Virus record (IMG/VR): IMGVR_UViG_3300017788_004205 | Location: 22,813 to 86,812 of that record | From: a virus | Length of the DNA stretch: 64,000 nucleotides | Direction: 5' to 3' (one strand) | Shown: positions 1 to 64,000 of the stretch, piece after piece | How positions within the stretch are numbered: position 1 is the stretch's first letter | Layout: every line of letters begins with the position of its first letter | The notes under the pieces: generated by a model | What the model saw: only the letters and a program-made list of their open reading frames with translations | Database searches by the model: none | Told to the model about the DNA's origin: nothing | Translations under genes and position numbers: made by a program

Positions 1-699
1 AGGTAAGGTTAAACCAACATCTGATTGCATAGGGTCATTAAATTTAACTTGAAATATTTTTGCTTCTGGGTTGTAATACTTCATAAGTTCTTCATTAAAT
101 GTAAAGAACTCAAAGTCTGACCATTTTAGTGTTTTTTCATCACTATTTCCACATGAACATGAAATATTGCTTACGATTCTTGATTCACCATTTTTGAATG
201 TAGCATCTCTAACATGAAGTATAACTGATAGTTTATCAATATCTTTAAGGTTCTTAAAAGAAGGCGACATATTTGGAACATTAAATCTGACAAGATTTTC
301 CAAAATATAATCGAAAGCATCATTTAATTCAAGTGGGTTTGTATCATCAACAGTCGAAAAGTGTCGGATGATTGATACTGTCGCAGGTTTGATAAGAAGT
401 CTTGAACCTTCTGGGTAAAATGACCCTTGAGTTGGTAAAGATTCCATAGGAACTTCATACCAACCTATGTCGAAATTCTGATGAACACTTCTAACAGCAA
501 CATTCTCAGGATTAAAATCATTTTGAACCATTTGAGCAGGTTCTGGTGCTGAAATTGGTTCTTCTTTTTTTTCTTTTGGCTTTGGAGGTGGAATATTACT
601 GGTTGGTAATGCCTGCTCTTCTCCAACTTCTCTAACGGAGTTAAATTGGCTATCACGAGCCTCCATAATTTTTCTTGCTTCATCATCACTTATAGGCAT
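1..699 (-). CDS. T4-like baseplate protein (gp26/gp51-type), 3' partial
   Basis: The gene reads leftwards and runs off the window; 233 codons are visible. The ATG at 699 follows AAGAGGA, a good ribosome binding site, and a GATATATACA element lies 37 bases further upstream. The first 70 residues are polar and rich in Pro, Glu and Lys. Then comes a conserved-looking block around residues 80-135 (VPMESLPTQGSFYP, then LLIKPATVSIIRHFSTVDD) that I associate with the T4_baseplate family of T4 gp26 and relatives. A CSCG motif near residue 183 could be half of a metal site. It probably builds the baseplate hub or wedge. The family call is from memory of the motif and the 3' end is missing. Confidence 0.6.
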   Translation of the reverse strand, partial: MPISDDEARKIMEARDSQFNSVREVGEEQALPTSNIPPPKPKEKKEEPISAPEPAQMVQNDFNPENVAVRSVHQNFDIGWYEVPMESLPTQGSFYPEGSRLLIKPATVSIIRHFSTVDDTNPLELNDAFDYILENLVRFNVPNMSPSFKNLKDIDKLSVILHVRDATFKNGESRIVSNISCSCGNSDEKTLKWSDFEFFTFNEELMKYYNPEAKIFQVKFNDPMQSDVGLTLP

Positions 700-736
700 A
701 AAATCCTCTTATTTTGTTTTTGTTGATAATAGTTTT

Positions 737-746
737 TGTATATATC
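737..746 (-). promoter_or_regulatory. GATATATA-type promoter for the baseplate gene
   Basis: The minus strand reads GATATATACA, 37 bases before the start at 699. It matches the element found before many other transcription units in this window. Confidence 0.5.
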
Positions 747-926
747 GCTTTTTGGAAATACCCCCATTTTTCATAAATAAAACTCCTAAAATATTTATGT
801 TTTACCTTTGAATCAGTATATATCAGACAATAAATGAATAGCGATAGTTTACCCTTCAATATAGTCTAAAATAATATTTAAGTTTGAATAATTTTTAAGT
901 TTTAATGGGGTTTTAATTATTTTTTA

Positions 927-936
927 GATATATAGA
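927..936 (+). promoter_or_regulatory. GATATATA-type promoter for the collagen-like fibre
   Basis: GATATATAGA lies 34 bases before the fibre start, in a 271-base gene-free stretch (700-970) that also carries the divergent promoter for the baseplate gene. Nothing else was recognised in that stretch. Confidence 0.55.
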
Positions 937-970
937 CTTAATCATTTCAAATAAATATCAAAACTATAAA

Positions 971-2124
971 ATGGCTGGAGCACAAGGACCCCAAGGGCCG
1001 ATAGGAAATCAAGGAGCATCGATTGCAGGTTCGCAAGGGCCGACTGGTATAGGACTGCAAGGAGTACCTGGTAGTCAAGGAAATCAAGGTTCCGTTGGAA
1101 CCCAAGGTAATCAGGGTAATTCTGGCCCTCAAGGAGTTCAAGGTAACCAAGGCAATCAAGGTACCCAAGGCATCCAAGGTAATCAAGGAAATCAAGGCAA
1201 TCAAGGTAACCAAGGCTCTCAGGGAGCTCAAGGTGTTCAAGGCGTACAAGGCCCACAAGGAACTCAAGGAATACGTGGAATTCAAGGAACTCAAGGGAAT
1301 ACTGGTGGGACTGGGAACCAAGGTAGAACTGGTATACAAGGCCCTCAAGGATTTCAAGGCCCGAAAGGAGACCAAGGAGTTCAAGGAACCCAAGGAACTC
1401 AAGGTGTTCAAGGTATAATTGGTACTCAAGGTGTTCAAGGTGGAAGTGGAGGTCAAGGAACTGTTGGTAGACAGGGTAATCAAGGTAATCAAGGTTCTCA
1501 AGGAACTGGAGACCAAGGTGTTCAAGGTAATCAAGGTAACCAAGGTAGACAAGGTAATCAAGGAAATCAGGGTAACCAAGGTAACCAAGGAACGGGTGCT
1601 CAAGGTAATCAAGGAAATCAGGGCAATCAAGGAAATCAGGGTAATCAAGGAAATCAAGGAACAGGCGCTCAAGGTAATCAAGGTGACCAAGGAAACCAAG
1701 GCAATCAAGGCCCTCTCGGTAACCAAGGGCCAAAAGGAACTCAAGGTAACCAAGGAAATCAAGGCAATCAAGGTAATCAAGGTAATCAAGGAAACACAGG
1801 ATTAGGAAACCAAGGTAACCAAGGCAATCAAGGTAGACAAGGCAACCAAGGCAATCAAGGTAATCAAGGCCCGCAAGGAAGTCAAGGTAACCAAGGCAAT
1901 CAAGGCGCAAGTGGAGCTCAGGGTAATCAAGGCAATCAAGGTAATCAAGGCCCGCAGGGAAGTCAAGGTAATCAAGGAAATCAAGGTGCAAGTGGAGCTC
2001 AGGGTAACCAAGGCAATCAAGGTAGACAAGGCAATCAAGGAAATCAAGGGCCTCAGGGTAACCAAGGGAATCAAGGCTCACAAGGACCTCAGGGTACTCA
2101 AGGCGTTCAAGGTATAGGTGGAGT
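971..2124 (+). repeat. Nine-base GGN-AAY-CAR coding repeats of the collagen-like shaft
   Basis: Tandem nine-base units encoding Gly-Asn-Gln (ggtaatcaa, ggaaatcaa, ggcaatcaa, ggtaaccaa) fill most of the first 1.1 kb of the fibre gene, mixed with GPQ, GVQ, GTQ, GSQ and GRQ units. Synonymous codons vary between copies, which lowers exact identity but still leaves a substrate for slippage and recombination. Confidence 0.9.
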
Positions 2125-2971
2125 TTTACTTGGAGTGACTACAAGTGATAATATATTATCCCCTAATAATACTATTAATGCAGGTAGAATACTTGTTAAT
2201 TCTTCTTCTTTAAATGCGGATTTAGTAATACAACCAAAGGGTTCTGGGGCAATAGTTGCTCAATTACCTGATGGCACTTCAACAGGCGGAAATAAGAGAG
2301 GTCTTAATTCTGTTGATTTACAAACAAGCAGAGCGAGTGCAACGCATGTTGCTTCAGGCACCAACTCATTTATAGCATCAGGTGAAAGAAATACAGCATC
2401 TGGGCCTTATTCTTCTGTTTTAGGTGGTTATTCTAATGTATCATCTGGTGATTATTCTGTTGGTTTAGGTGGTCTTTCAAATACAGCATCTGGTGATTAT
2501 TCAGCTACAATAGGCTCTGGGGCTAATGCTCTTAACTATGGAGAATTTACACATGCTTCTGGTTCATTTGCAACAAATGGAGATGCTCAAAGTTCTTGGT
2601 TGATATATAGAGGGACGACAGTTGGTTTAACATCCAATATTTTGTATTTGGATGGAATTTCAGAAACAGCTTCATTACCTAATGATACAACTTGGTTTGT
2701 TACATGCTATGTTGTAGCAAGAAGAACTGATGCAAATGGTGAATCGTCTGGTGGTAAATTTGAATTTGTGATAGACAGAGGGGCAACAGCAGGTACAACT
2801 GCACTTGCTGGCTCTGTTGTAGAAACTATCATCCATAAAGATGATAACACTTGGACTATAACTGCAACTGCAAATACAACATATGGAGGCCCGCAAATTA
2901 TAGCATCGGGAGCTTCAGCTAAAACTATTAACTGGGTGGTTTATGCACATGTTGTTCAGGTAACTGGATAA
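971..2971 (+). CDS. Collagen-like trimeric tail or head fibre with YadA-like and C-terminal knob domains
   Basis: 666 residues. Residues 1 to about 385 are Gly-X-Y triplets, mostly GNQ, so the chain should form a collagen triple helix. The register is broken by short interruptions (GTG, GLG). Residues about 460-540 carry repeats of the type ASGxxSxxxGGxxNxASG, as in the head of YadA-like trimeric adhesins. Residues about 545-666 form a Thr/Ala-rich beta domain, probably a trimeric receptor-binding or trimer-nucleating knob. There is no signal peptide, as expected for a virion protein. It is most likely a host-binding fibre; a head decoration is possible. The long antisense reading frames here are products of the repeat and are not genes. 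A glycosyltransferase two genes away could modify the Asn/Gln-rich shaft. Confidence 0.85.
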   Translation: MAGAQGPQGPIGNQGASIAGSQGPTGIGLQGVPGSQGNQGSVGTQGNQGNSGPQGVQGNQGNQGTQGIQGNQGNQGNQGNQGSQGAQGVQGVQGPQGTQGIRGIQGTQGNTGGTGNQGRTGIQGPQGFQGPKGDQGVQGTQGTQGVQGIIGTQGVQGGSGGQGTVGRQGNQGNQGSQGTGDQGVQGNQGNQGRQGNQGNQGNQGNQGTGAQGNQGNQGNQGNQGNQGNQGTGAQGNQGDQGNQGNQGPLGNQGPKGTQGNQGNQGNQGNQGNQGNTGLGNQGNQGNQGRQGNQGNQGNQGPQGSQGNQGNQGASGAQGNQGNQGNQGPQGSQGNQGNQGASGAQGNQGNQGRQGNQGNQGPQGNQGNQGSQGPQGTQGVQGIGGVLLGVTTSDNILSPNNTINAGRILVNSSSLNADLVIQPKGSGAIVAQLPDGTSTGGNKRGLNSVDLQTSRASATHVASGTNSFIASGERNTASGPYSSVLGGYSNVSSGDYSVGLGGLSNTASGDYSATIGSGANALNYGEFTHASGSFATNGDAQSSWLIYRGTTVGLTSNILYLDGISETASLPNDTTWFVTCYVVARRTDANGESSGGKFEFVIDRGATAGTTALAGSVVETIIHKDDNTWTITATANTTYGGPQIIASGASAKTINWVVYAHVVQVTG

Positions 2972-2991
2972 TAGAAAATAAATAACATTAT

Positions 2992-3399
2992 ATGCCACAA
3001 GTAACAGGTAAAGTATCAGGAATGGGAACATCATGGAGCCCATCTGCTATATTAAATAGATATGGTTCTAATTATTCAAGGTTGAGTCATGAAAACCCAG
3101 CTTTTGATATAGGTAGAATTAATAACAGAGGTTATCTTGAATTTCAAAAAGATAAAGAACAAAAAAGAATCCAAGCCAGATTTCAAATAGGGGATTTTGT
3201 TGAAGCTAAGGAATATGGAACAGACGAAACAATAACAGGAAAGATTTTAAGTATACAAAATAAAGAAGATATGCTCGATACTATCTACATCATGCATAAT
3301 GGAGAAAGAAAAAGAATTGATGTTGCAACAATAGAAAAATTAGCAGAAGCTACTTCTTCCCCAATCTTATCATTCCAAGAATTTATACTTCTCTCATAA
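2992..3399 (+). CDS. Hypothetical protein, 135 aa
   Basis: No family recognised. It starts 20 bases after the fibre stop, with no clear Shine-Dalgarno. The middle (residues about 60-105) has the pattern of a small beta-barrel: FQIGDFVEAKEYG, then TITGKILSIQN, then DTIYIMHNGERKRIDV, as in KOW/Tudor-like folds. The last residues, SFQEFILLS, resemble the leader motif that opens many other proteins in this phage, but sit at the C-terminus here. Its place between the fibre and the resolvase gives no firm clue to function. Confidence 0.7.
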   Translation: MPQVTGKVSGMGTSWSPSAILNRYGSNYSRLSHENPAFDIGRINNRGYLEFQKDKEQKRIQARFQIGDFVEAKEYGTDETITGKILSIQNKEDMLDTIYIMHNGERKRIDVATIEKLAEATSSPILSFQEFILLS

Positions 3400-3413
3400 C
3401 AAAACTATAACTT

Positions 3414-4037
3414 ATGAAAATAGCGGGAATAGATTTTTCTATAAATCACCCTTCGGTTTGTGTTTACGACACTGAAACAAAAGAATGTCAGTTTTATGTT
3501 TTTCCAAAAGAAAGGACAAAGGGACATTCTAATTTAAATAATACAGAAGTTAATATTATTGATATTCAAAGGTATGATGTAGCCAATGGCTTATCATCAA
3601 CGGAGAGAGAGAGACTTTCTACCTTGAATGCTATTATTCTCGCAGAAGGTATAATGAAAGCTTTACCTGATGATATAAATGCAGTTGCTCTTGAAAACTT
3701 AGCATTCTCAGCAAGTTCTAATAGACTTGCAGAAATAGCAGGGTATCAGTATATTTTTAGAGAAAGACTAACGAACAGATATGGAACTAATAATTTGTAT
3801 TTCTTTGCGGCTATGAGCGTTAAAGCAAAGGCTGGTAGCGGAAAGTTCGATAAAAACCAAATGATTGAAAAGTTCTTAGATAGAGAATTTACTGGCGTAT
3901 CTTTGAAAATACAGGATAAATTAGAATCAGAAACTCAATTTTTCAAGAAAACAAAAAATTGGATAAAGCCGATTGATGATATAGCGGACTCATTTTGGAT
4001 TGCAAAATGTTTACAATTTGTTTTAGAAAGTAATTGA
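3414..4037 (+). CDS. RuvC-like Holliday junction resolvase (RNase H fold)
   Basis: 207 residues, slightly longer than bacterial RuvC. The N-terminus GIDFS gives the first catalytic aspartate (D7), ALENL gives the glutamate (E94), and IDDIADSFWIAK near the C-terminus supplies the last acidic residues (D188, D189, D192). This acidic set on an RNase H fold is typical of RuvC. Phage members cut four-way and branched DNA to clear it before packaging, a job done in T4 by the unrelated endonuclease VII. The start is 14 bases after the previous gene. Its neighbours are not replication genes, so its operon gives no support beyond the motifs. Confidence 0.75.
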   Translation: MKIAGIDFSINHPSVCVYDTETKECQFYVFPKERTKGHSNLNNTEVNIIDIQRYDVANGLSSTERERLSTLNAIILAEGIMKALPDDINAVALENLAFSASSNRLAEIAGYQYIFRERLTNRYGTNNLYFFAAMSVKAKAGSGKFDKNQMIEKFLDREFTGVSLKIQDKLESETQFFKKTKNWIKPIDDIADSFWIAKCLQFVLESN

Positions 4038-4043
4038 TATTCA

Positions 4044-4892
4044 TTACTTAAAGAATATACTTTCTTCTGTTTTGTAGAAATTATTAAATATAACAGACAG
4101 CTCTTCGTATCTTTTTTCTTTTAGCATTCCAATTACTATATCTGTATGGTATTCTGGATTTATCCAATCGGGTATATTTCCAACCCACATCCCAAATTTT
4201 TCTTTCCAATAATCAAGACCTTTTCTATAATAATCATTTATAGATGCTGTGCTCACCGTTGACTCTATATTATAGTCTATTTGTTCAATTAGCTTATGTG
4301 AATCTACAACATCAGCGGAAAGCCAATATGGAGTATGATAACCAGCTAATGTTATTCTGAATGTTAAATCTAAATGTTCCCAACAATTTTGATAGTATTC
4401 ATCGAAATACCCTGCTTTCTCAAAAACAGAACGGTGAAATAATTGAAAGCATCCTCCAGCATAAGAATATAAAGCAAGTCCTCTATCTCCATAAACCAAT
4501 CTTGGTTTTGGAGCGACTCTACCTTCATTCCAATTATCATTTCCATGTAAATCATAGTTTAGATGCAATAACCCACTATCATTAGCAACTTCAATATAAC
4601 GGTCGAATACCTTAGGGTCAATGATTTTCATATCATTTTCCATAAGAAAAATCCATTCTGTATTGAAACTCAAAAGATATTGAATAGCATTATTTTTACT
4701 TCTTGCTATTTTTCTATTGACAGGATGCTGTATAACCACCATATCATCTCTATATTCCGATGCATCGTAAGGAGCACCATCATTAACAACAACAAAGGGA
4801 ATCTTTTTATTGTATGGTATATGAGAAATGCACTCTCTAAATCTTGGTATATTATTATGAGTTAATAGACCTATACTATATTTTGAAATCAT
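4044..4892 (-). CDS. Family 2-type glycosyltransferase
   Basis: 282 residues on the minus strand, converging with the resolvase gene six bases away. The N-terminus SIGLLTHNN and VVVNDGAPYD are the first strands and loop of a GT-A nucleotide-sugar domain. LMENDMKI near residue 85 is in place of the DxD metal site. GGCFQLFHRSVFEKAGYFDE and then CWEHLDLTFRI form the usual acceptor-side and catalytic-acid region. No membrane helix is visible, so it is probably a soluble enzyme. Possible targets are phage fibres, phage DNA bases or host surface sugars; the nearby collagen-like fibre makes fibre glycosylation attractive but unproven. Confidence 0.75.
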   Translation of the reverse strand: MISKYSIGLLTHNNIPRFRECISHIPYNKKIPFVVVNDGAPYDASEYRDDMVVIQHPVNRKIARSKNNAIQYLLSFNTEWIFLMENDMKIIDPKVFDRYIEVANDSGLLHLNYDLHGNDNWNEGRVAPKPRLVYGDRGLALYSYAGGCFQLFHRSVFEKAGYFDEYYQNCWEHLDLTFRITLAGYHTPYWLSADVVDSHKLIEQIDYNIESTVSTASINDYYRKGLDYWKEKFGMWVGNIPDWINPEYHTDIVIGMLKEKRYEELSVIFNNFYKTEESIFFK

Positions 4893-4904
4893 AGTATTTA
4901 CATT

Positions 4905-5062
4905 TTGTCAGAAAAAATAAAATCTTGTCATAGTTATAGAAAAAATGTCGGTTTAAGTTTGAAAAAAGTCAGAAAAAAATAAAAAATTGAACTTGGCACA
5001 GTTTTTAACTATAACATAATGTTCTCGAAAAGAGAACAAGAACTAAAAATAACCAAATTATT
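4905..5062 (+). promoter_or_regulatory. hsp20 upstream region: TGTCA repeats and a sigma-54-like -24 box
   Basis: The 170 bases before hsp20 contain repeated TGTC/GTCA half-sites (near 4907, 4926, 4945 and 4969) and the sequence TTGGCACAGTTTTT near 4992. TGGCAC matches the -24 half of a sigma-54 promoter; the -12 GC is not present. Similar TGTCA plus TTGGCA arrangements occur, to my recollection, before chaperone genes of Bacteroidota. No GATATATA element is present, so this gene may be read by host polymerase. Confidence 0.4.
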
Positions 5063-5488
5063 ATGCATGTAAATGTAGCTGAACACCTGAAAGCCATCAG
5101 AGAAGCATCTGATGCTAAAAAATGGATTGATGATATGCTTTCATCTAATCTTCTTATAGATGATGCATATTTGCGGGCAGATATAATTGAAAATGAAAAG
5201 GAATTTACCATAAATTGTGAGATTCCTGGAATTAAAAAAGAAGATATATCAATCTTTTTTGAAGATTCTTTCCTGAAAATCAAAGCAAATTCAAGTGAAG
5301 AATTTGAAAATAAAGGAGATAGATTCATTCTTAAAGAAATTAAAAGAGGAAAATTCCAAAGGTCTTTTAAGTTGAAGGGAGAATTTAATCCAGAGGATAT
5401 TGAAGCAAAGCATGAAAATGGAATATTAACTATAAAAATCCCCAAAACAGAGAATAAGCGCAAAGAATTTTCAATAAAAATTAAATAA
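5063..5488 (+). CDS. hsp20: Small heat shock protein, Hsp20 family
   Basis: 141 residues. After a helical N-terminus of about 37 residues comes a complete alpha-crystallin domain: INCEIPGIKKEDISI, FFEDSFLKIKA, then KRGKFQRSFKL, and the signature NGILTIKIPK near residue 122. A short basic tail KRKEFSIKIK follows in place of the classic IxI motif. Small heat shock proteins bind unfolding proteins without ATP; phage copies are known in T4-like cyanophages and may protect virion or replication proteins. It is a single-gene unit with its own distinctive promoter region and a strong terminator, which suggests a self-contained acquired cassette. Confidence 0.9.
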   Translation: MHVNVAEHLKAIREASDAKKWIDDMLSSNLLIDDAYLRADIIENEKEFTINCEIPGIKKEDISIFFEDSFLKIKANSSEEFENKGDRFILKEIKRGKFQRSFKLKGEFNPEDIEAKHENGILTIKIPKTENKRKEFSIKIK

Positions 5489-5493
5489 AATTG

Positions 5494-5521
5494 AAGCCCA
5501 GAGCAATCTGGGCTTTATTAT
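5494..5521 (+). terminator. Rho-independent terminator after hsp20
   Basis: A nine-base-pair stem AAGCCCAGA / TCTGGGCTT with a GCAA loop, followed by TTATTATT. Confidence 0.85.
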
Positions 5522-5532
5522 TAAAAAAATTT

Positions 5533-5542
5533 GATATATAGA
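5533..5542 (+). promoter_or_regulatory. GATATATA-type promoter for the RimK-like fusion
   Basis: GATATATAGA lies just after the hsp20 terminator and 21 bases before the ATG at 5564. It argues against the earlier in-frame TTG at 5531, which would overlap the promoter. Confidence 0.6.
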
Positions 5543-5563
5543 GGTGAAATCTTAAATACCCAT

Positions 5564-7015
5564 ATGTATACTAATACGGTTTTGAACTACACCTCGTTTT
5601 TGAACGAATCCAAATCAAGCGATGAAGTGAAAATAATAATCTTTACAAGTAGAGCAAAAGGCAGTCCAACTACAAAAGCATTCGAAAAAGTTTGCAAAGA
5701 AAGAGGGATTGAATGCTATGTTGTAGATATTAATAACGCTTTGCTTGAAAAGGTTTATAATGGTCACTTGATAATCTATCAAGGTAAAAGAATTTTAATC
5801 GACCCTGATACAACCGCTATTATACCAAGAAGAGGTGTTATTGAGAACTCACATACGCGGAGATTATTTGCACAATTAGAGAAGTCCAGATATTTCATTA
5901 CAAATTCTTTGGACTCTATAAATGTTTGTGAAAATAAATATATTACTGCACAGATTTTGGAAGAGCATGGTCTCCCAGTTCCAAAATACTCTCTTGTCCC
6001 TGATGAAACATTCTTAGACACAGCTCTTGATTTGATTGGTGGAGAATTTCCGCTTATCTTAAAACTTATATCAGGAACACAAGGAATCGGAGTTTCTATT
6101 GTTGATTCTTACGCTTCCCTTAAATCTGTCTATCAAACTATAAAAAAACTGAATAATCAAAGTGAAATTCTCATTCAACAAAAGATAGATTCTGATTATG
6201 ACATTAGAATTCAAACTTTGGTTAAGAAGTTTAATCCCATCAAAGAAAAGAAAAACAATAAGATTGTTTTAGGTTCTATGATGAGAAAAAAAATAAAGGG
6301 TGATTTTAGAACTAATTATTCTCTTGGGGGAGAAGTCAATAAGTATGAATTGGATGAAAATGATAAATCAGATAAAGAACTATTAAACCTCGCATTTGAA
6401 GCTACAACAGCAGTTGGTTGCCATTGGTCGGGTGTAGACATCATCATAGATAAAAAGACTAAAAAGCCTTATATCCTTGAAGTTAATTCATCACCAGGAA
6501 CTGAAGGTATATCAAAAGTTTTAGGTGAACCGATTGTATCAAAAATTGTAGATTATGTAATAGACAAATCAAATTGGTCATACTATAATCTTGAAGTTGG
6601 TTATCTCGAACAGATTGAGATTCCTGGGTTGGGTGCTATGGTTGCTAAATTCGATACTGGAAATAGCTCAAAATCATGCAGTATTCATGCAGACAAAATT
6701 GAAGAAAAGGATGGTAAGTTAATTTGGACTGTTCTTGGAAAAACATTTGTCAATGATATAATAGACTATTCAAAAACAGAAGTGGGGCATATAATTCATA
6801 ATCGTCCTATCATTAAATTAGATATTACATTTAATGATGTTTTGATTAAAAATGTTAAAGTATCTCCAACAAATAGAAAGACAAAAACTACTCCATTATT
6901 GATGAATAGGGCATTTATGAGAAGAGTGGGTATAGTTGTGAATGCAAATAAAGCATTTGTTATAACAGATGAACCAGATGATTTTGACCCTAAAGCAGAT
7001 TCATTTAAGAAGTAA
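5564..7015 (+). CDS. rimK: RimK-like ATP-grasp glutamate ligase fused to RimB-like retropepsin-type protease, with head-targeting leader
   Basis: 483 residues from the ATG at 5564. The leader VLNYTSFLNES ends in LNE, like a T4 capsid-targeting sequence. Residues about 20-315 are a full RimK ATP-grasp ligase: LILKLISGTQGIGVSIVDS, the DYDIRIQ substrate-binding strand, GDFRTNYSLGG, and the metal-binding ILEVNSSPGTEGI. Residues about 340-475 match the ATP-dependent zinc protease family (RimB, PF05618): VAKFDTGNSSKS with the catalytic DTG, and MNRAFMRRVGIVV near the end. Bacterial RimK adds glutamates to ribosomal protein S6 and RimB trims them. Both activities on one leader-tagged chain suggest an injected modifier of the host ribosome or another target. 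Its 3' end overlaps the convergent helicase gene by 11 bases. Confidence 0.82.
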   Translation: MYTNTVLNYTSFLNESKSSDEVKIIIFTSRAKGSPTTKAFEKVCKERGIECYVVDINNALLEKVYNGHLIIYQGKRILIDPDTTAIIPRRGVIENSHTRRLFAQLEKSRYFITNSLDSINVCENKYITAQILEEHGLPVPKYSLVPDETFLDTALDLIGGEFPLILKLISGTQGIGVSIVDSYASLKSVYQTIKKLNNQSEILIQQKIDSDYDIRIQTLVKKFNPIKEKKNNKIVLGSMMRKKIKGDFRTNYSLGGEVNKYELDENDKSDKELLNLAFEATTAVGCHWSGVDIIIDKKTKKPYILEVNSSPGTEGISKVLGEPIVSKIVDYVIDKSNWSYYNLEVGYLEQIEIPGLGAMVAKFDTGNSSKSCSIHADKIEEKDGKLIWTVLGKTFVNDIIDYSKTEVGHIIHNRPIIKLDITFNDVLIKNVKVSPTNRKTKTTPLLMNRAFMRRVGIVVNANKAFVITDEPDDFDPKADSFKK

Positions 7016-8444
7016 TTCTCCAATCTTGTATGTAATTGAGAGTATTTTTAGCTCTTGTGATGGCTACATAATGAAGATTTTGTTCTTGAATCTTTTCCCA
7101 TTCTAAAAATGCGTTTTTAAGTGGCATCATATCAGGCATGATTATATGCACATTTTCCGCTTCTAAACCTTTAGATTTATGAGCAGTCATAAGAGTTATA
7201 CCGCTTTGAGCATCTTCACAAAAAAGAGATTTTACCTTTTCTTTAACATCATCTACCGTATTGCAACCTTCAATCAAAGTCTCACAAGCAGTGATTATAT
7301 CTTTCATATAAAGTAAGTTTATTTCAGATTCTTCTTCATCGCTCTCTTTTGCTCGTTCAAATTGATTCCACATGATTTTAATAGCAGAATGTAAGTTTGA
7401 AGCTCTTGTTCCTTCCAGTCTTTTAATTATTCTTTCACCTATATCTACACCTTTGATTTGAACTTTTTTTCCTTGTGATAGTAATTGCAGAGCCAAGGAT
7501 ATAATAGGTGAGTTTGTTCTACATAAAATAAAATCTCCATCTTTTATATCTCTTGTAGAAGCGGATTGATTGACTTTTCCTTCTGGAGAATTCTCAGAAA
7601 ATTCTATGCTTGGGACTATTTTTTGAGCCCATTTTACAACTTCCTTTGAGCATCTATAACTAATACTAAGAGGTAAAAGTTTTGTATTTGGGATTTGACA
7701 CATTTTCTTGAATGATTCATCATCAGCTCCACTGAAACCATAAATAGATTGATTTCTATCTCCAACTGCTATGATTCTGCCCCCTTCCCCCTTCATTTTC
7801 ATAAGAAGTTGAATTTGGCATAATGATAAATCTTGACATTCATCAACTAAAATGAGAGAATATTCTGATACTTTAATATCTTCCAATGCTGGAATATAAA
7901 TCATATCGGTAAAATCAATAATATCTCTCCTAAAATTCATGTGTTTTATAACGGTAAATGCATCATAAATCAATTCATCAGTTGCAGGTAACATGTGTTT
8001 TAATGCTATTTGTTTTGCGGTTATAACATCTTCGCACATATTAAACCTAAACAAACTTACAAGAGATGTGATAATGTCTATGTATTTATTGAGGTCTTGT
8101 TTTTTTCTTAATTCAAGAATATCAGAAATATCTTTGATAACCCTTTTCATTTTATTTGTATCTAATTTTGCTCCTCTGTATGCCCTCTTAATCTGTTCTA
8201 AGCCAAAAGAATGCACGGTTTTAACTTCTATTCCGTTTGGAACCCTTTTAACCATTTCATCTGCTATATGCTTATTAAAAGCTATGAAAATAATGTCTTT
8301 TTGACCTTTTGATAGCAATTTCATTGATTCTATGAGCGTTGTGGTCTTCCCAGAACCTGCAACAGCTTCAATGACAGCATTTTCATTCGAGTTCTTTATA
8401 TGCTCAAATATAGCTTCTTGGTATTTACTTGGTTTGAATGACAT
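7005..8444 (-). CDS. UvrD/Dda-like superfamily 1 DNA helicase
   Basis: 479 residues from the ATG at 8444; an upstream in-frame ATG at 8486 would add 14 hydrophobic residues and is less likely. All SF1A motifs are visible: motif I AVAGSGKTTT, motif II LVDECQDLS, motif III GDRNQSIYGFSGAD, motif IV ISYRCSKEV, motif V LMTAHKSKGLEAENV and motif VI YVAITRAKN. It is shorter than bacterial UvrD (about 720 residues) and near the size of T4 Dda (439). It should move 3' to 5' or 5' to 3' on single strands and strip proteins at forks or start recombination-dependent replication. The polarity cannot be read from the sequence. Confidence 0.9.
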   Translation of the reverse strand: MSFKPSKYQEAIFEHIKNSNENAVIEAVAGSGKTTTLIESMKLLSKGQKDIIFIAFNKHIADEMVKRVPNGIEVKTVHSFGLEQIKRAYRGAKLDTNKMKRVIKDISDILELRKKQDLNKYIDIITSLVSLFRFNMCEDVITAKQIALKHMLPATDELIYDAFTVIKHMNFRRDIIDFTDMIYIPALEDIKVSEYSLILVDECQDLSLCQIQLLMKMKGEGGRIIAVGDRNQSIYGFSGADDESFKKMCQIPNTKLLPLSISYRCSKEVVKWAQKIVPSIEFSENSPEGKVNQSASTRDIKDGDFILCRTNSPIISLALQLLSQGKKVQIKGVDIGERIIKRLEGTRASNLHSAIKIMWNQFERAKESDEEESEINLLYMKDIITACETLIEGCNTVDDVKEKVKSLFCEDAQSGITLMTAHKSKGLEAENVHIIMPDMMPLKNAFLEWEKIQEQNLHYVAITRAKNTLNYIQDWRITS

Positions 8445-8497
8445 ATTAATTTTTAAGTTAATGAAAAAATATAAAAAATTCAACAAATTTTTTTAAT

Positions 8498-8507
8498 GAT
8501 ATATAAT
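8498..8507 (+). promoter_or_regulatory. GATATATA-type promoter before the 8.5 kb unit
   Basis: GATATATAAT lies 29 bases before the ATG at 8537, between divergent genes. Confidence 0.45.
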
Positions 8508-8536
8508 GATAGAGTAAAACTACAATCTAAATATAT

Positions 8537-8881
8537 ATGAGTAGAATAATAACTCTTTATGACCATGATGAAATAAACCCAGTAACCAGAAAAGTTATAC
8601 ACGGTCTTGAGCCTCGAGGTTGGTATACTCTCGATATTGAATACTCATATAATTTTACCGCTGGGGTAGAGATGCTTCTTTGGCAAGTTGTAGGAACTCA
8701 ACATACCTTTAAGGTAGATGCTCTACTGATTGATGAAATCCACGGAGATAATATTAAAGAACATTTTATAAAAGCATTAGAAAAATTAGCTGAGCATTAT
8801 CACAATTGGCAACAATTCGGTTATCCAGAACAATGGAGAGCCAAATATACGAAAATTTTCGGAGAAAGAATAAAATCTTGA
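8537..8881 (+). CDS. Hypothetical protein, 114 aa
   Basis: Not recognised. It opens with MSRIITLYDHDEINP and is rich in aromatic residues (LEPRGWYTLDIEYSY, LAEHYHNWQQFGYPEQWRAKY). The composition is that of a small soluble mixed alpha/beta protein; no signal peptide, membrane helix or catalytic motif is visible. It is the first gene of a forward unit that continues into baseplate genes, so a structural or assembly role is possible. Confidence 0.65.
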   Translation: MSRIITLYDHDEINPVTRKVIHGLEPRGWYTLDIEYSYNFTAGVEMLLWQVVGTQHTFKVDALLIDEIHGDNIKEHFIKALEKLAEHYHNWQQFGYPEQWRAKYTKIFGERIKS

Positions 8882-8909
8882 TTTCAAACTTTAATATAAA
8901 GGAAACTTT

Positions 8910-9833
8910 ATGAGCTTCACACCAACAAATGTAGGACAAGGTGGCGGAATGCCAGACATCCAAGTAAAAATGGTTCCATCAGCAGGTGGACTTGGTAATT
9001 ACGAATCACAAGGCGTAGATAGAGCAGTAACGATAGGTCAAGATGGCAGACCGATTGGTAATGTTCAATACACTCCCCCGTTTGACCTTTTAACAGAAGA
9101 AAACAGACATATTATTGAACAAAGAAAAAGACAAAAAGAAGCCGAAAAAAGAAAACGCGAGGAAAAAAATAATCCTCCGAAGCCTATGATAAATGATGAA
9201 GAAAAATTGAAAATTGCAAATGCAGAGATTGTAGGAAGAGAATTTCAATATATCGTTCAAGATAAATTTGGTCAAACAGTTTCAGTTGTTTCTTGTTCAC
9301 TTAAAGAGGGTGATATAGAACTTACAATGAGTGATGACCATGCTGTTTTACTGAATAATTTAGAATCGGAATTTTTACCTATTTCAAGAAAACCTCTAAT
9401 CGAAGACTCTTCAATTGAAACTGAAGAAATAGATGCTTCTGCCACAATTCAAGTAAAAGAAACGAAACAAATACAACAGTCTCCAAAAACAGTAGTTCAG
9501 AATATTACCTTAAACAATAGTTTGCCAGATAGTCCACTGAGAGCTCTTTTATCTTCGAGAAAAAAGAATGAAACTCCTATTTCTATTGATTTGAAGATTG
9601 ATTTGGTTAAAAAAGACTTTTTTAAGATTATAGATGAATCATATGATAATGCTCTTGATTATGTTGTTGAGCACGTTATGAGCGGAATAACCCTTGAAAA
9701 AGTAAAGGATGCTGTTCGTTATCAGCTTGAATTATACTATAAAAGTGAAGGAAGACAACTCACAAACGATGAGTTTGAAAAAAATGAGATATATAAAGAA
9801 CCTGACACTATTATTTTAGAAAAGAGCGAATAA
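8910..9833 (+). CDS. Hypothetical probable structural protein, 307 aa
   Basis: The start follows AAAGGAAAC, one of the better ribosome binding sites here. The first 65 residues are Gly-rich and look extended (VGQGGGMPDIQ, GLGNYESQG). A highly charged helix of about 30 residues (HIIEQRKRQKEAEKRKREEK) leads to a beta-rich middle, a low-complexity linker and a helical C-terminus. No family was recognised. It heads a run that includes hub and baseplate proteins, so a tail role is the best guess. Confidence 0.65.
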   Translation: MSFTPTNVGQGGGMPDIQVKMVPSAGGLGNYESQGVDRAVTIGQDGRPIGNVQYTPPFDLLTEENRHIIEQRKRQKEAEKRKREEKNNPPKPMINDEEKLKIANAEIVGREFQYIVQDKFGQTVSVVSCSLKEGDIELTMSDDHAVLLNNLESEFLPISRKPLIEDSSIETEEIDASATIQVKETKQIQQSPKTVVQNITLNNSLPDSPLRALLSSRKKNETPISIDLKIDLVKKDFFKIIDESYDNALDYVVEHVMSGITLEKVKDAVRYQLELYYKSEGRQLTNDEFEKNEIYKEPDTIILEKSE

Positions 9834-9846
9834 TAATTTTTAAGAA

Positions 9847-10338
9847 ATGAATCATTTAGAACAATTTACAGAACTTAAACCATCTCAGATTCTTTATTCT
9901 TGTGATGAGTTTACTATTCATGAAGAATCAAACTCCAAAACTCTTAGATTTAAGAAGAGCTATGGGAGATTTTTACCATATGTTGTTAAGAATGGAATAA
10001 TAGAAGCAATATTATTACCAAAAGAATCTGACGGTTTAGCTACATATGAAAATGAATCAATTAACCAACTAACAGATGTTATAGAGCATTGTAAAAAATT
10101 AGGTTGGAATGTAGCAGAAGATAATTTCACACACCTTGGATTTTGGAGAGTAAGTCCCTTTATCGATTCATCAGAGTGCGTTTGGGGATTGGATGTAGAT
10201 GCTTGTGAAAATTCAAGTTCTATTTTATCGGACTCTAACTTTGTTGTTCTTCCTATAAGCGCTTTAGTAAACATAGGAGATGCAATAGCTGGAGCTTCTG
10301 CTTTGAAGCTTCTTCTAAAAATGAATAAACAGCCTTAA
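9847..10338 (+). CDS. Hypothetical protein, 163 aa
   Basis: Not recognised. It is a soluble alpha/beta protein beginning MNHLEQFTELKPSQ, a segment that loosely resembles the head-targeting leaders found elsewhere (F-T-E), but the match is weak. The C-terminal third (VVLPISALVNIGDAIAGASALKLLLKM) is Ala/Leu-rich and could be a long helix. It starts 13 bases after the previous stop, in the same unit as the baseplate genes that follow. Confidence 0.6.
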   Translation: MNHLEQFTELKPSQILYSCDEFTIHEESNSKTLRFKKSYGRFLPYVVKNGIIEAILLPKESDGLATYENESINQLTDVIEHCKKLGWNVAEDNFTHLGFWRVSPFIDSSECVWGLDVDACENSSSILSDSNFVVLPISALVNIGDAIAGASALKLLLKMNKQP

Positions 10339-10348
10339 ATTTATTTAT

Positions 10349-10708
10349 ATGATAATAGAAGATTTTTCAAATAACAACAAAGGAGATGTTTCGGTAGTAA
10401 TAACTATTGAAGAAGGAAACTTAAAAACTATAAAGAAAAGGTTTAGAGGTTTGAATGTTGATTATTTAGATGTTATAAAAATAGCAAATGATTTAGGCTA
10501 CGATATAAGCGGAACAATCTCAGATGCGGCTTACTTCATACTTTGTCGTGAAATAGAAAGACTTTTAGTTGAAAAATTGCTTGATAATCAAAAAGATGTT
10601 GTGTATATAGTTCCTAAATATACACCTGACATCAAAAGAACAGTAAGAGAAATCTTAAAAAGAAACGACATACAAGCGGAACTTGTCGTAGGTCTTTTGA
10701 TGATTTAA
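10349..10708 (+). CDS. Hypothetical protein, 119 aa
   Basis: Not recognised. The predicted order is two N-terminal strands (VSVVITIEEGNLKTIKKRF), then helices (YLDVIKIANDLGYDISG; YFILCREIERLLVEKLLDN) and a final KRTVREILKRNDIQAELVVG helix-strand. It is small and soluble, with no membrane segment. It sits ten bases after the previous gene and just before a large tail protein, and may be a chaperone or minor tail subunit. Confidence 0.6.
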   Translation: MIIEDFSNNNKGDVSVVITIEEGNLKTIKKRFRGLNVDYLDVIKIANDLGYDISGTISDAAYFILCREIERLLVEKLLDNQKDVVYIVPKYTPDIKRTVREILKRNDIQAELVVGLLMI

Positions 10709-10724
10709 AAATAAAAATACGAAT

Positions 10725-12722
10725 TTGAGCGAATTTAGATTCTATAGCTTTAATAATGGTAAAACAAACCCAACTACTGATACAGCTAATCTTGCTAACA
10801 TAAAATCTGGGGTTGATAAACAAGCCGCATTAGCACAAGCGTCTACAACCGCTCAAGGAACGGATAATAATATACCAGCTAATGCTCAAAGTGGCGTTAG
10901 ACCTACTACTCCTTCTCCTGCTTCTACTGCCAATAACGGGGTACCTGTAAAAGTAGATTTAGACCGCATTATACCAGAAGGGACGAAACAAGATTTCAAA
11001 GAAGTAGGGACAACAGTAAACGTTCCTAATCCGATTACTGGAACACCAGCTGAGATTACAACAAAAGGGACCCCTTCGATAATTAATGACTATTGGCTCG
11101 TTTATTATCATTCTACGTCAGGAATAAGCGATAGTGAAAGAACTGTCACAAATTTGGGAAAAGAGAGCAAATACAAGGGTCTTTCTAATCATGAAAACTA
11201 TAAAGACCCAACTACAAGTAAAATTATTGAAGTTTTTAACGGACAGGATGGAAAAAGTATATTTGCAATGCCCGAGAAAAAATATACATATTCTGATTTT
11301 TTGTATCTAAAAAATTATCACCCATATAATAATAATAGATTGATAACACTTAGAAGATTTTTAGTTCCTGTGTATGATAATTGTAGAACCGCAATTCAAA
11401 CTAATAATAAAGAAGATGAAAGATTTAGAACTCCGATTTCTAAGGCAATTAGTTATTTAGGTACAAGTGAAAATAAATTATCAACCTTAACTAATTTTAC
11501 AGTAACTATAAAAACAAAAGATGTTACTGGTAATTTGAGTGATAAGCCTACAATGGTAGGTGCATCTGAATTTGCTAATTTGAAAGCATTTGTAGGTAAT
11601 GATAAAAATGAATATGACCAAACTTCATTTGGATATGCTTTAATGGCTGCTATGAGTGGAGCTAATACTGAAGATGTTATTGAAAAATGGAATACGGCTA
11701 TGAACTTATGGGAAACTGGGCCTTATACAGACTTAATTTATGGACCTGTTAATGTTATAACTGGAGCCAAAGTTAGAGATAGAGGGCTTACTTATACACA
11801 TGCACTCAATTTAAATTTTGAATACTCTACAAAATATATTGAAAGAATAAATCCAAAAGCAGCTATACTTGATATAGTAGCAAATATGTTATCTATGTCA
11901 TATCATCATGCTAATTTTTTTGGAGGAGAAAATAGATTTCAGTTTGATAAAACAAATTTTGCATTTTTGAATAATGAGAAGCAGGTTGAATTTTTGAAAG
12001 CGCTTGGGCAAGGGGGTGAGTCTGAGGCTTTAAAAAAATATGCAGACTCTTTGGGAGAAAGTGGTAAAAATGTTTTAGGTGAGGCTAAGAAATTGGTAGA
12101 TGCCTTTTCAAGCGGAGAAGGTATGAAATCAGAAGCGGTTCAAAACCTTGTTAAAAATGCTCAAAAAATAGCAACGGCCCTACACCCAGGTCTTCAAAAA
12201 TTAAATAAAACAGTAACTGAAGGAACTAAATCTACTCTAAATGGCTCTCCAACTGGAGAGTGGCATCTTCAGGTAGGTAACCCATTTGCTCCGATTATGA
12301 TGCTTGGGAATCTTTGGTGTACAAGTGCTACATTTACTTTTAATGATGACTTGTCGGCTGATGACTTTCCAACAGAACTAAAAGTTGCAATTAAACTTGA
12401 ATATGGTAGACAGAGAGATTCCTCGGATATACAATCAATGTTCAATGCAGGTGGTGGTAGAATATATTATCCATATAAAGATAAAGAAGATGCAAATATT
12501 TCTTCTACATTTTACAATACAGAATACATTTACAATGATAAACCATCAGAAAACAAAGATTCTCGTAATCAGCAAACAGTAACAAAGGAAAATACTCAGA
12601 TTAGTGGTTTACCTGGTGTTGATAATTACGGAAGTGTAGGAAAATTAGCATCTAAAACAAATACTTCAAACGTAGCTTTGGAAACAAATCAAATGCAAAA
12701 TCAAAGTAAAACAAATCCATAA
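10725..12722 (+). CDS. Large baseplate or tail-tube-associated structural protein, 665 aa
   Basis: It starts at a TTG, as no ATG is available near the previous stop. The N-terminus (about 130 residues) is Thr/Ala/Asn/Pro-rich and probably disordered. The C-terminal region contains WHLQVGNPFAPIMMLGNLWC, DDLSADDFPTELKVAIKLEY and GRQRDSSDIQSMFNAGGGRI. This pattern recurs, as I recall, in large T4-like phage baseplate or tail proteins. It sits next to a hub-type protein. I cannot assign it to a particular T4 gene; gp48/gp54-like tube-initiation proteins are possible counterparts. Confidence 0.6.
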   Translation: MSEFRFYSFNNGKTNPTTDTANLANIKSGVDKQAALAQASTTAQGTDNNIPANAQSGVRPTTPSPASTANNGVPVKVDLDRIIPEGTKQDFKEVGTTVNVPNPITGTPAEITTKGTPSIINDYWLVYYHSTSGISDSERTVTNLGKESKYKGLSNHENYKDPTTSKIIEVFNGQDGKSIFAMPEKKYTYSDFLYLKNYHPYNNNRLITLRRFLVPVYDNCRTAIQTNNKEDERFRTPISKAISYLGTSENKLSTLTNFTVTIKTKDVTGNLSDKPTMVGASEFANLKAFVGNDKNEYDQTSFGYALMAAMSGANTEDVIEKWNTAMNLWETGPYTDLIYGPVNVITGAKVRDRGLTYTHALNLNFEYSTKYIERINPKAAILDIVANMLSMSYHHANFFGGENRFQFDKTNFAFLNNEKQVEFLKALGQGGESEALKKYADSLGESGKNVLGEAKKLVDAFSSGEGMKSEAVQNLVKNAQKIATALHPGLQKLNKTVTEGTKSTLNGSPTGEWHLQVGNPFAPIMMLGNLWCTSATFTFNDDLSADDFPTELKVAIKLEYGRQRDSSDIQSMFNAGGGRIYYPYKDKEDANISSTFYNTEYIYNDKPSENKDSRNQQTVTKENTQISGLPGVDNYGSVGKLASKTNTSNVALETNQMQNQSKTNP

Positions 12723-12739
12723 AAATAAAATGTATATCA

Positions 12740-13354
12740 ATGGCATTGAATTTTAAACATATATCAGAAAAACTTGAAATGGAAAAAAACGGAGAAAAGA
12801 TAGTTGACTTGACTACCCGTTCGTATAAACAAATAGAAAACTCGGATTACATTAAAAGATTTATTGTTGATAATAAGTTAGTAATGCGACCAGATTTACT
12901 TTCAAATGAAATAAATGGTGACTTAGACTTTACAACTCTACTTAAAACAAATATGATATCAAACCCATTTACTTTAGATGTTGATGATATTATATTATTA
13001 AGAAAAGGAGGAGATACGCTTTATATTGCACCGAGAAACTTAGAAGCAGAAAATAAAAATGATGTTAGAAGTTTTTATGTAAATCCAGATAAAGTTTCAG
13101 AGCCTGACCCTAAGATTGAAAAAATAAAAAAGAAATTCGAAGATTTACAAAAAATGGGAGCAGAAGCAAAATCACCATCTAAAAATAATCTACCTCCAAA
13201 TTTCAATGAGTTTGGAACAGGTGAAGTTGAAATAATAGGAAATAAGGTTAGATTCGCCCCAGGGGTAGCCAGAAATAGTTCAGAGTGCTCCACTGAACCT
13301 ATAAGCAAAGCATCATTAATTAGTCAAATTTTGAAGAATAAGTTAAATAGTTAA
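12740..13354 (+). CDS. Putative LysM/gp53-like baseplate protein, 204 aa
   Basis: The middle reads VMRPDLLSNEINGDLDFTTL, then NMISNPFTLDVDDIILLRKG and DTLYIAPRN. This follows the pattern of short LysM-like modules in phage baseplate wedge proteins (position the platform; NPF; an instruction to an L-x-I-P strand). The C-terminal 70 residues are low complexity with a conserved-looking NKVRFAPGVARNSSECS segment. Lying directly before the hub protein (one-base gap to the next start), it probably belongs to the same complex. The domain call is by eye and tentative. Confidence 0.5.
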   Translation: MALNFKHISEKLEMEKNGEKIVDLTTRSYKQIENSDYIKRFIVDNKLVMRPDLLSNEINGDLDFTTLLKTNMISNPFTLDVDDIILLRKGGDTLYIAPRNLEAENKNDVRSFYVNPDKVSEPDPKIEKIKKKFEDLQKMGAEAKSPSKNNLPPNFNEFGTGEVEIIGNKVRFAPGVARNSSECSTEPISKASLISQILKNKLNS

Positions 13355-13355
13355 T

Positions 13356-14843
13356 ATGGCATACGAAAAAACCAAGATTAGAACGGTATCTGACCCTACA
13401 ATTATTTTGCAGGATATGATAGCTGAGCAAAAGATGGTATCCGTCCAATATGGTGATAAATATGAAGCATCATCATATGTGGGTAGAGATTTTCCATTAA
13501 TAAAGTTTAGAGACAGAACTATAAATATTGAAGAAGTTCAAAGTTTTGAAATAGATTGTTCCAATTTTTTACCTATAATTTACCTAAAACTTTCTATTAC
13601 AGACAGAAAGTTTTTAGGGGAGTATATCCCAAAAGATGGAGATATTATTTCTATTTACATGAGGAGTCAAAATGATGTCTACAAACCTGTTAGGAACGAT
13701 TATTTGATAACACATGTAGATACAAATGCTCTTGATGGTTCAGATTATGCAACGGAATATTATGTAACTGGTATATTAAATATAAAAAATATATGGGTAG
13801 AAAAAAATACAGCTATGAAGGGTAAATCTATTGATGTTATTAGAAAGGTTGCAGATGAACTTGACCTTGGATTTGCTACAAATGTAGAGGGAGAGATGGA
13901 TGATGAAATGGTTTGGATTTGCGATTGGAAATCATATAAAGATTTTTTACTCCATATAACAGAACATTCTTGGAAGAATGAAAAAACTTTTTATAGAGTT
14001 TTTATAGATATTTACTACTATGTAAATTTTATTGAGGTCGAAAAGCAATTAGACATAACAAAAGAATTTGATGAATCATTAGCAATAATGGAAAAAACTC
14101 CGCTTATTCAACACGGGGACCCAATTTTGAAAATAGACGAACAAGTTAATGAAATGAATCCTTTGACTCTAACAAATTTTACAAACTTAAAATCAACATC
14201 CTTCGGTATTACGAAATATGAAATGGTCAATAATTCTTCACATATCTCATATTCGGAGGGCTATGGTAAAAAAATGTATTATTATGACCATTACTTAAAA
14301 ACAATAGAAGATGTGAATCAAATAGATTTTAATCCATTGTATACAGATGGAACAGCCGATTCTAAGCTCCGTCTCCGTGGATTAAAAGATGAAGATATAG
14401 AAAAAAGACACTTAAAAAATACTTGGTATGGGATACAATATTCTCTCCCACAAGGAAATGTTCATAAGAATTTTGCACAAGCTTATTTTCAAAATAAGGT
14501 AAATACCATAGAACTTGAAAAAATGTATATCGATGTTAAAACATATACATGGAATCCCGCAATCATTAAGATGGAAAGAATACCTCTTTTTATCTTTGAA
14601 GAGGGAGTACAATTAACGGATGGTGCGGCATTTATGGATGAAGAAGAATTAAAGAAAAATCAAGAAGAACCGCCTCTGAATCCTATATCTAATACATTAA
14701 CTACGATAAATAGATTTTTAAGTGGATTTTATTTGGTTGATAGTTTTAAGATAATATATGATTTTACAAATAGAAAAAATGTTTGTGAATTTAGACTTAC
14801 AAGAAGAGAATGGGGAGTCCCAAAGGATACAGAACTTCTATAA
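13356..14843 (+). CDS. Baseplate hub protein, gp27/late-control-D type
   Basis: 495 residues, starting one base after the previous stop. The N-terminal half has the hub-fold pattern of strands followed by IISIYMRSQ and NDYLITHVDTNALD. The key block is GKSIDVIRKVADELDLGFATN with DDEMVWICDWKSYKDFL, the linker between beta-barrel domains that I recognise from T4 gp27, gpD and VgrG-like hubs. The C-terminus (FLSGFYLVDSFKIIYDF...CEFRLTRREWGVP) looks like the last strand-rich domain. Such hubs form a trimer that joins the tail tube to the spike. Confidence 0.65.
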   Translation: MAYEKTKIRTVSDPTIILQDMIAEQKMVSVQYGDKYEASSYVGRDFPLIKFRDRTINIEEVQSFEIDCSNFLPIIYLKLSITDRKFLGEYIPKDGDIISIYMRSQNDVYKPVRNDYLITHVDTNALDGSDYATEYYVTGILNIKNIWVEKNTAMKGKSIDVIRKVADELDLGFATNVEGEMDDEMVWICDWKSYKDFLLHITEHSWKNEKTFYRVFIDIYYYVNFIEVEKQLDITKEFDESLAIMEKTPLIQHGDPILKIDEQVNEMNPLTLTNFTNLKSTSFGITKYEMVNNSSHISYSEGYGKKMYYYDHYLKTIEDVNQIDFNPLYTDGTADSKLRLRGLKDEDIEKRHLKNTWYGIQYSLPQGNVHKNFAQAYFQNKVNTIELEKMYIDVKTYTWNPAIIKMERIPLFIFEEGVQLTDGAAFMDEEELKKNQEEPPLNPISNTLTTINRFLSGFYLVDSFKIIYDFTNRKNVCEFRLTRREWGVPKDTELL

Positions 14844-14879
14844 AATTGAACAATTTTCTAATTTTTTCTATAATATTAA

Positions 14880-14889
14880 GATATATTTT
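14880..14889 (+). promoter_or_regulatory. Weak GATATATT variant before the second glycosyltransferase
   Basis: GATATATTTT lies 22 bases before the ATG at 14912; its last bases depart from the common element. Confidence 0.3.
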
Positions 14890-14911
14890 CTGTATTTTTT
14901 AATTGAAAGCC

Positions 14912-16153
14912 ATGGATTCAAGAAGAGGTTTACCGATTTTAGCTCTCTTTCAAAAAGAAGGAGAGACGATAGAAATAAAAACCCGAGACATAGGAGCTTG
15001 GGAACCCTTAGATTTTGATATTAGAAGATTTACGACTGATGATAATGTATATGAGATTTTTGCAGATATAAGACCTCAGGTTATAGTTTCGGTAGGAAAA
15101 GATGAAGAGTGGAAAGGTTTGATGACTTTACCTTTTGAAGAAAGAAGAAAATGGATATCCTTTGACCCTGATACAAACCCCGTTGAAATAGGAGAAGCCG
15201 CATATAGAGTCTTCATCAATGCCGCAACCTCAAGAAGTGATAAAACTCCACTTATTAGCATTTTCACACCTGTATACAGAACAGGTGAAAAACTCATGCG
15301 CCCTTTTAATTCACTCATAAACAGCATATACAAAAATTGGGAGTGGATTATTTTTGATGATTCTGATGATAATAATGAAACATGGGATATGTTGGTGGAA
15401 TTATCCAATAAAGACCAAAGAATTAAAATCTTTAGAGGAAGAAGAAATAGTGGTAGAGTTGGAGAAACGAAATTTTATGCCGCAAATCTCTGTCAAGGGC
15501 AAGTTGTTCTTGAACTTGACCATGATGATGAATTAACAGAAAATGCACTTGAATGGATTGCGAAAGCCTATAAAAAGTATCCAGATGCTGGTTTTTATTA
15601 TACAGATTGTACAGAAATCTATGAAGAAAATGGAAAATCTGTTATCTATGGAGAAGGCTTTGCTATGGGATATGGTTCATATAAAGTTGATTGGTATAAA
15701 GGAAGGTCTTATTTAACTCATATTTCATGTAATATAAACCCAAGAACAATTCGTCATATTGTAGGCGTTCCGAATCACATTAGAGCTTGGAGAGCTGATG
15801 TTTACAAAGATATTTTAGGTCATAGCACTTTGCTTGGAGTTTGCGATGATTATGAAATTATTATTCGAACATTCTTAAAAACAAAATTTGTTAGAATTGC
15901 TCAGATGGGATACATTCAATGGATGAATGCGGGCGGAGATAATACACAAAATTATAGAAGGCAAGAAATACAAAGACTTGTTAGATTTATCAGACAGCGT
16001 TATGATAGAGAAATTCACGAACGCTTTGTTGAACTTGGAGTTCATGATGATGCTTGGTCTGATGAATTAGGTTGGTGTGCTAATTTGTGGACAGATAAAC
16101 CTAAACAAGAAAATTTAGTTAACTATGTATTCGACCCACTTTCAGAAGAATGA
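14912..16153 (+). CDS. Family 2-type glycosyltransferase with extra N-terminal domain
   Basis: 413 residues from the ATG at 14912; a TTG nine bases upstream is the alternative. Residues 1 to about 110 are an unassigned domain (LPILALFQKEGETIEIKTRD ... FADIRPQVIVSVGKDEEW). Then comes a GT-A domain: PLISIFTPVYRTGEKL, WEWIIFDDSDDN, and VVLELDHDDELTENAL with a DHDD metal site, followed by AGFYYTDCTEIYEENG. The C-terminal half (CDDYEIIIRTFLKTKFVRI, MNAGGDNTQNYRR) holds the acceptor side. It overlaps the next gene by four bases and lies among tail genes, which hints that virion proteins are its targets. Confidence 0.82.
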   Translation: MDSRRGLPILALFQKEGETIEIKTRDIGAWEPLDFDIRRFTTDDNVYEIFADIRPQVIVSVGKDEEWKGLMTLPFEERRKWISFDPDTNPVEIGEAAYRVFINAATSRSDKTPLISIFTPVYRTGEKLMRPFNSLINSIYKNWEWIIFDDSDDNNETWDMLVELSNKDQRIKIFRGRRNSGRVGETKFYAANLCQGQVVLELDHDDELTENALEWIAKAYKKYPDAGFYYTDCTEIYEENGKSVIYGEGFAMGYGSYKVDWYKGRSYLTHISCNINPRTIRHIVGVPNHIRAWRADVYKDILGHSTLLGVCDDYEIIIRTFLKTKFVRIAQMGYIQWMNAGGDNTQNYRRQEIQRLVRFIRQRYDREIHERFVELGVHDDAWSDELGWCANLWTDKPKQENLVNYVFDPLSEE

Positions 16154-16953
16154 TGAATTTATTCTCTAAAATATTTTCAATTTTTAGCTCTGTTCTTAAA
16201 AATAAAGAAGAAGAGCAAACTTATTCTTTTAGTTTACCCTTTTCAGGTTTTCAAAACATTAGAGAGTATGAATGTATAGGTGAGTATGAACCTCAGGCTA
16301 CAATTATAGAATTAGTTCCTATTCCGAATGGAAATAAAATAGAATTTCTGCAAAGAAAAACTTATCATATACTTCCAATAGATAAGACGATAGATAGAAG
16401 TAATGCTTCTTTTGATTTTAGTTCAGTAGAATTAGAAAATATAAAAAGAGAACTTGATAAGATTATATTTTTTGAATTAAGTGAGATGGGTAGAATAACA
16501 GCACTGACTCTATCTAAAAGAAAAGATAATATGCCAATGCTTGCTTTGTCTCACCAAACAACAAAAGATTCAATCATCTATAAAATTAAATTTGCAGATA
16601 ATCTTTTAAAGGATATGAATGGCATAGGAATTAAAAATATAACTGTGTCTAATTCTATCTTTACAAAGATAAAGGATAGCATTAAAGATGGTATGTTAGA
16701 AATAAATAAAAAAGAAGTTCAAGTACATCTCTTACCTGAATATCTTGATAAAGAAGATGAACTTTGCTTACTTCTCTCTTGTATTCAAAAAGATTCAGAA
16801 AATCCAAGTCTTATTTTTAACAAGACACCCGTTACGGTGGTCTCAAAAATTACTAAAGACAAGGTCAAATCTACAAGAATTTCATTTAGTTATGGATTAC
16901 ACAAATGTGGAACTAACCACAATTTCTCTTACTTAAGATTTTTTAAAACATAA
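16150..16953 (+). CDS. Hypothetical protein, 267 aa
   Basis: Its start overlaps the glycosyltransferase stop (ATGATGA), so the two are translationally coupled. The first 18 residues (MMNLFSKIFSIFSSVLKN) are hydrophobic and could be an amphipathic or membrane-touching helix. The rest is a mixed alpha/beta soluble protein with no motif I know. The C-terminus HKCGTNHNFSYLRFF has a single Cys-His pair. Coupling suggests work with the glycosyltransferase or with tail assembly. Confidence 0.6.
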   Translation: MMNLFSKIFSIFSSVLKNKEEEQTYSFSLPFSGFQNIREYECIGEYEPQATIIELVPIPNGNKIEFLQRKTYHILPIDKTIDRSNASFDFSSVELENIKRELDKIIFFELSEMGRITALTLSKRKDNMPMLALSHQTTKDSIIYKIKFADNLLKDMNGIGIKNITVSNSIFTKIKDSIKDGMLEINKKEVQVHLLPEYLDKEDELCLLLSCIQKDSENPSLIFNKTPVTVVSKITKDKVKSTRISFSYGLHKCGTNHNFSYLRFFKT

Positions 16954-16963
16954 TAGAATTACA

Positions 16964-17374
16964 ATGGAACCAATCATCCCACAAAATCAAGCATCATCTG
17001 TTCCTATGCAGATAACTGACGATGTATTAAATACATTGAATGTTGATTCAAATGAACTTTCAAAAGAAGCAGAAGAAGCACTTAAACAAACTGCTATGAG
17101 AACTATTATTTATCAGATTTCTGCCAATTATAGAGAAGAACTTGAAAATCTCTTAGGTGAGGATAACATAGATGAAAATGGTCAACCTAAGGCCTTACAA
17201 GAAGCCATTATACCAAAAGAACTCTATGAGTTTATATGTAAAAACACCATAGGTATGATTCCTGATATAGAAATTGAAATTATAGAGGAATCTGAGCAAA
17301 TTCAAGAAGATTCTATTGTAGCTGAAGAAGAATCAAATTCAGATGAATCAGAAAATTCTTTTGAAGAAGAATGA
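16964..17374 (+). CDS. Acidic hypothetical protein, 136 aa
   Basis: Strongly acidic, ending in an almost uninterrupted Glu/Asp/Ser tail (about residues 105-136). The middle is helical (LSKEAEEALKQTAMRTIIYQ, NYREELENLLGED). Such composition fits a chaperone or scaffold-like helper or a DNA-mimic, but nothing specific can be shown. It starts ten bases after the previous gene and ends before a new promoter, so it closes the baseplate unit. Confidence 0.6.
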   Translation: MEPIIPQNQASSVPMQITDDVLNTLNVDSNELSKEAEEALKQTAMRTIIYQISANYREELENLLGEDNIDENGQPKALQEAIIPKELYEFICKNTIGMIPDIEIEIIEESEQIQEDSIVAEEESNSDESENSFEEE

Positions 17375-17391
17375 CCTTTTCTTAAAAAGAA

Positions 17392-17401
17392 GATATATAG
17401 A
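17392..17401 (+). promoter_or_regulatory. GATATATA-type promoter
   Basis: GATATATAGA followed by GTAAAATAA, 21 bases before the ATG at 17423; nearly identical to the element at 40861. Confidence 0.6.
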
Positions 17402-17422
17402 GTAAAATAAATCACTTATACC

Positions 17423-17725
17423 ATGAAAGATGAAATATCAAATAATCAGTTCTGGGAACGGTATTTAGATATTAAAGATGGTGACATCAGACCAACTCCA
17501 AGAGATTTCGCTCTTTCAAGAAAGAATGATATAAAACATGTTGGATTTGATTATAGATTAAATGTTTTTAACAAGTCTATAAGCAATGTTATCTTGGGAG
17601 AAGAAAAAAGGTCTGTTCTTATAGGTCTTTTAGAAGTATTGGTTGATTATTTAATTGATTCTGTAAAGAATATTAAAAAGCATCATAATTTTGCTATTTC
17701 CAAGAAATGGCGAGATTTTAACTAA
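17423..17725 (+). CDS. Hypothetical protein, 100 aa
   Basis: Not recognised. A small charged protein with a probable long helix in the C-terminal half (RSVLIGLLEVLVDYLIDSVK). It is the first gene after a GATATATAGA promoter and is followed 38 bases later by a MazG/DUF1599-like gene, so it may belong to a small nucleotide-metabolism unit. Confidence 0.65.
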   Translation: MKDEISNNQFWERYLDIKDGDIRPTPRDFALSRKNDIKHVGFDYRLNVFNKSISNVILGEEKRSVLIGLLEVLVDYLIDSVKNIKKHHNFAISKKWRDFN

Positions 17726-17763
17726 GTTTGTTATTCGACCATTTATATTTTGAGGTTTGTCTC

Positions 17764-18465
17764 ATGTTGCACGAAAGAAAAAATGAAGTATTCCAAGAAC
17801 TCTTTGATTCTTGTTTGAATTTACAATACGGTAAAGCAAAAGATTATGCTACTAATTCCGATGCCTTATCAAATTTCAAAAGCCAAGATGCTGAAATGTT
17901 AGGTCTAACGCCTTTTCAAAAATGGGGAGTTTATTTTGGAAAACAAGCTATGTCAATTCTTGGTGCAATTGGAAAGAATCCAAAATATCCTTCTACAACA
18001 TCCGAGCCGATAGAAGAAAGAATACAAGATGCTATTATTTATTTAGTTTTACTGAAATGCTTACTTGAAGATTCAAAGGAATCTGAAATTTTACCAAGTG
18101 TTGATGTTTCAGATTATGTAATTAATACTGTCGTTGGTGTTAATACTTCTGAAAAAGAAGAATCTACTCCCTCAAAGGCAGATAGAATTAGTATAGAAAA
18201 GGACTCTGAAAATAGAACCTTTAAGATAACATTTCAAGATAGAAAAGAAGCCATCACGATGGCTAATATTTTGGCATATTCTGAAAGCAATCCTTATGCT
18301 ATTGTAGAATTTAAACCAGTTCGTATAATAAATAATAGGGTTGGAGAATATATAATTATTGAAAAAAGGCAATGGCTGAATGAAGAGTGGAAACCCTTCA
18401 TTTCCTTAGAAGAGCCAGATTTCAACGAAACTTGGTTTCTTTATCACAAAAATTTGAAAAAGTGA
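17764..18465 (+). CDS. MazG/DUF1599-like nucleotide pyrophosphohydrolase-type protein
   Basis: 233 residues from the ATG at 17764; a TTG at 17728 is in frame but leaves a hydrophobic extension. Residues about 10-105 carry the all-alpha pattern I associate with DUF1599 and phage MazG-like proteins: YGKAKDYATNSDALSNF, GLTPFQKWGVYFGKQAMSIL, SEPIEERIQDAIIYLVLLK. Proteins of this group bind or hydrolyse non-canonical or alarmone nucleotides. Residues about 125-233 are a second, beta-rich region with no assigned family (NRTFKITFQDRKEAITMANI ... WKPFISLEEPDFN). The C-terminal extension is unusual for the family. Confidence 0.6.
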   Translation: MLHERKNEVFQELFDSCLNLQYGKAKDYATNSDALSNFKSQDAEMLGLTPFQKWGVYFGKQAMSILGAIGKNPKYPSTTSEPIEERIQDAIIYLVLLKCLLEDSKESEILPSVDVSDYVINTVVGVNTSEKEESTPSKADRISIEKDSENRTFKITFQDRKEAITMANILAYSESNPYAIVEFKPVRIINNRVGEYIIIEKRQWLNEEWKPFISLEEPDFNETWFLYHKNLKK

Positions 18466-18473
18466 TATATACA
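18464..18473 (+). promoter_or_regulatory. GATATATA-type promoter for the small fibre gene
   Basis: GATATATACA overlaps the end of the previous gene and lies 33 bases before the ATG at 18507. Confidence 0.5.
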
Positions 18474-18506
18474 TAATACAAAATAAAATTTCATATTAAA
18501 AACACT

Positions 18507-19277
18507 ATGGCTATTACATTACAAACGATTTTGGCTACCAATTCCTTTTCTGCTTCGAGGGTTATTATCAATAATAACTTTACGGCAGTTAAAGGTTCTA
18601 TTGATGCTTTGGAAGGATATTTGAGTTCTTCTACTGGTGCATTGAGTGCCACTTCTGCTTATATTGAAAGGGGCTCCAATCCTATAAATACAGTTCTTGT
18701 GACCTGTGAAGCCTCTGGTGCTTTTTTAGGTAATCTTTCTGTTAGTGGAACAAGTGGTCTTACATCTACTTCAATTACATCTACTGCTGGAATGACGGTT
18801 ACTGGTGGAGACGTTCTTTTGAGCGATTCATCTCGCAAACTTGATATTAGCGGTAAATTGGTTTTAGATGGAGAGATTGTTCATAAGGATTTTGGAAATT
18901 CCTTCTTGGATGCTTCTGATGAAGCTTCTTATGACCCAGCGAATGTTTCTACAATCACAGTTTCACATAAGCAAGCTATTCTTTCTGTTAGCGGTATTCA
19001 CTCTATTATGCTTGATTTTTCAGGTTATGATGGAACTACAAATCTTGTAAAATCATTTTCTCTTCCTGTTGGTTCAACAACTGGTCAAACATTGGAGATT
19101 GTTGTTAAGACCGATGTTGTAAGTGGTGTTTATATGGAAAAAACGAATGTTGCAAATATGACAGGAACTCAGAAGTTATACTTTACAAATTCACCGCATG
19201 ATTATCAATCTGTTCAACTTCGTTGGACTGGAGCTGTTTGGATTATTACAAATATCCTTGGCGCTGCGATTTCTTAA
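18507..19277 (+). CDS. Small fibre, whisker or decoration protein, 256 aa
   Basis: The N-terminus MAITLQTILATNSFSASRVI and the helical segment after it suit a virion attachment region. Residues about 35-110 are rich in Ser, Thr and Gly with short beta repeats (VSGTSGLTSTSITSTAGMTV). The C-terminal half is a beta domain (TVSHKQAILSVSGIHSIML ... KLYFTNSPHDYQSVQLRWTG). This layout fits a trimeric fibre or a capsid decoration protein. It is a single-gene unit with its own promoter and a strong terminator, as expected for an abundant late structural protein. Confidence 0.7.
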   Translation: MAITLQTILATNSFSASRVIINNNFTAVKGSIDALEGYLSSSTGALSATSAYIERGSNPINTVLVTCEASGAFLGNLSVSGTSGLTSTSITSTAGMTVTGGDVLLSDSSRKLDISGKLVLDGEIVHKDFGNSFLDASDEASYDPANVSTITVSHKQAILSVSGIHSIMLDFSGYDGTTNLVKSFSLPVGSTTGQTLEIVVKTDVVSGVYMEKTNVANMTGTQKLYFTNSPHDYQSVQLRWTGAVWIITNILGAAIS

Positions 19278-19299
19278 AATTCACTCTAAATTGAAAATA

Positions 19300-19330
19300 A
19301 AAAGCCCGATTTCTCGGGCTTTTTCTTTTT
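19300..19330 (+). terminator. Strong rho-independent terminator, bidirectional
   Basis: A ten-base-pair stem AAAAGCCCGA / TCGGGCTTTT with a TTTC loop and T-rich tail. It lies between convergent genes and can serve both. Confidence 0.9.
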
Positions 19331-19341
19331 ATTTAATTTTT

Positions 19342-19668
19342 TCACTTAAAACAATATGCTATTCCTATTTTAACATCGGATGTATCATTTAATACTTCAA
19401 TTAATCTTAATGTTTTAAATTCTTGTGTTCCACTCAATATTATCAAATCGCCTTCTTTTATTCTATGAGGGCTCCTCCAAGCTATTCTTACCCGCATTAT
19501 ACCATCTTCGGAAGAACTTTTCATTCTATCCAAAATGGTGCAATATTCAGAATCTTTGAATGAAGAAAAATCATGTCTTTTTCTAATTCTATCTGGAATT
19601 TCTTCTCGAAATTCTATTATTTTTTTAGGTTGTTTTTTTCTAAACAGTCTCCTAAAAAATGTAAACAT
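19342..19668 (-). CDS. Hypothetical protein, 108 aa
   Basis: Last gene of a three-gene minus-strand unit. The N-terminus is very basic (FFRRLFRKKQPKK). The second half could be a small beta barrel (MRVRIAWRSPHRIKEGDLII, LSGTQEFKTLRLIEVL). No family recognised. It starts one base after the stop of the upstream gene. Confidence 0.6.
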   Translation of the reverse strand: MFTFFRRLFRKKQPKKIIEFREEIPDRIRKRHDFSSFKDSEYCTILDRMKSSSEDGIMRVRIAWRSPHRIKEGDLIILSGTQEFKTLRLIEVLNDTSDVKIGIAYCFK

Positions 19669-19669
19669 A

Positions 19670-19864
19670 TTATTGTCCTTCTAAAACGCGTAGACTTCTA
19701 ATAAACATGGAAAGTTCTTCTTCATTCAATTCTGTAATTGAATTAACATTGAATTCTGCTAATCTTTTAAGATAGTTCTTTGCAGATTGTTCTCTTAGAG
19801 CTTGTTCATCGTTTTGGATGATTCTTGAACGTACTTGTTCAGTTGTTTCTGTAAATGTTTTCAT
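19670..19864 (-). CDS. Hypothetical small helical protein, 64 aa
   Basis: A small charged helical protein, MKTFTETTEQVRSRIIQNDE then LTEEELSMFIRSLRVLE-type helices. A GATATATAGT element lies 22 bases upstream on the minus strand, which supports expression. No family recognised. Confidence 0.6.
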   Translation of the reverse strand: MKTFTETTEQVRSRIIQNDEQALREQSAKNYLKRLAEFNVNSITELNEEELSMFIRSLRVLEGQ

Positions 19865-19886
19865 AGTGGATTACATTTTAATTTTA

Positions 19887-19896
19887 ACTATATATC
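19887..19896 (-). promoter_or_regulatory. GATATATA-type promoter on the minus strand
   Basis: The minus strand reads GATATATAGT, 22 bases before the start at 19864. Confidence 0.5.
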
Positions 19897-19907
19897 ACAA
19901 AATGAAT

Positions 19908-20291
19908 TTATGATTTCCTATTTTGTTGATTTTCAATCTCTTTATTTAAATTTTCATAAGTTGTAAAGAGTCTTTTCCACTCTTCTCTTATTACTTTTTT
20001 TACAAATTCCGCCAAAGTTTCTCTTACTGCGAGGTTATTTGAGAGAATTGCTCTTAAAAGAAGACTTTGATTTGCAAAATCAAGTGTATCTTCATCTAAT
20101 ATAATAGACTTCTTTTTAGGCTTTTTTACTTCTTTTTTTTCTTGCGCTAACTGCTCATCATATGAAGCATTCAGCCTTTCTGCTACCTGTTTGAAGACTT
20201 CTTCTTCTTCTTTGTTTAAGATAGTTTCTTCTATTTCCTTGAAAATCTTTTGTGTGAAACCTTTTTTAAGTCTTATACCTGCTTGACTCAT
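19908..20291 (-). CDS. Hypothetical charged helical protein, 127 aa
   Basis: Almost entirely helical and highly charged (KIFKEIEETILNKEEEEVFK; AQEKKEVKKPKKKS). The C-terminal half (LAVRETLAEFVKKVIREEWK) may pair as a coiled coil. It could be a scaffold, adaptor or DNA-binding protein; nothing specific can be shown. It is first in the minus-strand unit opposite the head genes. Confidence 0.6.
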   Translation of the reverse strand: MSQAGIRLKKGFTQKIFKEIEETILNKEEEEVFKQVAERLNASYDEQLAQEKKEVKKPKKKSIILDEDTLDFANQSLLLRAILSNNLAVRETLAEFVKKVIREEWKRLFTTYENLNKEIENQQNRKS

Positions 20292-20429
20292 TTTTTTAAG
20301 TTTATTTTTGATAAAATAACTGAATTATCAGTTTTTGAACTTAGTTTTTTTTATGACTATAATGTATATGTTAAATAAGTAATTTAATTGTACCAATATA
20401 TATTCAAAAATTAATTTTTGTTCTAATAA

Positions 20430-20921
20430 ATGAAAGATATTAAAAAATTAAAACCTAATAATAATGGCCCATTTAGACAAGGTTATTATAAGGTAAATAA
20501 TCCTCAAAAATATGCAGGAGACCCAAGAGTTGTTATTTATCGTTCTTCTTGGGAAAGAAAATTCATGATTTTATGTGATTTAAGTCCCCAAATAGTTAGA
20601 TGGGGCTCTGAGCCTGTTCAAATAAAGTATTTAAGCCCTATTGACAATAAAATGCACAATTACAATGTAGATTTCTTTATAGAAGTCCTTGATAATGAAG
20701 GAAAAAGGATGAAATACATTGTTGAGATAAAACCAAGTTCTCAAATTTCAAGAGAACCTATTTTAGAAGGCAAAGTAACTGAAAAGAAGCTTCAAAGACA
20801 TGCTGAATTAACAAAAATGTATCATGTCAATAAAGCAAAGCAAATAGCGGCTATGAAATGGGCATTAGATAGAAACATGAAATATGTTGTCCTAACAGAA
20901 GAAAATTGGCCGTTTAAATAA
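20430..20921 (+). CDS. 4: T4 gp4-like head completion protein (TnsA-like nuclease fold)
   Basis: 163 residues, close to T4 gp4 (also called gp50/gp65). Diagnostic stretches are FRQGYYKVNNPQKYAGDP, YRSSWERKFMILCDLSPQIV, SEPVQIKYLSP and YNVDFFIEVLDNEGKRMKYI with VEIKPSSQ. The D-x(n)-ExK arrangement (VDFF ... VEIKPS) is a PD-(D/E)xK or TnsA-like active site. In T4 the protein is needed to finish filled heads before tail joining. Location before the portal agrees with a head-neck assembly block. Confidence 0.88.
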   Translation: MKDIKKLKPNNNGPFRQGYYKVNNPQKYAGDPRVVIYRSSWERKFMILCDLSPQIVRWGSEPVQIKYLSPIDNKMHNYNVDFFIEVLDNEGKRMKYIVEIKPSSQISREPILEGKVTEKKLQRHAELTKMYHVNKAKQIAAMKWALDRNMKYVVLTEENWPFK

Positions 20922-20937
20922 ATTTTGGTAAAATTTT

Positions 20938-21561
20938 ATGTTTCAAACCATTACAGAAGCGGTCGATACCTTAAAAAAAGGATATAAAGAAGCAAGAGAA
21001 GTCTTAGGCGAAGAAGTGCAAGAGTGGTTTAGGCAAAAGTATCTTTTGCAAAAGCAACCAATAGAAGATAAACTTTACACAGTTCCAAGTTTAATTCCAA
21101 GAGGAAAGATTTATTTTGGAGTCTATGATTTCAAAGGAAAGTCTGAGAAGGGCTTTTATGATGTATTTCCACTTGTATTTCATATAAGCACAGCTCCTTA
21201 TAAAAATATTGATTTTAGGCTTGGAGGTCTAAATTTGAATTATTATGATAATATCAAGAGAGCTGTCTTTATAGATGCTATTTCGACCTTTTTTCAAAAC
21301 TACATAGAAGAAAATAAGAAGCGTTTAGAAGTCAAAGATTTAACTCAATATTCAGTTGAAGGAATGAATGAATTTTTAAACGGATATATAGGAGAACTGG
21401 GTTTTAGATACAGAAAAAATAGAGAATCATACATCTGGTCTCAATTCAGACCTTCTACTGTTTTACCGATAGATTATGAAGATTGGAAGTGGTTACCTCT
21501 TTTAACTCCAACGGGAGTTTCTGGTCAAACTCTATCGAAAATACAATCAAGTAGTTACTAA
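20938..21561 (+). CDS. Conserved T4-like assembly protein, 207 aa, function unassigned
   Basis: Placed between gp4-like and portal genes. The middle reads PRGKIYFGVYDFKGKSEKGF, YDVFPLVFHISTAP and FRLGGLNLNYYDN, a pattern I recall from T4-like cyanophage and jumbo-phage structural or assembly proteins of about this size. The C-terminus (PIDYEDWKWLPLLTPTGVSG) is conserved-looking. T4 has gp2 and gp53 next to gp4, but the sequence does not clearly match either. It is probably a head- or tail-completion factor. Confidence 0.65.
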   Translation: MFQTITEAVDTLKKGYKEAREVLGEEVQEWFRQKYLLQKQPIEDKLYTVPSLIPRGKIYFGVYDFKGKSEKGFYDVFPLVFHISTAPYKNIDFRLGGLNLNYYDNIKRAVFIDAISTFFQNYIEENKKRLEVKDLTQYSVEGMNEFLNGYIGELGFRYRKNRESYIWSQFRPSTVLPIDYEDWKWLPLLTPTGVSGQTLSKIQSSSY

Positions 21562-21578
21562 TTATACAAGATAATATT

Positions 21579-23228
21579 ATGGCAGGATTTGTATCAAAAG
21601 AATCAAATAGAACATACGGTTTCACATCTGGAACCGCAGATAGTGTTCGTAAACTCTCTTCATTCGGGATGTATTATGACGATTTGATTATCCAAAGGCG
21701 ACAAGCGGCTGGTGAAACAGAAACAAATATGGGCGGTTCTGGTGCAATCGGTCATTCTGTTTATGGTGGATATGGTTCTGCTCAATGGGACCAAAGACTT
21801 CTTGCGGCTATGGCTATGCAAGATATTGGAGGCATAAAGGCATTAGCCATCTACGACTCTAATTATGTTTCAAAAAGAGATTTCCTCCGTTCATTTTCTT
21901 TGAATGATGAGATTGTTGAGATTTTAGATACTATTGCTGATGAAGCTATTGTATATGACGATAAAAATTGGTTTTGTTATCCAGATACAAGAGGTTTGGA
22001 GAGTGTTTTAAGTGACAGTAAAAAAGAAGAAGTAGTTGATGCAATCCACGAAGAGTTTAAGAAGCTCTATGTGAAATTTGGATTTAACAATAACACAAAA
22101 GCTTGGAACCTTTTTAGACAGTATCTTATAGATGGTTTCTTGGCTTTTGAAATTGTAACTGATGAAGAAGGCGAAGATGTTATAGCCTTGAATAAATTAG
22201 ACCCATCTACTGTTGAATTATCAACAATCTTAGGTGAAGATGGCCAAGAGTATGTTGTTTGGTTGCAAAAAGTTGGAAATGATAATGAACAAAGGATTAT
22301 TTATGATTCTTCTTTGATTTATATAGCATATGCTCAAAATCTTCAAATGGATAGGGTTTCTTATGTAGAAAGACTTGTGAGACCTCTTAATCTTTTGAGA
22401 TTGATTGAAAATTCAAAGGTGATGTGGCATATCATGTATGCTCAATTTAGAATGAAAATGACTATTCCTATTGGAAGCAACTCTCCTCAAAAAGCAAAAC
22501 AAGAATTATCAGAAATCTTAAATCATTATAAAGAAGAAATATTCTTTAATGATGCAGATGGTACTCTTAGCATTAATGGTCGTCCTTCTATCCCATTCTT
22601 CAAGCATTTCATGTTTCCATCAAAAGATGGCAACTCTCCAAATGTTGAGGTAATTGGTGGTCAAGGTGGGCCTGATTTGTCAAATCCAGACTTTCTTAAA
22701 TATTTTGAGATGAAATTAAGAAGAGCATCTAAAATTCCTATGTCAAGATTCGGTGAGGGTGGGGGAACATTCTCTACTGCGGCAGAAGGAATCCAAAGAG
22801 ATGAAGTTCGTTTTTCTAATTTCGTTAATAGATTGCGTTCTGGATTCCAAGAAATCATGCTAAAACCTTTGGTTTTACAGATTATTATGAAATATCCTGA
22901 ATTTCAAGGAGACCATCTTTTTAAGTCAAGCATAGGTATAAAGTTCAATAGAGACAATAGTTTTGAGACAGCAAGAAAAGTTGAGGTTATGAAAAACCGA
23001 GTTGATACTATAACTTCTTTATTGGGAGTTCCAAAAACAAAGGATGATTCTTACTTTGACCTTGATTTTGCTATGGAAAACTTCATGAACATGACTCGTG
23101 ATGAACTAAAAGAAAACAAGTCAATGCTCAAAGAAAAGGAAAAGAAATCGGGCGACCAACCAGGTGACCAACCTGTTGATACGGAAGAAGGCGGAGGAGA
23201 AGCATCAACAGAAGCACCAGCTCTATAA
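21579..23228 (+). CDS. 20: Portal vertex protein, T4 gp20 family
   Basis: 549 residues, near T4 gp20 (524). Visible family features are the wing and stem segments ending in FFKHFMFPSKDGNSPNVEVI, the loop GGQGGPDLSNPDFLKYF, and the hallmark C-terminal block ASKIPMSRFGEGGG with IQRDEVRFSNFVNRLRSGFQ at residues about 405-425. Twelve copies form the ring at the special vertex through which DNA is packaged and ejected. The C-terminal 40 residues are polar and low complexity. A stem-loop follows the gene, separating it from the leader-protein block that begins at 23340. Confidence 0.92.
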   Translation: MAGFVSKESNRTYGFTSGTADSVRKLSSFGMYYDDLIIQRRQAAGETETNMGGSGAIGHSVYGGYGSAQWDQRLLAAMAMQDIGGIKALAIYDSNYVSKRDFLRSFSLNDEIVEILDTIADEAIVYDDKNWFCYPDTRGLESVLSDSKKEEVVDAIHEEFKKLYVKFGFNNNTKAWNLFRQYLIDGFLAFEIVTDEEGEDVIALNKLDPSTVELSTILGEDGQEYVVWLQKVGNDNEQRIIYDSSLIYIAYAQNLQMDRVSYVERLVRPLNLLRLIENSKVMWHIMYAQFRMKMTIPIGSNSPQKAKQELSEILNHYKEEIFFNDADGTLSINGRPSIPFFKHFMFPSKDGNSPNVEVIGGQGGPDLSNPDFLKYFEMKLRRASKIPMSRFGEGGGTFSTAAEGIQRDEVRFSNFVNRLRSGFQEIMLKPLVLQIIMKYPEFQGDHLFKSSIGIKFNRDNSFETARKVEVMKNRVDTITSLLGVPKTKDDSYFDLDFAMENFMNMTRDELKENKSMLKEKEKKSGDQPGDQPVDTEEGGGEASTEAPAL

Positions 23229-23230
23229 AA

Positions 23231-23265
23231 TTAACCCGAGGATTAAACAATAATCTTCGGGTTAA
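23231..23265 (+). terminator. Stem-loop terminator after the portal gene
   Basis: A 15-base-pair stem TTAACCCGAGGATTA / TAATCTTCGGGTTAA with one G-T pair and a five-base loop. The following T-run is weak. Confidence 0.7.
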
Positions 23266-23298
23266 TTCATAATACTCTATTTTACAGGGCTTATGCTT

Positions 23299-23308
23299 GA
23301 TATATAGA
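23299..23308 (+). promoter_or_regulatory. GATATATA-type promoter for the leader-protein block
   Basis: GATATATAGA, 31 bases before the ATG at 23340, the first gene of the long unit of putative head-packaged proteins. Confidence 0.6.
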
Positions 23309-23339
23309 GATAGTTACAAAACATAAAAAATAATATTTT

Positions 23340-23804
23340 ATGAAAATCTTCGAGGAATACAAAAAAGACAAAGTGCATGAAGCCAAAGTATATGCTGGCG
23401 AACCTTTAAAAGAGGACATGGAAACTATCAAAAAGCATATAAATTCAGTCATTTTGAAGCCTTATAAGGTAAAAGCAGAGATATTTTCACTGCATAGAGA
23501 TTTTGGCGATTCTCAAACATTCATATCTAATCCCATAAGTGGAGCAGGTTTAGGTATATTCGGCCCAGCTATTGAGTATGTTCAATTAAATTTGGTTGTA
23601 TCCAATCTGCCAAATAAATCAAATGCAAAAGAAATTGAGTTTTTGATTCGCTATACAACAAAAAGCAATTTGAATAACTCATTCCCAAGCGGTAAATATA
23701 TTTTACAGGATGGGGTTATACAATTTGTAAGTTCAGAGGAAAACAAGCCTATTGAAGAAGTGGGTGAATCTAAATTTGCGGTTTCAAGCCACGATGAAAT
23801 ATAA
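23340..23804 (+). CDS. Putative head-packaged protein, 154 aa
   Basis: Begins MKIFEEYKKDKVHEA, with VHE as a possible prohead-protease site. The body is a beta-rich domain (VKAEIFSLHRDFGDSQTFIS, EYVQLNLVVSNLPN, KEIEFLIRYTTKSN) with no family I know. It is first in the operon. The next gene starts 12 bases on. Confidence 0.6.
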   Translation: MKIFEEYKKDKVHEAKVYAGEPLKEDMETIKKHINSVILKPYKVKAEIFSLHRDFGDSQTFISNPISGAGLGIFGPAIEYVQLNLVVSNLPNKSNAKEIEFLIRYTTKSNLNNSFPSGKYILQDGVIQFVSSEENKPIEEVGESKFAVSSHDEI

Positions 23805-23816
23805 TTTTTTTATAAA

Positions 23817-26135
23817 ATGAGATATTCTAACATACACGAATCATTTTTTGACTTTTTGAGATTTGTATCAGACGATGAAGAAAAGAGAATCATCCAAAGA
23901 GTGGATGAATACTTAAATAACAATCCTGATTTTACTTATGATATGGAGTTCAATCTTCCAGGTCTTTGTCCAATAGAAAGAATTGCACAATCATTAGTAA
24001 TCAATGAAGGAAAGCTTAGAAAGGTTTTGAAGAATGTAGCTAAAAAAACAAATAGTATAGGCATAGCATCAGTTAGTTCAAAAGTATGGTCTGGTGATGT
24101 TCTTATATCTCTTAGTTTAGATGGTAACTTTAAGTTGAAAGGAAGTTCTTATAAGAGAAGTGTAGTAAGAGAATCATCAAATGATTCAATTTCTGATTCA
24201 GGTGCTTATTTGAATGAATCATTTCTTTCGGCTCTTAAAAAAACTTTTGGATTTGGGACTTCAATAGATAAAGAAGAATTAGATAATGCGGCATTGGAAG
24301 TTGTAAAATTTCTTTATGATAGACCAGTTTATGACTATCATAAGAAAAGTGCTACTCCTGGGTTGATTTTCCTTTCTTTATTGTCTGAGGATAAATATAC
24401 AAGTATTCCTTTCAAAACATTAGAGGAACTATTCAAATCAGATGTTTTAGATAACTGTGAAGTTATTAAGTTCAAATATAAAGATATCGAAGGCCCTCTT
24501 GTGGTATTTGGAAAGCCAGAACTAAGTAGAAAAGAATACCTTGTAGAGCACACAGCAGATTTCACAGAAATGCTTCTCATAAAAGAAATTCAAAGAAAAC
24601 TTATAGAAAAAGGGTTCTTAAATGATTATAATGATGACTTTAGAAGAAGAAAAAGTTCAATATCAGGAGAACTCAGTAAAGCTACTATAACAGCTATATT
24701 GAATTTCCAAGATAAGTATAAAATTCCAACCGTAAGAAGAGGTGATATAAATATAGAGACGCTTCGTAAACTTGGGGTTAACCTTTCATTCTTGGGTATT
24801 GACTTAAATATAAGTGAAACACCATTAATTGAAAAGTTGAAAAAAGAAGCAGAGTCTATCGGTCTTTCTCTTGCATCAAAAACATCAAGTCAACCAAAAA
24901 TCACATCAATTGATGCTCCAATCTATACAGAAGATGGTTCCGATGATTATGATGATTCTTATTCTGAATACTCTTCACCAGAAGAAGTTCAGACTTCATC
25001 GGTTGATGATGAAACACAACAACCAACTCAAAGAATAATACAAACTGCATCACAACAATCAACTGGAGGTCAAACTCCGCAATTTACTGTTGGTGGAATT
25101 GCAGAAAGTGGAGTGATTGTAGATAGATTATTGAACGAATGGGATATTGTTAAAAGTTATGTTGATTCTGTTCAGAACATGAATATAAAAACTGAAACTT
25201 CTATGTTATTGATGTCAGCTATTGGAGATAATTCTAAACTATCTGAATCAACTAAAAAAGAAGTTCTCTCAAAAGTTCTTTATTTCATGTTACAAGGTAA
25301 GGGGGGTTTCTTCCAAAATGTGGGAGGATTTGATAAGTTTCAAGGTGATTTGAATTCTTTGGTAAGAATAGATTGGATAGGACTTAGAAGTAAATTAATT
25401 TCCTATATCAATAATCCAGAAAATGTCGCAAAGGATAAAACACAAGGAAAAGAAATTTCAGATTCGTTAAAAGTAGAGCTTCAAGCTATTCTTTCTAATT
25501 ATGGTATAACTCCTACATCATCATTTTCAAGTTTCACTTCTTTTGCAAAAAGAAAGGAAGAAATGGGTTCTACTACAACCCCTTTTGTGAATCCAGATTT
25601 AGATGACGATGACGATGATGATGAAATAGAAATTTCTACAGATATTGCTCCTGAGCCTCCTGTTGTTCCTTCTCAAAAAATAGAAAATGAATCTGACCCA
25701 CGACAAGATAAGATAAAGGTAGATTTTATCGTATCTAAATTGATGGATAAAAATATGTTTGATTTCTATAATTCATTGACTAAAGAAATAAAAAATAAAG
25801 AGAAGATAAAATCTAAAGGAATGGCTCCTACTCTAAGACTTGCTATAAATAAGATATTTGGAGAGCAATCGAAATTAGAATCTATCCAGAAAGAATCTAT
25901 TATTTCTGAGTTGTTAGATATGTTACTTAAAAATGATAGTCTTTTCTCCAAAAATATGGGAAAGGCTCCTTTCATAAAGAAATTCTTCACTACAAATGAA
26001 CTTGATAAGTTTAATCAAGTTGATTATAAGAATCTCAGCTCAACTTTGATAGATTTTATTCTTTTCTCCGAAATAGAAGTAGCGAATGAAATCACAGCTA
26101 AACTAAACAGTTTATATGCTAAATATAGTAGTTAA
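23817..26135 (+). CDS. Large putative head-packaged protein with peptidoglycan-binding-like domain and a duplicated C-terminal domain
   Basis: 772 residues. The N-terminus MRYSNIHESFFDFLRF contains IHE, a possible leader site. Residues about 248-325 resemble a PG_binding_1 domain: LIKEIQRKLIEKGFLND ... SKATITAILNFQDKY ... INIETLRKLGV. Residues about 375-440 are a low-complexity Asp/Ser/Gln linker. After that, two copies of a helical domain can be aligned by eye (LSESTKKEVLSKVLYFML with SIQKESIISELLDMLL; VRIDWIGLRSKLISYI with NQVDYKNLSSTLIDFI), joined by a second acidic linker. The 3' end overlaps the next gene by 20 bases. I infer a cell-wall-contacting scaffold. Confidence 0.65.
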   Translation: MRYSNIHESFFDFLRFVSDDEEKRIIQRVDEYLNNNPDFTYDMEFNLPGLCPIERIAQSLVINEGKLRKVLKNVAKKTNSIGIASVSSKVWSGDVLISLSLDGNFKLKGSSYKRSVVRESSNDSISDSGAYLNESFLSALKKTFGFGTSIDKEELDNAALEVVKFLYDRPVYDYHKKSATPGLIFLSLLSEDKYTSIPFKTLEELFKSDVLDNCEVIKFKYKDIEGPLVVFGKPELSRKEYLVEHTADFTEMLLIKEIQRKLIEKGFLNDYNDDFRRRKSSISGELSKATITAILNFQDKYKIPTVRRGDINIETLRKLGVNLSFLGIDLNISETPLIEKLKKEAESIGLSLASKTSSQPKITSIDAPIYTEDGSDDYDDSYSEYSSPEEVQTSSVDDETQQPTQRIIQTASQQSTGGQTPQFTVGGIAESGVIVDRLLNEWDIVKSYVDSVQNMNIKTETSMLLMSAIGDNSKLSESTKKEVLSKVLYFMLQGKGGFFQNVGGFDKFQGDLNSLVRIDWIGLRSKLISYINNPENVAKDKTQGKEISDSLKVELQAILSNYGITPTSSFSSFTSFAKRKEEMGSTTTPFVNPDLDDDDDDDEIEISTDIAPEPPVVPSQKIENESDPRQDKIKVDFIVSKLMDKNMFDFYNSLTKEIKNKEKIKSKGMAPTLRLAINKIFGEQSKLESIQKESIISELLDMLLKNDSLFSKNMGKAPFIKKFFTTNELDKFNQVDYKNLSSTLIDFILFSEIEVANEITAKLNSLYAKYSS

Positions 26136-27069
26136 AAAACCAAGAGATGTAGTTGATTATATTAGAAATGCTTCTACTGTAAAGGAACGTTCTGATATTA
26201 TTAAATATGTTAGTTCTAATTTTTTATCATACAAGACAGCAAGCGGAGAAATTCCGTTGAAGCTCGGGGATAAGAATCAAGATATTCAAGTTATCCAAAG
26301 TATTCTTGTAGGTTTGAATTTCTTAAAAGAAGAAGATTTAACAGGAGTTCTTGATGCTACTACAATGAAAGCTATAAAAAGATTGGGTTCACAATTCAAA
26401 ATAGCTGTTGATGTTAATGCGCCTTTATCGAAGTCTATAATAGATTTATTTCTTAGGATGGAATATGGTCAGGATTACACACCTGGCATGAAAGATATTC
26501 CAAAAGAAGCATATGCTGATAAATATAATTGGCCATCGAGACCAAGTGGACATAATCCACTTAAATACTCAGAAATTCAAAATATATTTGGAAAGATTGA
26601 ATATGTTCCAACACATGGAAGATATATCAAGATAACAAATAACTTTATAAATGATAATATCATAAGTATAGAGATACCACAATTAGCTAAGATTGCAAAT
26701 CCAAGAGGAACCAAAGTTAAATGTCATAGATTGATTGCAAATCAACTTAAAGCTCTTTGGGAGACTTGGGAAAAGGTTGGTCTTTTGAATAGAGTTAAAA
26801 CATATAATGGTCTTTTTGTCCAAAGATTTATGACTGGTACAAATAATACAAAATTAAGCTATCATTCATACGGAATCGCATTTGATATAAATGCTGGAAC
26901 AAATGGATATGGAGTAAATCCACCTGCTATTGGAGAAAAAGGTTCACTTAGAGAGCTTGTTCCTTATGCTATGGATTTAGGCTTTTTCTGGGGTGGTCAT
27001 TTTAGAGGAAATAAAGATGGTATGCATTTCGAAGTATGCAAAATATTGAATCCAAATATTGTTGTTTAA
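26116..27069 (+). CDS. Peptidoglycan peptidase, M15_4 (VanY/L-Ala-D-Glu type), with PG-binding domain
   Basis: 317 residues. Residues about 45-115 form a peptidoglycan-binding domain (LKLGDKNQDIQVIQSILVGL ... LDATTMKAIKRLG). Residues about 150-310 are the zinc peptidase: SYHSYGIAFDINAG supplies the first His and Asp, and GMHFEV near residue 302 the last His and catalytic Glu region. It should cut peptide stems of peptidoglycan. No obvious leader is visible, unlike its neighbours; the start lies within the previous gene, so it is translationally coupled. A paralogue of the catalytic domain, without the PG-binding part, lies at 60788. Confidence 0.85.
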   Translation: MLNIVVKKPRDVVDYIRNASTVKERSDIIKYVSSNFLSYKTASGEIPLKLGDKNQDIQVIQSILVGLNFLKEEDLTGVLDATTMKAIKRLGSQFKIAVDVNAPLSKSIIDLFLRMEYGQDYTPGMKDIPKEAYADKYNWPSRPSGHNPLKYSEIQNIFGKIEYVPTHGRYIKITNNFINDNIISIEIPQLAKIANPRGTKVKCHRLIANQLKALWETWEKVGLLNRVKTYNGLFVQRFMTGTNNTKLSYHSYGIAFDINAGTNGYGVNPPAIGEKGSLRELVPYAMDLGFFWGGHFRGNKDGMHFEVCKILNPNIVV

Positions 27070-27073
27070 TTTT

Positions 27074-28051
27074 ATGGAAAATAGAAGAATACTTACATAT
27101 GACAAATTCAATTTAAATGAAGTTCTAATAACAGGGCCAGAACAAGCTATTTCTATTATTTCCGCTGAGTCTGATAAGAGTGCTAAAAAGAGAATAATAA
27201 AAGAAATAGCGCAAGAATATTTCTCAGATGATTTGATTTTTGGTAGAACCCAACTTTCTTTGAATTCTCAAAGCCAAGATGTTTCTGTTTTACAAACAAT
27301 ACTTAAATCTCTCGGGTATTTGAAAAAGCATATAGTAGATGCGAAGATAGACCAAGAAACAATGATTGCAGTCCAATCGTTTGCAAAAGGTTTCGGGATT
27401 TCAGTTGATGTAAATCAGCCAATACCAGCTGATGTTATTAGAATACTAACAGAATTTGATTCTGCAAAGTATGATGAGATAGAAGCAAAAGAAACTCCTA
27501 AAAAAGAAATACAACAACCCTCGACTCCAACAACACTTTCTATCGTTATGCCACAATCTTCTGTTAATAGAGGAGAAGGTGCTAACTATGGTGTTAATTT
27601 TCCAGACCAAAAATATGAGAATAAATATAAATTCTCCATTCAGTATAGTAAAGCAAAAGATGGTGAAAAAAATGTTTCTCCAAATTTTAAGGTAAAAGAT
27701 TTTGCCTGTAAAGATGGCTCCGATGTTATACTTATAAACCCTTATTTAATTGAGCTTCTTGAAAAAATAAGAGCTCATTTTGGAAAGTCTTTGAACATAA
27801 ATTCTGGATATAGAACCCCTCCATATAATAGAAAAATAGGAGGCGCTGGTATTTCTCAGCATATGTTTGGAAATGCAGCTGATTTTAGGATAGATGGAGT
27901 AACCCCTCTTCAAATATGTACATGGTTAAATACTTTTCATACAGGAGGCATAGGTCTTTATGTCACAAAAAACTTTACTCATGTAGATGTTAGAAATGTT
28001 ATTGGAACTGAAAAAGCCACATGGTCTAAACCGAAGAGCGTAAAGTTTTAA
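27074..28051 (+). CDS. Peptidoglycan peptidase, M15_3 type, with leader and PG-binding domain
   Basis: 325 residues from the ATG at 27074, four bases after the previous stop. The leader MENRRILTYDKFNLNE ends in LNE. Residues about 60-125 are a PG-binding domain that resembles the one in the previous gene, including the shared ISVDVNQPIPADVI-type end. After a Pro/Thr linker, residues about 205-320 are an M15A-like domain: NINSGYRTPPYNRKIGG, SQHMFGNAADFRI, GGIGLYVTKNFTHVDVR. It should cut D-Ala-containing or cross-bridge peptide bonds. It may open the cell wall during DNA entry. Confidence 0.87.
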   Translation: MENRRILTYDKFNLNEVLITGPEQAISIISAESDKSAKKRIIKEIAQEYFSDDLIFGRTQLSLNSQSQDVSVLQTILKSLGYLKKHIVDAKIDQETMIAVQSFAKGFGISVDVNQPIPADVIRILTEFDSAKYDEIEAKETPKKEIQQPSTPTTLSIVMPQSSVNRGEGANYGVNFPDQKYENKYKFSIQYSKAKDGEKNVSPNFKVKDFACKDGSDVILINPYLIELLEKIRAHFGKSLNINSGYRTPPYNRKIGGAGISQHMFGNAADFRIDGVTPLQICTWLNTFHTGGIGLYVTKNFTHVDVRNVIGTEKATWSKPKSVKF

Positions 28052-28068
28052 TAAACAAATAATAATAA

Positions 28069-28078
28069 GATATATATG
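28069..28078 (+). promoter_or_regulatory. Possible GATATATA-type promoter overlapping an apparent ATG
   Basis: GATATATATG covers the ATG at 28076, which makes that ATG an unlikely start; the next candidate is the TTG at 28103. Confidence 0.35.
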
Positions 28079-28102
28079 ATACATAACATAAAAGGAAATA
28101 CA

Positions 28103-29329
28103 TTGAATACAGTAGACCCTATACTTTCTTTTAGAGACTTTATTACTTCCCAGAAGAGTCCGATTGGTCATTCTCATACTCTTATTGCAAATGAGTATAT
28201 TCCAGTTGCTGAATCACTTTTAGAAAGTACCTTTATTCAATTGAATGAGGCACAAAAATGTATCTTAGAATTCATAAAAGAAAACAAATTGAACCCTGAA
28301 AAGTGGATTTTGCTAAACGAAGATGATTATTACCAACGAGTTCAAGATTGGTTTAGTGAGAACTTTTTTAATCCTACTGAAAAGATTATCAGTGGAGCTA
28401 TTGAGTGGGTTAAAATATATGGTTCAAATTTGACAAATGCTGTTAGCGCTGTTGTTTCTAAATTTATGGAAAGCGTAAAAAATATTTGGGAAACAGTAAA
28501 AATAGATACAAACTCATGGTATCTTGGAAATAAATCTCTCAAAAGACAAGTTACAATGAGTATAAATCAGCAGTTCGGTGCAGTTGGTGAGTCATTAAAT
28601 GAAAACTCTGAGGATTTTATATCGGAACTAACAAAAGAATCAAGTCAGCTTAACAATATGTTTGTAGAATCTGTTAAGAACATAGTAGAAGGAGAGTCTT
28701 TTGCTTCAAAGGTAACCATGTCTATAAATAAAATGCTGAATGAATCTAATAGCTATAATTATTCTTTTAATTCATCTTTGAATGGTACAATTTCAGAACT
28801 TTTACCTAATGCTATAAAAGAAGGTGTTTTGAATGTAGAGCAATTTCCAATAGCATCTAAAAAAGGAAATATTAAAAGATTTGATGAGCATAATTCTGTT
28901 AATGAAGCATTTGAATTTATTGATAACTTTTTTAACTGGTGTGTATCAAAACTTGAAGTGCTTCCTCCATTTAGTTGGTTGAAAGAATGGATGAATGAAT
29001 TGGAAATTAAAAATAACTTAAACCAAACTCTTGAAGGTGCAAGTGCTTTTTTAACAAAATACTTTGGCATCCCAGGCCCTTATCAGTTTGAGAAATTAGA
29101 CCCAATTTATTCTGTTATAATCACAGGATTGATAGACTTTGGTAAATATCAATTAGTCAATAAAGTTCTAACTGCCATTTTACCGTTTATACCTATTGTT
29201 GGGCCTATTCTTTCGTTTATGCTTACTATTTATGGCTTCTTCATATTAGCTCAAATTATTTTTGAGCTTATTGAAAGTTTTAATGGTGGTGGAGATGAAA
29301 CTTCAACTGAACCTCAACCTACAAATTAA
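28103..29329 (+). CDS. Putative head-packaged membrane-active protein, 408 aa
   Basis: I place the start at TTG 28103, because AAGGA lies six bases before it and the ATG at 28076 overlaps a promoter-like element. The resulting N-terminus TVDPILSFRDFITSQK matches the F-x-x-F leader pattern, with LLES further on as a candidate cut site. Several (L/V)xE sites recur (SLNENS, MLNESN). Most of the chain is amphipathic helix. A hydrophobic stretch near the C-terminus (LTAILPFIPIVGPILSFMLT and the next 15 residues) could form one or two membrane helices. No enzyme motif is visible. Fits an envelope-inserting ejection protein. Confidence 0.6.
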   Translation: MNTVDPILSFRDFITSQKSPIGHSHTLIANEYIPVAESLLESTFIQLNEAQKCILEFIKENKLNPEKWILLNEDDYYQRVQDWFSENFFNPTEKIISGAIEWVKIYGSNLTNAVSAVVSKFMESVKNIWETVKIDTNSWYLGNKSLKRQVTMSINQQFGAVGESLNENSEDFISELTKESSQLNNMFVESVKNIVEGESFASKVTMSINKMLNESNSYNYSFNSSLNGTISELLPNAIKEGVLNVEQFPIASKKGNIKRFDEHNSVNEAFEFIDNFFNWCVSKLEVLPPFSWLKEWMNELEIKNNLNQTLEGASAFLTKYFGIPGPYQFEKLDPIYSVIITGLIDFGKYQLVNKVLTAILPFIPIVGPILSFMLTIYGFFILAQIIFELIESFNGGGDETSTEPQPTN

Positions 29330-29340
29330 TATTTTGATGT

Positions 29341-31281
29341 ATGATTACTAAATTTAACCAATATCAAAAACTTTTAGAAGATGAAATGATTCAACCTATG
29401 TCTGCTGGTTCAGGTGGAAGTTGGATTGAAAAAGAATCTTTGAATAAAGGAGCCATTTCTGGTTACTTTGCCCGTAAAGCTAAGGCAAAGGCTGATTCTA
29501 CTGTTACTACTCCAGAAGTGAAAGATGAAAAAACTGTTGTTGATGTTAAAACAGAAGAACAAATTCAAAACTATAGTCAACTATTAACAGATACTCCAAT
29601 CTTGAATATGTCAGCAAAGGCATATGCAAGTTTGAATGGTTTAACTCAAGATGGTAAAGAACTTGATTTAGAATTAGATGGAGATTTAACAGAAGAAAGT
29701 GCTATGATTGATATTGCATATAAGTATTATATCAAGAATATCACAGATATTATTATGGATGTGCAAGACGCTCCAACTAATTATATGGTCGAAGAAGTTA
29801 GCCAAGATGTTCTGGTAAAACTAAATAATAACCCTATAACTATCGGGACTTTGATTGGGGGTGCTTTGACAGAATGGTTTGCGTCTAAGCAACCTATAAA
29901 TAATTTGAATAGTTCTTTGGAATCGGCATATATTAGTCCAAAAGAAGGGTTGAGAGAATCATTTGGAATAGAAATGTATCCACTGAATGAAAATTCTGGA
30001 AGAAGTGTAAAATTCATAACAAACCTTGTAAATAAATATCAAAAATTAGAAAAAGGAAGCGGTGTTACATCATCTTTAACTAAAGGTAAATTCGGTTCTG
30101 CTTTTTCTGGTTATACTCCAGTTTCAAGAAAATCTGGAATGAATTTAAGTTCTACTTTAGGTTCAGGTTCAGCTACAATGTCAAATCCTTCAGTAACAAG
30201 AGCTATTAATACTAAGATTCCAAAATCTTTGGATGATGTTAAGGATGTTGCAAATAAATTGTCCGCTGGAGGTAAAACCCCTAAAGCTGGTTTTTTGAAA
30301 GCCGCTGAAAACGCAATCAAGAACAGAACTTCAAACATAAACAGCAAGATACTTTCAGCCAAAAGTTTATTCAAATCGAATGTTATCTCTAAAACAATTG
30401 GACTCGTTTCTCTTTTTTATCTACCGAGCTTTGTTATGAATAAAGTTTTGGGTGAGTGGATGCGCTTTTTTGATTCTCCAAAAACAGGTGAAGAAAATGC
30501 AATAGACTTCTTAATGGCATTTGAAGAAGATATGGTATCAAGAGGATATTCTCCATTCAAAACCTATAATAAGATTTACAAAGATTATCAATTTAATATT
30601 GATAAATATGGAAATAATTTCAAAGAAATAGTAGTTGGATGGTGTGAAAGTTTATACAATGCTAAAATCATAGATAATCAAATTTTTGATATTTGTCAGC
30701 GCCAAATAAAAAGTGATGTTTTTGAAATATATATAAAAGAAAGCTCATATATTTCAAAAGAACTTTCTTCTTATTTAGAAAACAAATGGCAAAACAACAT
30801 AACATTTCCTACTCCAACTTTAACAACATTTTCTACTATTGTGTTGTTTATTAGTTTATTGGAAAGATTTGAAGACCAATTTTATGAAGGTAAAATTCCT
30901 ATTCAATTGCCTAAAGAACTTTCTGATATTAAAAGGTTCGATAAAGATGGAAATGAAAGAAATTATCTAACCATCGGAGATTCTGGTCAAGATGTTGTTA
31001 TACTTCAAGATATGCTTAAAATGCTTGGATTGTATAGAGGAGAATCTGACGGAGTATATGATGAAGAAATTTCAAATCTAATTGAGGATGTAAAGCAAAG
31101 AGCAAAGGTTTCAAACCCTGATGTTATAGTTGATGGTAATGCAGATAATGAAGCATTAGAATACATAGAAAAATTCCTCATTCTTAAATCTGAAAAGGTT
31201 CAAGGAAATATTGGGGGCAGAATAAGCTCTCAAAAACAAGAACTGCGCTCTCAAGTCGCGAAGTCTCTTGATAATCGATAA
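29341..31281 (+). CDS. Putative head-packaged protein with C-terminal PG-binding domain, 646 aa
   Basis: The leader MITKFNQYQKLLEDE offers LLE as a cut site. Residues about 215-345 are Ser/Gly/Lys-rich and probably flexible. A hydrophobic segment near residue 355 (TIGLVSLFYLPSFVMNKVL) could enter a membrane. The C-terminus (residues about 545-625) is a peptidoglycan-binding domain: LTIGDSGQDVVILQDMLKML, GLYRGESDGVYDEEISNLI. Domain order (leader, membrane-like segment, PG-binding) fits a protein that spans from membrane to wall after injection. Confidence 0.65.
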   Translation: MITKFNQYQKLLEDEMIQPMSAGSGGSWIEKESLNKGAISGYFARKAKAKADSTVTTPEVKDEKTVVDVKTEEQIQNYSQLLTDTPILNMSAKAYASLNGLTQDGKELDLELDGDLTEESAMIDIAYKYYIKNITDIIMDVQDAPTNYMVEEVSQDVLVKLNNNPITIGTLIGGALTEWFASKQPINNLNSSLESAYISPKEGLRESFGIEMYPLNENSGRSVKFITNLVNKYQKLEKGSGVTSSLTKGKFGSAFSGYTPVSRKSGMNLSSTLGSGSATMSNPSVTRAINTKIPKSLDDVKDVANKLSAGGKTPKAGFLKAAENAIKNRTSNINSKILSAKSLFKSNVISKTIGLVSLFYLPSFVMNKVLGEWMRFFDSPKTGEENAIDFLMAFEEDMVSRGYSPFKTYNKIYKDYQFNIDKYGNNFKEIVVGWCESLYNAKIIDNQIFDICQRQIKSDVFEIYIKESSYISKELSSYLENKWQNNITFPTPTLTTFSTIVLFISLLERFEDQFYEGKIPIQLPKELSDIKRFDKDGNERNYLTIGDSGQDVVILQDMLKMLGLYRGESDGVYDEEISNLIEDVKQRAKVSNPDVIVDGNADNEALEYIEKFLILKSEKVQGNIGGRISSQKQELRSQVAKSLDNR

Positions 31282-31305
31282 TAATACAAAAAAACCAAAA
31301 AAGTT

Positions 31306-32760
31306 ATGCTGTTCAAAGGATTTTTACCAAATGTCAATCAGATACAGAAAGTAAATGAAAATGACAACAAAGACTTCTCAAAAGATGTTCAATTTTACAA
31401 TGAAAGCTTTGATGGAGGTATTTTTAGAAAAAAAGCACAAGCCACATTAAATGAACTTACCCCTTATAATCTTTTGAGGGGCTTAGAGATAGATACAGAT
31501 TCTAAAGTTTATGCTAAACTTGCAGAAGATATGCCTACTTGTAAAGATGTTTTTGCTGAAAGTTCTGCTGAAAAACCTGTTGTTTCTCAAATTTTGATTA
31601 CTCAATTAGATAAAGTTTCTGAAATGATAACACAGGTTAAGTCTGTTAATCCTGATTCTGAAGAATTTGATGCAATAGTATCCGCATCAAAGGATAAAAT
31701 TAATATTCAAAAATTAAAAGCTATATTTAAAAGCATAAAGGATTTCGAAGGAGCAAGTGGAAATGTTGATTTTATAACATCACTGATTGTTGAATTAAAG
31801 AAAAAAATGCAAGGAGATAAAACTCCCCTTAAAGCAAAGGTATATGATGTTATAGATTCTAAAAATCTTGAAGAAATTGGATATGAAGACATGACTACGA
31901 AATCCGTTAATTGGTTATCAGATGGAGGCGATATTGGGACTATGTTGTCTGATATGGATGCTATCCACAGAATAACCGCTTTCTTTGAGCTTTTAACTCC
32001 TCTTTTAAATATTAAAGGATTTGGATATATTCAATACAAAGAGAATAATGTTTACGATTATTTGAAATCTGGTTTAGACCTTGTAAATATTCTTTTAAAC
32101 ATCAAACTACCAGAAACAAGTTTTCAACAATATTCGGATTTGATTAAAGATATTGGTGCTAAAATTATAGCACCTGAAATAGATTTGCTTACAAGTAAAT
32201 ATGCAAAAAGCATTTATTTCCCAACTATTCAAACTCTTTATGTTTCTCTTTTATCTCTCTATACATTGAAAGTTATTAGTTCAAGTATAACTTCTGTTGA
32301 AAAGAAAGAAGAAATAGCAAAAAAGGAAGAGGAAACAAAGAAAGCTGAGATGGCTAAAGAAGTTACTGCAAGCCAAGTTAACAGTAGCATTAAAGCAATA
32401 GATACCTTGGATAAATCTGGATTCTTTACAAGTAAAAAAATATTTTACACTACACCAAAGAAAAAATATACTCCAGAAGAAAAGAAAATGATTCCACAAA
32501 TAAAGGAGTTTGTTACTACTCTCGGTTTAGTAAAAGACGCTGATGATAGTTGGAAAAAGGAAGAAAAATTCGATTCAATTCTTTCAGATGCAGTTAAGAA
32601 TTTCCAAGGTTCTATTCAAATAGATAAAAAAATATTAGCTGTTGATGGTAAAATAGGGCCAAACACAAGAAATGCAATGTTGGCTTATTTAGAAGCTCTT
32701 AAGATGAAAACGGGAGTTGTTGCTTCCACTGATGTAAAAAAAACTAATCAGAGTACCTAA
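31306..32760 (+). CDS. Family A putative head-packaged PG-binding protein, copy 1
   Basis: 484 residues, starting MLFKGFLPNVNQIQKVNEND with VNE as a candidate cut site. It shares with the genes at 33530 and 38287 a long helical body, the near-C-terminal hydrophobic stretch SIYFPTIQTLYVSLLSLYTL and a C-terminal PG-binding domain ending VDGKIGPNTRNAM. A Lys/Glu-rich coiled-coil linker (residues about 327-350) joins the two. It is the most divergent of the three copies. I infer a scaffold that binds peptidoglycan. Confidence 0.65.
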   Translation: MLFKGFLPNVNQIQKVNENDNKDFSKDVQFYNESFDGGIFRKKAQATLNELTPYNLLRGLEIDTDSKVYAKLAEDMPTCKDVFAESSAEKPVVSQILITQLDKVSEMITQVKSVNPDSEEFDAIVSASKDKINIQKLKAIFKSIKDFEGASGNVDFITSLIVELKKKMQGDKTPLKAKVYDVIDSKNLEEIGYEDMTTKSVNWLSDGGDIGTMLSDMDAIHRITAFFELLTPLLNIKGFGYIQYKENNVYDYLKSGLDLVNILLNIKLPETSFQQYSDLIKDIGAKIIAPEIDLLTSKYAKSIYFPTIQTLYVSLLSLYTLKVISSSITSVEKKEEIAKKEEETKKAEMAKEVTASQVNSSIKAIDTLDKSGFFTSKKIFYTTPKKKYTPEEKKMIPQIKEFVTTLGLVKDADDSWKKEEKFDSILSDAVKNFQGSIQIDKKILAVDGKIGPNTRNAMLAYLEALKMKTGVVASTDVKKTNQST

Positions 32761-32795
32761 TCTCTAATAAAGAATTTTAAGAGAAGGTTAGCGGG

Positions 32796-32811
32796 TGTGT
32801 TTTACAACACA
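32796..32811 (+). terminator. Weak hairpin between family A copy 1 and the ankyrin gene
   Basis: A six-base-pair stem TGTGTT / AACACA with a TTAC loop followed by TTTTAAA. It may be a weak terminator or attenuator only. Confidence 0.3.
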
Positions 32812-32838
32812 TTTTAAATTAAAAAAACAAAAAGACAA

Positions 32839-33462
32839 ATGAAAATTCGCAATTTCAACGACTTTATATTAAATGAACAATCACTTTTTGAAGAAGGTGT
32901 TAAATCATCTAATCCTGAATTAACATCTAAGTTAGTTCAACTATTGGATGAAAAAAGTGAAGATGTAAATACAATCAAAGGATTGATTAACAGAGGTGCT
33001 GATATTAACGCAGTTGATACAGAAAAAGGAGCGAGCGTTCTTCATTTTGCGGCTATGCTGAACAGTGTAGATTTGGTGGACTTTTGCTTGAAAAAGGGAA
33101 TCCCTGTTGATGTTAAAAGTAAAGCTAAAGCCACGCCTCTTCATTGGGCATGCACCAATAAAGCTTTAGAAGCTGTTCAATTCCTTATAAAAAATGGAGC
33201 AGATGTAGAGGCTGTAGATGAAAATGGGATGACAGCATTGCATCATGCTTCTTATACGAATTCGATTGCAGTTGCAAAATATCTTGTTTCAATTGGAGCA
33301 AATCCAAATGCGGAAGATAAAAATGGTAAAACTCCTATTGAATTAGCAATGGAAGAAAAAGCAAAAGGGACCGTTAAAGCCCTTTCTTCTTCTGTTGATT
33401 TTTCTAACTTTGAATTTGAAGGAAAAGTTTATGATTTTTCAAAACTTATACCTCAAACTTAA
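32839..33462 (+). CDS. Ankyrin-repeat protein with head-targeting leader
   Basis: 207 residues. The leader MKIRNFNDFILNEQS is the clearest in the window: N-F-x-x-F-I-LNE, as in T4 internal proteins. Residues about 43-175 hold four to five ankyrin repeats (INRGADINAVD, GASVLHFAAMLNS, ATPLHWACTNKALEAVQFL, GMTALHHASYTNS, GKTPIELAMEE). Ankyrin repeats bind partner proteins and have no catalytic activity. If the leader directs it into the head, it would enter the cell with the DNA and could bind a host defence or regulatory protein. The short C-terminal tail is acidic and aromatic (NFEFEGKVYDFSKL). Confidence 0.88.
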   Translation: MKIRNFNDFILNEQSLFEEGVKSSNPELTSKLVQLLDEKSEDVNTIKGLINRGADINAVDTEKGASVLHFAAMLNSVDLVDFCLKKGIPVDVKSKAKATPLHWACTNKALEAVQFLIKNGADVEAVDENGMTALHHASYTNSIAVAKYLVSIGANPNAEDKNGKTPIELAMEEKAKGTVKALSSSVDFSNFEFEGKVYDFSKLIPQT

Positions 33463-33467
33463 TGCTT

Positions 33468-33493
33468 AAAATTGAAAAAGGAATTTCAATTTT
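33468..33493 (+). terminator. AT-rich hairpin after the ankyrin gene
   Basis: A ten-base-pair stem AAAATTGAAA / TTTCAATTTT with an AAGGAA loop, directly followed by a GATATATACT promoter. Confidence 0.5.
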
Positions 33494-33494
33494 C

Positions 33495-33504
33495 GATATA
33501 TACT
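33495..33504 (+). promoter_or_regulatory. GATATATA-type promoter inside the leader-protein block
   Basis: GATATATACT, 25 bases before the ATG at 33530. Confidence 0.6.
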
Positions 33505-33529
33505 AAGAGATAAAAAATACAAGTAAATC

Positions 33530-35017
33530 ATGCTATTTAGAAACTTAAATTTTGACAAAAAAGCCCAAAATATATCAGAAGGAAATTTTATTTCTGCTGA
33601 TTTTCTGGGGATTTTTGATAGTGATGCAAAATCTAAACTCGCAAATCTTACAATAGATAAGATGTTTGAGGGGTTAGATTTAGAAAAAAGTGCAGAATTG
33701 CATGATTTTATTGAAGCATACGCCCCTTCTTTGAAAGCACAGCCTGCTACAAGCACAACTCCTTCTATAACCGATGCTATGGGATTGCAAAATTCTAAAA
33801 AAAGTGTTTTCGAGCTTATTAACTCTCAATTACACTATATGCAATTAAGATTAGAAGGTGTAGAAAGGGAACTTGATAAATTTTACAAAGACATTGAAAC
33901 AGCTTATAGTAAAACAATATCCAAAGAAGAATTAGAAGGTTCTGTATCTGGTTTTACAAGCCCAGAAAATATAGCATCTATAATACCTAAGATTAATTCT
34001 ATTGTAGAAGAAGCGATAAAAACAGGTCTTGTAAATTTTGAAAATTCAAGCACAAAGCAAGCATTTTTAACTCTGCATAAGTTAAAAATTAGCAGTTATA
34101 TTTTTGCATTAAGAGAGAATATATTAAATGATGCTAAAAATGTTAGCATTTTACCACTATACAGAAAAATAGATTCTCTTGATTTAGAAGAAATCACAGC
34201 AGAAAACGCGATGCTTTCTGAAATAAAGTCTTATATGGACAATCCTCTTGATATATCGGGGATGTATAAATCATTTGACCCAATCGCAAGAATTTCAGCT
34301 TTCTTGGAAGAATCGTTGATGCAATACGAATATGGTATTGACTTGAGGAAAACATTTGGCTCGAATTATACGGAAACATTCAATAATTCAGAGGCATTGT
34401 CAACAGGAGTTTTAAGAAAGTTTGTGAAGACAATAGATATTAGTGTTTTTGAGCCATTACAAGAACTCTTGTATGATGTTGCTCTTACACTTATCCAAAG
34501 AGTTTATGCCCAAAATACTGATGAAGATGATAAGAATATATTTGTTCCTTCTCTTCAGTTCATGTATCTTTCTATGATTTCTCTTCTTGCATTTAAGCTT
34601 ATTGATTATAATCTTAAAGTTAAAACAGCTTCTATCCAAAGAGAAGAAAGAATCAAAGCTGAACAACAAGCGGCAGTTGTTGAAGACAAGAAATCAAGAG
34701 CGATGAAATTATATGATACATACAAGCAATTGAATGCTTTGAACTTCTTCAAAAAGGGCGGTCTTGTTTACAAGAAAGAATCAAATAGAATGCTTCCAGA
34801 GATTGTTAAGTTGATTAATAACTTCTTTGTTTATGCAGGAGACCTTGATAAATCTAAATTAGATAGTCCTACTTTTGATGATATGACTTATCAAGCTGTG
34901 TTGAAGTTTCAAACAGAAACTGAATGCAATCTCAAAGACGGCAAAATAGGAAATGAAACAAGAGGAAGAATGCAGGGAATTGCAGAAGCAACAGCATCAT
35001 CTTATAGCATTGTGTAA
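33530..35017 (+). CDS. Family A putative head-packaged PG-binding protein, copy 2
   Basis: 495 residues. The N-terminus MLFRNLNFDKKAQNISEGN offers ISE as a cut site. It is clearly homologous to the gene at 38287: both have NFIS-x-D-x-LGIFDSDA, LTIDK-x-FEGLD, LPLY-x-KID with LEEIT, and DPIAR-x-x-AF. Near the C-terminus is a hydrophobic helix (LQFMYLSMISLLAFKLIDYN) and a PG-binding domain ending in LKDGKIGNETRGRM. No catalytic motif is visible. With the following membrane-helix genes it forms one half of a repeated A-B gene pair. Confidence 0.7.
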   Translation: MLFRNLNFDKKAQNISEGNFISADFLGIFDSDAKSKLANLTIDKMFEGLDLEKSAELHDFIEAYAPSLKAQPATSTTPSITDAMGLQNSKKSVFELINSQLHYMQLRLEGVERELDKFYKDIETAYSKTISKEELEGSVSGFTSPENIASIIPKINSIVEEAIKTGLVNFENSSTKQAFLTLHKLKISSYIFALRENILNDAKNVSILPLYRKIDSLDLEEITAENAMLSEIKSYMDNPLDISGMYKSFDPIARISAFLEESLMQYEYGIDLRKTFGSNYTETFNNSEALSTGVLRKFVKTIDISVFEPLQELLYDVALTLIQRVYAQNTDEDDKNIFVPSLQFMYLSMISLLAFKLIDYNLKVKTASIQREERIKAEQQAAVVEDKKSRAMKLYDTYKQLNALNFFKKGGLVYKKESNRMLPEIVKLINNFFVYAGDLDKSKLDSPTFDDMTYQAVLKFQTETECNLKDGKIGNETRGRMQGIAEATASSYSIV

Positions 35018-35050
35018 TTCTCAAATATCCAGAAAAAAATAAATAGTCTT

Positions 35051-35968
35051 ATGGAAAATAAAGTATTTAAATATCTGAATTTTATAGAACCTAAGGAACC
35101 ATCAAGTATATCATTTTATGATAATCTCAATGAGTCCAATATTTATAATACAGAATCCTATAAATGGGCATATAAAGATATTAATTTAGAAAATTTTGAT
35201 ACAAAATACACCAGTATTTTCTACAATTCCCTTTCTAAGCTCCTCTACGGTGAGTCTGGTAAACCAGAAGAGCCTAAATTCGGGCCAGGGTATGAACAGA
35301 GTAAGTCTAAATTGGAAAAAACACAAAAGCTTTTTTCTCTTATATGGAACAATGCAAAAAGCGCAATCAATAAACTTTTACAGGATAATAAAACTATTTT
35401 TCCTAAAAGTATAATAGATGAAATTAGCAAATTAGAATATAATTTACCAAAAGATTTTACAAGTTCGGATTATATATTCGATAGACTTAAAAATAATAAT
35501 CTGGATGGTTTCCCAGAAAACTTAAAGTCTAAAATTAACAAAATTCAGATAAATACTAATGAACTGAAAAATTATTCTATTGGTATTTATGAATCAGTTA
35601 CAAATAGCAATAAAGATAATTTTAACAAAAATATATCAACAACATTAGGCAATGACGTTAAGAATATAGTAGAAAAGTTGAAGAAAGTCTATTTTCCAAA
35701 TCTTCAAAATTACTCTTCGATAGAAAGTGAAATGAAGGATACTTTCTCATCATTATATGTTGATTGTTACCTTTATACTTTATCAAACTCTATCTTCAAT
35801 TATAAGAAAGGTTCTTCTGATATCGTTAAAAAACAAGATGCTTCTACTGAAGTTAAAAAAACAGTTTCGCGTAAGTCGAGTGGAGCAACTAAAAGAGAAC
35901 AAGCATCTTCTAAACAATTATCAAAGGATGATTGGACAAATATATTGAAGAAAAGGGGATTACTTTAA
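35051..35968 (+). CDS. Family B-related putative head-packaged protein, 305 aa
   Basis: Starts MENKVFKYLNFIEPKE; LNE occurs again near residue 28 (NLNESN). Residues about 50-75 (FYNSLSKLLYGESGKPEEP) resemble the LYG/MYGK segment of the family B genes that follow, but no membrane helix is present. The C-terminus is basic and Ser-rich (KKTVSRKSSGATKREQASSK). It is probably a divergent, truncated family B member. Confidence 0.6.
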   Translation: MENKVFKYLNFIEPKEPSSISFYDNLNESNIYNTESYKWAYKDINLENFDTKYTSIFYNSLSKLLYGESGKPEEPKFGPGYEQSKSKLEKTQKLFSLIWNNAKSAINKLLQDNKTIFPKSIIDEISKLEYNLPKDFTSSDYIFDRLKNNNLDGFPENLKSKINKIQINTNELKNYSIGIYESVTNSNKDNFNKNISTTLGNDVKNIVEKLKKVYFPNLQNYSSIESEMKDTFSSLYVDCYLYTLSNSIFNYKKGSSDIVKKQDASTEVKKTVSRKSSGATKREQASSKQLSKDDWTNILKKRGLL

Positions 35969-35995
35969 TTCAAAAATTAAAAATAAAAAAATATC

Positions 35996-37120
35996 ATGAT
36001 AATAGAATTTTCTAAATTCGCATCTTTGAAAGAAAATGTAACAGTTAACACTAATTTTTTATTTGAAGATATGTTTGATGAAAAAAGTCAATCGGAAAAC
36101 ATATCTAAAAACGCAGAAGTTATATCTAAAAATGTTATAGATAGTTCTTTATCTCTCAAGGATAATATAAAGAACTTTTTATACAATAAATTAAATACAG
36201 TTATTTACGGAACATCCGATAAACAAAAAAACACAGGCTCTCCTGTGGATTATATAGTAACTAATAGTGAAAAGCTCATAGATTATGCTGTTGAAATACA
36301 AACAACTGGAACTTATTCGACATTTTGGAGAAGCACTATGGGATATTTTGGAACATTTGCTATTGCAGTCGCTACGGCTTGGTATTTATGGAAAAAAAGA
36401 AGTGCTTATAAAAAGGCTTTACAGTATATTATTAAACCAGAAGTTGAGGCTGAATTTATACAAAAGACCGAAACATCTGGTGTGCTTAAATTAAAAAAGG
36501 ATGTTGAGAATTATAAAAGAGGTCAAGAGTTGTTCAGAGAAACTAATGGCAAGTTTTATGTTCTTCTACCTTTAGGTAGTAAAGAATATCTAAAATTTGG
36601 TTACGATAAAACTCTAACCAGACCTATGAAGGATATTCTATTAGATGAATGGAAGAATTTACCATTAAAAACACCTTCTACTTCTACAATAAAGAAAGTT
36701 GGGATATTTTTATCAAGAGTATCACAACCTCAAGCTTTGGCTACTGCTGGAGCTACAATATCACTACCATTTATATGGGAAAATTTGAATGTTTTATGGG
36801 ATTGGTTTATGAGCAATGTTAAGTCAGATGAACCTGGCTATAAGACATTTGTAGAACTTGGGACTGTAATAAATAATAGAGAACAGTATATTGAGAAGTT
36901 TTATCAATCTTTGATTGAAACTCCAGCCTTTGATAAGGATTTGGATTTGCCATATAATGTTATTACCTCAATTTCTAATTTCGATAAATTAGGTATAGAT
37001 AATCCCGATAAAATTGGATATGCTGTATGTAGATTAATAGCACAAGCAACATTTGAATATCAAAAAGGAACAGCAGTTTCTACGATATATTCAGCCGTAT
37101 CAAATGAATTAAAAGCATAA
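35996..37120 (+). CDS. Family B putative head-packaged membrane protein, copy 1
   Basis: 374 residues. The leader MIIEFSKFASLKENV has LKE as the candidate cut site. The shared family B core follows: IKNFLYNKLNTVIYGTSDK, then a strong membrane helix near residue 120 (YFGTFAIAVATAWYLWKKR) and a second hydrophobic stretch near residue 250 (LATAGATISLPFIWENLNVL). The C-terminus (NPDKIGYAVCRLIAQATFEY) aligns with NLGYIFTYYI in the next gene. No enzyme motif. It should insert into the host inner membrane if injected. Confidence 0.65.
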   Translation: MIIEFSKFASLKENVTVNTNFLFEDMFDEKSQSENISKNAEVISKNVIDSSLSLKDNIKNFLYNKLNTVIYGTSDKQKNTGSPVDYIVTNSEKLIDYAVEIQTTGTYSTFWRSTMGYFGTFAIAVATAWYLWKKRSAYKKALQYIIKPEVEAEFIQKTETSGVLKLKKDVENYKRGQELFRETNGKFYVLLPLGSKEYLKFGYDKTLTRPMKDILLDEWKNLPLKTPSTSTIKKVGIFLSRVSQPQALATAGATISLPFIWENLNVLWDWFMSNVKSDEPGYKTFVELGTVINNREQYIEKFYQSLIETPAFDKDLDLPYNVITSISNFDKLGIDNPDKIGYAVCRLIAQATFEYQKGTAVSTIYSAVSNELKA

Positions 37121-37126
37121 AATAGG

Positions 37127-38272
37127 ATGATAACTAATTATAGCGATTTTGTATTAAACGAAGGTTATACTAATCCTCAAAAGGTTTATACAATAGATAA
37201 GATAAAACTTAGAACTCAGGGTGAGTATTTAGCTAATCCTTCTCTTATAGATGAAGATATAGCTAAGTTTAGAAACTTATCGGAACTCATAAATTTAGAT
37301 GATATTTTAAGAAAAAAAGATTATAGTAAATATTCATCCGCACTAAAAGAATTTATCAAAACGAAAGCATATAATAAGTTAGTAGAGGTAATGTATGGTA
37401 AGGGATATAATAATCCAGAAAAAGATTCTACAGAAATAATAGTAGGATTAGACCCATCTTCAATGGCTTCTGCTATGAAATATGGCTCTACTCCAAAAAC
37501 TATTAAAATGACTCGCGGAGAATACTTCAAAAAAGTTTGGGCAAGAGTTGATGAATATTGTGATAATTCTGTTGAATTTTTACAAAAAGGCATAATAGAA
37601 GATACATTAGGGGATTTTGTAGATTATAGTAAAAACATACTTTTAATAATACTCGCGGCTGTTATTATCTATTTCGGGGCAAAGGCTATGGCAGTAGGAG
37701 CATCTGGAGTTGTAACTTTTGCGTCATCTACCACAGGTCTTTCTGCTATACGTAACATAATATTAAATGCAGGAGTTAAGTCAATGCCCTTTGTTGAAAA
37801 GTGCTCCTTGGCTATACAGAGACTTGTATCTAATCCTAAAACTTGGATGAGTTTAGCATCATGGGAAATATTTGATGCGGCTCCTAAAATAATAGAAATG
37901 TTTTCGTCTAATGATGCTGACGTTTTGCTACAACTCGATGAAGAACATATTTTAGAAAAACTCTCAGAAAAAAACAAAAAAGTACAGATAGCAAAAATCA
38001 AGAAAGCATTGGAAGAGCATTCTGACTTCAATGTTAAACCATTTTTAGACGGCCCAGTTCAAGTATGGCAAGATGCATTTCAAAGGATGCCAGGGTGGGA
38101 AGCATGGTCTCAAAAAGAAGGTAAATCTATAAACAACAATCCACAAAATCTTGGTTATATATTTACATATTACATAGCTTTATACGCATATCAATTTCAA
38201 CTATTTATTTGGAAATACAATTATCTGCTAACATTAAAAGAAGGTAGAGATGTTGATTTTTCAAAACTTTAA
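37127..38272 (+). CDS. Family B putative head-packaged membrane protein, copy 2
   Basis: 381 residues, six bases after the previous stop. The leader MITNYSDFVLNEGY ends in LNE. The family core is complete: YNKLVEVMYGKGYNNPEKDS, YFKKVWARVDEYCDN, then a membrane helix (ILLIILAAVIIYFGAKAMAV) near residue 170. The C-terminal region KALEEHSDF ... MPGWEAWS ... NLGYIFTYYIALYAYQ is closely matched by the gene at 39714. A single conserved Cys (EYCDN here, QFCNR there) is shared. Confidence 0.68.
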   Translation: MITNYSDFVLNEGYTNPQKVYTIDKIKLRTQGEYLANPSLIDEDIAKFRNLSELINLDDILRKKDYSKYSSALKEFIKTKAYNKLVEVMYGKGYNNPEKDSTEIIVGLDPSSMASAMKYGSTPKTIKMTRGEYFKKVWARVDEYCDNSVEFLQKGIIEDTLGDFVDYSKNILLIILAAVIIYFGAKAMAVGASGVVTFASSTTGLSAIRNIILNAGVKSMPFVEKCSLAIQRLVSNPKTWMSLASWEIFDAAPKIIEMFSSNDADVLLQLDEEHILEKLSEKNKKVQIAKIKKALEEHSDFNVKPFLDGPVQVWQDAFQRMPGWEAWSQKEGKSINNNPQNLGYIFTYYIALYAYQFQLFIWKYNYLLTLKEGRDVDFSKL

Positions 38273-38286
38273 AATAAGAACTAACA

Positions 38287-39711
38287 ATGCTCTACAGACC
38301 TATCCATCCAAATAAAAAAGAAGATATTAACAGAGTAGATGAGAGTAATTTTATCTCTTCTGATATGTTAGGTATATTTGATTCAGATGCAAGAGTTAAA
38401 TTAAGTGCTCTCACAATAGATAAATTATTTGAAGGATTAGATATAGATAATTCAAATGAAATTCATAGTTTCATTACTTCATTTGCTCCTTCCTTATCAA
38501 AAGTTATGGGAGTTTATAGTTCAGAGTCTAACTATGCATTCGAGATTCTAAAGGCTCAACTGATGTATATGCAAACTATTTTGCAAGATGTTGAGAATGA
38601 TATAGATTCTTTTTACAAGAATGTAATTAATGTTCACAAAAGCTATACAGACGGCCAAACAATAGAAACTCTTGTTGCTAAGTATAGCAATCCAAATAGT
38701 GTTGGTTCTATTTTCCCTGAGGTTGAAAAAATAGTTAAACAAGCAAAGAAATCAGGAGTTGATTTTAATAACCCAAGAGTTAAAGAAACATTCAAAACTC
38801 TTCAAAAGTTGAATGTTAGCACTTATATTAGTCAAACCCTAAGTTCAATTGAAGTTTCAGCTTCAAATGTAAGTTTGCTTCCTCTTTACAAGAAGATAGA
38901 TGGAATGAATTTAGAAGAAATCACGGGAGATAATGCAATCGCTCCTCAAAACAAGAGTCATTTGTTTTTAACTCTTGATTTCAATTCTATGTATACTTCT
39001 TTAGACCCAATTGCAAGACTGGGAGCTTTCTTTGAAGAAACTTTATTGCAATATCCATTCGGAAGACAATTAAAGAAGAATTTCGGAGACGAGTATGAGT
39101 ATTTTGATACTATTGAACATAGCATGTCTGCTATAAAACAATTTGTTCCTTCGGTTGATTATACTGTATTTGAACCGATGAAAGAAATGCTTTATGAAAT
39201 TAGTGCTTTATTGGTAAATCGAGTGTTTTCAATGCACCCAGAAGAAGATTCTAAGAATATATTCGTTCCTTCTTTTCAAGTTATGTGGGTGAGTATATTA
39301 TCTCTTTTAGCTTTAAGACTCATTAACTTTAATGTTAGAGTTTCAAATGTTATTACTCAAAAAAAGGAAGAGAAAAAAGAACTAAAATCCGAAAAAGCAT
39401 CTGAATTAACTCAAGCTTATGAAACTCTAAAGCAACAAAACTTCTTTACAGACAAAATTACCTATAAAGAAGGTGATGCGACAATGAATCCAGAGATAAT
39501 CAAAAATATAAATAATATCTTAGTTAAGTTGACAATACTTCCAGATTCTAAGATTAATTCTACGCAGTATGATAGTCAAACAGCGGAAGCTATTAGAACA
39601 CTTCAAATGAATCATTCTGCTGAATTTGTTGATGGGAAGATAGGTCAAGAAACAAAAGAAATTATGGAAAAGATTATCAATCACATACAAAATAAATATA
39701 AAATGTCTTGA
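38287..39711 (+). CDS. Family A putative head-packaged PG-binding protein, copy 3
   Basis: 474 residues. N-terminus MLYRPIHPNKKEDINRVDES with VDE as a candidate cut site. Closely similar to the copy at 33530 along its length. The hydrophobic helix is FQVMWVSILSLLALRLINFN, followed by a Lys/Glu coiled coil and a PG-binding domain with AIRTLQMNHSAEFVDGKIGQ. Its stop codon overlaps the upstream alternative start of the next gene, so A and B copies are tightly coupled. Confidence 0.7.
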   Translation: MLYRPIHPNKKEDINRVDESNFISSDMLGIFDSDARVKLSALTIDKLFEGLDIDNSNEIHSFITSFAPSLSKVMGVYSSESNYAFEILKAQLMYMQTILQDVENDIDSFYKNVINVHKSYTDGQTIETLVAKYSNPNSVGSIFPEVEKIVKQAKKSGVDFNNPRVKETFKTLQKLNVSTYISQTLSSIEVSASNVSLLPLYKKIDGMNLEEITGDNAIAPQNKSHLFLTLDFNSMYTSLDPIARLGAFFEETLLQYPFGRQLKKNFGDEYEYFDTIEHSMSAIKQFVPSVDYTVFEPMKEMLYEISALLVNRVFSMHPEEDSKNIFVPSFQVMWVSILSLLALRLINFNVRVSNVITQKKEEKKELKSEKASELTQAYETLKQQNFFTDKITYKEGDATMNPEIIKNINNILVKLTILPDSKINSTQYDSQTAEAIRTLQMNHSAEFVDGKIGQETKEIMEKIINHIQNKYKMS

Positions 39712-39713
39712 AA

Positions 39714-40808
39714 ATGGAAAACAAAAAAAGAATACTCAATTTTCAGAATTTTGTAATCAATGAAAGTTCATTACATGAGTCTAATACAGTAGATATCCCA
39801 GATTCAGAAATTTCAAAGATTCTTGATAGAGATATGACAACATATCTAAAAGGTCGTATGTGGGAAAAAAGTATTGAAGTTTTTTTTGGTAAAGATTATC
39901 TTAAAAAACCAGGTTTCAATCCAGAGAAAGATACTACTCCTATTACCGTAGATAATTGGATTTCAGGCAATGTATCGATTGATGCTGGTGGGTTTTTTAG
40001 AGATTCTTGGCAAGAGACTGACCAATTTTGCAATAGAGCAGTTGAGCTTGTAAAGACAGGTGAGTTATCAGATTTCTTAGGTAAAATTGCAGTCCCAGCT
40101 GGTTGGGCTGGAATAACCGCTGCAACAGTAGCGGGTCTTATAGCTATTGGTGGGATTGCTATTCCAAGTGCTACTATTGCTTCTGGCTTTATAGGAGCGA
40201 CAGGAGGATTAGGATGGGGTGCAATAGCAATTAACACATCTGCGCTTGGTTCATTAGCTCTTAATTTAGCCCCTTTATTTTCGGATAATCCAAAGATTGA
40301 CCCAAGTCTTCAAAGAATAGCAAAGATGGTTATTAACAAAGAAGAAACTATAAAAGAATTTCAAAATGCTTTACAAGAACATTCTGATTTTGAAGCAGAT
40401 TGGGGTCTTGATAATTGGTTATCAGGAATAGATGAGATGCCAGGATGGTCAAAAAGCACTTGGAAAGAAAAAGGAGCAGATAATATAGGCTATCTCTTTA
40501 CTTATTGGATTTCTTATTATTCTTATATTTACTTAAAAACAAAATTTGGAGCTTCTGTTGCTCAGGCTATAAAAAACTTTGAACAGGGTGGCGGTTCTGT
40601 TAAATTGATTGATAAGCCATTTGAAATCAATCAAAAAACATCAATAGAGCCCATTTCTAAGCCTTCTGAGGGGACTTCAGGTTCTACTCCTATAAATTCT
40701 CAAGTTCAAGCACAAGGAAGCCCTGTGGCGACCGCAGATGCCTCAAATTGGGTTAAAAAGAGAGAAGTTACCGTCAATGACGAAGTTCTTTCAAAATATG
40801 GATTCTGA
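39714..40808 (+). CDS. Family B putative head-packaged membrane protein, copy 3
   Basis: 364 residues from the ATG at 39714; a TTG at 39708 would add two residues. The leader KKRILNFQNFVINESS ends in INE. The core repeats family B: SIEVFFGKDYLKKPGF, FFRDSWQETDQFCNR, a Gly/Ala/Ile-rich membrane region of about 60 residues near residue 130 (WAGITAATVAGLIAIGGIAI and onward), then ALQEHSDF, MPGWSKS and IGYLFTYWISYYSY. The C-terminal 70 residues are a Ser/Pro/Gln linker-like tail. Confidence 0.68.
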   Translation: MENKKRILNFQNFVINESSLHESNTVDIPDSEISKILDRDMTTYLKGRMWEKSIEVFFGKDYLKKPGFNPEKDTTPITVDNWISGNVSIDAGGFFRDSWQETDQFCNRAVELVKTGELSDFLGKIAVPAGWAGITAATVAGLIAIGGIAIPSATIASGFIGATGGLGWGAIAINTSALGSLALNLAPLFSDNPKIDPSLQRIAKMVINKEETIKEFQNALQEHSDFEADWGLDNWLSGIDEMPGWSKSTWKEKGADNIGYLFTYWISYYSYIYLKTKFGASVAQAIKNFEQGGGSVKLIDKPFEINQKTSIEPISKPSEGTSGSTPINSQVQAQGSPVATADASNWVKKREVTVNDEVLSKYGF

Positions 40809-40860
40809 TACATTAAAACTTATTTTTTTAACATTATTCGTAATGTAGGTTTTAATTTTA

Positions 40861-40870
40861 GATATATAGA
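40861..40870 (+). promoter_or_regulatory. GATATATA-type promoter
   Basis: GATATATAGA followed by GTAAATCAA, 23 bases before the GTG at 40894. Confidence 0.6.
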
Positions 40871-40893
40871 GTAAATCAAAATTTTGAAAAAGC

Positions 40894-42174
40894 GTGATTA
40901 CAAAGTTCGACATATATTCAAATAATAAACTGAATGAGATAGCTGGTATTTATGATGGTTATTATGGGACAACTCTAAAAGATTTTAGAATGTCCGATTT
41001 ATACCAAATTACAGCTCTTTCGGCTCAATCTACCATTGAAATCTTCAATGGTAATGATACATTTCAAACCGCACTTCTTCCTACATCTTCACTTTGGAAT
41101 ATGATTGATGTTGGTTATAAATCATGTACTACTGGTATGCTTTCCTTACTTAAAGCAAATTTCAAGAAATCTGATATAGAAGCGTTTGAAGATTTGCTTT
41201 ATATGAAAGAAAATAAAGATGTAATCAAAAAGGTTGCAAAACTATTAAAAAGCGATATTCAAAATTTCAAGTCTTATTTAGAGACTATTTTGCCTGACCA
41301 AGTTACTAATTTGAAAAAAATCAAAATAGAACGCTCAGATTCAAGTTTTTCTGATGCAAGTAGTCCTATTGATGTTGTTCAAAAAGAAATCTTGATTAAA
41401 ACAAGAAAGTATAGAAACCCAGTTTATATGGTCGGTGTGTTTCTTACAAACTTGATTGGTAATTATCAACCAGCTCAAAATTTCCTTAGTCTTTCTGACT
41501 TTGTTAAAAAATTCGACTTATCTGTATTTCATTCTTTATTTGGTAGCAGTAATCCTATCAATAATTTAGATGAATTTGATAGTATTGTAGAAAAGCCACT
41601 TAAAAAATTAGCAGAGTCTTTTCTTCAAACTTATTATCACATGAGATATTATGACTTAATCCCAGGTGCCGACAATGCTTGGAAATCAGTTGTTATAGTC
41701 CATGCACTTGAAGTTTTGATTGATAATTGTATTTTGGTTGAAGAAGATAAGATTAGCGCAACTCTTGCGGTTAAATTCTCAAAACAAATTAAGAATCATT
41801 CTGAAACTAAAACTTGGATAGGATATGAAGGAGTACAAGAAGCTTCAATAATAAAAAGCATTCAAAAAACTTTACAGGCAATGGGTCTTTTCAAAGGCGG
41901 AATTACAGGTAAATTTGGAGAATTGACACATGCTGCTATTATTAAATTCCAAGAAAATGCTGTTAATCAAGAAGGAAAGAGAATCAAAGTTGATGGTAGA
42001 GTTGGAAAGCAAACAAGATGGGCTCTTGAGCATTTAATGGATTCTTATATTCCATATAAGAAAAAAGAAGACTCTGGAGAAGAAAAGAAGAAAACAAATA
42101 AAAAAGGCGAGGTAGTATGGCCTGAGGTTAATCAAAAAGAAGATGGTAAATCTGCAAAGCCTGTTATAATCTAA
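40894..42174 (+). CDS. Putative head-packaged protein with C-terminal PG-binding domain, GTG start
   Basis: 426 residues from a GTG placed 23 bases after a promoter. The leader ITKFDIYSNNKLNEIA ends in LNE. The body is helical and distantly like family A. Residues about 325-390 are a peptidoglycan-binding domain: IIKSIQKTLQAMGLFKGGIT, HAAIIKFQENA and VDGRVGKQTRWALEHL, the best-preserved of the set. The C-terminal tail is Lys/Glu-rich. No catalytic motif is visible. Confidence 0.7.
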   Translation: MITKFDIYSNNKLNEIAGIYDGYYGTTLKDFRMSDLYQITALSAQSTIEIFNGNDTFQTALLPTSSLWNMIDVGYKSCTTGMLSLLKANFKKSDIEAFEDLLYMKENKDVIKKVAKLLKSDIQNFKSYLETILPDQVTNLKKIKIERSDSSFSDASSPIDVVQKEILIKTRKYRNPVYMVGVFLTNLIGNYQPAQNFLSLSDFVKKFDLSVFHSLFGSSNPINNLDEFDSIVEKPLKKLAESFLQTYYHMRYYDLIPGADNAWKSVVIVHALEVLIDNCILVEEDKISATLAVKFSKQIKNHSETKTWIGYEGVQEASIIKSIQKTLQAMGLFKGGITGKFGELTHAAIIKFQENAVNQEGKRIKVDGRVGKQTRWALEHLMDSYIPYKKKEDSGEEKKKTNKKGEVVWPEVNQKEDGKSAKPVII

Positions 42175-42184
42175 ACCATATACG

Positions 42185-42643
42185 ATGATTAACTCTTGTA
42201 AGATATTGTCGTTTATTGAGTTTGTAAATGAAGAATACGATACTATCAACGAATTAAAGTATAGTTATATTTACAAAAGAACCCCAAAGAGATATAAAGA
42301 TAGGGCAACAGACATTGAAGTTAAATTCTTAACGAGAAAGGGAAAGAAATACTACTACCGAACTTTTACAAACAGCAATGGCAATAAGCATAAGCAATGG
42401 ATTATGCCATTATATCCAAAACTTCCTTTTGATTCATTAGAAGACCATGTTGTATCGCATTGTGATTGCAATGATTTTAGATATGAAAATGAATGGTTAC
42501 TATGGACAAAAAATGCCTCTAACCTTATATCCTCAAATAGACAGCCTCTAAAGAGTATGAATCCTCAAAGAATTCCAAAATTCTGTAAGCATTTAACTGC
42601 TATAAAAGAAGACTTACATAAGCGTTTGCTTAGTTCTCCTTAA
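42185..42643 (+). CDS. SWIM-like zinc-binding protein with head-targeting leader
   Basis: 152 residues. The leader CKILSFIEFVNEE has VNE as its site. The second half has a Cys-x-Cys and Cys-x-His pair: HCDCNDFRYENEWLLW and RIPKFCKHLTAI, with NPQ and the N-A-S motif between them. This is the pattern of phage SWIM-type zinc domains (CxC...CxH), which bind DNA or protein. Its last 14 bases overlap the 3' end of the convergent small gene. The leader suggests packaging in the head. Confidence 0.7.
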   Translation: MINSCKILSFIEFVNEEYDTINELKYSYIYKRTPKRYKDRATDIEVKFLTRKGKKYYYRTFTNSNGNKHKQWIMPLYPKLPFDSLEDHVVSHCDCNDFRYENEWLLWTKNASNLISSNRQPLKSMNPQRIPKFCKHLTAIKEDLHKRLLSSP

Positions 42644-42839
42644 AATGTTCCCTTAGCTTATTAATCACAAGAGAAACATCGCATTTAGAATCAAATGATT
42701 CTATCAATTCTTTGCATATAATCTCTAATTTGCTGTATTTTTTAGAGAGTGTTTGCAAGTTGCTTTTAGTCATTTCGTTGTCTTTTGATTCTTCAAAATA
42801 GATTTCTTGAAGCTCTCTTATTTTTTTTGCATCATTCAT
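42630..42839 (-). CDS. Small helical protein, 69 aa
   Basis: I place the start at 42839, which has AAGGA eight bases upstream; a longer reading frame from 42890 would add a hydrophobic stretch that covers the forward promoter. The protein is one or two charged helices (AKKIRELQEIYFEESKDNEM, LQTLSKKYSKLEIICKELIE), probably a coiled coil. No family recognised. Confidence 0.6.
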   Translation of the reverse strand: MNDAKKIRELQEIYFEESKDNEMTKSNLQTLSKKYSKLEIICKELIESFDSKCDVSLVINKLREHFKEN

Positions 42840-42860
42840 AGTTAAATCCTTATATTTTAA

Positions 42861-42870
42861 GATATATACT
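42861..42870 (+). promoter_or_regulatory. GATATATA-type promoter for the FMN reductase-like gene
   Basis: GATATATACT, 21 bases before the ATG at 42892. Confidence 0.6.
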
Positions 42871-42891
42871 AACAAACATAAAAAGTTCAAA

Positions 42892-43632
42892 ATGCGGAAT
42901 ATAACACCATATAATCTTTTTGAAGCGTCATCTGGGGCTTTTAAGCCTTTACTTAAAACAGTAGAATATTTGCAAGGTAAAGAATGCGTTTTTATAACAA
43001 CTTCAAATAGATGGGATAAGGAGTTACCAAAATCATCAGAATTAGCGGAAGTTTTAGCTTCTATGATTGACCCTAAACCAAGAATTTTTGACGCATTTAA
43101 ACTTAAAATCTATCCTTGTGAGGGGAATGTTTCTCACAGAGACGGTAATCACTGTGGAGAAGCAAAAGCTATTATGAAGGATAAAGAAAAAAACCCAGGG
43201 AATTTCCTTAGATGTTGGGCTTCTTTAAATAATCCCGATGATGAACTTTGGAGAATTGCAAGTGCAATTTATGAAGCAGATGCTGTTGTGTTTTTTGGTT
43301 CAATTAGATGGGGTTCTATGAACGCAACATATCAAAAACTTTTAGAAAGATTGACTTGGATAGAAAATAGACAATCATCACTTAAAGAAAAAAATCCAGT
43401 AAAAGGAAAAGAAGCAGGTCTTATTGTTCTCGGTCATAATTGGAGAGGCAAAGAAGTTGTAAATCAACAAAAAGACATTCTTGAAATGTTTGGTTTTGAG
43501 ACTCCTAAAGAACTTTTCTTCAATCATCAATGGACAAATGAAATGTATGATGAATCTTTGAAGGGATATGTTCAAGATTCAAAAGAATTTGATGCAAACA
43601 TTTTAGACATAACTGATAGAATAATTCAATAA
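42892..43632 (+). CDS. NAD(P)H-dependent FMN reductase/flavodoxin-like protein with leader
   Basis: 246 residues. The N-terminus MRNITPYNLFEASSG resembles a leader with LFE. After that comes a flavodoxin-like fold: ECVFITTSNRWDK, then ADAVVFFGSIRWGSMNATYQ followed by KLLERLTWIENR, the pattern of the FMN_red family flavin loop, and GLIVLGHNWRGKE. The Cys-containing segment IYPCEGNVSHRDGNHCGEAK is unusual for the family and could hold a metal or disulphide. Possible roles are flavin or quinone reduction or redox control. If packaged, it would act at once on entry. Confidence 0.65.
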   Translation: MRNITPYNLFEASSGAFKPLLKTVEYLQGKECVFITTSNRWDKELPKSSELAEVLASMIDPKPRIFDAFKLKIYPCEGNVSHRDGNHCGEAKAIMKDKEKNPGNFLRCWASLNNPDDELWRIASAIYEADAVVFFGSIRWGSMNATYQKLLERLTWIENRQSSLKEKNPVKGKEAGLIVLGHNWRGKEVVNQQKDILEMFGFETPKELFFNHQWTNEMYDESLKGYVQDSKEFDANILDITDRIIQ

Positions 43633-43636
43633 TTAT

Positions 43637-44191
43637 ATGAGTAAAGAGTGGAATTTGAATTCAGGCGAACCTGAATTATTTAACTATTTTGGAAAATGGG
43701 AAAAAAGAAAAGAAACTCCTATTTCAAAACCTGATGTTGTTCTTTATAGAAAAGAAGATGTGGTGAATAATGAGCCTGAGAATGTAGGCTCTATTTTTTT
43801 AAGGGAAATACAAAAACACCATTCTATAGAATCTGGATTTTCAATTGAGAAAATTCAAGATTTGTTTATTAGCGTAGATGGGGTGAAAATTGATTGTCAG
43901 CTTTTGGTTATTAAAACTCCTTGGAATAATATAAAAAGACTTACAGCTTATTCTCCAAAAACACAAGAGGGATTTCAGCAATTTCTTTCTAAAATGAAAG
44001 GAAAGCTTCAATTAGGAAAACAAGGAACTCCTCAAAACCCAGAACCTTTTTGGTCTTGGAATACATTAAAACCTGAGGGTTTGGATGAAATAGAAAAACT
44101 CGGCCCGCCAGTTTTAGTAGAATATGAAGGTAATCAATATTTTGACTATTTATCAAATTTTTTTAAGTCAACTACCACAAAACTGAAATAA
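43637..44191 (+). CDS. Hypothetical protein, 184 aa
   Basis: Not recognised. It starts four bases after the FMN reductase-like gene and is probably co-transcribed. The first 50 residues are polar (MSKEWNLNSGEPELFNYFGK); the middle is beta-rich (VDGVKIDCQLLVIKTP). The segment AYSPKTQEGFQQFLSKM is probably a helix. No leader or membrane helix. Confidence 0.6.
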   Translation: MSKEWNLNSGEPELFNYFGKWEKRKETPISKPDVVLYRKEDVVNNEPENVGSIFLREIQKHHSIESGFSIEKIQDLFISVDGVKIDCQLLVIKTPWNNIKRLTAYSPKTQEGFQQFLSKMKGKLQLGKQGTPQNPEPFWSWNTLKPEGLDEIEKLGPPVLVEYEGNQYFDYLSNFFKSTTTKLK

Positions 44192-44256
44192 GAACTTAAA
44201 AACTAAACATATCCTTTCATTTTAATATAAAGAGTATAGATAATAAGGATTTAGAT

Positions 44257-44433
44257 ATGGAAAAGAAACTTACACAGATAGATGAAAATGTTCGTTTTTA
44301 CATTAAAAATAATGTAGAAACTGAACCAGAAACAAAACCTATTCCTACGGAAACACCAGATACGGATAAAAGAAAATATCCAAATCCAAGCACTCCTCCG
44401 CAACCAGATGTAAAACCAGGCCCTAAAAACTAA
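44257..44433 (+). CDS. Small Pro/Glu/Thr-rich protein, 58 aa
   Basis: A reading frame of 58 codons with AAGGA eight bases before its ATG. The first 20 residues could be a helix (KKLTQIDENVRFYIKNN); the rest is a Pro-rich disordered tail (PNPSTPPQPDVKPGPKN). It fills the gap between two longer genes in the same orientation and keeps the phage codon pattern, so it is probably real. Confidence 0.55.
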   Translation: MEKKLTQIDENVRFYIKNNVETEPETKPIPTETPDTDKRKYPNPSTPPQPDVKPGPKN

Positions 44434-44447
44434 TATAGAGAAAAAAA

Positions 44448-45704
44448 ATGTTGGTAGAAGGTCTTTCTAATAACCCAGCTTTTCCTGCTTACAATAAGTG
44501 TAAATCGGAACTGCCCCAGCCAAACATGAGCACATTTATGAGTTTAGGTGGCGAAGGTGTGCATATTAAAAATCAAATTTCTCAAGCTGAGCAAAAAGCA
44601 TTTACAGATGAGGAATTAATAGATATAGCAAAGGAAATAGTAAAAATAATAATAGATGGCTCGGCTGAAGTAAAAAAAGGTCAGACATTTGATGATTTTA
44701 ATTTTGACCTTAGGTTCGTAAGAAAATACGAAGATTTACATTCAGATGTTGATAAAGCTCCATCTGGTAAAAAAGAAACTGAAGAAAAGATAACTATTGC
44801 TATTAAAAAAAGAGAAATCATAAACGCATTAACACAGGGGTTTGCAATCACAAGCCAAAGTAGAATGTTTGATTCGGATATGGATGGTGTAGTGAATAAA
44901 ATAGACTCAGACCTTTTGCAGAAGTATTTTAGATTCTTAAAGGTTACATTAGATTCCCATAAATATGTTAATAGAGAACATTTTTATGAAATGATGAATC
45001 AAATTCAAGAAAGAATTAATTATGCAAAGGAAAATAACTTACCAAGACCGAGTGGCTCTGGTATGGTTGTTCCAGCTAAAATGGAAGTCATATATGTTGA
45101 TGGTAAGCCTGTAATTAAAGTTGAAGCTGAAAACTTAATACTCGCTATTCAAGAAATGGTTAAGGGTGTATTTGAAGTTATATCTCATTTCAGTTTCTCA
45201 ACTTTAAGTAAAGAAGAAAAAGAAAGAATTTACTCAAAAACAGAGAATTGGTTTGTTGAGCAAGAGGGGTTTGTTTTTGGGCCGAAGATGGTAGAAATCT
45301 TCAAACAATTTTTTAGAGAAGTTGAAGACCATCTGATAGTAAAAGGAGTTATACAAGAATATGACGATACGATGATTATCAATTTATTGAACGCTCTTTA
45401 CTATGAAAAAATAACACCTGATGAAAAGTTTATAGAAATATTTTCTTTAATCTTTAATAAAGAATTAGACAAGGAATTGTGGCCTGTCGAAAAAGTCGCA
45501 CAGATTTACACAGAAATTATAGGAGAAAGAGGTTTTTACATACCAAATGGATATGAACCTGATTATGCAGAAGATAATCAAAGTTTAATTGAAGCGGAGC
45601 CACCATCATTGGATGATTTGCTCGATAAGATTATATTATTTGGAGAAGAATCTCTTACCCCAGAAGAAAAGGAATTTCTTAAAAAATATTCAAAAAAGGA
45701 ATAA
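44448..45704 (+). CDS. Hypothetical protein, 418 aa
   Basis: Not recognised. Mostly helical and acidic. It opens with a Pro/Asn-rich segment (SNNPAFPAYNKCKSELPQPN) and has a repeated FDxD-like segment (MFDSDMDGVVNKIDSD) that looks like a calcium-binding EF-hand or dockerin-type loop: D-S-D-M-D-G-V-V-N-K-I-D. The C-terminal part is helical (LDDLLDKIILFGEESLTPEE). It begins 14 bases after the small Pro-rich gene. Confidence 0.6.
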   Translation: MLVEGLSNNPAFPAYNKCKSELPQPNMSTFMSLGGEGVHIKNQISQAEQKAFTDEELIDIAKEIVKIIIDGSAEVKKGQTFDDFNFDLRFVRKYEDLHSDVDKAPSGKKETEEKITIAIKKREIINALTQGFAITSQSRMFDSDMDGVVNKIDSDLLQKYFRFLKVTLDSHKYVNREHFYEMMNQIQERINYAKENNLPRPSGSGMVVPAKMEVIYVDGKPVIKVEAENLILAIQEMVKGVFEVISHFSFSTLSKEEKERIYSKTENWFVEQEGFVFGPKMVEIFKQFFREVEDHLIVKGVIQEYDDTMIINLLNALYYEKITPDEKFIEIFSLIFNKELDKELWPVEKVAQIYTEIIGERGFYIPNGYEPDYAEDNQSLIEAEPPSLDDLLDKIILFGEESLTPEEKEFLKKYSKKE

Positions 45705-45708
45705 TATA

Positions 45709-46365
45709 ATGGTAGTTTCAGAAGAAATGAATGCTTATTTCAATGGTTCACTCTGGCCTGTTGAGAGAGATAAATTAGTTCAATTAGCTAATTCATCCAA
45801 GGGTGAGTTTATCATTGAGATTGGAGTTTTGCGTGGTAAAACGACTAAGTATTTGTTAGAAAATACAAATAAAAAAGTAATAGCAATCGACCCTTTTGAA
45901 ATGACAGACAACAATAATGAAGAAATTAAACAAGAGTTTTTAACTTCATGTAAAGAATATATGGATTCTGGAAGATTGTTTTTTATTCAGCAGAGGTCTG
46001 AAAATGCTCACAGACATTTAACATCATATTTAGTTAAAAACTGTGCTCTTGTGTTTGTAGATTGGGATGCTGATGGAGAACAACATCTAAAAGATTTCAA
46101 AGAATATACTCCTTATATTGCAGAAGACGGATTTTTGGTTGCCCATGATTTTTACGATAGCGGAACATTAGGAAAACATGGTCATATATCACATGCAGTC
46201 TCTGAATACATGAAATTTATAGATAAGCCAATTTGCTGGGAAACTATACTGTATTATCCAAAGCACTCAGATATGTCGGCATGTATGTTGTATTATGGAG
46301 GGTCTCCTGATTTCTTCTATGTCAATAGAAGCAGAGGACTTATTTGGTGTTCTCCTAATTCTTAA
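45709..46365 (+). CDS. Class I SAM-dependent methyltransferase-like protein
   Basis: 218 residues from the ATG at 45709, four bases after the previous stop; the longer upstream frame is out of place inside the previous gene. The Rossmann signature is GEFIIEIGVLRGKTTKYLLE with KKVIAIDPFE as the acidic second strand. The later strand ALVFVDWDADGEQHLKDF and EDGFLVAHDFYDSG resemble Methyltransf_24-type enzymes that act on small molecules or sugars. The acceptor is unknown. It overlaps the convergent HAD gene by four bases. Confidence 0.75.
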   Translation: MVVSEEMNAYFNGSLWPVERDKLVQLANSSKGEFIIEIGVLRGKTTKYLLENTNKKVIAIDPFEMTDNNNEEIKQEFLTSCKEYMDSGRLFFIQQRSENAHRHLTSYLVKNCALVFVDWDADGEQHLKDFKEYTPYIAEDGFLVAHDFYDSGTLGKHGHISHAVSEYMKFIDKPICWETILYYPKHSDMSACMLYYGGSPDFFYVNRSRGLIWCSPNS

Positions 46366-47303
46366 TTAGAAGCCATTAGTGTTAGCCTCGGTGTGAAATT
46401 CTCTGGATTTACATGGTAGATAGAAAAAGATTTACCTTGTTGGTTTAAATGTTTTTTTAAGTCTAAAAACATTTCTATGTTTCCCATATCATCATCATAT
46501 ACTTCTATAAGATTTGCTTGGGGTAAAGATTCAAGGACTACATTTATCCTACTGTTTTTGTTTAGACCACCTCTTTCTACCATTTTTATTTCATCCAATT
46601 CTAAACCTAATTGCCCAAGAATATCCAAAACCTCAGCTTTAAGACCTACTATTCTATTTGTAAGCAAAACAGTCCAACAAGATTTATCTTTGAAATCTTT
46701 TTTTAATCTTTCAGTTACTTCTTCAATTGGCTTAAATTCAAAGACATCTGGGTCTAAACTTTCTTTTTTTGACCACCAACCGATTTGAGTATATTTTCTT
46801 TTCTTTGCTTTTTCCCACATTGCCCTACCTTCTTCTGCACTGACTGTATCAACCAATGTTTTATCAAAATCGTAAAACGCAACTCTTATTATTTGAGATT
46901 TATCTTTTGGTTCATCTATTAAAGATTCCACAACCTTTACCCCATTTCTTTGTTTGTATTCTACAAGTTTGCCCCTTAAAACAAAAGGAATTTTTAACTT
47001 AAACCAATTCTTTATATTTTTAGCATCTGATGGATTTACCCTTTCTTTTGGATTTGTTGCTACTATGATATAAGGATTATCAAAATCAAGACCTTCTACT
47101 TTTATAGCCATTAATTTATCAGTATAACCAAACTCTATAGCTGTGAAATCAGTAGCCATCCCAATTATATCATTCCTTTCAGCCCTACCGCTGTGTAGTA
47201 TTATATTTTGAGCAAATATATTCCATTCGGGTATAAATGGCTTTAATTTCTTTTTAATCAGTTTTTGAGAATAATCATCTAATTTCAATGCTACATATAT
47301 CAT
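46362..47303 (-). CDS. HAD_SAK-type RNA-repair phosphatase with N-terminal 2H-like domain
   Basis: 313 residues from the ATG at 47303, 24 bases after a GATATATACA element; an in-frame ATG at 47351 lies before that promoter. Residues about 143-300 are a HAD phosphatase of the Swiss Army Knife RNA repair type: VAFYDFDKTLVDT with the catalytic DxD pair, GWWSKKESLD, VLLTNRI and EVYDDD. Residues 1-120 (MIYVALKLDD, NIILHSGRAERND, GLDFDNPYIIVATNP) resemble the 2H phosphoesterase domain of fungal-type tRNA ligases, but both expected HxT motifs look replaced. A role in healing cleaved RNA ends is plausible, perhaps with the ligase at 57890. Confidence 0.72.
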   Translation of the reverse strand: MIYVALKLDDYSQKLIKKKLKPFIPEWNIFAQNIILHSGRAERNDIIGMATDFTAIEFGYTDKLMAIKVEGLDFDNPYIIVATNPKERVNPSDAKNIKNWFKLKIPFVLRGKLVEYKQRNGVKVVESLIDEPKDKSQIIRVAFYDFDKTLVDTVSAEEGRAMWEKAKKRKYTQIGWWSKKESLDPDVFEFKPIEEVTERLKKDFKDKSCWTVLLTNRIVGLKAEVLDILGQLGLELDEIKMVERGGLNKNSRINVVLESLPQANLIEVYDDDMGNIEMFLDLKKHLNQQGKSFSIYHVNPENFTPRLTLMASN

Positions 47304-47327
47304 GGCAAATAAAAATTTTCTGGTTTC

Positions 47328-47337
47328 TGTATATATC
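47328..47337 (-). promoter_or_regulatory. GATATATA-type promoter on the minus strand
   Basis: The minus strand reads GATATATACA between the terminator of the upstream gene and the start at 47303, 24 bases away. Confidence 0.6.
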
Positions 47338-47343
47338 AATATT

Positions 47344-47386
47344 AAAAACAAAAGCCGTTAAAAACGGCTCTTATATTTTTTTATGT
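47344..47386 (-). terminator. Rho-independent terminator after the phosphoribosyltransferase-like gene
   Basis: Stem AGCCGTT / AACGGCT with an AAA loop; on the minus strand it is followed by TTTGTTTTTAATATT. It has a T-run on the plus strand too. Confidence 0.75.
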
Positions 47387-47396
47387 AATCCACAAA

Positions 47397-48086
47397 TTAC
47401 TTCAAGATTGCATATCCAACAACTGATTTTGCACCGCATTTCAAAAGAGCGTCACAAGCTTCTTTTAAGGTTGTTCCTGTTTCTGCATAGTCGTCAATGA
47501 TAGCAACATTTTTTCCTAAAACTTTATGTTCAAGGGAAGGATTAACGCCCAAGAAGTTTTTGATGTTTGCTTTATCTTCTTTTCCAATCTTTTCAATATC
47601 AAAATCTCCATATCTAAAAAGACGAGAAACCTTTTTATCTACACTATCGCTTGTTGTTTTAATGTCATTTCGTGTTTTTGTCAAATAAACAAGGTTCTTG
47701 AGAACCATAGGTTTAATGCCTTCTGAAAAATCAAGTTTATCTACTAAGTCACCTGCGAGATTTGTTTTTGTTGTCTTGATTGTTCCTATAACATCGAAGC
47801 TCTTATCTTTCATGTGGTCTGTGAACATTCTGGATGCTTTGCCGATAAGTTTACCTGCTTTTGTATTATCAAGAGTTTGAACAGAGCCCAAAGCACCTTT
47901 TAATCTTCTTATGTCTGGATTTACCATAGGTCTATTATCTGGGTCCATACCAGCTGAGTTAAAAAGGCATATATTACAACCATTTTCAAGGAGTATTTCA
48001 TCAAGTCTGTAGATTTCAGATTCTGAACTCTCATCTACATTATTGGATTCTCCGATGTAGGATATAAATTCTTTAAAATTTCTCAT
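47397..48086 (-). CDS. Phosphoribosyltransferase-like protein with head-targeting leader
   Basis: 229 residues. The leader MRNFKEFISYIGES has the N-F-x-x-F pattern and ends IGE. The C-terminus holds the type I phosphoribosyltransferase signature: VAIIDDYAETGTTLKEACDA (PRPP-binding loop with DDYAETGTT) and GAKSVVGYAIL. The first part includes a Cys pair (NGCNICLFNSAG). The middle is helical and not like standard nucleobase enzymes; it could use PRPP or NAD-related substrates, or be a ComF-like DNA uptake protein. It is a single-gene unit behind the palindrome at 48105. Confidence 0.72.
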   Translation of the reverse strand: MRNFKEFISYIGESNNVDESSESEIYRLDEILLENGCNICLFNSAGMDPDNRPMVNPDIRRLKGALGSVQTLDNTKAGKLIGKASRMFTDHMKDKSFDVIGTIKTTKTNLAGDLVDKLDFSEGIKPMVLKNLVYLTKTRNDIKTTSDSVDKKVSRLFRYGDFDIEKIGKEDKANIKNFLGVNPSLEHKVLGKNVAIIDDYAETGTTLKEACDALLKCGAKSVVGYAILK

Positions 48087-48104
48087 AGTAAAAACGTTAA
48101 ATTA

Positions 48105-48124
48105 TTTAGATATATATATCTAAA
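48105..48124. promoter_or_regulatory. Perfect 20-base palindrome with two opposed GATATATA promoters
   Basis: TTTAGATATATATATCTAAA reads the same on both strands and presents GATATATA in both directions between divergent genes starting at 48086 and 48190. Confidence 0.6.
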
Positions 48125-48189
48125 ATAAAACCGCTTTATTGGAAAAAAAATTAAAACCCTATAAAGTGAGCACAATTAACCCTAATTTT

Positions 48190-48609
48190 ATGAAAAAACA
48201 TGTTCTTTTGTATGAGGAATTTGCACCCAAAGAAACTGATAGCACAGATTCTTGGGATATCCCAACCTCAAAAAACTGTAAAATTGAGACAATATCACTA
48301 TATGATGAGAATGGAGAGGTGGTCACATATAATCAAGATGACCATGAGGGAACCTTGGTAGGTGATGTATTTTTCAATAATAATAGCCCAAGTGGATATC
48401 AAGGCGATTTATATAGAGATTGGATTGATGGTTCATTGGGTAATGCTGTTATGAACTATATCAATAAAAACTATAATTATATTGAACCTGTTTATATGAT
48501 TGAAGTCGAGCTTTTGCCTCAAGGTGGTAAGAAAACATTCACTTTGGCTTATGATTTTAATGGAAGTGAATATAAATTGAGAGAAAAGAGATATTTACCA
48601 TTAACCTAA
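48190..48609 (+). CDS. Hypothetical protein with possible leader, 139 aa
   Basis: I use the ATG at 48190, giving KKHVLLYEEFAPKETD, a leader-like start; an upstream TTG at 48139 is the alternative. The body is acidic and beta-rich (KIETISLYDENGEVVTYNQD; YMIEVELLPQGGKKTFTLAY). No family recognised. The next gene, a metalloprotease, follows after five bases, so the two form a unit. Confidence 0.55.
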   Translation: MKKHVLLYEEFAPKETDSTDSWDIPTSKNCKIETISLYDENGEVVTYNQDDHEGTLVGDVFFNNNSPSGYQGDLYRDWIDGSLGNAVMNYINKNYNYIEPVYMIEVELLPQGGKKTFTLAYDFNGSEYKLREKRYLPLT

Positions 48610-48614
48610 TTTTT

Positions 48615-49634
48615 ATGCCTAAATATATTAAAACATACAAACAATTTGAATCTGTAACGGACGATGCTAAGAAATTTGTCTACAAGACATTGGGCATAGC
48701 TAAAAGAGATTTGTATGCTAATAGCGATGAAATGAAGGAAATTGAGAAGGTAAAACAATACTATAAATGGTGGTATTCAAATCCAGCTGTTATTTCAAAG
48801 ATTGATGTTGCAAAGGGATTAGATAAAACAATTATCTCTAAAAAAATATTAGAGTTCATAGATAAAAAACTCATCCCATCTGAATTTAGGATATTTAGAA
48901 GTAAAGAAGCTGAACAACAATATAATGAGATTTATAATAATACATCAAAAGTAGAGCCAGGTTCAACCCTTGGTTGGATTTATGACACATCTGAACCTAT
49001 TTTTATAAGGATGTATAGAATCAAAGAAACTAATAGCGATTTTTTTGGAAGTATATTACACGAGATGGCTCATTTAATACAAAAGTATGCAGGCGAAGAG
49101 CTATTTAGTAATTTACACAATCCAACTATGCCGAAGGGTTCTTATGGAACAGATTCTATAAAATATGGTTTGTTTTTACCACCATTAGACCCAAATCGTA
49201 GTAATAAGCCTTATGTTGAAAGAGAGATAGAGCAATTCGCAAGATTTCATGTTATGAGATATTACTTTGGAATTAAACCAAATGATAGTTGTAATCAAAT
49301 TTATGATAAAATTAAAACATCTATAAATAGTGGTAAATTCAATGATAAAAATAAGATGAAAGTTATAACTATAGGGGGTAATTCTTATTTGCTAATAGGT
49401 TATATCAACGCTGAAGATACGAATGAGAATTTTTGGTGGTATCTACAAAATTACAGTAGAAAGAGCGTCCAGTTACAAAAAATCGCAGGGTGGCAAAATG
49501 CAGAAGGGATTGATATGAAAGACTTTAGTAAAGTTTTGAGAAAATACCCTATGTTCATGGAACTTGATGTTATATGCCACGACCATCAGAATATTGTATC
49601 TAATTTTGATTTTGAAGAAAAGAATCTCGCTTAA
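48615..49634 (+). CDS. Zincin-type metalloprotease with leader-like N-terminus
   Basis: 339 residues. The N-terminus MPKYIKTYKQFESVTD resembles the leaders, though without a clean (L/I)xE. SILHEMAHLIQKYAGEE near residue 149 is a HExxH zinc motif. A glutamate further on (YVEREIEQFARFHVMRYY) could be the third ligand, as in gluzincins. The family beyond zincin is not clear. Such a protease could cut host proteins on entry or act on a phage precursor. Confidence 0.72.
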   Translation: MPKYIKTYKQFESVTDDAKKFVYKTLGIAKRDLYANSDEMKEIEKVKQYYKWWYSNPAVISKIDVAKGLDKTIISKKILEFIDKKLIPSEFRIFRSKEAEQQYNEIYNNTSKVEPGSTLGWIYDTSEPIFIRMYRIKETNSDFFGSILHEMAHLIQKYAGEELFSNLHNPTMPKGSYGTDSIKYGLFLPPLDPNRSNKPYVEREIEQFARFHVMRYYFGIKPNDSCNQIYDKIKTSINSGKFNDKNKMKVITIGGNSYLLIGYINAEDTNENFWWYLQNYSRKSVQLQKIAGWQNAEGIDMKDFSKVLRKYPMFMELDVICHDHQNIVSNFDFEEKNLA

Positions 49635-49655
49635 TTCTGTGAATTAAAAAAATCC

Positions 49656-51077
49656 TTACAATACAACCTCACCTTTGATATATGACTTATTTCTTATTTG
49701 ACCTTCTGTGAATTTTGCGTTTGAACGTTGGTCAAATATGTATAAATCCTTTCCGATTTCAGTTGCTAAACCATCTAAATTTTTTAGTTCATTTTCTTGA
49801 ATGCAATACATTCCAGTTACAATTTCAGGCCCGCCTTTGAGAGTTGTTAAATAACAATCAGATGCTACAAAATCACCTTTTATGATACGGGGACAACCTT
49901 CTAAGGAATCTAAATGATTTGAATCGAGAAATAAACTACCTGTTATTTCATTAGGTAAACCATCGAGGCTTCTGAGTCTATTGTTATTGAGAGTAACATT
50001 TCCTTTAATGAATCTAAATGTAACTGGTATCATAGTAAGATTATAAAACATGTAAGTTATGTCACTATATGCTAATACAGATAAGTCATTATTTATTTCA
50101 TACCAATCACAATTTATAATCCGCATAAATTCATCAACTTCTTCTCTTGTCTCTGCTTTTCTGAAGTTATACCAATTCAAACTAACTCTTGGTTGATATG
50201 TTCCTGTTGCATTTCTTAATTCTCTATATTCTTCTTTTTTTGGCATTACATTGTGAAGAACGCCATCGTCTGTTAAATAAAAGAATGTATCTAAATAAGG
50301 ATAAGTATCGAATTCAAATTTATTCAATGTTATCGTATAATCCTTAGAGAACTCTTTTCCATTACTCATAAACAAATGAGAGTGAATAGGTTTAGAATCA
50401 TCTTTTGCTCTATAAACTATTTTATTTTCATCTGCCCAATCTCGCAATACATTCTTTAGCTCAGGTTCTGTTGAATAGATTTTATCCATAACAATATCGC
50501 CTTCATCTGTATTCCAAATCAATGCTCTTGCTCTTATTTTAGATTCTTCGTTTGTAATTATAACGCAACCTACTTTATCGGGATTTTTTACATATATGTT
50601 TAAGTAAGGTTGACATTCTTCGCCCCTCATACAATTCATTTCCATATCCCCCTTTTCTGATTCATAGTTTGATTTAAGATATGTTATTTTAATATCTTCA
50701 CCTTTCACTATAACTGGTGTTGTAGTTTCTTTTACAGATGTTGCTTTGTAAGCAGTCACAAAGTCAGAAACATCTTCTTGGGTAAAGTTAGCGTTTATTT
50801 TTCGTATGAGTTTACCTATCTTCACAATATCAGAAGGGTTTACAGGTCTGTTTGCCCTTTTTATATTTACTTCATCGGATTTTTCAGTTGCTATTATTTT
50901 TTCAGTATCTCTCAAATCACTATCAGTTTGGATATACTTATTATCATCCATCATATTTACAATAGATGATGATATAGGATGATTTATTTTTTTAAGTCTA
51001 TCTACAAAACTATCATCTAATTGTACTAATGACTCTAATAGTCTATAAAGTTCAAATGAATTAAAATTGCCTATCAT
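49656..51077 (-). CDS. Leucine-rich-repeat protein with head-targeting leader
   Basis: 473 residues. The leader MIGNFNSFELYRLLES ends LLE. The N-terminal 300 residues are not assigned; they contain EMNCMRGEECQPYLNIYVKN and look like a mixed domain. Residues about 345-445 are leucine-rich repeats: GNVTLNNNRLRSLDGLPNEI, GSLFLDSNHLDSLEGCPRII, and further units with the L-x-x-L-x-G-x-P step. LRRs bind protein partners. The start overlaps the upstream amidoligase stop by four bases, so the two are coupled. Confidence 0.72.
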   Translation of the reverse strand: MIGNFNSFELYRLLESLVQLDDSFVDRLKKINHPISSSIVNMMDDNKYIQTDSDLRDTEKIIATEKSDEVNIKRANRPVNPSDIVKIGKLIRKINANFTQEDVSDFVTAYKATSVKETTTPVIVKGEDIKITYLKSNYESEKGDMEMNCMRGEECQPYLNIYVKNPDKVGCVIITNEESKIRARALIWNTDEGDIVMDKIYSTEPELKNVLRDWADENKIVYRAKDDSKPIHSHLFMSNGKEFSKDYTITLNKFEFDTYPYLDTFFYLTDDGVLHNVMPKKEEYRELRNATGTYQPRVSLNWYNFRKAETREEVDEFMRIINCDWYEINNDLSVLAYSDITYMFYNLTMIPVTFRFIKGNVTLNNNRLRSLDGLPNEITGSLFLDSNHLDSLEGCPRIIKGDFVASDCYLTTLKGGPEIVTGMYCIQENELKNLDGLATEIGKDLYIFDQRSNAKFTEGQIRNKSYIKGEVVL

Positions 51078-52411
51078 GAATATTTTTTGATTTTTCTTTT
51101 TATTCTAATAACTTCTGTTCTATCATCCATTTTACAAAGGTCAGAAATTTGACCAGAGCGTATAATACAGCCTTTAACCACCCCATTAATTGTTCTTGAA
51201 CCGTTTTCGATATAACAATTATCTATGGTTGTTTTTACTCCCATTTCAGTTCTTGTGATTTTAGAATCATACACTTTATTGCTCATTATGAGTTCACAAT
51301 CCTCCAAATGAGATTTTTCTATTTTGCAACTCCAAAGGTTACAATCTTCAATTATCCCAGAAATTGTGCAGTTCACTAAATCAACATCTCTAATTAAAAA
51401 TGAATCTTTGAATGAAGCATCTTTTACTTGCATCCTTGATACTTCTGTATCATAATTGATAAGTGCTTTTGTAACACCACCGAAAAGAATCAAATCAAAG
51501 AGTTTATCTTTCAACATAGGAAAGTAAGATTTCAAGACTTCTTTATCTCCCTTCAAATCAACAAAAAGCTTAATATTAGGATACTTCAAGAAAAATGTAT
51601 CTAAGTTTGTAAATGCTCCAACATAGTTTTTATGTTCTTTCATTATCTTATTTAATGTAATTAGATTTTCCTCATCATATGCAGGATTATCCAAACATTT
51701 AAATAAAGTCAAAGCATTGTATTCGAGAATTTCAAGAATCTCATCTGATTTTTTCTCATAACCAGCTCCACCTATTGACCTGAACTCTAAATAGTTGTTT
51801 TTAATTTTATCGAAATTCACCGAATAATACTTTGTATTTGGTGTGATATACATATCTTTTGAAATTCCCTTTATCTCATCAAAAGTCATAAATCTATTTA
51901 CAGGATAAACTTGCTTTATTCCTCTTGCATAGATGTTATTTTCTCTATGTGGGAAAAATTTGAAGATTTCAGATTCATCATATGATAAGATAAACTTTAA
52001 TTTATCTAAGTGTGATAGTTTACATGCCAATTTTACATAAAACTCATCAAATGAAATATTAATATGAAGACCGCATTTTTCTGTTGTCCATCCATTTTCT
52101 TCAACCCATCGTAAAACTCTTTTGAGAACCATTCTTGCTTCTGTATAAGGAAGTGGCCCAGTTACAAGCTCTTTCATTTTATAACCACCTGAAAAATCTG
52201 GTATTATTCTAAAAAGATTTGCAGTTGGCTTTGAGCTTGCGCCCATTTTTGACTTTTTATCTATAACCTTGCCTCTACCTAAAACAATTTTAGGTTCTAA
52301 AGCCTTTGAAAGTTCTCTTGCGGTTTCTTGTCTGTCGAAATTTGTGAAAAACTCAAATTCGAAGCCTATTCTGCAAGCACTTAATGCCTTTTGTTTTTTT
52401 AAGTCGTCCAT
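51074..52411 (-). CDS. Amidoligase-like protein with C-terminal beta-helix
   Basis: 445 residues from the ATG at 52411, 25 bases after a GATATATACT element. Motifs of the putative amidoligase family (PF12224) are CRIGFEFEFFTN near residue 15, CGLHINISFDEF near residue 117, and YLEFRSIGGAGYE near residue 207. These enzymes join COOH and NH2 groups using ATP, as in glutamine synthetase-like folds. Residues about 335-430 are short beta-helix-like steps (DVDLVNCTISGIIEDCNLWS; KIEKSHLEDCELI), an unusual addition. It is coupled to the LRR protein, which may recruit the target. Confidence 0.75.
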   Translation of the reverse strand: MDDLKKQKALSACRIGFEFEFFTNFDRQETARELSKALEPKIVLGRGKVIDKKSKMGASSKPTANLFRIIPDFSGGYKMKELVTGPLPYTEARMVLKRVLRWVEENGWTTEKCGLHINISFDEFYVKLACKLSHLDKLKFILSYDESEIFKFFPHRENNIYARGIKQVYPVNRFMTFDEIKGISKDMYITPNTKYYSVNFDKIKNNYLEFRSIGGAGYEKKSDEILEILEYNALTLFKCLDNPAYDEENLITLNKIMKEHKNYVGAFTNLDTFFLKYPNIKLFVDLKGDKEVLKSYFPMLKDKLFDLILFGGVTKALINYDTEVSRMQVKDASFKDSFLIRDVDLVNCTISGIIEDCNLWSCKIEKSHLEDCELIMSNKVYDSKITRTEMGVKTTIDNCYIENGSRTINGVVKGCIIRSGQISDLCKMDDRTEVIRIKRKIKKYS

Positions 52412-52436
52412 GGTGGAATATTTTTTTAGAACTTTC

Positions 52437-52446
52437 AGTATATATC
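52437..52446 (-). promoter_or_regulatory. GATATATA-type promoter for the amidoligase unit
   Basis: The minus strand reads GATATATACT, 25 bases before the start at 52411 and two bases from the opposed promoter at 52449. Confidence 0.6.
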
Positions 52447-52448
52447 CC

Positions 52449-52458
52449 GATATATACA
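52449..52458 (+). promoter_or_regulatory. GATATATA-type promoter for the gp32 leader
   Basis: GATATATACA lies 27 bases before the short reading frame at 52486 and 175 bases before gp32. Confidence 0.55.
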
Positions 52459-52485
52459 TTTAATTCAATTAAAGGAAAAAAATTG

Positions 52486-52536
52486 ATGAAAATCGGGCCC
52501 GAAAAAAAATTTTCGTCACTCATTGAACTTTTTTGA
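52486..52536 (+). CDS. Possible 16-residue leader peptide upstream of gp32
   Basis: A short frame MKIGPEKKFSSLIELF with AAAGGA nine bases before its ATG and a promoter element 27 bases before it. Inside it lie a palindrome TCGGGCCCGA and a hairpin CGAAAA / TTTTCG. It could be a regulatory upstream frame or chance. Confidence 0.35.
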   Translation: MKIGPEKKFSSLIELF

Positions 52537-52633
52537 ATTCAAGTGTATAACAGATACAAGTAAGTATATGCGTATATCTGCCGAAAGGCGAAGTTTTGCA
52601 TAATTTTCTAAAAATAACTCAAAGGAAGGCTTT
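52491..52633 (+). promoter_or_regulatory. Structured gp32 mRNA leader
   Basis: About 140 bases with several short hairpins, including TCGGGCCCGA, CGAAAA-AAAA-TTTTCG and a GCC-GAAA-GGC tetraloop stem near 52579. T4 gp32 represses its own translation through a structured leader, so this is a candidate for the same control. Confidence 0.4.
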
Positions 52634-53581
52634 ATGAGTAAAAGTGGCTTCGACATCTTTGATTTCTCAACAGATGATATCAAAGATGCAACAAGTGTCG
52701 GTTCTCTCGATTTGGATTTATACAAACCTACTCCAGAGAACGGGCGAAATGGTAGTTATAGTTCTATCGTTCGTTTTATCCCATGGTGGAAAGACTCTAA
52801 AAACTCTATCGTTAAAAAGTGGACTGTTTTTCTTGAAGACCCAGTTTCTGGTAAAAAGAGAACTCTCGACTGCCCCTCAACTGTAAATGAAAAATCTGTT
52901 CTTCGTGACATGTTTTTCAAACTTTACAAGTCCAATTCTGTAAGAGAGAAAGAATTAGCTGAAAAGTTCAAGCGTAAAAGAGCTTGTTATTCTCTCATTT
53001 ATATCATCAAAGATGAAAATCGCCCAGAACTTGAAGGAAAAATCATGATTCTTCGTTTTGGTCAAAAGATTCTTGATAAGATTATGAATGAAATGGCACC
53101 CCCATTGGGTGGCAGACCACGCAAACCATTCGACCCATTTACAGGTCGCCCATTCTCTCTGATTGTTACCAAAAAGGGAGGATATGCAAACTATGATGAT
53201 TCTTACTTCTTGGATGAGGCATGGCCTCTCCGAATAAATGGCGAAGAGATTGACAGAGATGAGATTAAGCCAGAAGAAATCGTCAAGTGGCTTGAAACAA
53301 ATAGCCCAAATCTTGAAACTCATTATTACAAGAAATGGGATGAACAAACTGTTGAATTCGTTAATGAAGCAATTAAGAACACGGTTCCAAATGGCAGAAT
53401 TATCGAAGAAACGATTTCAACAAGTAAGAGCAAGCCTGCTACTGAAAAGAAAGTTTCAACCAAATCTGTTGATTCATCAGCAGTAAGCATCGAAGATGAC
53501 ATTGTTTCTCCAAGTGACAATGAAATCAATTTTGATGATGATGATGATGATTTCTACAAGGGTCTCGAAGATGATGATTGA
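52634..53581 (+). CDS. 32: Single-stranded DNA-binding protein, T4 gp32 type
   Basis: 315 residues with the best Shine-Dalgarno of the region (AAAGGAAGG). The core matches gp32: RKRACYSLIYIIKDENRPEL then EGKIMILRFGQKILDKIMNE, and PFDPFTGRPFSLIVTKKGGY with YDDSYF. The C-terminus is a strongly acidic tail (FDDDDDDFYKGLEDDD) that in T4 recruits replication proteins and regulates binding. The zinc-binding Cys/His cluster of T4 gp32 is not visible, as in some other T4-like phages. It coats single strands at forks and in recombination. Followed by a terminator and the primase gene. Confidence 0.92.
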   Translation: MSKSGFDIFDFSTDDIKDATSVGSLDLDLYKPTPENGRNGSYSSIVRFIPWWKDSKNSIVKKWTVFLEDPVSGKKRTLDCPSTVNEKSVLRDMFFKLYKSNSVREKELAEKFKRKRACYSLIYIIKDENRPELEGKIMILRFGQKILDKIMNEMAPPLGGRPRKPFDPFTGRPFSLIVTKKGGYANYDDSYFLDEAWPLRINGEEIDRDEIKPEEIVKWLETNSPNLETHYYKKWDEQTVEFVNEAIKNTVPNGRIIEETISTSKSKPATEKKVSTKSVDSSAVSIEDDIVSPSDNEINFDDDDDDFYKGLEDDD

Positions 53582-53605
53582 TATTTTTAATTATCAATAA
53601 TCACG

Positions 53606-53650
53606 GGGTATAAGGGAGATTCATTTCTCTTATACCCTTCTTATTTTTTA
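53606..53650 (+). terminator. Rho-independent terminator after gp32
   Basis: A 14-base-pair stem GGGTATAAGGGAGA / TTTCTCTTATACCC with two G-T pairs, a TTCA loop and a TTCTTATTTTTT tail. Confidence 0.88.
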
Positions 53651-53660
53651 GGAGAAAAAA

Positions 53661-54782
53661 ATGTTTGATGTTCCTCTTATGAGCTATAAATTTGAACCAC
53701 AAAAAGAACTAACAAAAGAAGATGTTAGGGTATTTGTTGAAGATATCCTCAAAGAGCTTTTTGTGAGTGGCTCAAAAGTTAAAATAGATGAATATGACGA
53801 TAGATGGAATTTTGCATGTCCTTTTTGTGGAGACTCGCACACTGACCATAATAAGAAAAGAGGAAATATATACCTTAATGATTTCCACTTTCATTGTTTT
53901 AATTGTGGAGAGCATTCAACTCTTTCTTGGTTTATGAAAAAATTTGAACGGGATGTAAAATCAGGTCAGATTTTAAGTTTCGTTGAAAAAAGCAAAGCCC
54001 TAAGCGGAGATACTGGATTTCATTCAAGAAACTCTGAGAAAGTCTCTGAGATATTTGGCGAAGAAATACTCGAATTCGCCATACCCATAGGTGTTTTCTT
54101 TGAAAAACTAAACTTGATTAAAATAGAACAAACTAAAAGAGGAATGGCTTATCTTCTACAAAGAGAGCAAAAAGATTTTTCAAATTTTGCTTGGGATGAA
54201 AAAAGAACGCTTCTTTATGTCTTAAATTTAACAGCAGATAAGAAAAAAGTCTTAGGTTATCAAGTTAGAAGATTCTCAGATTCTGGGCCGAAATATCTGA
54301 CATACGAAATGTCAGCTATGTATAAAGAATTGAATCTCCATTTAGATGAAGAATTAGCTAAAAGATTTGATTCCCTATCAACTATTTTTGGCTGTATGTC
54401 AATTAATTTATCTCAGACGATAACTATATTTGAAGGCCCTTTGGATTCTTTTTTAATGCCTAACTCAATAGCGTTGAGTTCTTTGCAAAAGAAACCTCCA
54501 TTTTTAACAAAAATGACAAGGTTTATGTTTGATTACGATAAACCAGGTATAGAAAAATCTATAAGTTACCTAAAAGAAGGTCTTACTGTTTTCATGTGGT
54601 CTAAGTTCTTTTTAGAGACAAGAGGACTTGAAATCTTCTTGGATAAGCAAAAGGTTGATTTTTCTGATGTTATTATGTATGCGAAAAAACATAATTTAAA
54701 AATTGACTATAATAGTTACTTTACAAACAATTATCTTAATGCTTTATGTATTGGCAAGACTCAGAAAAAGAAAAAGATTTAG
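53661..54782 (+). CDS. 61: DNA primase, T4 gp61-like
   Basis: 373 residues after AGGAG, a good ribosome binding site. Residues about 53-84 are a zinc finger: CPFCGDSHTDHN and FHFHCFNCGEHSTLS. The TOPRIM-type catalytic core shows IFEGPLDSFLMPNSIALSS near residue 257 and FMFDYDKPGIEKSI near residue 292. It makes RNA primers for lagging-strand synthesis, normally together with a gp41-type helicase that is not in this window. It ends with TAG, the clearest TAG stop seen here. Confidence 0.88.
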   Translation: MFDVPLMSYKFEPQKELTKEDVRVFVEDILKELFVSGSKVKIDEYDDRWNFACPFCGDSHTDHNKKRGNIYLNDFHFHCFNCGEHSTLSWFMKKFERDVKSGQILSFVEKSKALSGDTGFHSRNSEKVSEIFGEEILEFAIPIGVFFEKLNLIKIEQTKRGMAYLLQREQKDFSNFAWDEKRTLLYVLNLTADKKKVLGYQVRRFSDSGPKYLTYEMSAMYKELNLHLDEELAKRFDSLSTIFGCMSINLSQTITIFEGPLDSFLMPNSIALSSLQKKPPFLTKMTRFMFDYDKPGIEKSISYLKEGLTVFMWSKFFLETRGLEIFLDKQKVDFSDVIMYAKKHNLKIDYNSYFTNNYLNALCIGKTQKKKKI

Positions 54783-54976
54783 AATCATTTTATCTTGAAA
54801 TTCCAGAAGAAAAGTTGCTTTACCCTATTGATTTAGAGTGGGGTATAAATGATTCTATTCCAAAATCTCTCAGAATTCCTGATAGATTGAGTATAGATTT
54901 GCAAAAAAGCAAAAAAGAAGAAGTTGAGATTAAAGAAGTAAATCTTAAAAAATATAAAAAGAGGACAATCAGATAA
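54746..54976 (+). CDS. Hypothetical small protein, 76 aa
   Basis: Its start overlaps the end of the primase by 37 bases in another frame, and it ends on the first base of the next gene. It is a charged protein with an acidic N-terminus (WQDSEKEKDLESFYLEIPEE) and a basic C-terminus (EVNLKKYKKRTIR). The tight packing and its exact fit into the gap support it as a real, translationally coupled gene. No family recognised. Confidence 0.6.
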   Translation: MYWQDSEKEKDLESFYLEIPEEKLLYPIDLEWGINDSIPKSLRIPDRLSIDLQKSKKEEVEIKEVNLKKYKKRTIR

Positions 54977-55482
54977 TGGAAAATAATGAAGATTATTTTG
55001 ATGTGGAAGATATTAGTGATAATGATTCTTCTGAGCGGTCTTCTTTAAGTGAAGAAAAGAAAAATTCTTTCGCTGATGAATTTGAAGATGAGCGTAAACT
55101 TTGGAAAGATAAAGTTATTGACATGGCAAATAGAGTCAATAAACTAAATGAAGTAGCAGGTCTTCAAGTTGATTTATACTCTTCAAGGCAAATTATCATT
55201 GAAAGAATAGCTAAACTCTATAAATATTTATCAGCTTACAATGCTCTCTATAAGTCCAATAAAAAGGACTTGTTCATCAAATATACAGTAGATTCTGATA
55301 TAAAATTGGGACAAGGAGAGAAAACAATCATGGTTGAAGGTGATTTATCAGGTCTTCAAGAAAAGATAAATTTAATTGAACAACACATAGATTATTACAA
55401 GGAAACAGTTAAAAACCTTGATTCTATGCTTTATGGAGTGAGAAATAAACTACAAATTGAGCAGTTTTTGAGCGGTAAATGA
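54976..55482 (+). CDS. Candidate UvsY-like recombination mediator, 168 aa
   Basis: The first 45 residues are acidic and Ser-rich. The rest is helical: ERKLWKDKVIDMANRVNKLN, QIIIERIAKLYKYLSAYNAL, EKINLIEQHIDYYKETVKNL and LDSMLYGVRNKLQIEQFL, ending SGK. T4 UvsY (137 residues) is all-helical with a similar C-terminal step and ends AGK, and its gene neighbours uvsW, as here. Sequence identity is low by eye, so the call rests on size, helical layout and position. UvsY loads the recombinase onto gp32-coated DNA. Confidence 0.45.
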   Translation: MENNEDYFDVEDISDNDSSERSSLSEEKKNSFADEFEDERKLWKDKVIDMANRVNKLNEVAGLQVDLYSSRQIIIERIAKLYKYLSAYNALYKSNKKDLFIKYTVDSDIKLGQGEKTIMVEGDLSGLQEKINLIEQHIDYYKETVKNLDSMLYGVRNKLQIEQFLSGK

Positions 55483-55502
55483 TAAATTTGCTAAAAAATT
55501 TT

Positions 55503-55512
55503 GATATATAGA
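55503..55512 (+). promoter_or_regulatory. GATATATA-type promoter before the small gene and uvsW
   Basis: GATATATAGA, 46 bases before the ATG at 55559, the longest spacing in the set. Confidence 0.5.
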
Positions 55513-55558
55513 ATCTGAGTTTCTATACGAAGAATAAAAAAATAAACAAAAGTTTACT

Positions 55559-55771
55559 ATGAAAAAGAACGAAACTTCCATGCAACAGGGCGAAAGTCCA
55601 ATTAAGCTCGAAACAACAGATGCTAATAAAGTTGCAAATAGCATCGGTAAGAATATGGGATATTTCCATAAGACTCCTAAGTCAGAGCTTATGAACTATG
55701 ATGAGTTTGTTAAGGCATCCTCTACACTCGCTCCTGCTATGACAAAAGATGAGAAAAATGCAAAGATTTAA
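55559..55771 (+). CDS. Hypothetical small protein, 70 aa
   Basis: A polar protein beginning MKKNETSMQQGESPIKLETT, with a second part GKNMGYFHKTPKSELMNYDE. No family recognised. The promoter upstream and a position just before uvsW suggest it is the first gene of that unit. Confidence 0.6.
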   Translation: MKKNETSMQQGESPIKLETTDANKVANSIGKNMGYFHKTPKSELMNYDEFVKASSTLAPAMTKDEKNAKI

Positions 55772-55793
55772 GTAATATTCTCGGAATTTTTGA

Positions 55794-57317
55794 ATGCTTG
55801 TTAAACTGATGGATAATAAGAACTTTCTACAAGTTGTAGAATGTTCCGATGTAGAATTCAAGCAACTTCAATTTTCTTTTAGAAAAAAGATAAAAAATTG
55901 GAGATTCCATCCACAAGTAAAACGTAAATTGTGGGATGGATATATGACATTCATGGATTCTGCTGGTAGGATGCCAGTAGGTTTATGGAATGAACTAATC
56001 GAGGTATGTAAAGAACATGGCTTTGCTGTAAATTTCGAAGATTTTGATTTATTTAGGTCGCCTTACACTAAGGAAGAATTTCTTGCTTGGGTTGAGGCGA
56101 CTTCTTTTTTTGATAAAAAGGGGAATAAAATAGAACCAAGAGATTATCAGGTAAGTTCAGTTTGGGCAATCTTAAAATATAAATACTCTATATCAGAAAT
56201 AGCCACGAGTGCTGGTAAAACTCTTATCATGTATATGGTTATGGCTTTCTTGAGGCATAAAGGATTGCTTAAACGAATGCTTATAATTGTTCCGAACATT
56301 TCTCTTATTATACAGACATATGAAGATTTTCAAGATTATTCTAATAAAGATTCAAGTTTGAAACTTCAAATGATTTCTGGAGAAACTTCAAAAATTTTGG
56401 ATGAAAATACTCAGATTGTCATAGGAACATTCCAATCTCTTGTTAAGCAAGAACCTCAATTTTTCGAAGGATTTGATGCTGTTTGTGTAGATGAAGCTCA
56501 TTTTACACAAGCAAAATCAGTTAAAGAAACACTCGCCAAATGTAGAAATGTTGTGTATAGATTTGGTCTTTCTGGAACTTTGGAAAAAGATGATTTTGCA
56601 GAACGCTTAACACTTCAGGCTTATTTAGGGCCTATGATAAATAAGGTTTCTGCTGAATTTCTTTTTAAGAATAAATATGCTACACCTGTTCAAGTTAAGG
56701 TTATAAAACTCAACTATATGGATGATGATATAAGAGAAAAGCTCTCTGAAATTAGAAAAAGAAGAACAAGCGTAGATGGGGTAAAAATCTTAGATATTGA
56801 AAGAAAACTTGTTATCGAATCTGATAAAAGACTGAACTATATTTGCGATTTGGTGAATAAGACTACAAAAAATACTCTTGTTCTTTTCCACAATGTAAAA
56901 GCAGATTATGGTAAAAAAATGCAAGAGCGACTTTTTGAGCTATCAAAAGAGAAGGATGTTTTTTACATTGACGGAGAAACAGATGTAGAAAAAAGAGAGT
57001 ATTTCAAGCAATTTCTTGAAGAAGGTGAAAACAAAGTTTTAATTGCTTCTTTTGGGACATTCTCAACAGGTATAAGCGTTAAAAACATACATAACATAGT
57101 CTTTGCTGAATCTTTTAAGTCAGATAAGATTATTCGTCAATCAATCGGTAGAGGTATGCGTTTACATGAAAGCAAAACCAAAACCAATATTATAGATATT
57201 TGTGATGACTTCTCATATAATGGAGATAAGAATTTCCTTATAAGGCATATGGAAAAAAGATTGGAAATATATGATAGCCAAGGGTTTCCGTATAAAGTAT
57301 ATGCAGTTGATTTGTGA
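55794..57317 (+). CDS. uvsW: UvsW-like superfamily 2 DNA helicase
   Basis: 507 residues, matching T4 UvsW (503). An N-terminal DNA-binding part (KKIKNWRFHPQVKRKLWDGY) is followed by motif I ATSAGKTLI near residue 137, motif II VDEAHF near residue 233, motif III GLSGTLEKDD, and motif VI IRQSIGRGMRLHES near residue 448. UvsW unwinds branched DNA and R-loops and reverses stalled forks, moving T4 from origin-dependent to recombination-dependent replication. The 3' end converges with the next gene. Confidence 0.93.
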   Translation: MLVKLMDNKNFLQVVECSDVEFKQLQFSFRKKIKNWRFHPQVKRKLWDGYMTFMDSAGRMPVGLWNELIEVCKEHGFAVNFEDFDLFRSPYTKEEFLAWVEATSFFDKKGNKIEPRDYQVSSVWAILKYKYSISEIATSAGKTLIMYMVMAFLRHKGLLKRMLIIVPNISLIIQTYEDFQDYSNKDSSLKLQMISGETSKILDENTQIVIGTFQSLVKQEPQFFEGFDAVCVDEAHFTQAKSVKETLAKCRNVVYRFGLSGTLEKDDFAERLTLQAYLGPMINKVSAEFLFKNKYATPVQVKVIKLNYMDDDIREKLSEIRKRRTSVDGVKILDIERKLVIESDKRLNYICDLVNKTTKNTLVLFHNVKADYGKKMQERLFELSKEKDVFYIDGETDVEKREYFKQFLEEGENKVLIASFGTFSTGISVKNIHNIVFAESFKSDKIIRQSIGRGMRLHESKTKTNIIDICDDFSYNGDKNFLIRHMEKRLEIYDSQGFPYKVYAVDL

Positions 57318-57318
57318 T

Positions 57319-57888
57319 TTAACCGTTTTTTGATACTTTTTCTTTGATTATATGTTTTAGAGTTTCTTTTGGAATATCATATTCCAATTCTAATTCCCAA
57401 GTCCATGTATTAGTATATTCCACCCCAATATCTTTGAGCATGATATATCGTTTATCTTCTTCGAGGGTATAGCTTAAAAATATCCCAGCTCTTGAATTTG
57501 GCATAATAATATTAATCGTTCCATCGCTTGAATCTGGCTTAAAATCAATAGTATCTAAGAGAATATTCCATCTTTTACCGCCTTCTATCAGAAGAGTTTT
57601 AAGCATAGGGAGGGCAATTTCCAAGATTTCAGGATTTGGGAGGTTTTCTATAAAAAATGAATTTTCAGGATTATCGTAAAACGAAATCCTTTTTGTATAG
57701 GAAATTTGCTCAATATCTCTAACTAATTTCATCAAATCTTTCAAAAAAGGCATAAAATTATTTCCGAAAAATTCTTTTCTTATTTTAGAAGAAAATTGAT
57801 GTAGGATATATACTTTGTATTCTAAATCATGATTCTCAGAAAAAACTATTTTTTCCCAGAACTCACTTAAATTTAAGGTAAAAGCCAT
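57319..57888 (-). CDS. Hypothetical protein, 189 aa
   Basis: Not recognised. The first half is helical (MAFTLNLSEFWEKIVFSENH, FMPFLKDLMKLVRDIEQISY), the second beta-rich (GTINIIMPNSRAGIFLSYTL; YTNTWTWELELEYD). Its start is one base from the start of the divergent ligase gene, so its leader mRNA lies inside that gene; GAAAGG in that leader could bind ribosomes. Confidence 0.65.
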   Translation of the reverse strand: MAFTLNLSEFWEKIVFSENHDLEYKVYILHQFSSKIRKEFFGNNFMPFLKDLMKLVRDIEQISYTKRISFYDNPENSFFIENLPNPEILEIALPMLKTLLIEGGKRWNILLDTIDFKPDSSDGTINIIMPNSRAGIFLSYTLEEDKRYIMLKDIGVEYTNTWTWELELEYDIPKETLKHIIKEKVSKNG

Positions 57889-57889
57889 A

Positions 57890-59704
57890 ATGATAACCTT
57901 TCAAGAATTAATAAATAGTCGTGGCGATGATTTTATAAATCGTCTTTTTACAATGCCAGTCACAGTCTATGAAAAACTGGATGCTTCTCAATTTAGTTTT
58001 GAGAAAGATGAAGATGGAGTTTTTAGTTTTTACAAACAAGGTCAAAACACACCTATATCAAAAATTGATATTACTCTTTCTCAATATTACAATGGAGCTA
58101 TAAAGTATATCCAAAATTTACCGCTCGATAAGATTAAACTTATTCCTGCTAATTGGAGATTTTGTTGTGAATACTTTATTGATAAATCTCCTATCTATAT
58201 ATCCTATGATAAAATGCCGAAAAATGGATTAGTGCTTATTAACATCATAGACAATAGCACAAAAGAAAAAAAGGTGTTAGATAATAAGGTTTTCTTGAGC
58301 GAATGGTCTGAGTTTTTAGATATTGAATATCCTCCTCTTATTTTCCAAGGTATGCTTGGTGAAGACCAGAAGACAAAAATTTTAGAATTTATCAGAACTC
58401 CAAAAACACAGTTAAAGGAAAAATTTGAGACAAACTCATTTATTAGACATCTTCTTTCTATCTTAGACCCAGAAAGAAAATCTTCATTTCTGAGAGATTC
58501 TGATAGAGGTTTGATTGAAGGTGTTATATTTCGTTTTGAAAATGATGATGAATCATATACAGCTAAAATTATAGACCCTATTTTTTACACAAGAAAAATA
58601 GAAAACCCTGAACATAAATCATCAAAACCTTCTGATGTTTATTGGTTAACCTTAATTGATGTAATTGAATATCTCCAAGGAGTTAAGATTAAAAATCTTT
58701 TACCTGAGGGAGAAACCCCTGAAGAAAAATATTTAGATATTATCTGTAAAATATTCAATCCATTTATTCAAAAATATGGTGGTAAATTCAAAGGTGTTGA
58801 TTTTGAACTTCCAAGTTTTATGCAAAAAGAAGCTTTCAGAGTTGGATTAGAGTATATTCCAAATAAAGAAACATCTCGCCTTATTTCAGAAGATGAAAGC
58901 TGGCAAAATGTTTTCAAAGTATTTTTAGCCGCATTTAGAAAAAAGAAAAAAGGAACTAATAATCTTTTCACGGATTATGTATTAAATAGATTCAACCAAA
59001 TTGTAGATGAAATTGCATCAGAGTGCAATACAGACACGGATTTTGAAGATGACGGCGAAACTGGTTTGATGACATTTGATGAAATGAAAAGATATGGTAA
59101 AATAACAGATGTTGCAGAATCAGAAGAAATACCTCAGAAGGCCACTCAAAGAGAACTCAGTCCGATTGAGAAACAAATGATTCTTTTCAAAGAAGAAGGG
59201 CATTCATACAATAGAGAAACGATTTCTGTATGTGCAATTATTGATAGTTTTGAATTCTTTACAAATGAGCATTTAGAAATGCTACAAGAATTAACTTCAA
59301 ATGGTAAAACAAAGTGTATTTTAGTGAACATTAGAACCAACTATAATCAAACACAAGAAGATGTTCAAATGAGAATGCTTGATAATATTGAAAGAGAATA
59401 TAGAACTCTTATTGAGAATGTTATAAATGTTAGAATTCCTGATATATCTGAAATTCTTTCTGTTTTACTTTACAAAGGATATGAGCCAAATCAAATTATT
59501 GTTCAAAATAGTTATAGAACATTTTTTGATAAAATGATTGAATCATCAGATTTACATGGTGTTTCATTTGAAGTGAAAACTTTGAAAAAAGACCCAGATT
59601 ATGTAAAACTCTATAAATATGTAATGCAGAATTCTTGGGCTGATTTCAGAAAGCATGTCCCAAATCCAGTATTAAACTATTTTGAGGCATTCAAAAGCAA
59701 ATAA
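57890..59704 (+). CDS. RNA/DNA ligase-like nucleotidyltransferase fused to a cytidylyltransferase-like domain
   Basis: 604 residues. The N-terminal part has covalent nucleotidyltransferase motifs: motif I TVYEKLDASQF with the nucleotidyl lysine K29, motif III-like RFCCEYF, motif IV GLIEGVIFRF near residue 210 and motif V AKIIDP near residue 224. This is the RNA ligase pattern. Residues about 440-600 look like an HxGH-type adenylyl- or cytidylyltransferase (NMNAT-like) domain: CAIIDSFEFFTNEHLEMLQE, KCILVNIRTN; the HxGH position reads NEHL, so activity is uncertain. A fusion like this could join an RNA or nucleotide substrate and recharge it. It may pair with the HAD_SAK gene at 46362 in RNA repair. 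Confidence 0.7.
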   Translation: MITFQELINSRGDDFINRLFTMPVTVYEKLDASQFSFEKDEDGVFSFYKQGQNTPISKIDITLSQYYNGAIKYIQNLPLDKIKLIPANWRFCCEYFIDKSPIYISYDKMPKNGLVLINIIDNSTKEKKVLDNKVFLSEWSEFLDIEYPPLIFQGMLGEDQKTKILEFIRTPKTQLKEKFETNSFIRHLLSILDPERKSSFLRDSDRGLIEGVIFRFENDDESYTAKIIDPIFYTRKIENPEHKSSKPSDVYWLTLIDVIEYLQGVKIKNLLPEGETPEEKYLDIICKIFNPFIQKYGGKFKGVDFELPSFMQKEAFRVGLEYIPNKETSRLISEDESWQNVFKVFLAAFRKKKKGTNNLFTDYVLNRFNQIVDEIASECNTDTDFEDDGETGLMTFDEMKRYGKITDVAESEEIPQKATQRELSPIEKQMILFKEEGHSYNRETISVCAIIDSFEFFTNEHLEMLQELTSNGKTKCILVNIRTNYNQTQEDVQMRMLDNIEREYRTLIENVINVRIPDISEILSVLLYKGYEPNQIIVQNSYRTFFDKMIESSDLHGVSFEVKTLKKDPDYVKLYKYVMQNSWADFRKHVPNPVLNYFEAFKSK

Positions 59705-59721
59705 AAACATAACCAATAGAA

Positions 59722-60555
59722 ATGGGTAAAATTAAAAACTTTTCGGAATATCATAATATTGAAGAATCTCAAATTCTACTTGAAAAAACATTCAATATAG
59801 AGTCTGATGTTGATTTGATTTATGAAAAGGGTGGATTTTCTGAATTCTTAAAAGCATTTACTGCTGGCGAAAAGCCATATGAAGATGAATTAAATTCTAT
59901 CCAGAAGATTAAACATATAGTTTTTGATTTAATACCATCCTCCGAATTACAAACAGAAGATTGTATTAATGCACATAGACAAAATCCTATTGATATTTAC
60001 ACTGGGATAACTATAATGGGAAGTCACTATTCTCCTACTAATAAAACTATATTCATCTCATTGAACTCAAGTGCTTTAGATGTTAATTATTCTGGTGATA
60101 TTCATTACATAAGTTCTTCTCAAAAAGAAACAATCTATAATGAAATTACAGAGCAAAGAATTAAAATAGCAATACATCATGAACTATCACATTGGATAAG
60201 TGACTCGCTTTACAATAAACACATTGGGAGAATTATAAATAGAGGGCTTGAATTACAAAATAATGACATAATTAAATTAAAGCAAAAAGATGTTAATATG
60301 ACATATTTTGAAATTGATGCTCAAGTACACTCTATCAAAGAATTAAAAAGAAATTATGATGAAAGAGAATGGAATGAACTATCTTTAAGAGATATAATGA
60401 TTAAATACCCATCTCTTTCTGCTGTTTATAAAGAATTAAAATCAAAGCATGGTTTAGATGTTGCTTTACTATGGCAAAAGAATTTAACAAAAAGACTATA
60501 CAGAGAAGGTCTATTGGGTAACAATATGAAACAATTTGTAAGAGATTTTGTTTAA
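59722..60555 (+). CDS. Zincin-type metalloprotease with head-targeting leader
   Basis: 277 residues. The leader MGKIKNFSEYHNIEES ends IEE. IAIHHELSHWISD near residue 152 is a HExxH zinc site (HELSH). TYFEIDAQVHSIKEL about 50 residues on may supply the third ligand, a Glu or His. An Asp/Tyr-rich middle (INAHRQNPIDIYTGI) is part of the substrate side. The family beyond zincin is not identified. It differs from the metalloproteases at 48615 and 63452 outside the zinc motif. Confidence 0.72.
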   Translation: MGKIKNFSEYHNIEESQILLEKTFNIESDVDLIYEKGGFSEFLKAFTAGEKPYEDELNSIQKIKHIVFDLIPSSELQTEDCINAHRQNPIDIYTGITIMGSHYSPTNKTIFISLNSSALDVNYSGDIHYISSSQKETIYNEITEQRIKIAIHHELSHWISDSLYNKHIGRIINRGLELQNNDIIKLKQKDVNMTYFEIDAQVHSIKELKRNYDEREWNELSLRDIMIKYPSLSAVYKELKSKHGLDVALLWQKNLTKRLYREGLLGNNMKQFVRDFV

Positions 60556-60590
60556 TTCTCTTGAATATTTTTGTCCAAAGGAGATTTGAT

Positions 60591-60761
60591 ATGAAAAAAT
60601 ACAACTATGGCCATATTCTTGAAGTTTGGAAAGAACCAAGAATTGATTATGTAGAAAGTGTGAGGTTTAACAAAAGAAAACGAATATTGAAATTAATGTG
60701 GATTTCAATTGGATTGATTCTCGCCTTAGGCATAGTTTCCACAATATATCAAATATTTTAA
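60591..60761 (+). CDS. Small single-span membrane protein, 56 aa
   Basis: AAGGAG lies ten bases before the ATG, a textbook ribosome binding site. The N-terminal 35 residues are basic, the C-terminal 20 a membrane helix (LMWISIGLILALGIVSTIYQ). The topology is probably N-in. It could be a holin-like or membrane-regulating peptide; a single span is short for a classic holin. Confidence 0.65.
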   Translation: MKKYNYGHILEVWKEPRIDYVESVRFNKRKRILKLMWISIGLILALGIVSTIYQIF

Positions 60762-60787
60762 CGAGCTTTGTAAATTAAAAACGTATT

Positions 60788-61408
60788 ATGAAATACATAA
60801 AAAGATTAGAATTATTTAACAATCATTCATGTGTGAATGAGACTAATAATACACTTGACAAATATAATTGGCCTCCTATTCCAACTGATATCCACTCTTT
60901 GTCATTAGAAGAGATGTCAAAAATGTTTGGTTATATTCAGTGGAAAAAAGGAAGTGGGGATAAAATCATTGTAACCAATAATTTCATTAAAGAAAACATA
61001 ATGGATATAGAATTACCTCAACTTGCAAAAATAAAAAATCCACCAAGAACATTTAGAATAAAATGCCATAAACTTGCGGTTGTTCCTATTTTAAGATTGT
61101 GGGAAGAATGGGAAAAGGCAGGTTTACTAAATAGAATTGAGAGGTGGCATGGTTGTCATAATGCAAGAGTCCAAAGAAATTCTAAAACTACCCTAAGTAA
61201 TCATGCTTGGGGGACGGCTTTTGATATAAATAGAGAAACAAATGATTTAGACCGAATGCCTCCAGCTGTGGGTGAAAGAGGCTCGGTTAGAGAATTAGTT
61301 CCTATAGCAAATAAATTAGGATTTTACTGGGGTGGACATTTTTCTAAAAGAAAAGATGGTATGCATTTTGAACTATCTACACTTGGAGATAGACAAATTA
61401 TTATGTGA
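60788..61408 (+). CDS. M15_4-type peptidoglycan peptidase with leader
   Basis: 206 residues. The leader MKYIKRLELFNNHSCVNETN has VNE. The catalytic domain is a paralogue of the one at 26116: NHAWGTAFDINRET carries the first His and Asp, RELVPIANKLGFYWGGHF is shared almost exactly, and GMHFEL has the last His and the Glu. It lacks the PG-binding domain of the other copy. It is a candidate for a head-packaged wall hydrolase or for the lysis endolysin; the leader favours the first. Confidence 0.85.
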   Translation: MKYIKRLELFNNHSCVNETNNTLDKYNWPPIPTDIHSLSLEEMSKMFGYIQWKKGSGDKIIVTNNFIKENIMDIELPQLAKIKNPPRTFRIKCHKLAVVPILRLWEEWEKAGLLNRIERWHGCHNARVQRNSKTTLSNHAWGTAFDINRETNDLDRMPPAVGERGSVRELVPIANKLGFYWGGHFSKRKDGMHFELSTLGDRQIIM

Positions 61409-61432
61409 AATAAATTTTACAATAATATAAAA

Positions 61433-62062
61433 ATGGAACATAAACACCTTTCTAATTTTTTAAAAGAAGATGAGCGTGATTTAATTATTGAATATGTGAA
61501 TTCTATAAATCACAAAAGCAAAGCATATAATAAACATTTGAAGCATCTTGTTAGAAAGTTACAAGGCAGTGCTCATATGTATGATATTTCAAAAAATAAA
61601 ATAACAAAAGAAATAACAACATATCAATCGGGTGGAAATGATGTGATGAAAGAAGAGTTGTCTGAAATCTTCTATACAATACAAGAAAGAATAACAAAAA
61701 CTATTGGAATACTCAATCAAAACTCCTTCTTACAAATTGTAGATATGAATAAAGGAGGTGTAGTCGGTGCTCATTATGATGCATCTCTTGATGGTTATGT
61801 GAACTATAAATGTAATATAAGTCTTATGGCTGAAGATTATACATTTGTTATAGACAATAAAGAACTTCTAATAAAAGAGGGGGATTTATATTCCTTTGAA
61901 GCATCTTTATACAAGCATTGGACTTTGAAACCTTTTACATCAAGAAGACTTTTACTCAGTTATGGATTCATACTCCCATATAAAGAATTAGAAAGAAATG
62001 AAGATGACCCAAGAGTTAGATTAAGCAAAAGAATAAAAAGAATGTTTCAGCGTTCTAAATAA
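61433..62062 (+). CDS. 2-oxoglutarate/Fe(II) oxygenase-like protein
   Basis: 209 residues. The jelly-roll metal triad is visible: HYDASLDGY gives HxD near residue 114, and YKHWTLKPFTSRRLLLSYG gives the distal His near 162 and the 2-oxoglutarate-binding Arg. The layout (GAHYD, ISLMAEDYTFVID, EGDLYSFEAS) is that of small prolyl-hydroxylase-like phage proteins. It could hydroxylate a protein or nucleic acid base; given the collagen-like fibre a prolyl hydroxylase is thinkable, but the fibre has few prolines. The N-terminus has NFLKE, possibly chance. Confidence 0.75.
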   Translation: MEHKHLSNFLKEDERDLIIEYVNSINHKSKAYNKHLKHLVRKLQGSAHMYDISKNKITKEITTYQSGGNDVMKEELSEIFYTIQERITKTIGILNQNSFLQIVDMNKGGVVGAHYDASLDGYVNYKCNISLMAEDYTFVIDNKELLIKEGDLYSFEASLYKHWTLKPFTSRRLLLSYGFILPYKELERNEDDPRVRLSKRIKRMFQRSK

Positions 62063-62088
62063 TAGTTTTGAAAAATAAGAATTGAAAG

Positions 62089-62667
62089 ATGATTTACTAC
62101 ACATCAGATTGGCACTTAGGAGATGATAGATTAGGGCTAAATGGAAAACCTAATGTATTTTATAGGCCTTTTTCTTCGGTGGAAGAAAGCAACAAAACAA
62201 TTATGAGCAATCTTTACAAAGACTTCAAAGATGGTGATATTCTTTGGCATCTTGGGGATGTGATTGTAGATGATTTAAAGAGTTCTGAAGCACATTTAGA
62301 GCAAATGCGAACAATGTATCCAAATTCTCAATTTAACCTCGTATTGGGCAATTATGACACAGATAAGGTGAATATACTATCAAAGTATTTCCATAATATC
62401 CATGAAGAGTTCAATCTTGTTAGTTTTTCTGATAATTTAATGATTTACCTAAACCATTATCCTTCAAAATGCAAGGAAAAGATAGAAGAAGATTCAGAAT
62501 ATACATTTGCAATTACTGGGCATATTCATAGTCTTTGGAAAGTTCAAAGAAATATAATTAATGTAGGAGTGGATGCTTGGCATTTCAAACCAGTCTCTCA
62601 TAGTGAAATTATGTTTTGCTGGAATGCTATGAAGAATCATTATGATGGAGATGTTTTTTTGTATTGA
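62089..62667 (+). CDS. Calcineurin-like metallophosphoesterase
   Basis: 192 residues. The metal-binding motifs are in order: YYTSDWHLGDDRLG (DxH), WHLGDVIVDD (GDxx), LVLGNYDTD (GNxD with Tyr where His is usual), YLNHYPS and ITGHIHS (GHxH). A Tyr in the GNHD position is seen in YfcE-type relatives as other residues, so activity is not ruled out. The substrate could be a nucleotide, a cyclic phosphate or a phosphoprotein. It lies in a run of small host-directed genes. Confidence 0.82.
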   Translation: MIYYTSDWHLGDDRLGLNGKPNVFYRPFSSVEESNKTIMSNLYKDFKDGDILWHLGDVIVDDLKSSEAHLEQMRTMYPNSQFNLVLGNYDTDKVNILSKYFHNIHEEFNLVSFSDNLMIYLNHYPSKCKEKIEEDSEYTFAITGHIHSLWKVQRNIINVGVDAWHFKPVSHSEIMFCWNAMKNHYDGDVFLY

Positions 62668-62708
62668 ACATTTTTAACTTTTTTCCTATAATTACTTGTA
62701 ATTTACTT

Positions 62709-62849
62709 ATGGGAAATAGAATGAAGTCCTCTGAAAAAATACAAGAACTTGATAGAAAATTCGAAAAATTGGATGGAAAAGTTTTGTTTTTGATTTCTAT
62801 AACTTCCATTGAATTTATCCTTATACTAATCTTATTTTTTAGAAAATGA
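62709..62849 (+). CDS. Small single-span membrane protein, 46 aa
   Basis: I choose the ATG at 62709; one at 62721 and an earlier one at 62664 are alternatives. An N-terminal coiled-coil-like segment (EKIQELDRKFEKLDGK) leads to a membrane helix (VLFLISITSIEFILILILFF). Its stop overlaps the next start as ATGA. The layout resembles a small spanin-like or holin-associated peptide, but that is a guess. Confidence 0.55.
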   Translation: MGNRMKSSEKIQELDRKFEKLDGKVLFLISITSIEFILILILFFRK

Positions 62850-63065
62850 CAGACGAACTAAAAAAAAGAATGGATTGAAGAACAGAGAAAGCAAATTCAA
62901 CTTGTCAATCCTAACATAATCCCCATAAATCCTATAATAGGATTTTTCTTCAAAGTCAATGGAATAGAAATTCCTGAGAATCTTTTCAAAGAAGAGTTTG
63001 ATGTTATATCAAGTGCTTACTTTTCAGTTCTCGAAAAATTGAATTCTGAACAAATCAAAGGATAA
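62846..63065 (+). pseudogene. Small gene with one-base frameshift in an A8 run
   Basis: From the ATG at 62846 the frame closes after MTDELKKRMD. Reading one base fewer through the A-run near 62860 gives a continuous protein MTDELKKEWIEEQ then KQIQLVNPNIIPINPIIGFF and VNGIEIPENLFKEEFDVISS, ending LNSEQIKG at 63065. The total length is 73 codons plus one base. Three explanations remain: homopolymer sequencing error, a true mutation, or programmed frameshifting. No family recognised. Confidence 0.6.
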
Positions 63066-63069
63066 TCTG

Positions 63070-63435
63070 ATGAATACTTTATTACAAAAAGAATGTGTAA
63101 CATACACTCAAGCAAAAAAACTCCAAACTTTAGGATTTAATGATTCCCATTGTTTTGCTTATTACAATGGAGATAATTTAAATTTAAATGGCGGTAGTCA
63201 TAAAAATAAACACATAGGAACCATAAATACTTATGTGGCAGATAATATGATTCCAGCCCCTACATATCAAGGAGCATTTCGTTGGATTAGAGAAAAGTTT
63301 GGATTTCATCATCTTGCTTTAATGAATAGATTTTATATCGATAGAGGATTTACCTTTGAAGAGTCTGAATCAAAATGCTTAAACGAGCTTCTTAAAAAAA
63401 TAGAAACTGAAGAGTCTATTCAAATTCATATTTAA
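63070..63435 (+). CDS. Hypothetical protein, 121 aa
   Basis: A conserved-looking phage protein with the segment PAPTYQGAFRWIREKFGFHH, which I recall from proteins of Bacteroidota phages with no known role. The N-terminus (VTYTQAKKLQTLGFNDSHCF) and FAYYNGDN are typical of that set. No membrane helix. Confidence 0.65.
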   Translation: MNTLLQKECVTYTQAKKLQTLGFNDSHCFAYYNGDNLNLNGGSHKNKHIGTINTYVADNMIPAPTYQGAFRWIREKFGFHHLALMNRFYIDRGFTFEESESKCLNELLKKIETEESIQIHI

Positions 63436-63451
63436 CATTAAATATACTAAA

Positions 63452-64000
63452 ATGAATCATAAAGAATTACATAATGTACCTTCAATTGCTTTTGAACATT
63501 TTATTGTAGCAATAGGTATAAGAGAAGGGTATAAACAAAGGGTGTTAGACTGGTGGAATGAAAATAAAAGCCACATCAACATTTACTATTTTCCTTTCAA
63601 AACAAATATAATAATGGGCGGTTGCGTTATCTCAAGCGACTCAATTGCCGTAAACTCCAACTTTGACAATAATCCAGAGAACTTGCTTTATGTGGCATTA
63701 CACGAAAGTGCCCACGCCCAACAGGAACTTGAAGGCAGACTTTCTCCTTATTTCGATACAGTTGTTCAAAATAATTTAGAGCAGTTTTTAGAGGTCTATA
63801 AAACTCTTGAAGTAGAAGCGAATGATTTTGCTCATAATGCTATGGTAGAATTGGGTTTTGATAGCTTTATAATTCAATATGAAAGTTCTTTAAGATTTAA
63901 TGAGCTTGCAGGTCAGATGGTATTTGAGACTATGAAACGAGAAATAGAAAAAAACAATCCAACTAATTTTATGGAAATGTTTGAAAAAATGATATTCTAA
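63452..64000 (+). CDS. Putative zincin metallopeptidase, 182 aa
   Basis: LLYVALHESAHAQQEL near residue 84 has HExxH (HESAH). YKTLEVEANDFAHNAM about 40 residues on gives EANDFA, a Glu followed by an Asp that could be the third ligand as in gluzincins. No leader. The gene is complete, with its TAA on the last bases of the window. Confidence 0.7.
   Translation: MNHKELHNVPSIAFEHFIVAIGIREGYKQRVLDWWNENKSHINIYYFPFKTNIIMGGCVISSDSIAVNSNFDNNPENLLYVALHESAHAQQELEGRLSPYFDTVVQNNLEQFLEVYKTLEVEANDFAHNAMVELGFDSFIIQYESSLRFNELAGQMVFETMKREIEKNNPTNFMEMFEKMIF

Follow-up and report, generated by a model that had tools for sequence, protein, structure and literature searches.

Proteins of a huge T4-related phage repeatedly begin with the same short leader, attached to many otherwise unrelated bodies, and from sequence we consider it probable that these leaders are T4-type capsid-targeting sequences, which would act in docking, S77 cutting, head packaging and delivery, and each of which is likely one scaffold repeat. 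The window, by which we mean the whole 64,000-nucleotide stretch analysed, belongs to an 86.8-kb fragment from this phage. Leaders were defined by the pattern [FY]xx[FY]x{0,9}[ILVM]xE, starting at residues 3-12 of proteins from a mechanical first-ATG gene list, and expected counts were taken from internal stretches of the same proteins. By this measure, 14 of the 92 genes on the fragment carry the leader, against 0.88 expected (P ~8e-13).

Leader genes of the window

The phage was placed by its portal protein, which has tblastn matches in the huge phages LR756500-504 and in Lak phages, and which is 85% identical to that of the sibling genome G001. The first-pass annotation had listed twelve leader starts and put the total in the window at about twenty. 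All twelve are present as ORFs with the leaders it quoted, including the GTG start at 40894, and the total comes to about 17-20 once orthologues and variants are counted, a figure that includes 23340, 29341, 42892 (ending LFE), 48190 and the paralogues 31306, 33530 and 38287. The portal and leader genes are as follows, with a slash marking the predicted cut site.

21579..23228, +, portal protein (gp20-like; phrog_213, 1.1e-67), the anchor for placing the phage
5564..7015, +, leader MYTNTVLNYTSFLNE/ and RimK-like ATP-grasp ligase (Pfam RimK, 1.4e-29) that carries a Zn_protease-like (PF05618) domain at its C-terminus
23340..23804, +, leader MKIFEEYKKDKVHE/; small protein, gene immediately 3' of the portal gene
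27074..28051, +, leader MENRRILTYDKFNLNE/ with peptidoglycan-binding domain and M15 peptidase (Pfam M15_3, 4.4e-22)
29341..31281, +, leader MITKFNQYQKLLE; 646-aa protein, weak peptidoglycan-binding domain at the C-terminus
31306..32760, +, paralogue-family protein with a weaker leader form, N-terminus MLFKGFLPNVNQIQKVNE; paralogous to 33530 and 38287
32839..33462, +, leader MKIRNFNDFILNE/ and ankyrin-repeat protein (Ank, 2e-27; pattern match)
33530..35017, +, paralogue, site ...NISE/GNFISAD; sibling conserves LNE/SNFISSD
35996..37120, +, leader MIIEFSKFASLKE/ (pattern match); protein without Pfam match
37127..38272, +, leader MITNYSDFVLNE/ (pattern match); protein without Pfam match
38287..39711, +, paralogue, site ...INRVDE/SNFISSD; sibling QKLNE/GNFISSD
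39714..40808, +, leader MENKKRILNFQNFVINE/; sibling MKRRILNFESFLLEN
40894..42174, +, leader MITKFDIYSNNKLNE/ (GTG start) and peptidoglycan-binding protein (PG_binding_1, 5.2e-9)
42185..42643, +, leader MINSCKILSFIEFVNE/ (zero-gap match)
42892..43632, +, type-2 leader MRNITPYNLFE/ASS and FMN-reductase-like protein (Pfam FMN_red, 5.2e-6)
47397..48086, -, leader MRNFKEFISYIGE/ and phosphoribosyltransferase-domain protein (Pfam, 1.2e-9); sibling MRNFKEFLTLLSE
48190..48609, +, leader MKKHVLLYEEFAPKE/; sibling MKKYFLLFEEFTPKE
49656..51077, -, leader MIGNFNSFELYRLLE/; sibling leader differs, keeping F and ILE/SLVQLD
59722..60555, +, leader MGKIKNFSEYHNIEE/ (pattern match); metallopeptidase-like motif HHELSHW recognised by eye, without Pfam match
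60788..61408, +, variant leader MKYIKRLELFNNHSCVNE/ joined directly to an M15 peptidase domain (M15_4, 8.4e-17)

Several of these leaders behave as separable, conserved modules. The RimK_N domain of the 5564 protein starts at residue 23, past the leader, which is itself conserved in G001 (ILDYSSFLNE) and in another genome, G003; the 23340 leader is kept in three siblings as MRIFxEYKxxKVNE/AK; and the aromatic pair and LNE of 27074 are retained in four orthologues of 45-55% identity. Sibling leaders of 29341 read MITRFNAYERKLNE and MIKRFNEYENKLNE, the GTG start of 40894 recurs in a sibling genome with the leader MITRYSKFKEAKLNE, and the type-2 form of 42892 is likewise conserved, while the sibling of 42185 has SFIDF with an altered adjacent cut site. 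Leaders are also exchanged: the 60788 protein is 49% identical over 184 aa to that of 26116 in the window, which has no leader and a peptidoglycan-binding domain in its place, and the body family of 49656..51077 occurs in a further genome (L007) with a different N-terminus.

The (L/I)xE site is conserved in most orthologue sets, with VxE or longer gaps in some leaders. Some leaders have a long or imperfect gap before the cut site, and some paralogues retain the cut site only. At 35051, 48615 and 28076 the leader is weak or has no (L/I/V)xE site close by. The protein encoded at 31306 had no match by tblastn against annotated phages. The earlier statement that the tagged proteins share nothing else holds for many unrelated bodies, but not for two paralogue sets (31306/33530/38287 and 37127/39714), nor for several proteins with a common peptidoglycan-binding domain.

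Enrichment in the fragment and its relatives

The gap length in the pattern was loosened after the window had been seen, with up to 9 residues justified by T4 ipI (FKEF...ITE), and the cleanest test is therefore the zero-gap pattern in distant relatives. This stricter, T4-like pattern was found in 23 of 319 genes of G004 (0.65 expected, P 1e-27), 22 of 628 in W01 (1.2 expected) and 17 of 568 in W02 (1.6 expected), and three times in the fragment itself (0.05 expected). W02 additionally carries 38 type-2 leaders of the YxIFE form, against 1.4 expected. Using the full pattern, the sibling G001 has leaders in 20 of 220 genes (3.9 expected). The leader is found clade-wide, in 26 genes of G004, 44 of LR756500 and 76 in 400 kb of LR756502. 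The motif search that the first-pass annotation had proposed returned an N-terminal excess in both the fragment and its relatives. Clustering of leader genes was not significant within the window and was strong in G004, W01 and W02; one G004 cassette has 14 of 15 consecutive genes tagged.

Applied to T4, the same pattern gives matches that include ipI, ipII and ipIII; among T4 leaders we confirmed the sequences MKTYQEFIAE and MKTFKEF...TITE. The element [FY]xx[FY] is enriched at the N-termini with the spacing of Y4 and F7 in T4 IPIII, for which genetics assigns residues 4 and 7 to targeting and residues 8 and 10 to processing (PMC9026906). The match of our leaders to T4 at these four residues supports the capsid-targeting interpretation originally put forward.

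A protease-scaffold fusion with repeats of the leader motif

The first-pass annotation held that absence of a gp21-like protease from the genome would count against capsid targeting. No S77 protease was found on the 86.8-kb fragment, which is incomplete; one is encoded in the sibling G001, and also in those more distant relatives that were tested, at a position ~36-40 kb past the point where the fragment ends. Pfam matches to S77 are above the cut-off in G001, G004-G007, W01 and Lak and below it in W02-W04, and the His and Ser motifs DHP and SSRAAG are invariant in nine fusions. Within the clade, the protease is fused to a tail containing 5-14 units of [FY]xx[FY][LIV]AE, mostly 14 residues apart. 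G001 has 14 of them, LR756502/504/501 have 11-14 and other genomes 5-7, where shuffling gives means of 0.04-0.16. This unit is the leader's own core, with the difference that position +5 is N in leaders and A in repeats and that the upstream hydrophobic position also differs. An AlphaFold model of the fusion shows the repeats as long helices, at a low confidence (mean pLDDT 43) that allows no further reading. In relatives, a protein encoded between portal and protease bears the leader IKTFEQF(I/V)SE.

The cultured Rak2-type jumbo phages (CBB, Serratia BF and MIJ3), considered as a source of proteomic support, have scaffolds without such repeats, and since the CBB genome also has no leader excess, these phages served as negative controls. 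Lak phages have an S77 fusion that is likewise repeat-free. Repeat-free scaffolds in CBB and Lak coincide with absence of the leader expansion, a correlation that spans few, mutually related genomes.

Because the fused scaffold tail carries multiple units of the leader's core, the leader is probably one such repeat, grafted onto the gene of a cargo protein. As the head assembles, each tagged protein would dock in the prohead core through its aromatic pair. Cutting by the S77 (gp21-like) protease would follow, after (L/I/V)xE and in leaders and scaffold alike, and the cargo would stay in the head beside the DNA until infection, when it would be delivered. For the phage of the window we infer a fusion of its own, with docking to its repeats, cleavage, packaging and injection. 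We also lean, with less assurance, towards the broader proposal that huge T4-related phages take a docking-and-cutting motif, present in 5-14 copies in their fused protease-scaffold, and graft single copies of it onto dozens of genes, as a genome-wide plug-in means of packing and injecting many accessory proteins, among them anti-defence proteins such as Acb1.

Comparison with known systems

As in T4 IPI, IPII and IPIII, a short N-terminal leader with aromatics three apart and an (L/I)xE site stands on otherwise unrelated proteins, and, as in ipI, the gap between the two leader modules varies. T4 has three leaders by pattern, whereas here there are 15-76 per fragment or genome; at least 10 Ips have been reported across T-even phages (PMC12373910). 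Unlike the T4 IPs, the proteins described here include enzymes, a second leader form (YxIFE) exists, and the scaffold is built of the same motif. The S77 protease resembles T4 gp21 in its conserved motifs and, in more distant relatives, adjoins portal and gp23-like genes; unlike gp21 and gp22, it forms one fused 600-800-aa protein with 5-14 motif units, while gp22 of T4 and cyanophages has one similar unit at most (FIDHLAK, YLEYVAD). Lak and CBB (Rak2-type) heads have the S77 protease and gp20-type portal in common with this clade, without repeats or leaders. The giant phages phiKZ and SPN3US package many proteins cut after x-x-E by an S77-related protease, but most of their propeptides far exceed T4-type leaders in length, a gp22 counterpart has not been confirmed in them, and the phiKZ site, S/A-x-E, is unlike that of the leaders here. 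In the open-licence literature we found neither this set of leaders nor mimicry of a scaffold repeat reported for huge phages, and we found no proteomics for this uncultured clade.

Alternative explanations

The most serious alternative, which we regard as unlikely though credible, accepts targeting to the prohead core and supposes that most of the proteins serve as assembly or core factors (gp67/68- or gp22-like) that are degraded or exit the head, and not as effectors that reach the host. T4 core proteins are likewise gp21 substrates, and some leader genes adjoin the portal gene (for instance 23340, and in relatives the gene between portal and protease); many cargos, however, are enzymes without an obvious structural role, comprising the RimK-like ligase, phosphoribosyltransferase and M15 peptidases in the window and PPK2 and an Acb1-like anti-CBASS protein in relatives, and leader genes are dispersed over the genome and also lie in accessory cassettes. 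The Acb1-like protein, from G004, has two HxT motifs, and as cargo it parallels the anti-restriction role of T4 Ip1-3 (PMC12373910).

Any sorting signal would look like a short common N-terminal motif on unrelated proteins, and the leader could in principle address another site, such as a phage nucleus, a replication compartment or the inner membrane. We think this improbable, as the leader matches the T4 targeting residues, ends in a site of the gp21 type and mirrors the repeats of the scaffold, and as the window's replication genes (gp32, UvsW and a UvrD-like helicase) have no leader. It is still less plausible that the common N-termini are functionless relics of gene duplication: true leader-gene paralogues do exist (families of 18 members in W02 and of 12 in W01), but the 24 leader proteins compared in G004 fall into 24 separate families with near identical leaders, and leader residues and positions are retained across orthologues whose bodies have diverged to 45-55% identity. 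That a short, degenerate motif arose by chance or from the composition of an AT-rich genome is scarcely credible and is ruled out because the motif is far commoner at N-termini than internally, with shuffled N-termini giving 1.8 matches against 12 observed (slightly different pattern) and the AT-rich Lak phages (26% GC) showing no excess (5 against 6.4 expected).

Implications

If leaders are capsid-targeting copies of a scaffold repeat, the injected proteins of huge phages would be readable from sequence, the leader naming the cargo, and the way in which T4 capsid-targeting sequences act would gain a physical account, as copies of a scaffold repeat. Most genes of huge phages are unannotated, and packaged anti-defence and host-takeover proteins would be predicted among them. 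The leader would represent a tag of natural origin, apparently versatile, with which proteins could be loaded into large capsids.

Phage identity and relatives

The window comprises bases 22813-86812 of an 86.8-kb IMG/VR record (the fragment), and its portal gene groups it with the uncultured huge phages LR756500-504 (462-735 kb). Siblings at 82-85% portal identity include genomes G001 (199.9 kb), G002 and G003, relatives at about 40% include G004 (256 kb), and Lak phages and T4-like cyanophages are more remote. Leader-gene start codons follow A-rich stretches and lack an obvious Shine-Dalgarno sequence, which is typical of Bacteroidota. A collagen-like protein with long G-x-Q-G-N-Q repeats (window 971-2971, +), whose length varies among siblings, is probably a fibre. 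The product of L001:18960-19478 (-), which also occurs in siblings and LR756500, resembles by eye bacterial translation initiation factor IF-3 (SQTVRVVDEEGSQLGIMSIQEAL...ANPPVIKLIDYGKWKY).

Genes referred to in the text
21579-23228: portal gene, match to phrog_213
Window 5564-7015 (+): RimK-like ligase, a leader gene
Window 42892: one conserved case of the second-form leader
G004:198662-199201 (L154:18662-19201) (-): Acb1-like (anti-CBASS) protein, both HxT motifs, head leader MKHIKLFEEFVTE
G001 166459-168477: S77 protease

Leader enrichment

The first-pass annotation had claimed that many window proteins carry T4-style capsid-targeting leaders, and every leader start it listed was checked and is present in the sequence. 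In mechanically called first-ATG genes, with blocks from the interior of those proteins serving as background, a two-module pattern ([FY]xx[FY] starting at residues 3-12, a gap of 0 to 9, then [ILVM]xE) occurs in 14 of 92 fragment genes against 0.88 expected; a shuffled N-termini control was consistent with this excess over the internal-block background. Because the gap limit was set only after the window was seen, and justified by T4 ipI (MKTFKEF TSTTTPVST ITE), the gap-free pattern is the cleaner test, deriving as it does from T4 IPIII genetics, in which residues 4 and 7 serve targeting and 8 and 10 processing (PMC9026906). It performs best in more distant genomes, with 23 leaders in G004 (0.65 expected), 22 in W01 (LR756500; 1.2 expected) and 17 in the first 400 kb of W02 (LR756502; 1.6 expected). 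An excess is likewise seen when relatives from IMG/VR are pooled. A second leader form, MKHLKxYKIFE, opens 38 W02 genes (1.4 expected) and six in G001 (0.28 expected). At 11-110 kb of W02 (loci L207-L212) lies a large paralogous family with the common leader MKHLKxYKIFES and a body motif resembling IKDILLELxDDG.

The expansion is not common to phages in general: the same test gives no excess in Lak (26% GC; 5 observed, 6.4 expected) and no clear excess in the jumbo phage CBB (9 observed, 8.4 expected). Matches in T4 (140 of 169 kb tested) are ipI, ipII, ipIII and two likely chance matches, and P-SSM2 has about three convincing leaders (MKSFKQFLEE, MKSFSQFLTE, MRTFQEFLQLCE). Capsid-targeting leaders as such are already known, as is their spread across the internal proteins of T-even phages. 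Such leaders are unmentioned in a 2026 jumbo-phage review, as judged by a search of its text for the terms (PMC13282480), and neither leader sets at this scale nor scaffold-repeat mimicry was found reported in open-licence papers.

Modularity and cargo

Leaders behave as modules. The 24 gap-free leader proteins of G004 have 24 unrelated bodies; when the patterns are combined, the 76 leader genes of W02 represent 56 body families and the 44 of W01 represent 32. Of the 15 consecutive genes at G004 193196-200277, 14 begin with a near-identical leader (MKHIKLFEQFVNE), or 13 if the strict pattern is required. At window 60788 a leader is attached to an M15 peptidase domain that shares 49% identity with that of window 26116, where a peptidoglycan-binding domain, with no leader, precedes it. 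Orthologues keep the leader residues while the remainder drifts (ILTYDKFNLNE, ILNFSDFVLNE, ILKFSDFVLNE, IYSFGEFVLNE and IYNYEEFVLNE at 45-55% body identity). The leader is absent from window replication genes such as 52634 (gp32-like), 55794 (UvsW-like) and 7005 (UvrD-like).

Window cargo includes two M15 peptidases, peptidoglycan-binding proteins, a phosphoribosyltransferase, an FMN-reductase-like protein and an ankyrin protein. The G004 cassette carries the Acb1-like protein and a zeta-type kinase, with R2K ATP-grasp cargo elsewhere in that genome; W02 adds PPK2 and an ankyrin protein, and W01 LRR proteins and a VWA-metallopeptidase. The RimK-like ATP-grasp at window 5564 carries, at its C-terminus, a fused domain similar to the ATP-dependent zinc protease family PF05618. 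Peptidoglycan-binding domains, unusual as head cargo, recur in a cluster of proteins downstream of the portal (window 23340-42174). An Amidoligase_2-like protein without a leader (window 51074-52459, -) adjoins leader gene 49656 and has relatives in LR756500 and G004.

Protease and scaffold repeats

The gp21-like (S77) prohead protease was not found in the 86.8-kb fragment; it is present in sibling G001 and relatives G004-G007 and W01-W04, and also in Lak. In an alignment the left end of the fragment corresponds to about 126-130 kb of G001, so the gene would be expected roughly 36-40 kb past that end. The protease makes up the N-terminal portion of a 600-670-aa protein in G001, W01 and G004, with the capsid-protein gene next, and its DHP and SSRAAG motifs are invariant across nine such fusions. 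The gp23-like protein of G001 (164687-166429, L109) has LNE|S around residue 43, which matches leader cut sites, and those of W01 and G004 have LYE at the equivalent position.

The fusion tail carries units of [FYH]xx[FYH][LIV](A)E, 5-14 per protein, with a spacing that is mostly exactly 14 residues: G001 has fourteen (YINYLAE, YSNYLAE, YSNYIAE, ...), W02 twelve, W03 eleven, W04 thirteen and a further, distant one, and W01 and G004-G007 have five to seven each. Shuffled tails yield 0.04-0.16. The core of the T4 leader YQEFIAE is identical in pattern to these units. The gp22 scaffolds of T4 and cyanophages hold, by eye, at most one similar unit (FIDHLAKEWLAEN in T4, YLEYVADEWVQEN in P-SSM2). 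No repeat units were found in the separate scaffold of CBB or the Lak fusion, and the genomes of these phages are without the leaders. Leaders and repeats share an acidic or amide residue at +2 and a small or polar residue after E; they differ at +5 (N and A, respectively) and upstream.

Given the T4 precedent and the scaffold repeats, we propose that the leader docks as one additional scaffold repeat: its aromatic pair would let it join the core, the protease would cleave repeats and leaders alike after xE, and cleavage would release the cargo inside the head. As to the further first-pass claim, that this phage packs a large proteome in its head, we infer that leader proteins are docked, cut, packaged and injected. 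As the T4 proteins Ip1-3 are injected and counter restriction (PMC12373910), anti-defence cargo would be expected, and the head leader on the Acb1-like protein of G004 suggests pre-packaged anti-defence.

Follow-up and report, generated by a model that had tools for sequence, protein, structure and literature searches.

A gene in the 64,000-nucleotide stretch of viral DNA analysed here (the window) encodes what is probably an RNA-ligase-like enzyme joined to a second, nucleotidylyltransferase-type domain that is non-catalytic but functional. The first-pass annotation had called this fusion unusual, and as a claim of singularity that fails, for the same two domain types are fused or encoded side by side in several phage groups: cyanophages, phages of Stenotrophomonas, Xanthomonas, Vibrio and Campylobacter, and another huge phage. 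The pairing of a ligase with a transferase of the HIGH superfamily is apparently a recurring phage enzyme module that has gone undescribed; no ligase-HIGH fusion is described in the available parts of two reviews of phage NAD and RNA-repair systems (PMC9503650, PMC7824862). To the reading of the protein as an Rnl2-type nucleic-acid end-joining enzyme with a degenerate accessory HIGH domain, derived from this module, we assign a probability of about 55%. The window contig is an 86.8-kb fragment and the survey of partner enzymes is hence partial.

Organization of the fusion gene

A homologue 69% identical to the fusion protein occurs on two other IMG/VR contigs (L001 and L002). The features of the gene are as follows.

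57890..59704, plus strand: ligase-nucleotidylyltransferase-like fusion gene; 604 aa, single open frame, ATG start
57890..58594, plus strand: ligase core, aa 1-235; PF09414, Foldseek match to T4 Rnl2, motifs kept in L001
57971..57988, plus strand: motif I, EKLDAS, aa 28-33, with the presumed nucleotide-accepting Lys29; alignments
58595..59029, plus strand: helical domain after the ligase core, aa 236-380; AlphaFold2 helices, conserved in huge-phage relatives
59030..59215, plus strand: weakly conserved linker, aa 381-442; pLDDT <50 over 382-441, 45% identity to L001
59216..59701, plus strand: degenerate HIGH-superfamily nucleotidylyltransferase domain, aa 443-604; profile, fold and motif comparison
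59249..59272, plus strand: degenerate HxGH region, FEFFTNEH, aa 454-461; aligned with FQPFTLGH of the huge phage LR756500

An AlphaFold2 model built from an alignment of 58 sequences has a mean pLDDT of 77 and a pTM of 0.43, at which the mutual placement of the two domains is not trusted, as is expected of two domains joined by a floppy linker. Whole-chain superpositions on PDB structures are poor (Foldseek TM <=0.25 normalised by query), in part because each match spans a single domain.

The ligase domain resembles T4 Rnl2

Pfam matches residues 23-226 to RNA_ligase (PF09414) with E 1.2e-7 and 32.4 bits against a cut-off of 27. In motif I (K29-L-D-A-S) the Lys and Asp are present and Ala stands where KxDG has Gly; candidate motifs III (CCEYF, E94), IV (IEGV, E210) and V (TAKI, K226) were assigned by sequence pattern, and all four of Lys29, Glu94, Glu210 and Lys226 are identical in L001/L002. 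The Pfam match, the motif order and this conservation agree with the first-pass reading of ligase motifs I, III, IV and V with KLDAS. When the predicted model was searched against the PDB with Foldseek, full-length T4 Rnl2 was the top fold match of the N-terminal part (E 2.3e-7), with 2hvr and 2hvq as the leading entries (E between about 2e-7 and 7e-7), followed by a fungal tRNA ligase and an editosome ligase. As modelled, the N-terminal domain is an Rnl2-type ligase fold. The dN/dS of the ligase core against L001 is 0.12, a rough value given a dS >1.1. Sequence searches of PDB sequences with the fusion protein and with profiles A4 and A5 returned no ligase, and Pfam did not report RNA_ligase in L001 at E <=1; by thin-alignment hhalign, profile A4 was linked to huge-phage RNA ligases at E 1.5e-5.

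With T4 Rnl2 (gp24.1) and the PF09414 family the protein shares the fold, the motif order I-III-IV-V, a helical domain behind the core and the Pfam match, and the neighbourhood of its gene also has uvsW and uvsY. It differs in having KLDA instead of KxDG, a larger helical part and the added nucleotidylyltransferase-like domain. T4 Rnl2 has a second motif-V lysine, which is not apparent in the fusion protein.

The surrounding genes are as follows.

54976..55482, plus strand: UvsY-like recombination mediator, weak match (phrog_231, E 0.0013)
55794..57317, plus strand: UvsW-like helicase, upstream of the fusion gene (PF21241 UvsW_N above cut-off; PHROG helicases)
57319-57888, minus strand: gene for 189 aa, oriented away from the fusion gene; no known family, conserved in L001 (52%)
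59722-60555: protein of 277 aa whose HHELSHW may be a zinc metalloprotease motif; unmatched in Pfam
60788-61408: VanY-type M15 peptidase (PF13539), likely endolysin, starting MKYIKRLELFNN
61433-62062: protein with a pattern suggestive of a 2OG-Fe(II) oxygenase; sequence pattern without database support

The order UvsY-UvsW-ligase is similar to that in T4, whose rnlB is found close to uvsW and uvsY, and a UvsW-like gene is also located upstream in L001 and L012. The start codons of the fusion gene and the divergent 189-aa gene are one base apart. Matches to NIBRIN_BRCT, thymidine kinase and obelin fell below cut-off and were rejected.

The C-terminal domain is a degenerate nucleotidylyltransferase

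That the C-terminal 160 residues look like a nucleotidylyltransferase, as first proposed, is confirmed by profile, model and fold. Eight other phage nucleotidylyltransferases, the fusion protein and L001 being left out, yielded an HMM that matches the C-terminus at E 3.4e-6 (best of 1000 shuffles, 0.06), and hhalign gives P 3.8e-6; Pfam has no match for this region itself. Residues 445-604 are predicted in blocks mostly near 90 pLDDT. A different fold had been named beforehand as the refuting outcome; structure prediction and Foldseek against the PDB gave instead PPAT (TM about 0.6) and NadD (BaNadD, TM 0.64; both normalised by target).

The degeneracy of the HxGH site is likewise real: DSFEFFTNEH stands where relatives have GRFxPxTxGH, with TNEH at the site that reads TLGH, TIGH or TKDGH elsewhere. 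Alignment with relatives shows that the GSDR and ISAS-like (ISSTxxR-type) motifs are absent as well. The domain resembles NadD/NadM/NadR and CoaD (PPAT; PF01467) in its predicted Rossmann-like fold and through relatives whose homologous domains bear the GRFxPxTxGH, GSDR and ISAS motifs, but it differs from these enzymes in lacking every signature motif; NMNAT equivalog profiles do not match the fusion protein, and even its intact relatives score far under every equivalog cut-off. The dN/dS of the domain against L001 is about 0.18 (again rough, dS >1.1); by this comparison it is under purifying selection, and it is probably non-catalytic yet functional.

Huge-phage relatives have decayed in different ways

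The LR756500 homologue is 30% identical to the fusion protein over its full length. Its transferase motifs are intact (GRFQPFTLGH and ISASVVR, with a PF01467 match at 1.8e-7) and its motif I reads ENLDGS, with N at the Lys position; judged by these motifs, its decay is the reverse of that in the window fusion, the ligase Lys being lost and the transferase retained. Among predicted viral proteins, Foldseek further matched a protein of 623 aa from an uncultured phage, named cytidyltransferase-like, to the fusion protein from end to end (27% identity, E 1.5e-44). The LR756500 fusion gene is immediately preceded by a second ligase-like gene with EKLDGY (L004 4683-5948), whose product has an N-terminal MKFLKSYEEFLNE resembling a capsid-targeting leader; similar leaders occur on the L004 neighbours at 7952 and 8649.

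An unfused ligase-like family of about 447 aa is found on dozens of huge-phage contigs in IMG/VR (L035-L114), with EDIQGS or similar at motif I, so that D, E or N replaces the Lys almost throughout, and with no transferase domain within 4 kb of its genes. They are candidates for pseudo-ligases of a kind characteristic of huge phages. In the tree, the three fused proteins of huge phages group together (99/95) next to the unfused family, on long branches and with an unsettled bootstrap.

Fusions and adjacent gene pairs in other phages

Six Vibrio phage records and 15 Campylobacter phage records contain fusions of 484-503 aa, which carry KxDG, an E-F-L-M Glu motif, EG, LLK, GSDR and ISA; the HxGH site reads KDGH in Vibrio and KAH in Campylobacter. 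Profile comparison aligns them with the huge-phage fusions across both domains (E 8e-6). These hypothetical proteins, as in Vibrio phages Va1 and SRILMA and Campylobacter phages CP220 and CP21, have the domain order of the window fusion and retain the motif sets of both domains (nearly so in Campylobacter, whose HxGH reads AH), but differ from it in a shorter helical part and intact GSDR and ISA motifs. A scan of IMG/VR found no relatives of the Vibrio fusion, and a GTDB scan with profile A1 found no bacterial relatives. Every Vibrio or Campylobacter phage with the fusion, and Xanthomonas phage X1, also has a protein that starts MGGN and bears a G-D-(I/V)-D-I motif (L030 10-1164, L014 1441-2361, L015 1128-2138), with a weak match in Stenotrophomonas phage Moby and no such gene on the window contig; by sequence, these are possible Pol-beta-type nucleotidyltransferases, and they play no part in the functional argument below.

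In Moby, X1 and the cyanophage S-PRM1 the domains are encoded separately, a KxDG-bearing gene running 4-8 bases into the transferase gene that follows it. Cyanophages have a gene of the family DUF6267 (PF19782), ligase-like with only a weak fold match to known ligases, immediately ahead of a HIGH transferase annotated as cytidyltransferase. The DUF6267 prediction has a pTM of 0.82 and most of the closest folds in the PDB are those of nucleic-acid ligases, at E 0.03 or worse, so that from the model it is likely a ligase; none of the open-access papers searched names the family. The profile phrog_455 spans both genes. In a phage collection, a joined DUF6267-transferase query matched 560 records, of which 289 align with at least 80% of the query at a single place, and in IMG/VR a transferase motif lies just downstream in all 38 main-group DUF6267 loci with enough downstream sequence and in none of a distant KYDG group (n=12); these counts represent related phages rather than independent events. 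Thin-alignment hhalign linked Moby with X1 (E 3e-5 over 45 columns) and otherwise left DUF6267, Moby, X1, T4 Rnl2 and the ligase domain of the window unlinked, a result that is uninformative as known homologues were missed too.

The pairing is frequent in phages but not universal: no ligase-like gene was recognised next to the transferase gene of CBB, GAP32, fENko-Kae01 or 30-3. The Milchi cytidyltransferase was set aside as a module member, being located beside NadV and looking like a true salvage NMNAT. A small ParB-like protein is encoded near the transferase at L014 4727-5128, and one profile, phrog_3041, joins a transferase to this domain.

Proposed function and alternative explanations

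From the domains, motifs and folds we infer catalysis, an RNA substrate and an accessory role as follows. Lys29 would accept AMP from ATP and pass it to a 5'-phosphate, which would then be sealed to a 3'-OH, the substrate most likely being RNA cut during infection. The Rnl2 fold and the uvsW/uvsY neighbourhood lead us to favour RNA repair as the likeliest role. The C-terminal domain would derive from a HIGH-type nucleotidylyltransferase and, its catalytic motifs gone, be retained as a non-catalytic accessory, perhaps binding a nucleotide, an RNA end or a partner. The whole protein would descend from the ligase and HIGH-transferase module, which is common among phages of the T4 superfamily and usually has an intact second domain.

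Ligase catalysis in the window branch could also be drifting away, as the unfused sister family is almost throughout without the motif I Lys. A protein in which neither domain is catalytic, serving a structural or regulatory nucleotide-binding role, would agree with the D at the Lys position in that family, with the N in LR756500 and with the loss of the C-terminal motifs from the window fusion; yet the window fusion and L001 retain all four ligase residues under a low dN/dS, and we think such a protein distinctly unlikely. The enzyme might alternatively be carried in the virion, ligase and transferase entering the cell with the DNA and, within minutes of the onset of infection, acting on RNA or nucleotides of the host. 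NMNAT-like homologues were found by mass spectrometry in virions of the cyanophages S-SCSM1, S-CBWM1 and S-SZBM1, where NAD synthesis was suggested for the transferase, with co-purification as a caveat (PMC9602691, PMC10665884). Neighbours of the S-SCSM1 transferase gene are also annotated as virion proteins, and the fusion in Campylobacter phage CP220 adjoins a virion structural protein, with the portal gene near. The proteomics nevertheless comes from cyanophages, the authors themselves allowing for co-purification, and concerns transferase homologues and no ligase-like partner, and a capsid-targeting leader is not obvious in the window fusion; delivery of this kind is a minority view that we still take seriously.

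The dinucleotides consumed by NAD-dependent ligases are the products of HIGH enzymes, and ligase and HIGH transferase are paired again and again, which would suit sealing that is tied to NAD or adenylate metabolism, as in a ligase fed with NAD and a fused NMNAT that recycles the resulting NMN. Of the link proposed at first between RNA sealing and such metabolism, the folds stand and the NAD connection is weak, the catalytic motifs (HxGH, GSDR, ISAS) being lost from the window domain and the equivalog scores being far too low. The model furthermore shows no NAD-binding Ia domain, motif I being preceded by only 27 residues, and Moby, X1 and LR756500 each carry NadV, further HIGH-family genes elsewhere and another RNA ligase (weakly in Moby), so that the pair is not a NAD-salvage set; we regard NAD coupling as very improbable. 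Somewhat less doubtful, though still a long shot, is a catalytic relay in T4-superfamily phages, in which the transferase would make an A-pp-X or N-pp-X donor and the ligase would seal or cap nucleic-acid ends, possibly after delivery in the virion, the window branch having dropped the transferase step and LR756500 the ligase step.

The window fusion thus represents one branch of a recurring phage module and not a one-off oddity. Published work has taken the transferase for an enzyme of NAD synthesis; its pairing with a ligase suggests a nucleic-acid end reaction instead, which the small and largely intact Vibrio and Campylobacter fusions make directly testable.
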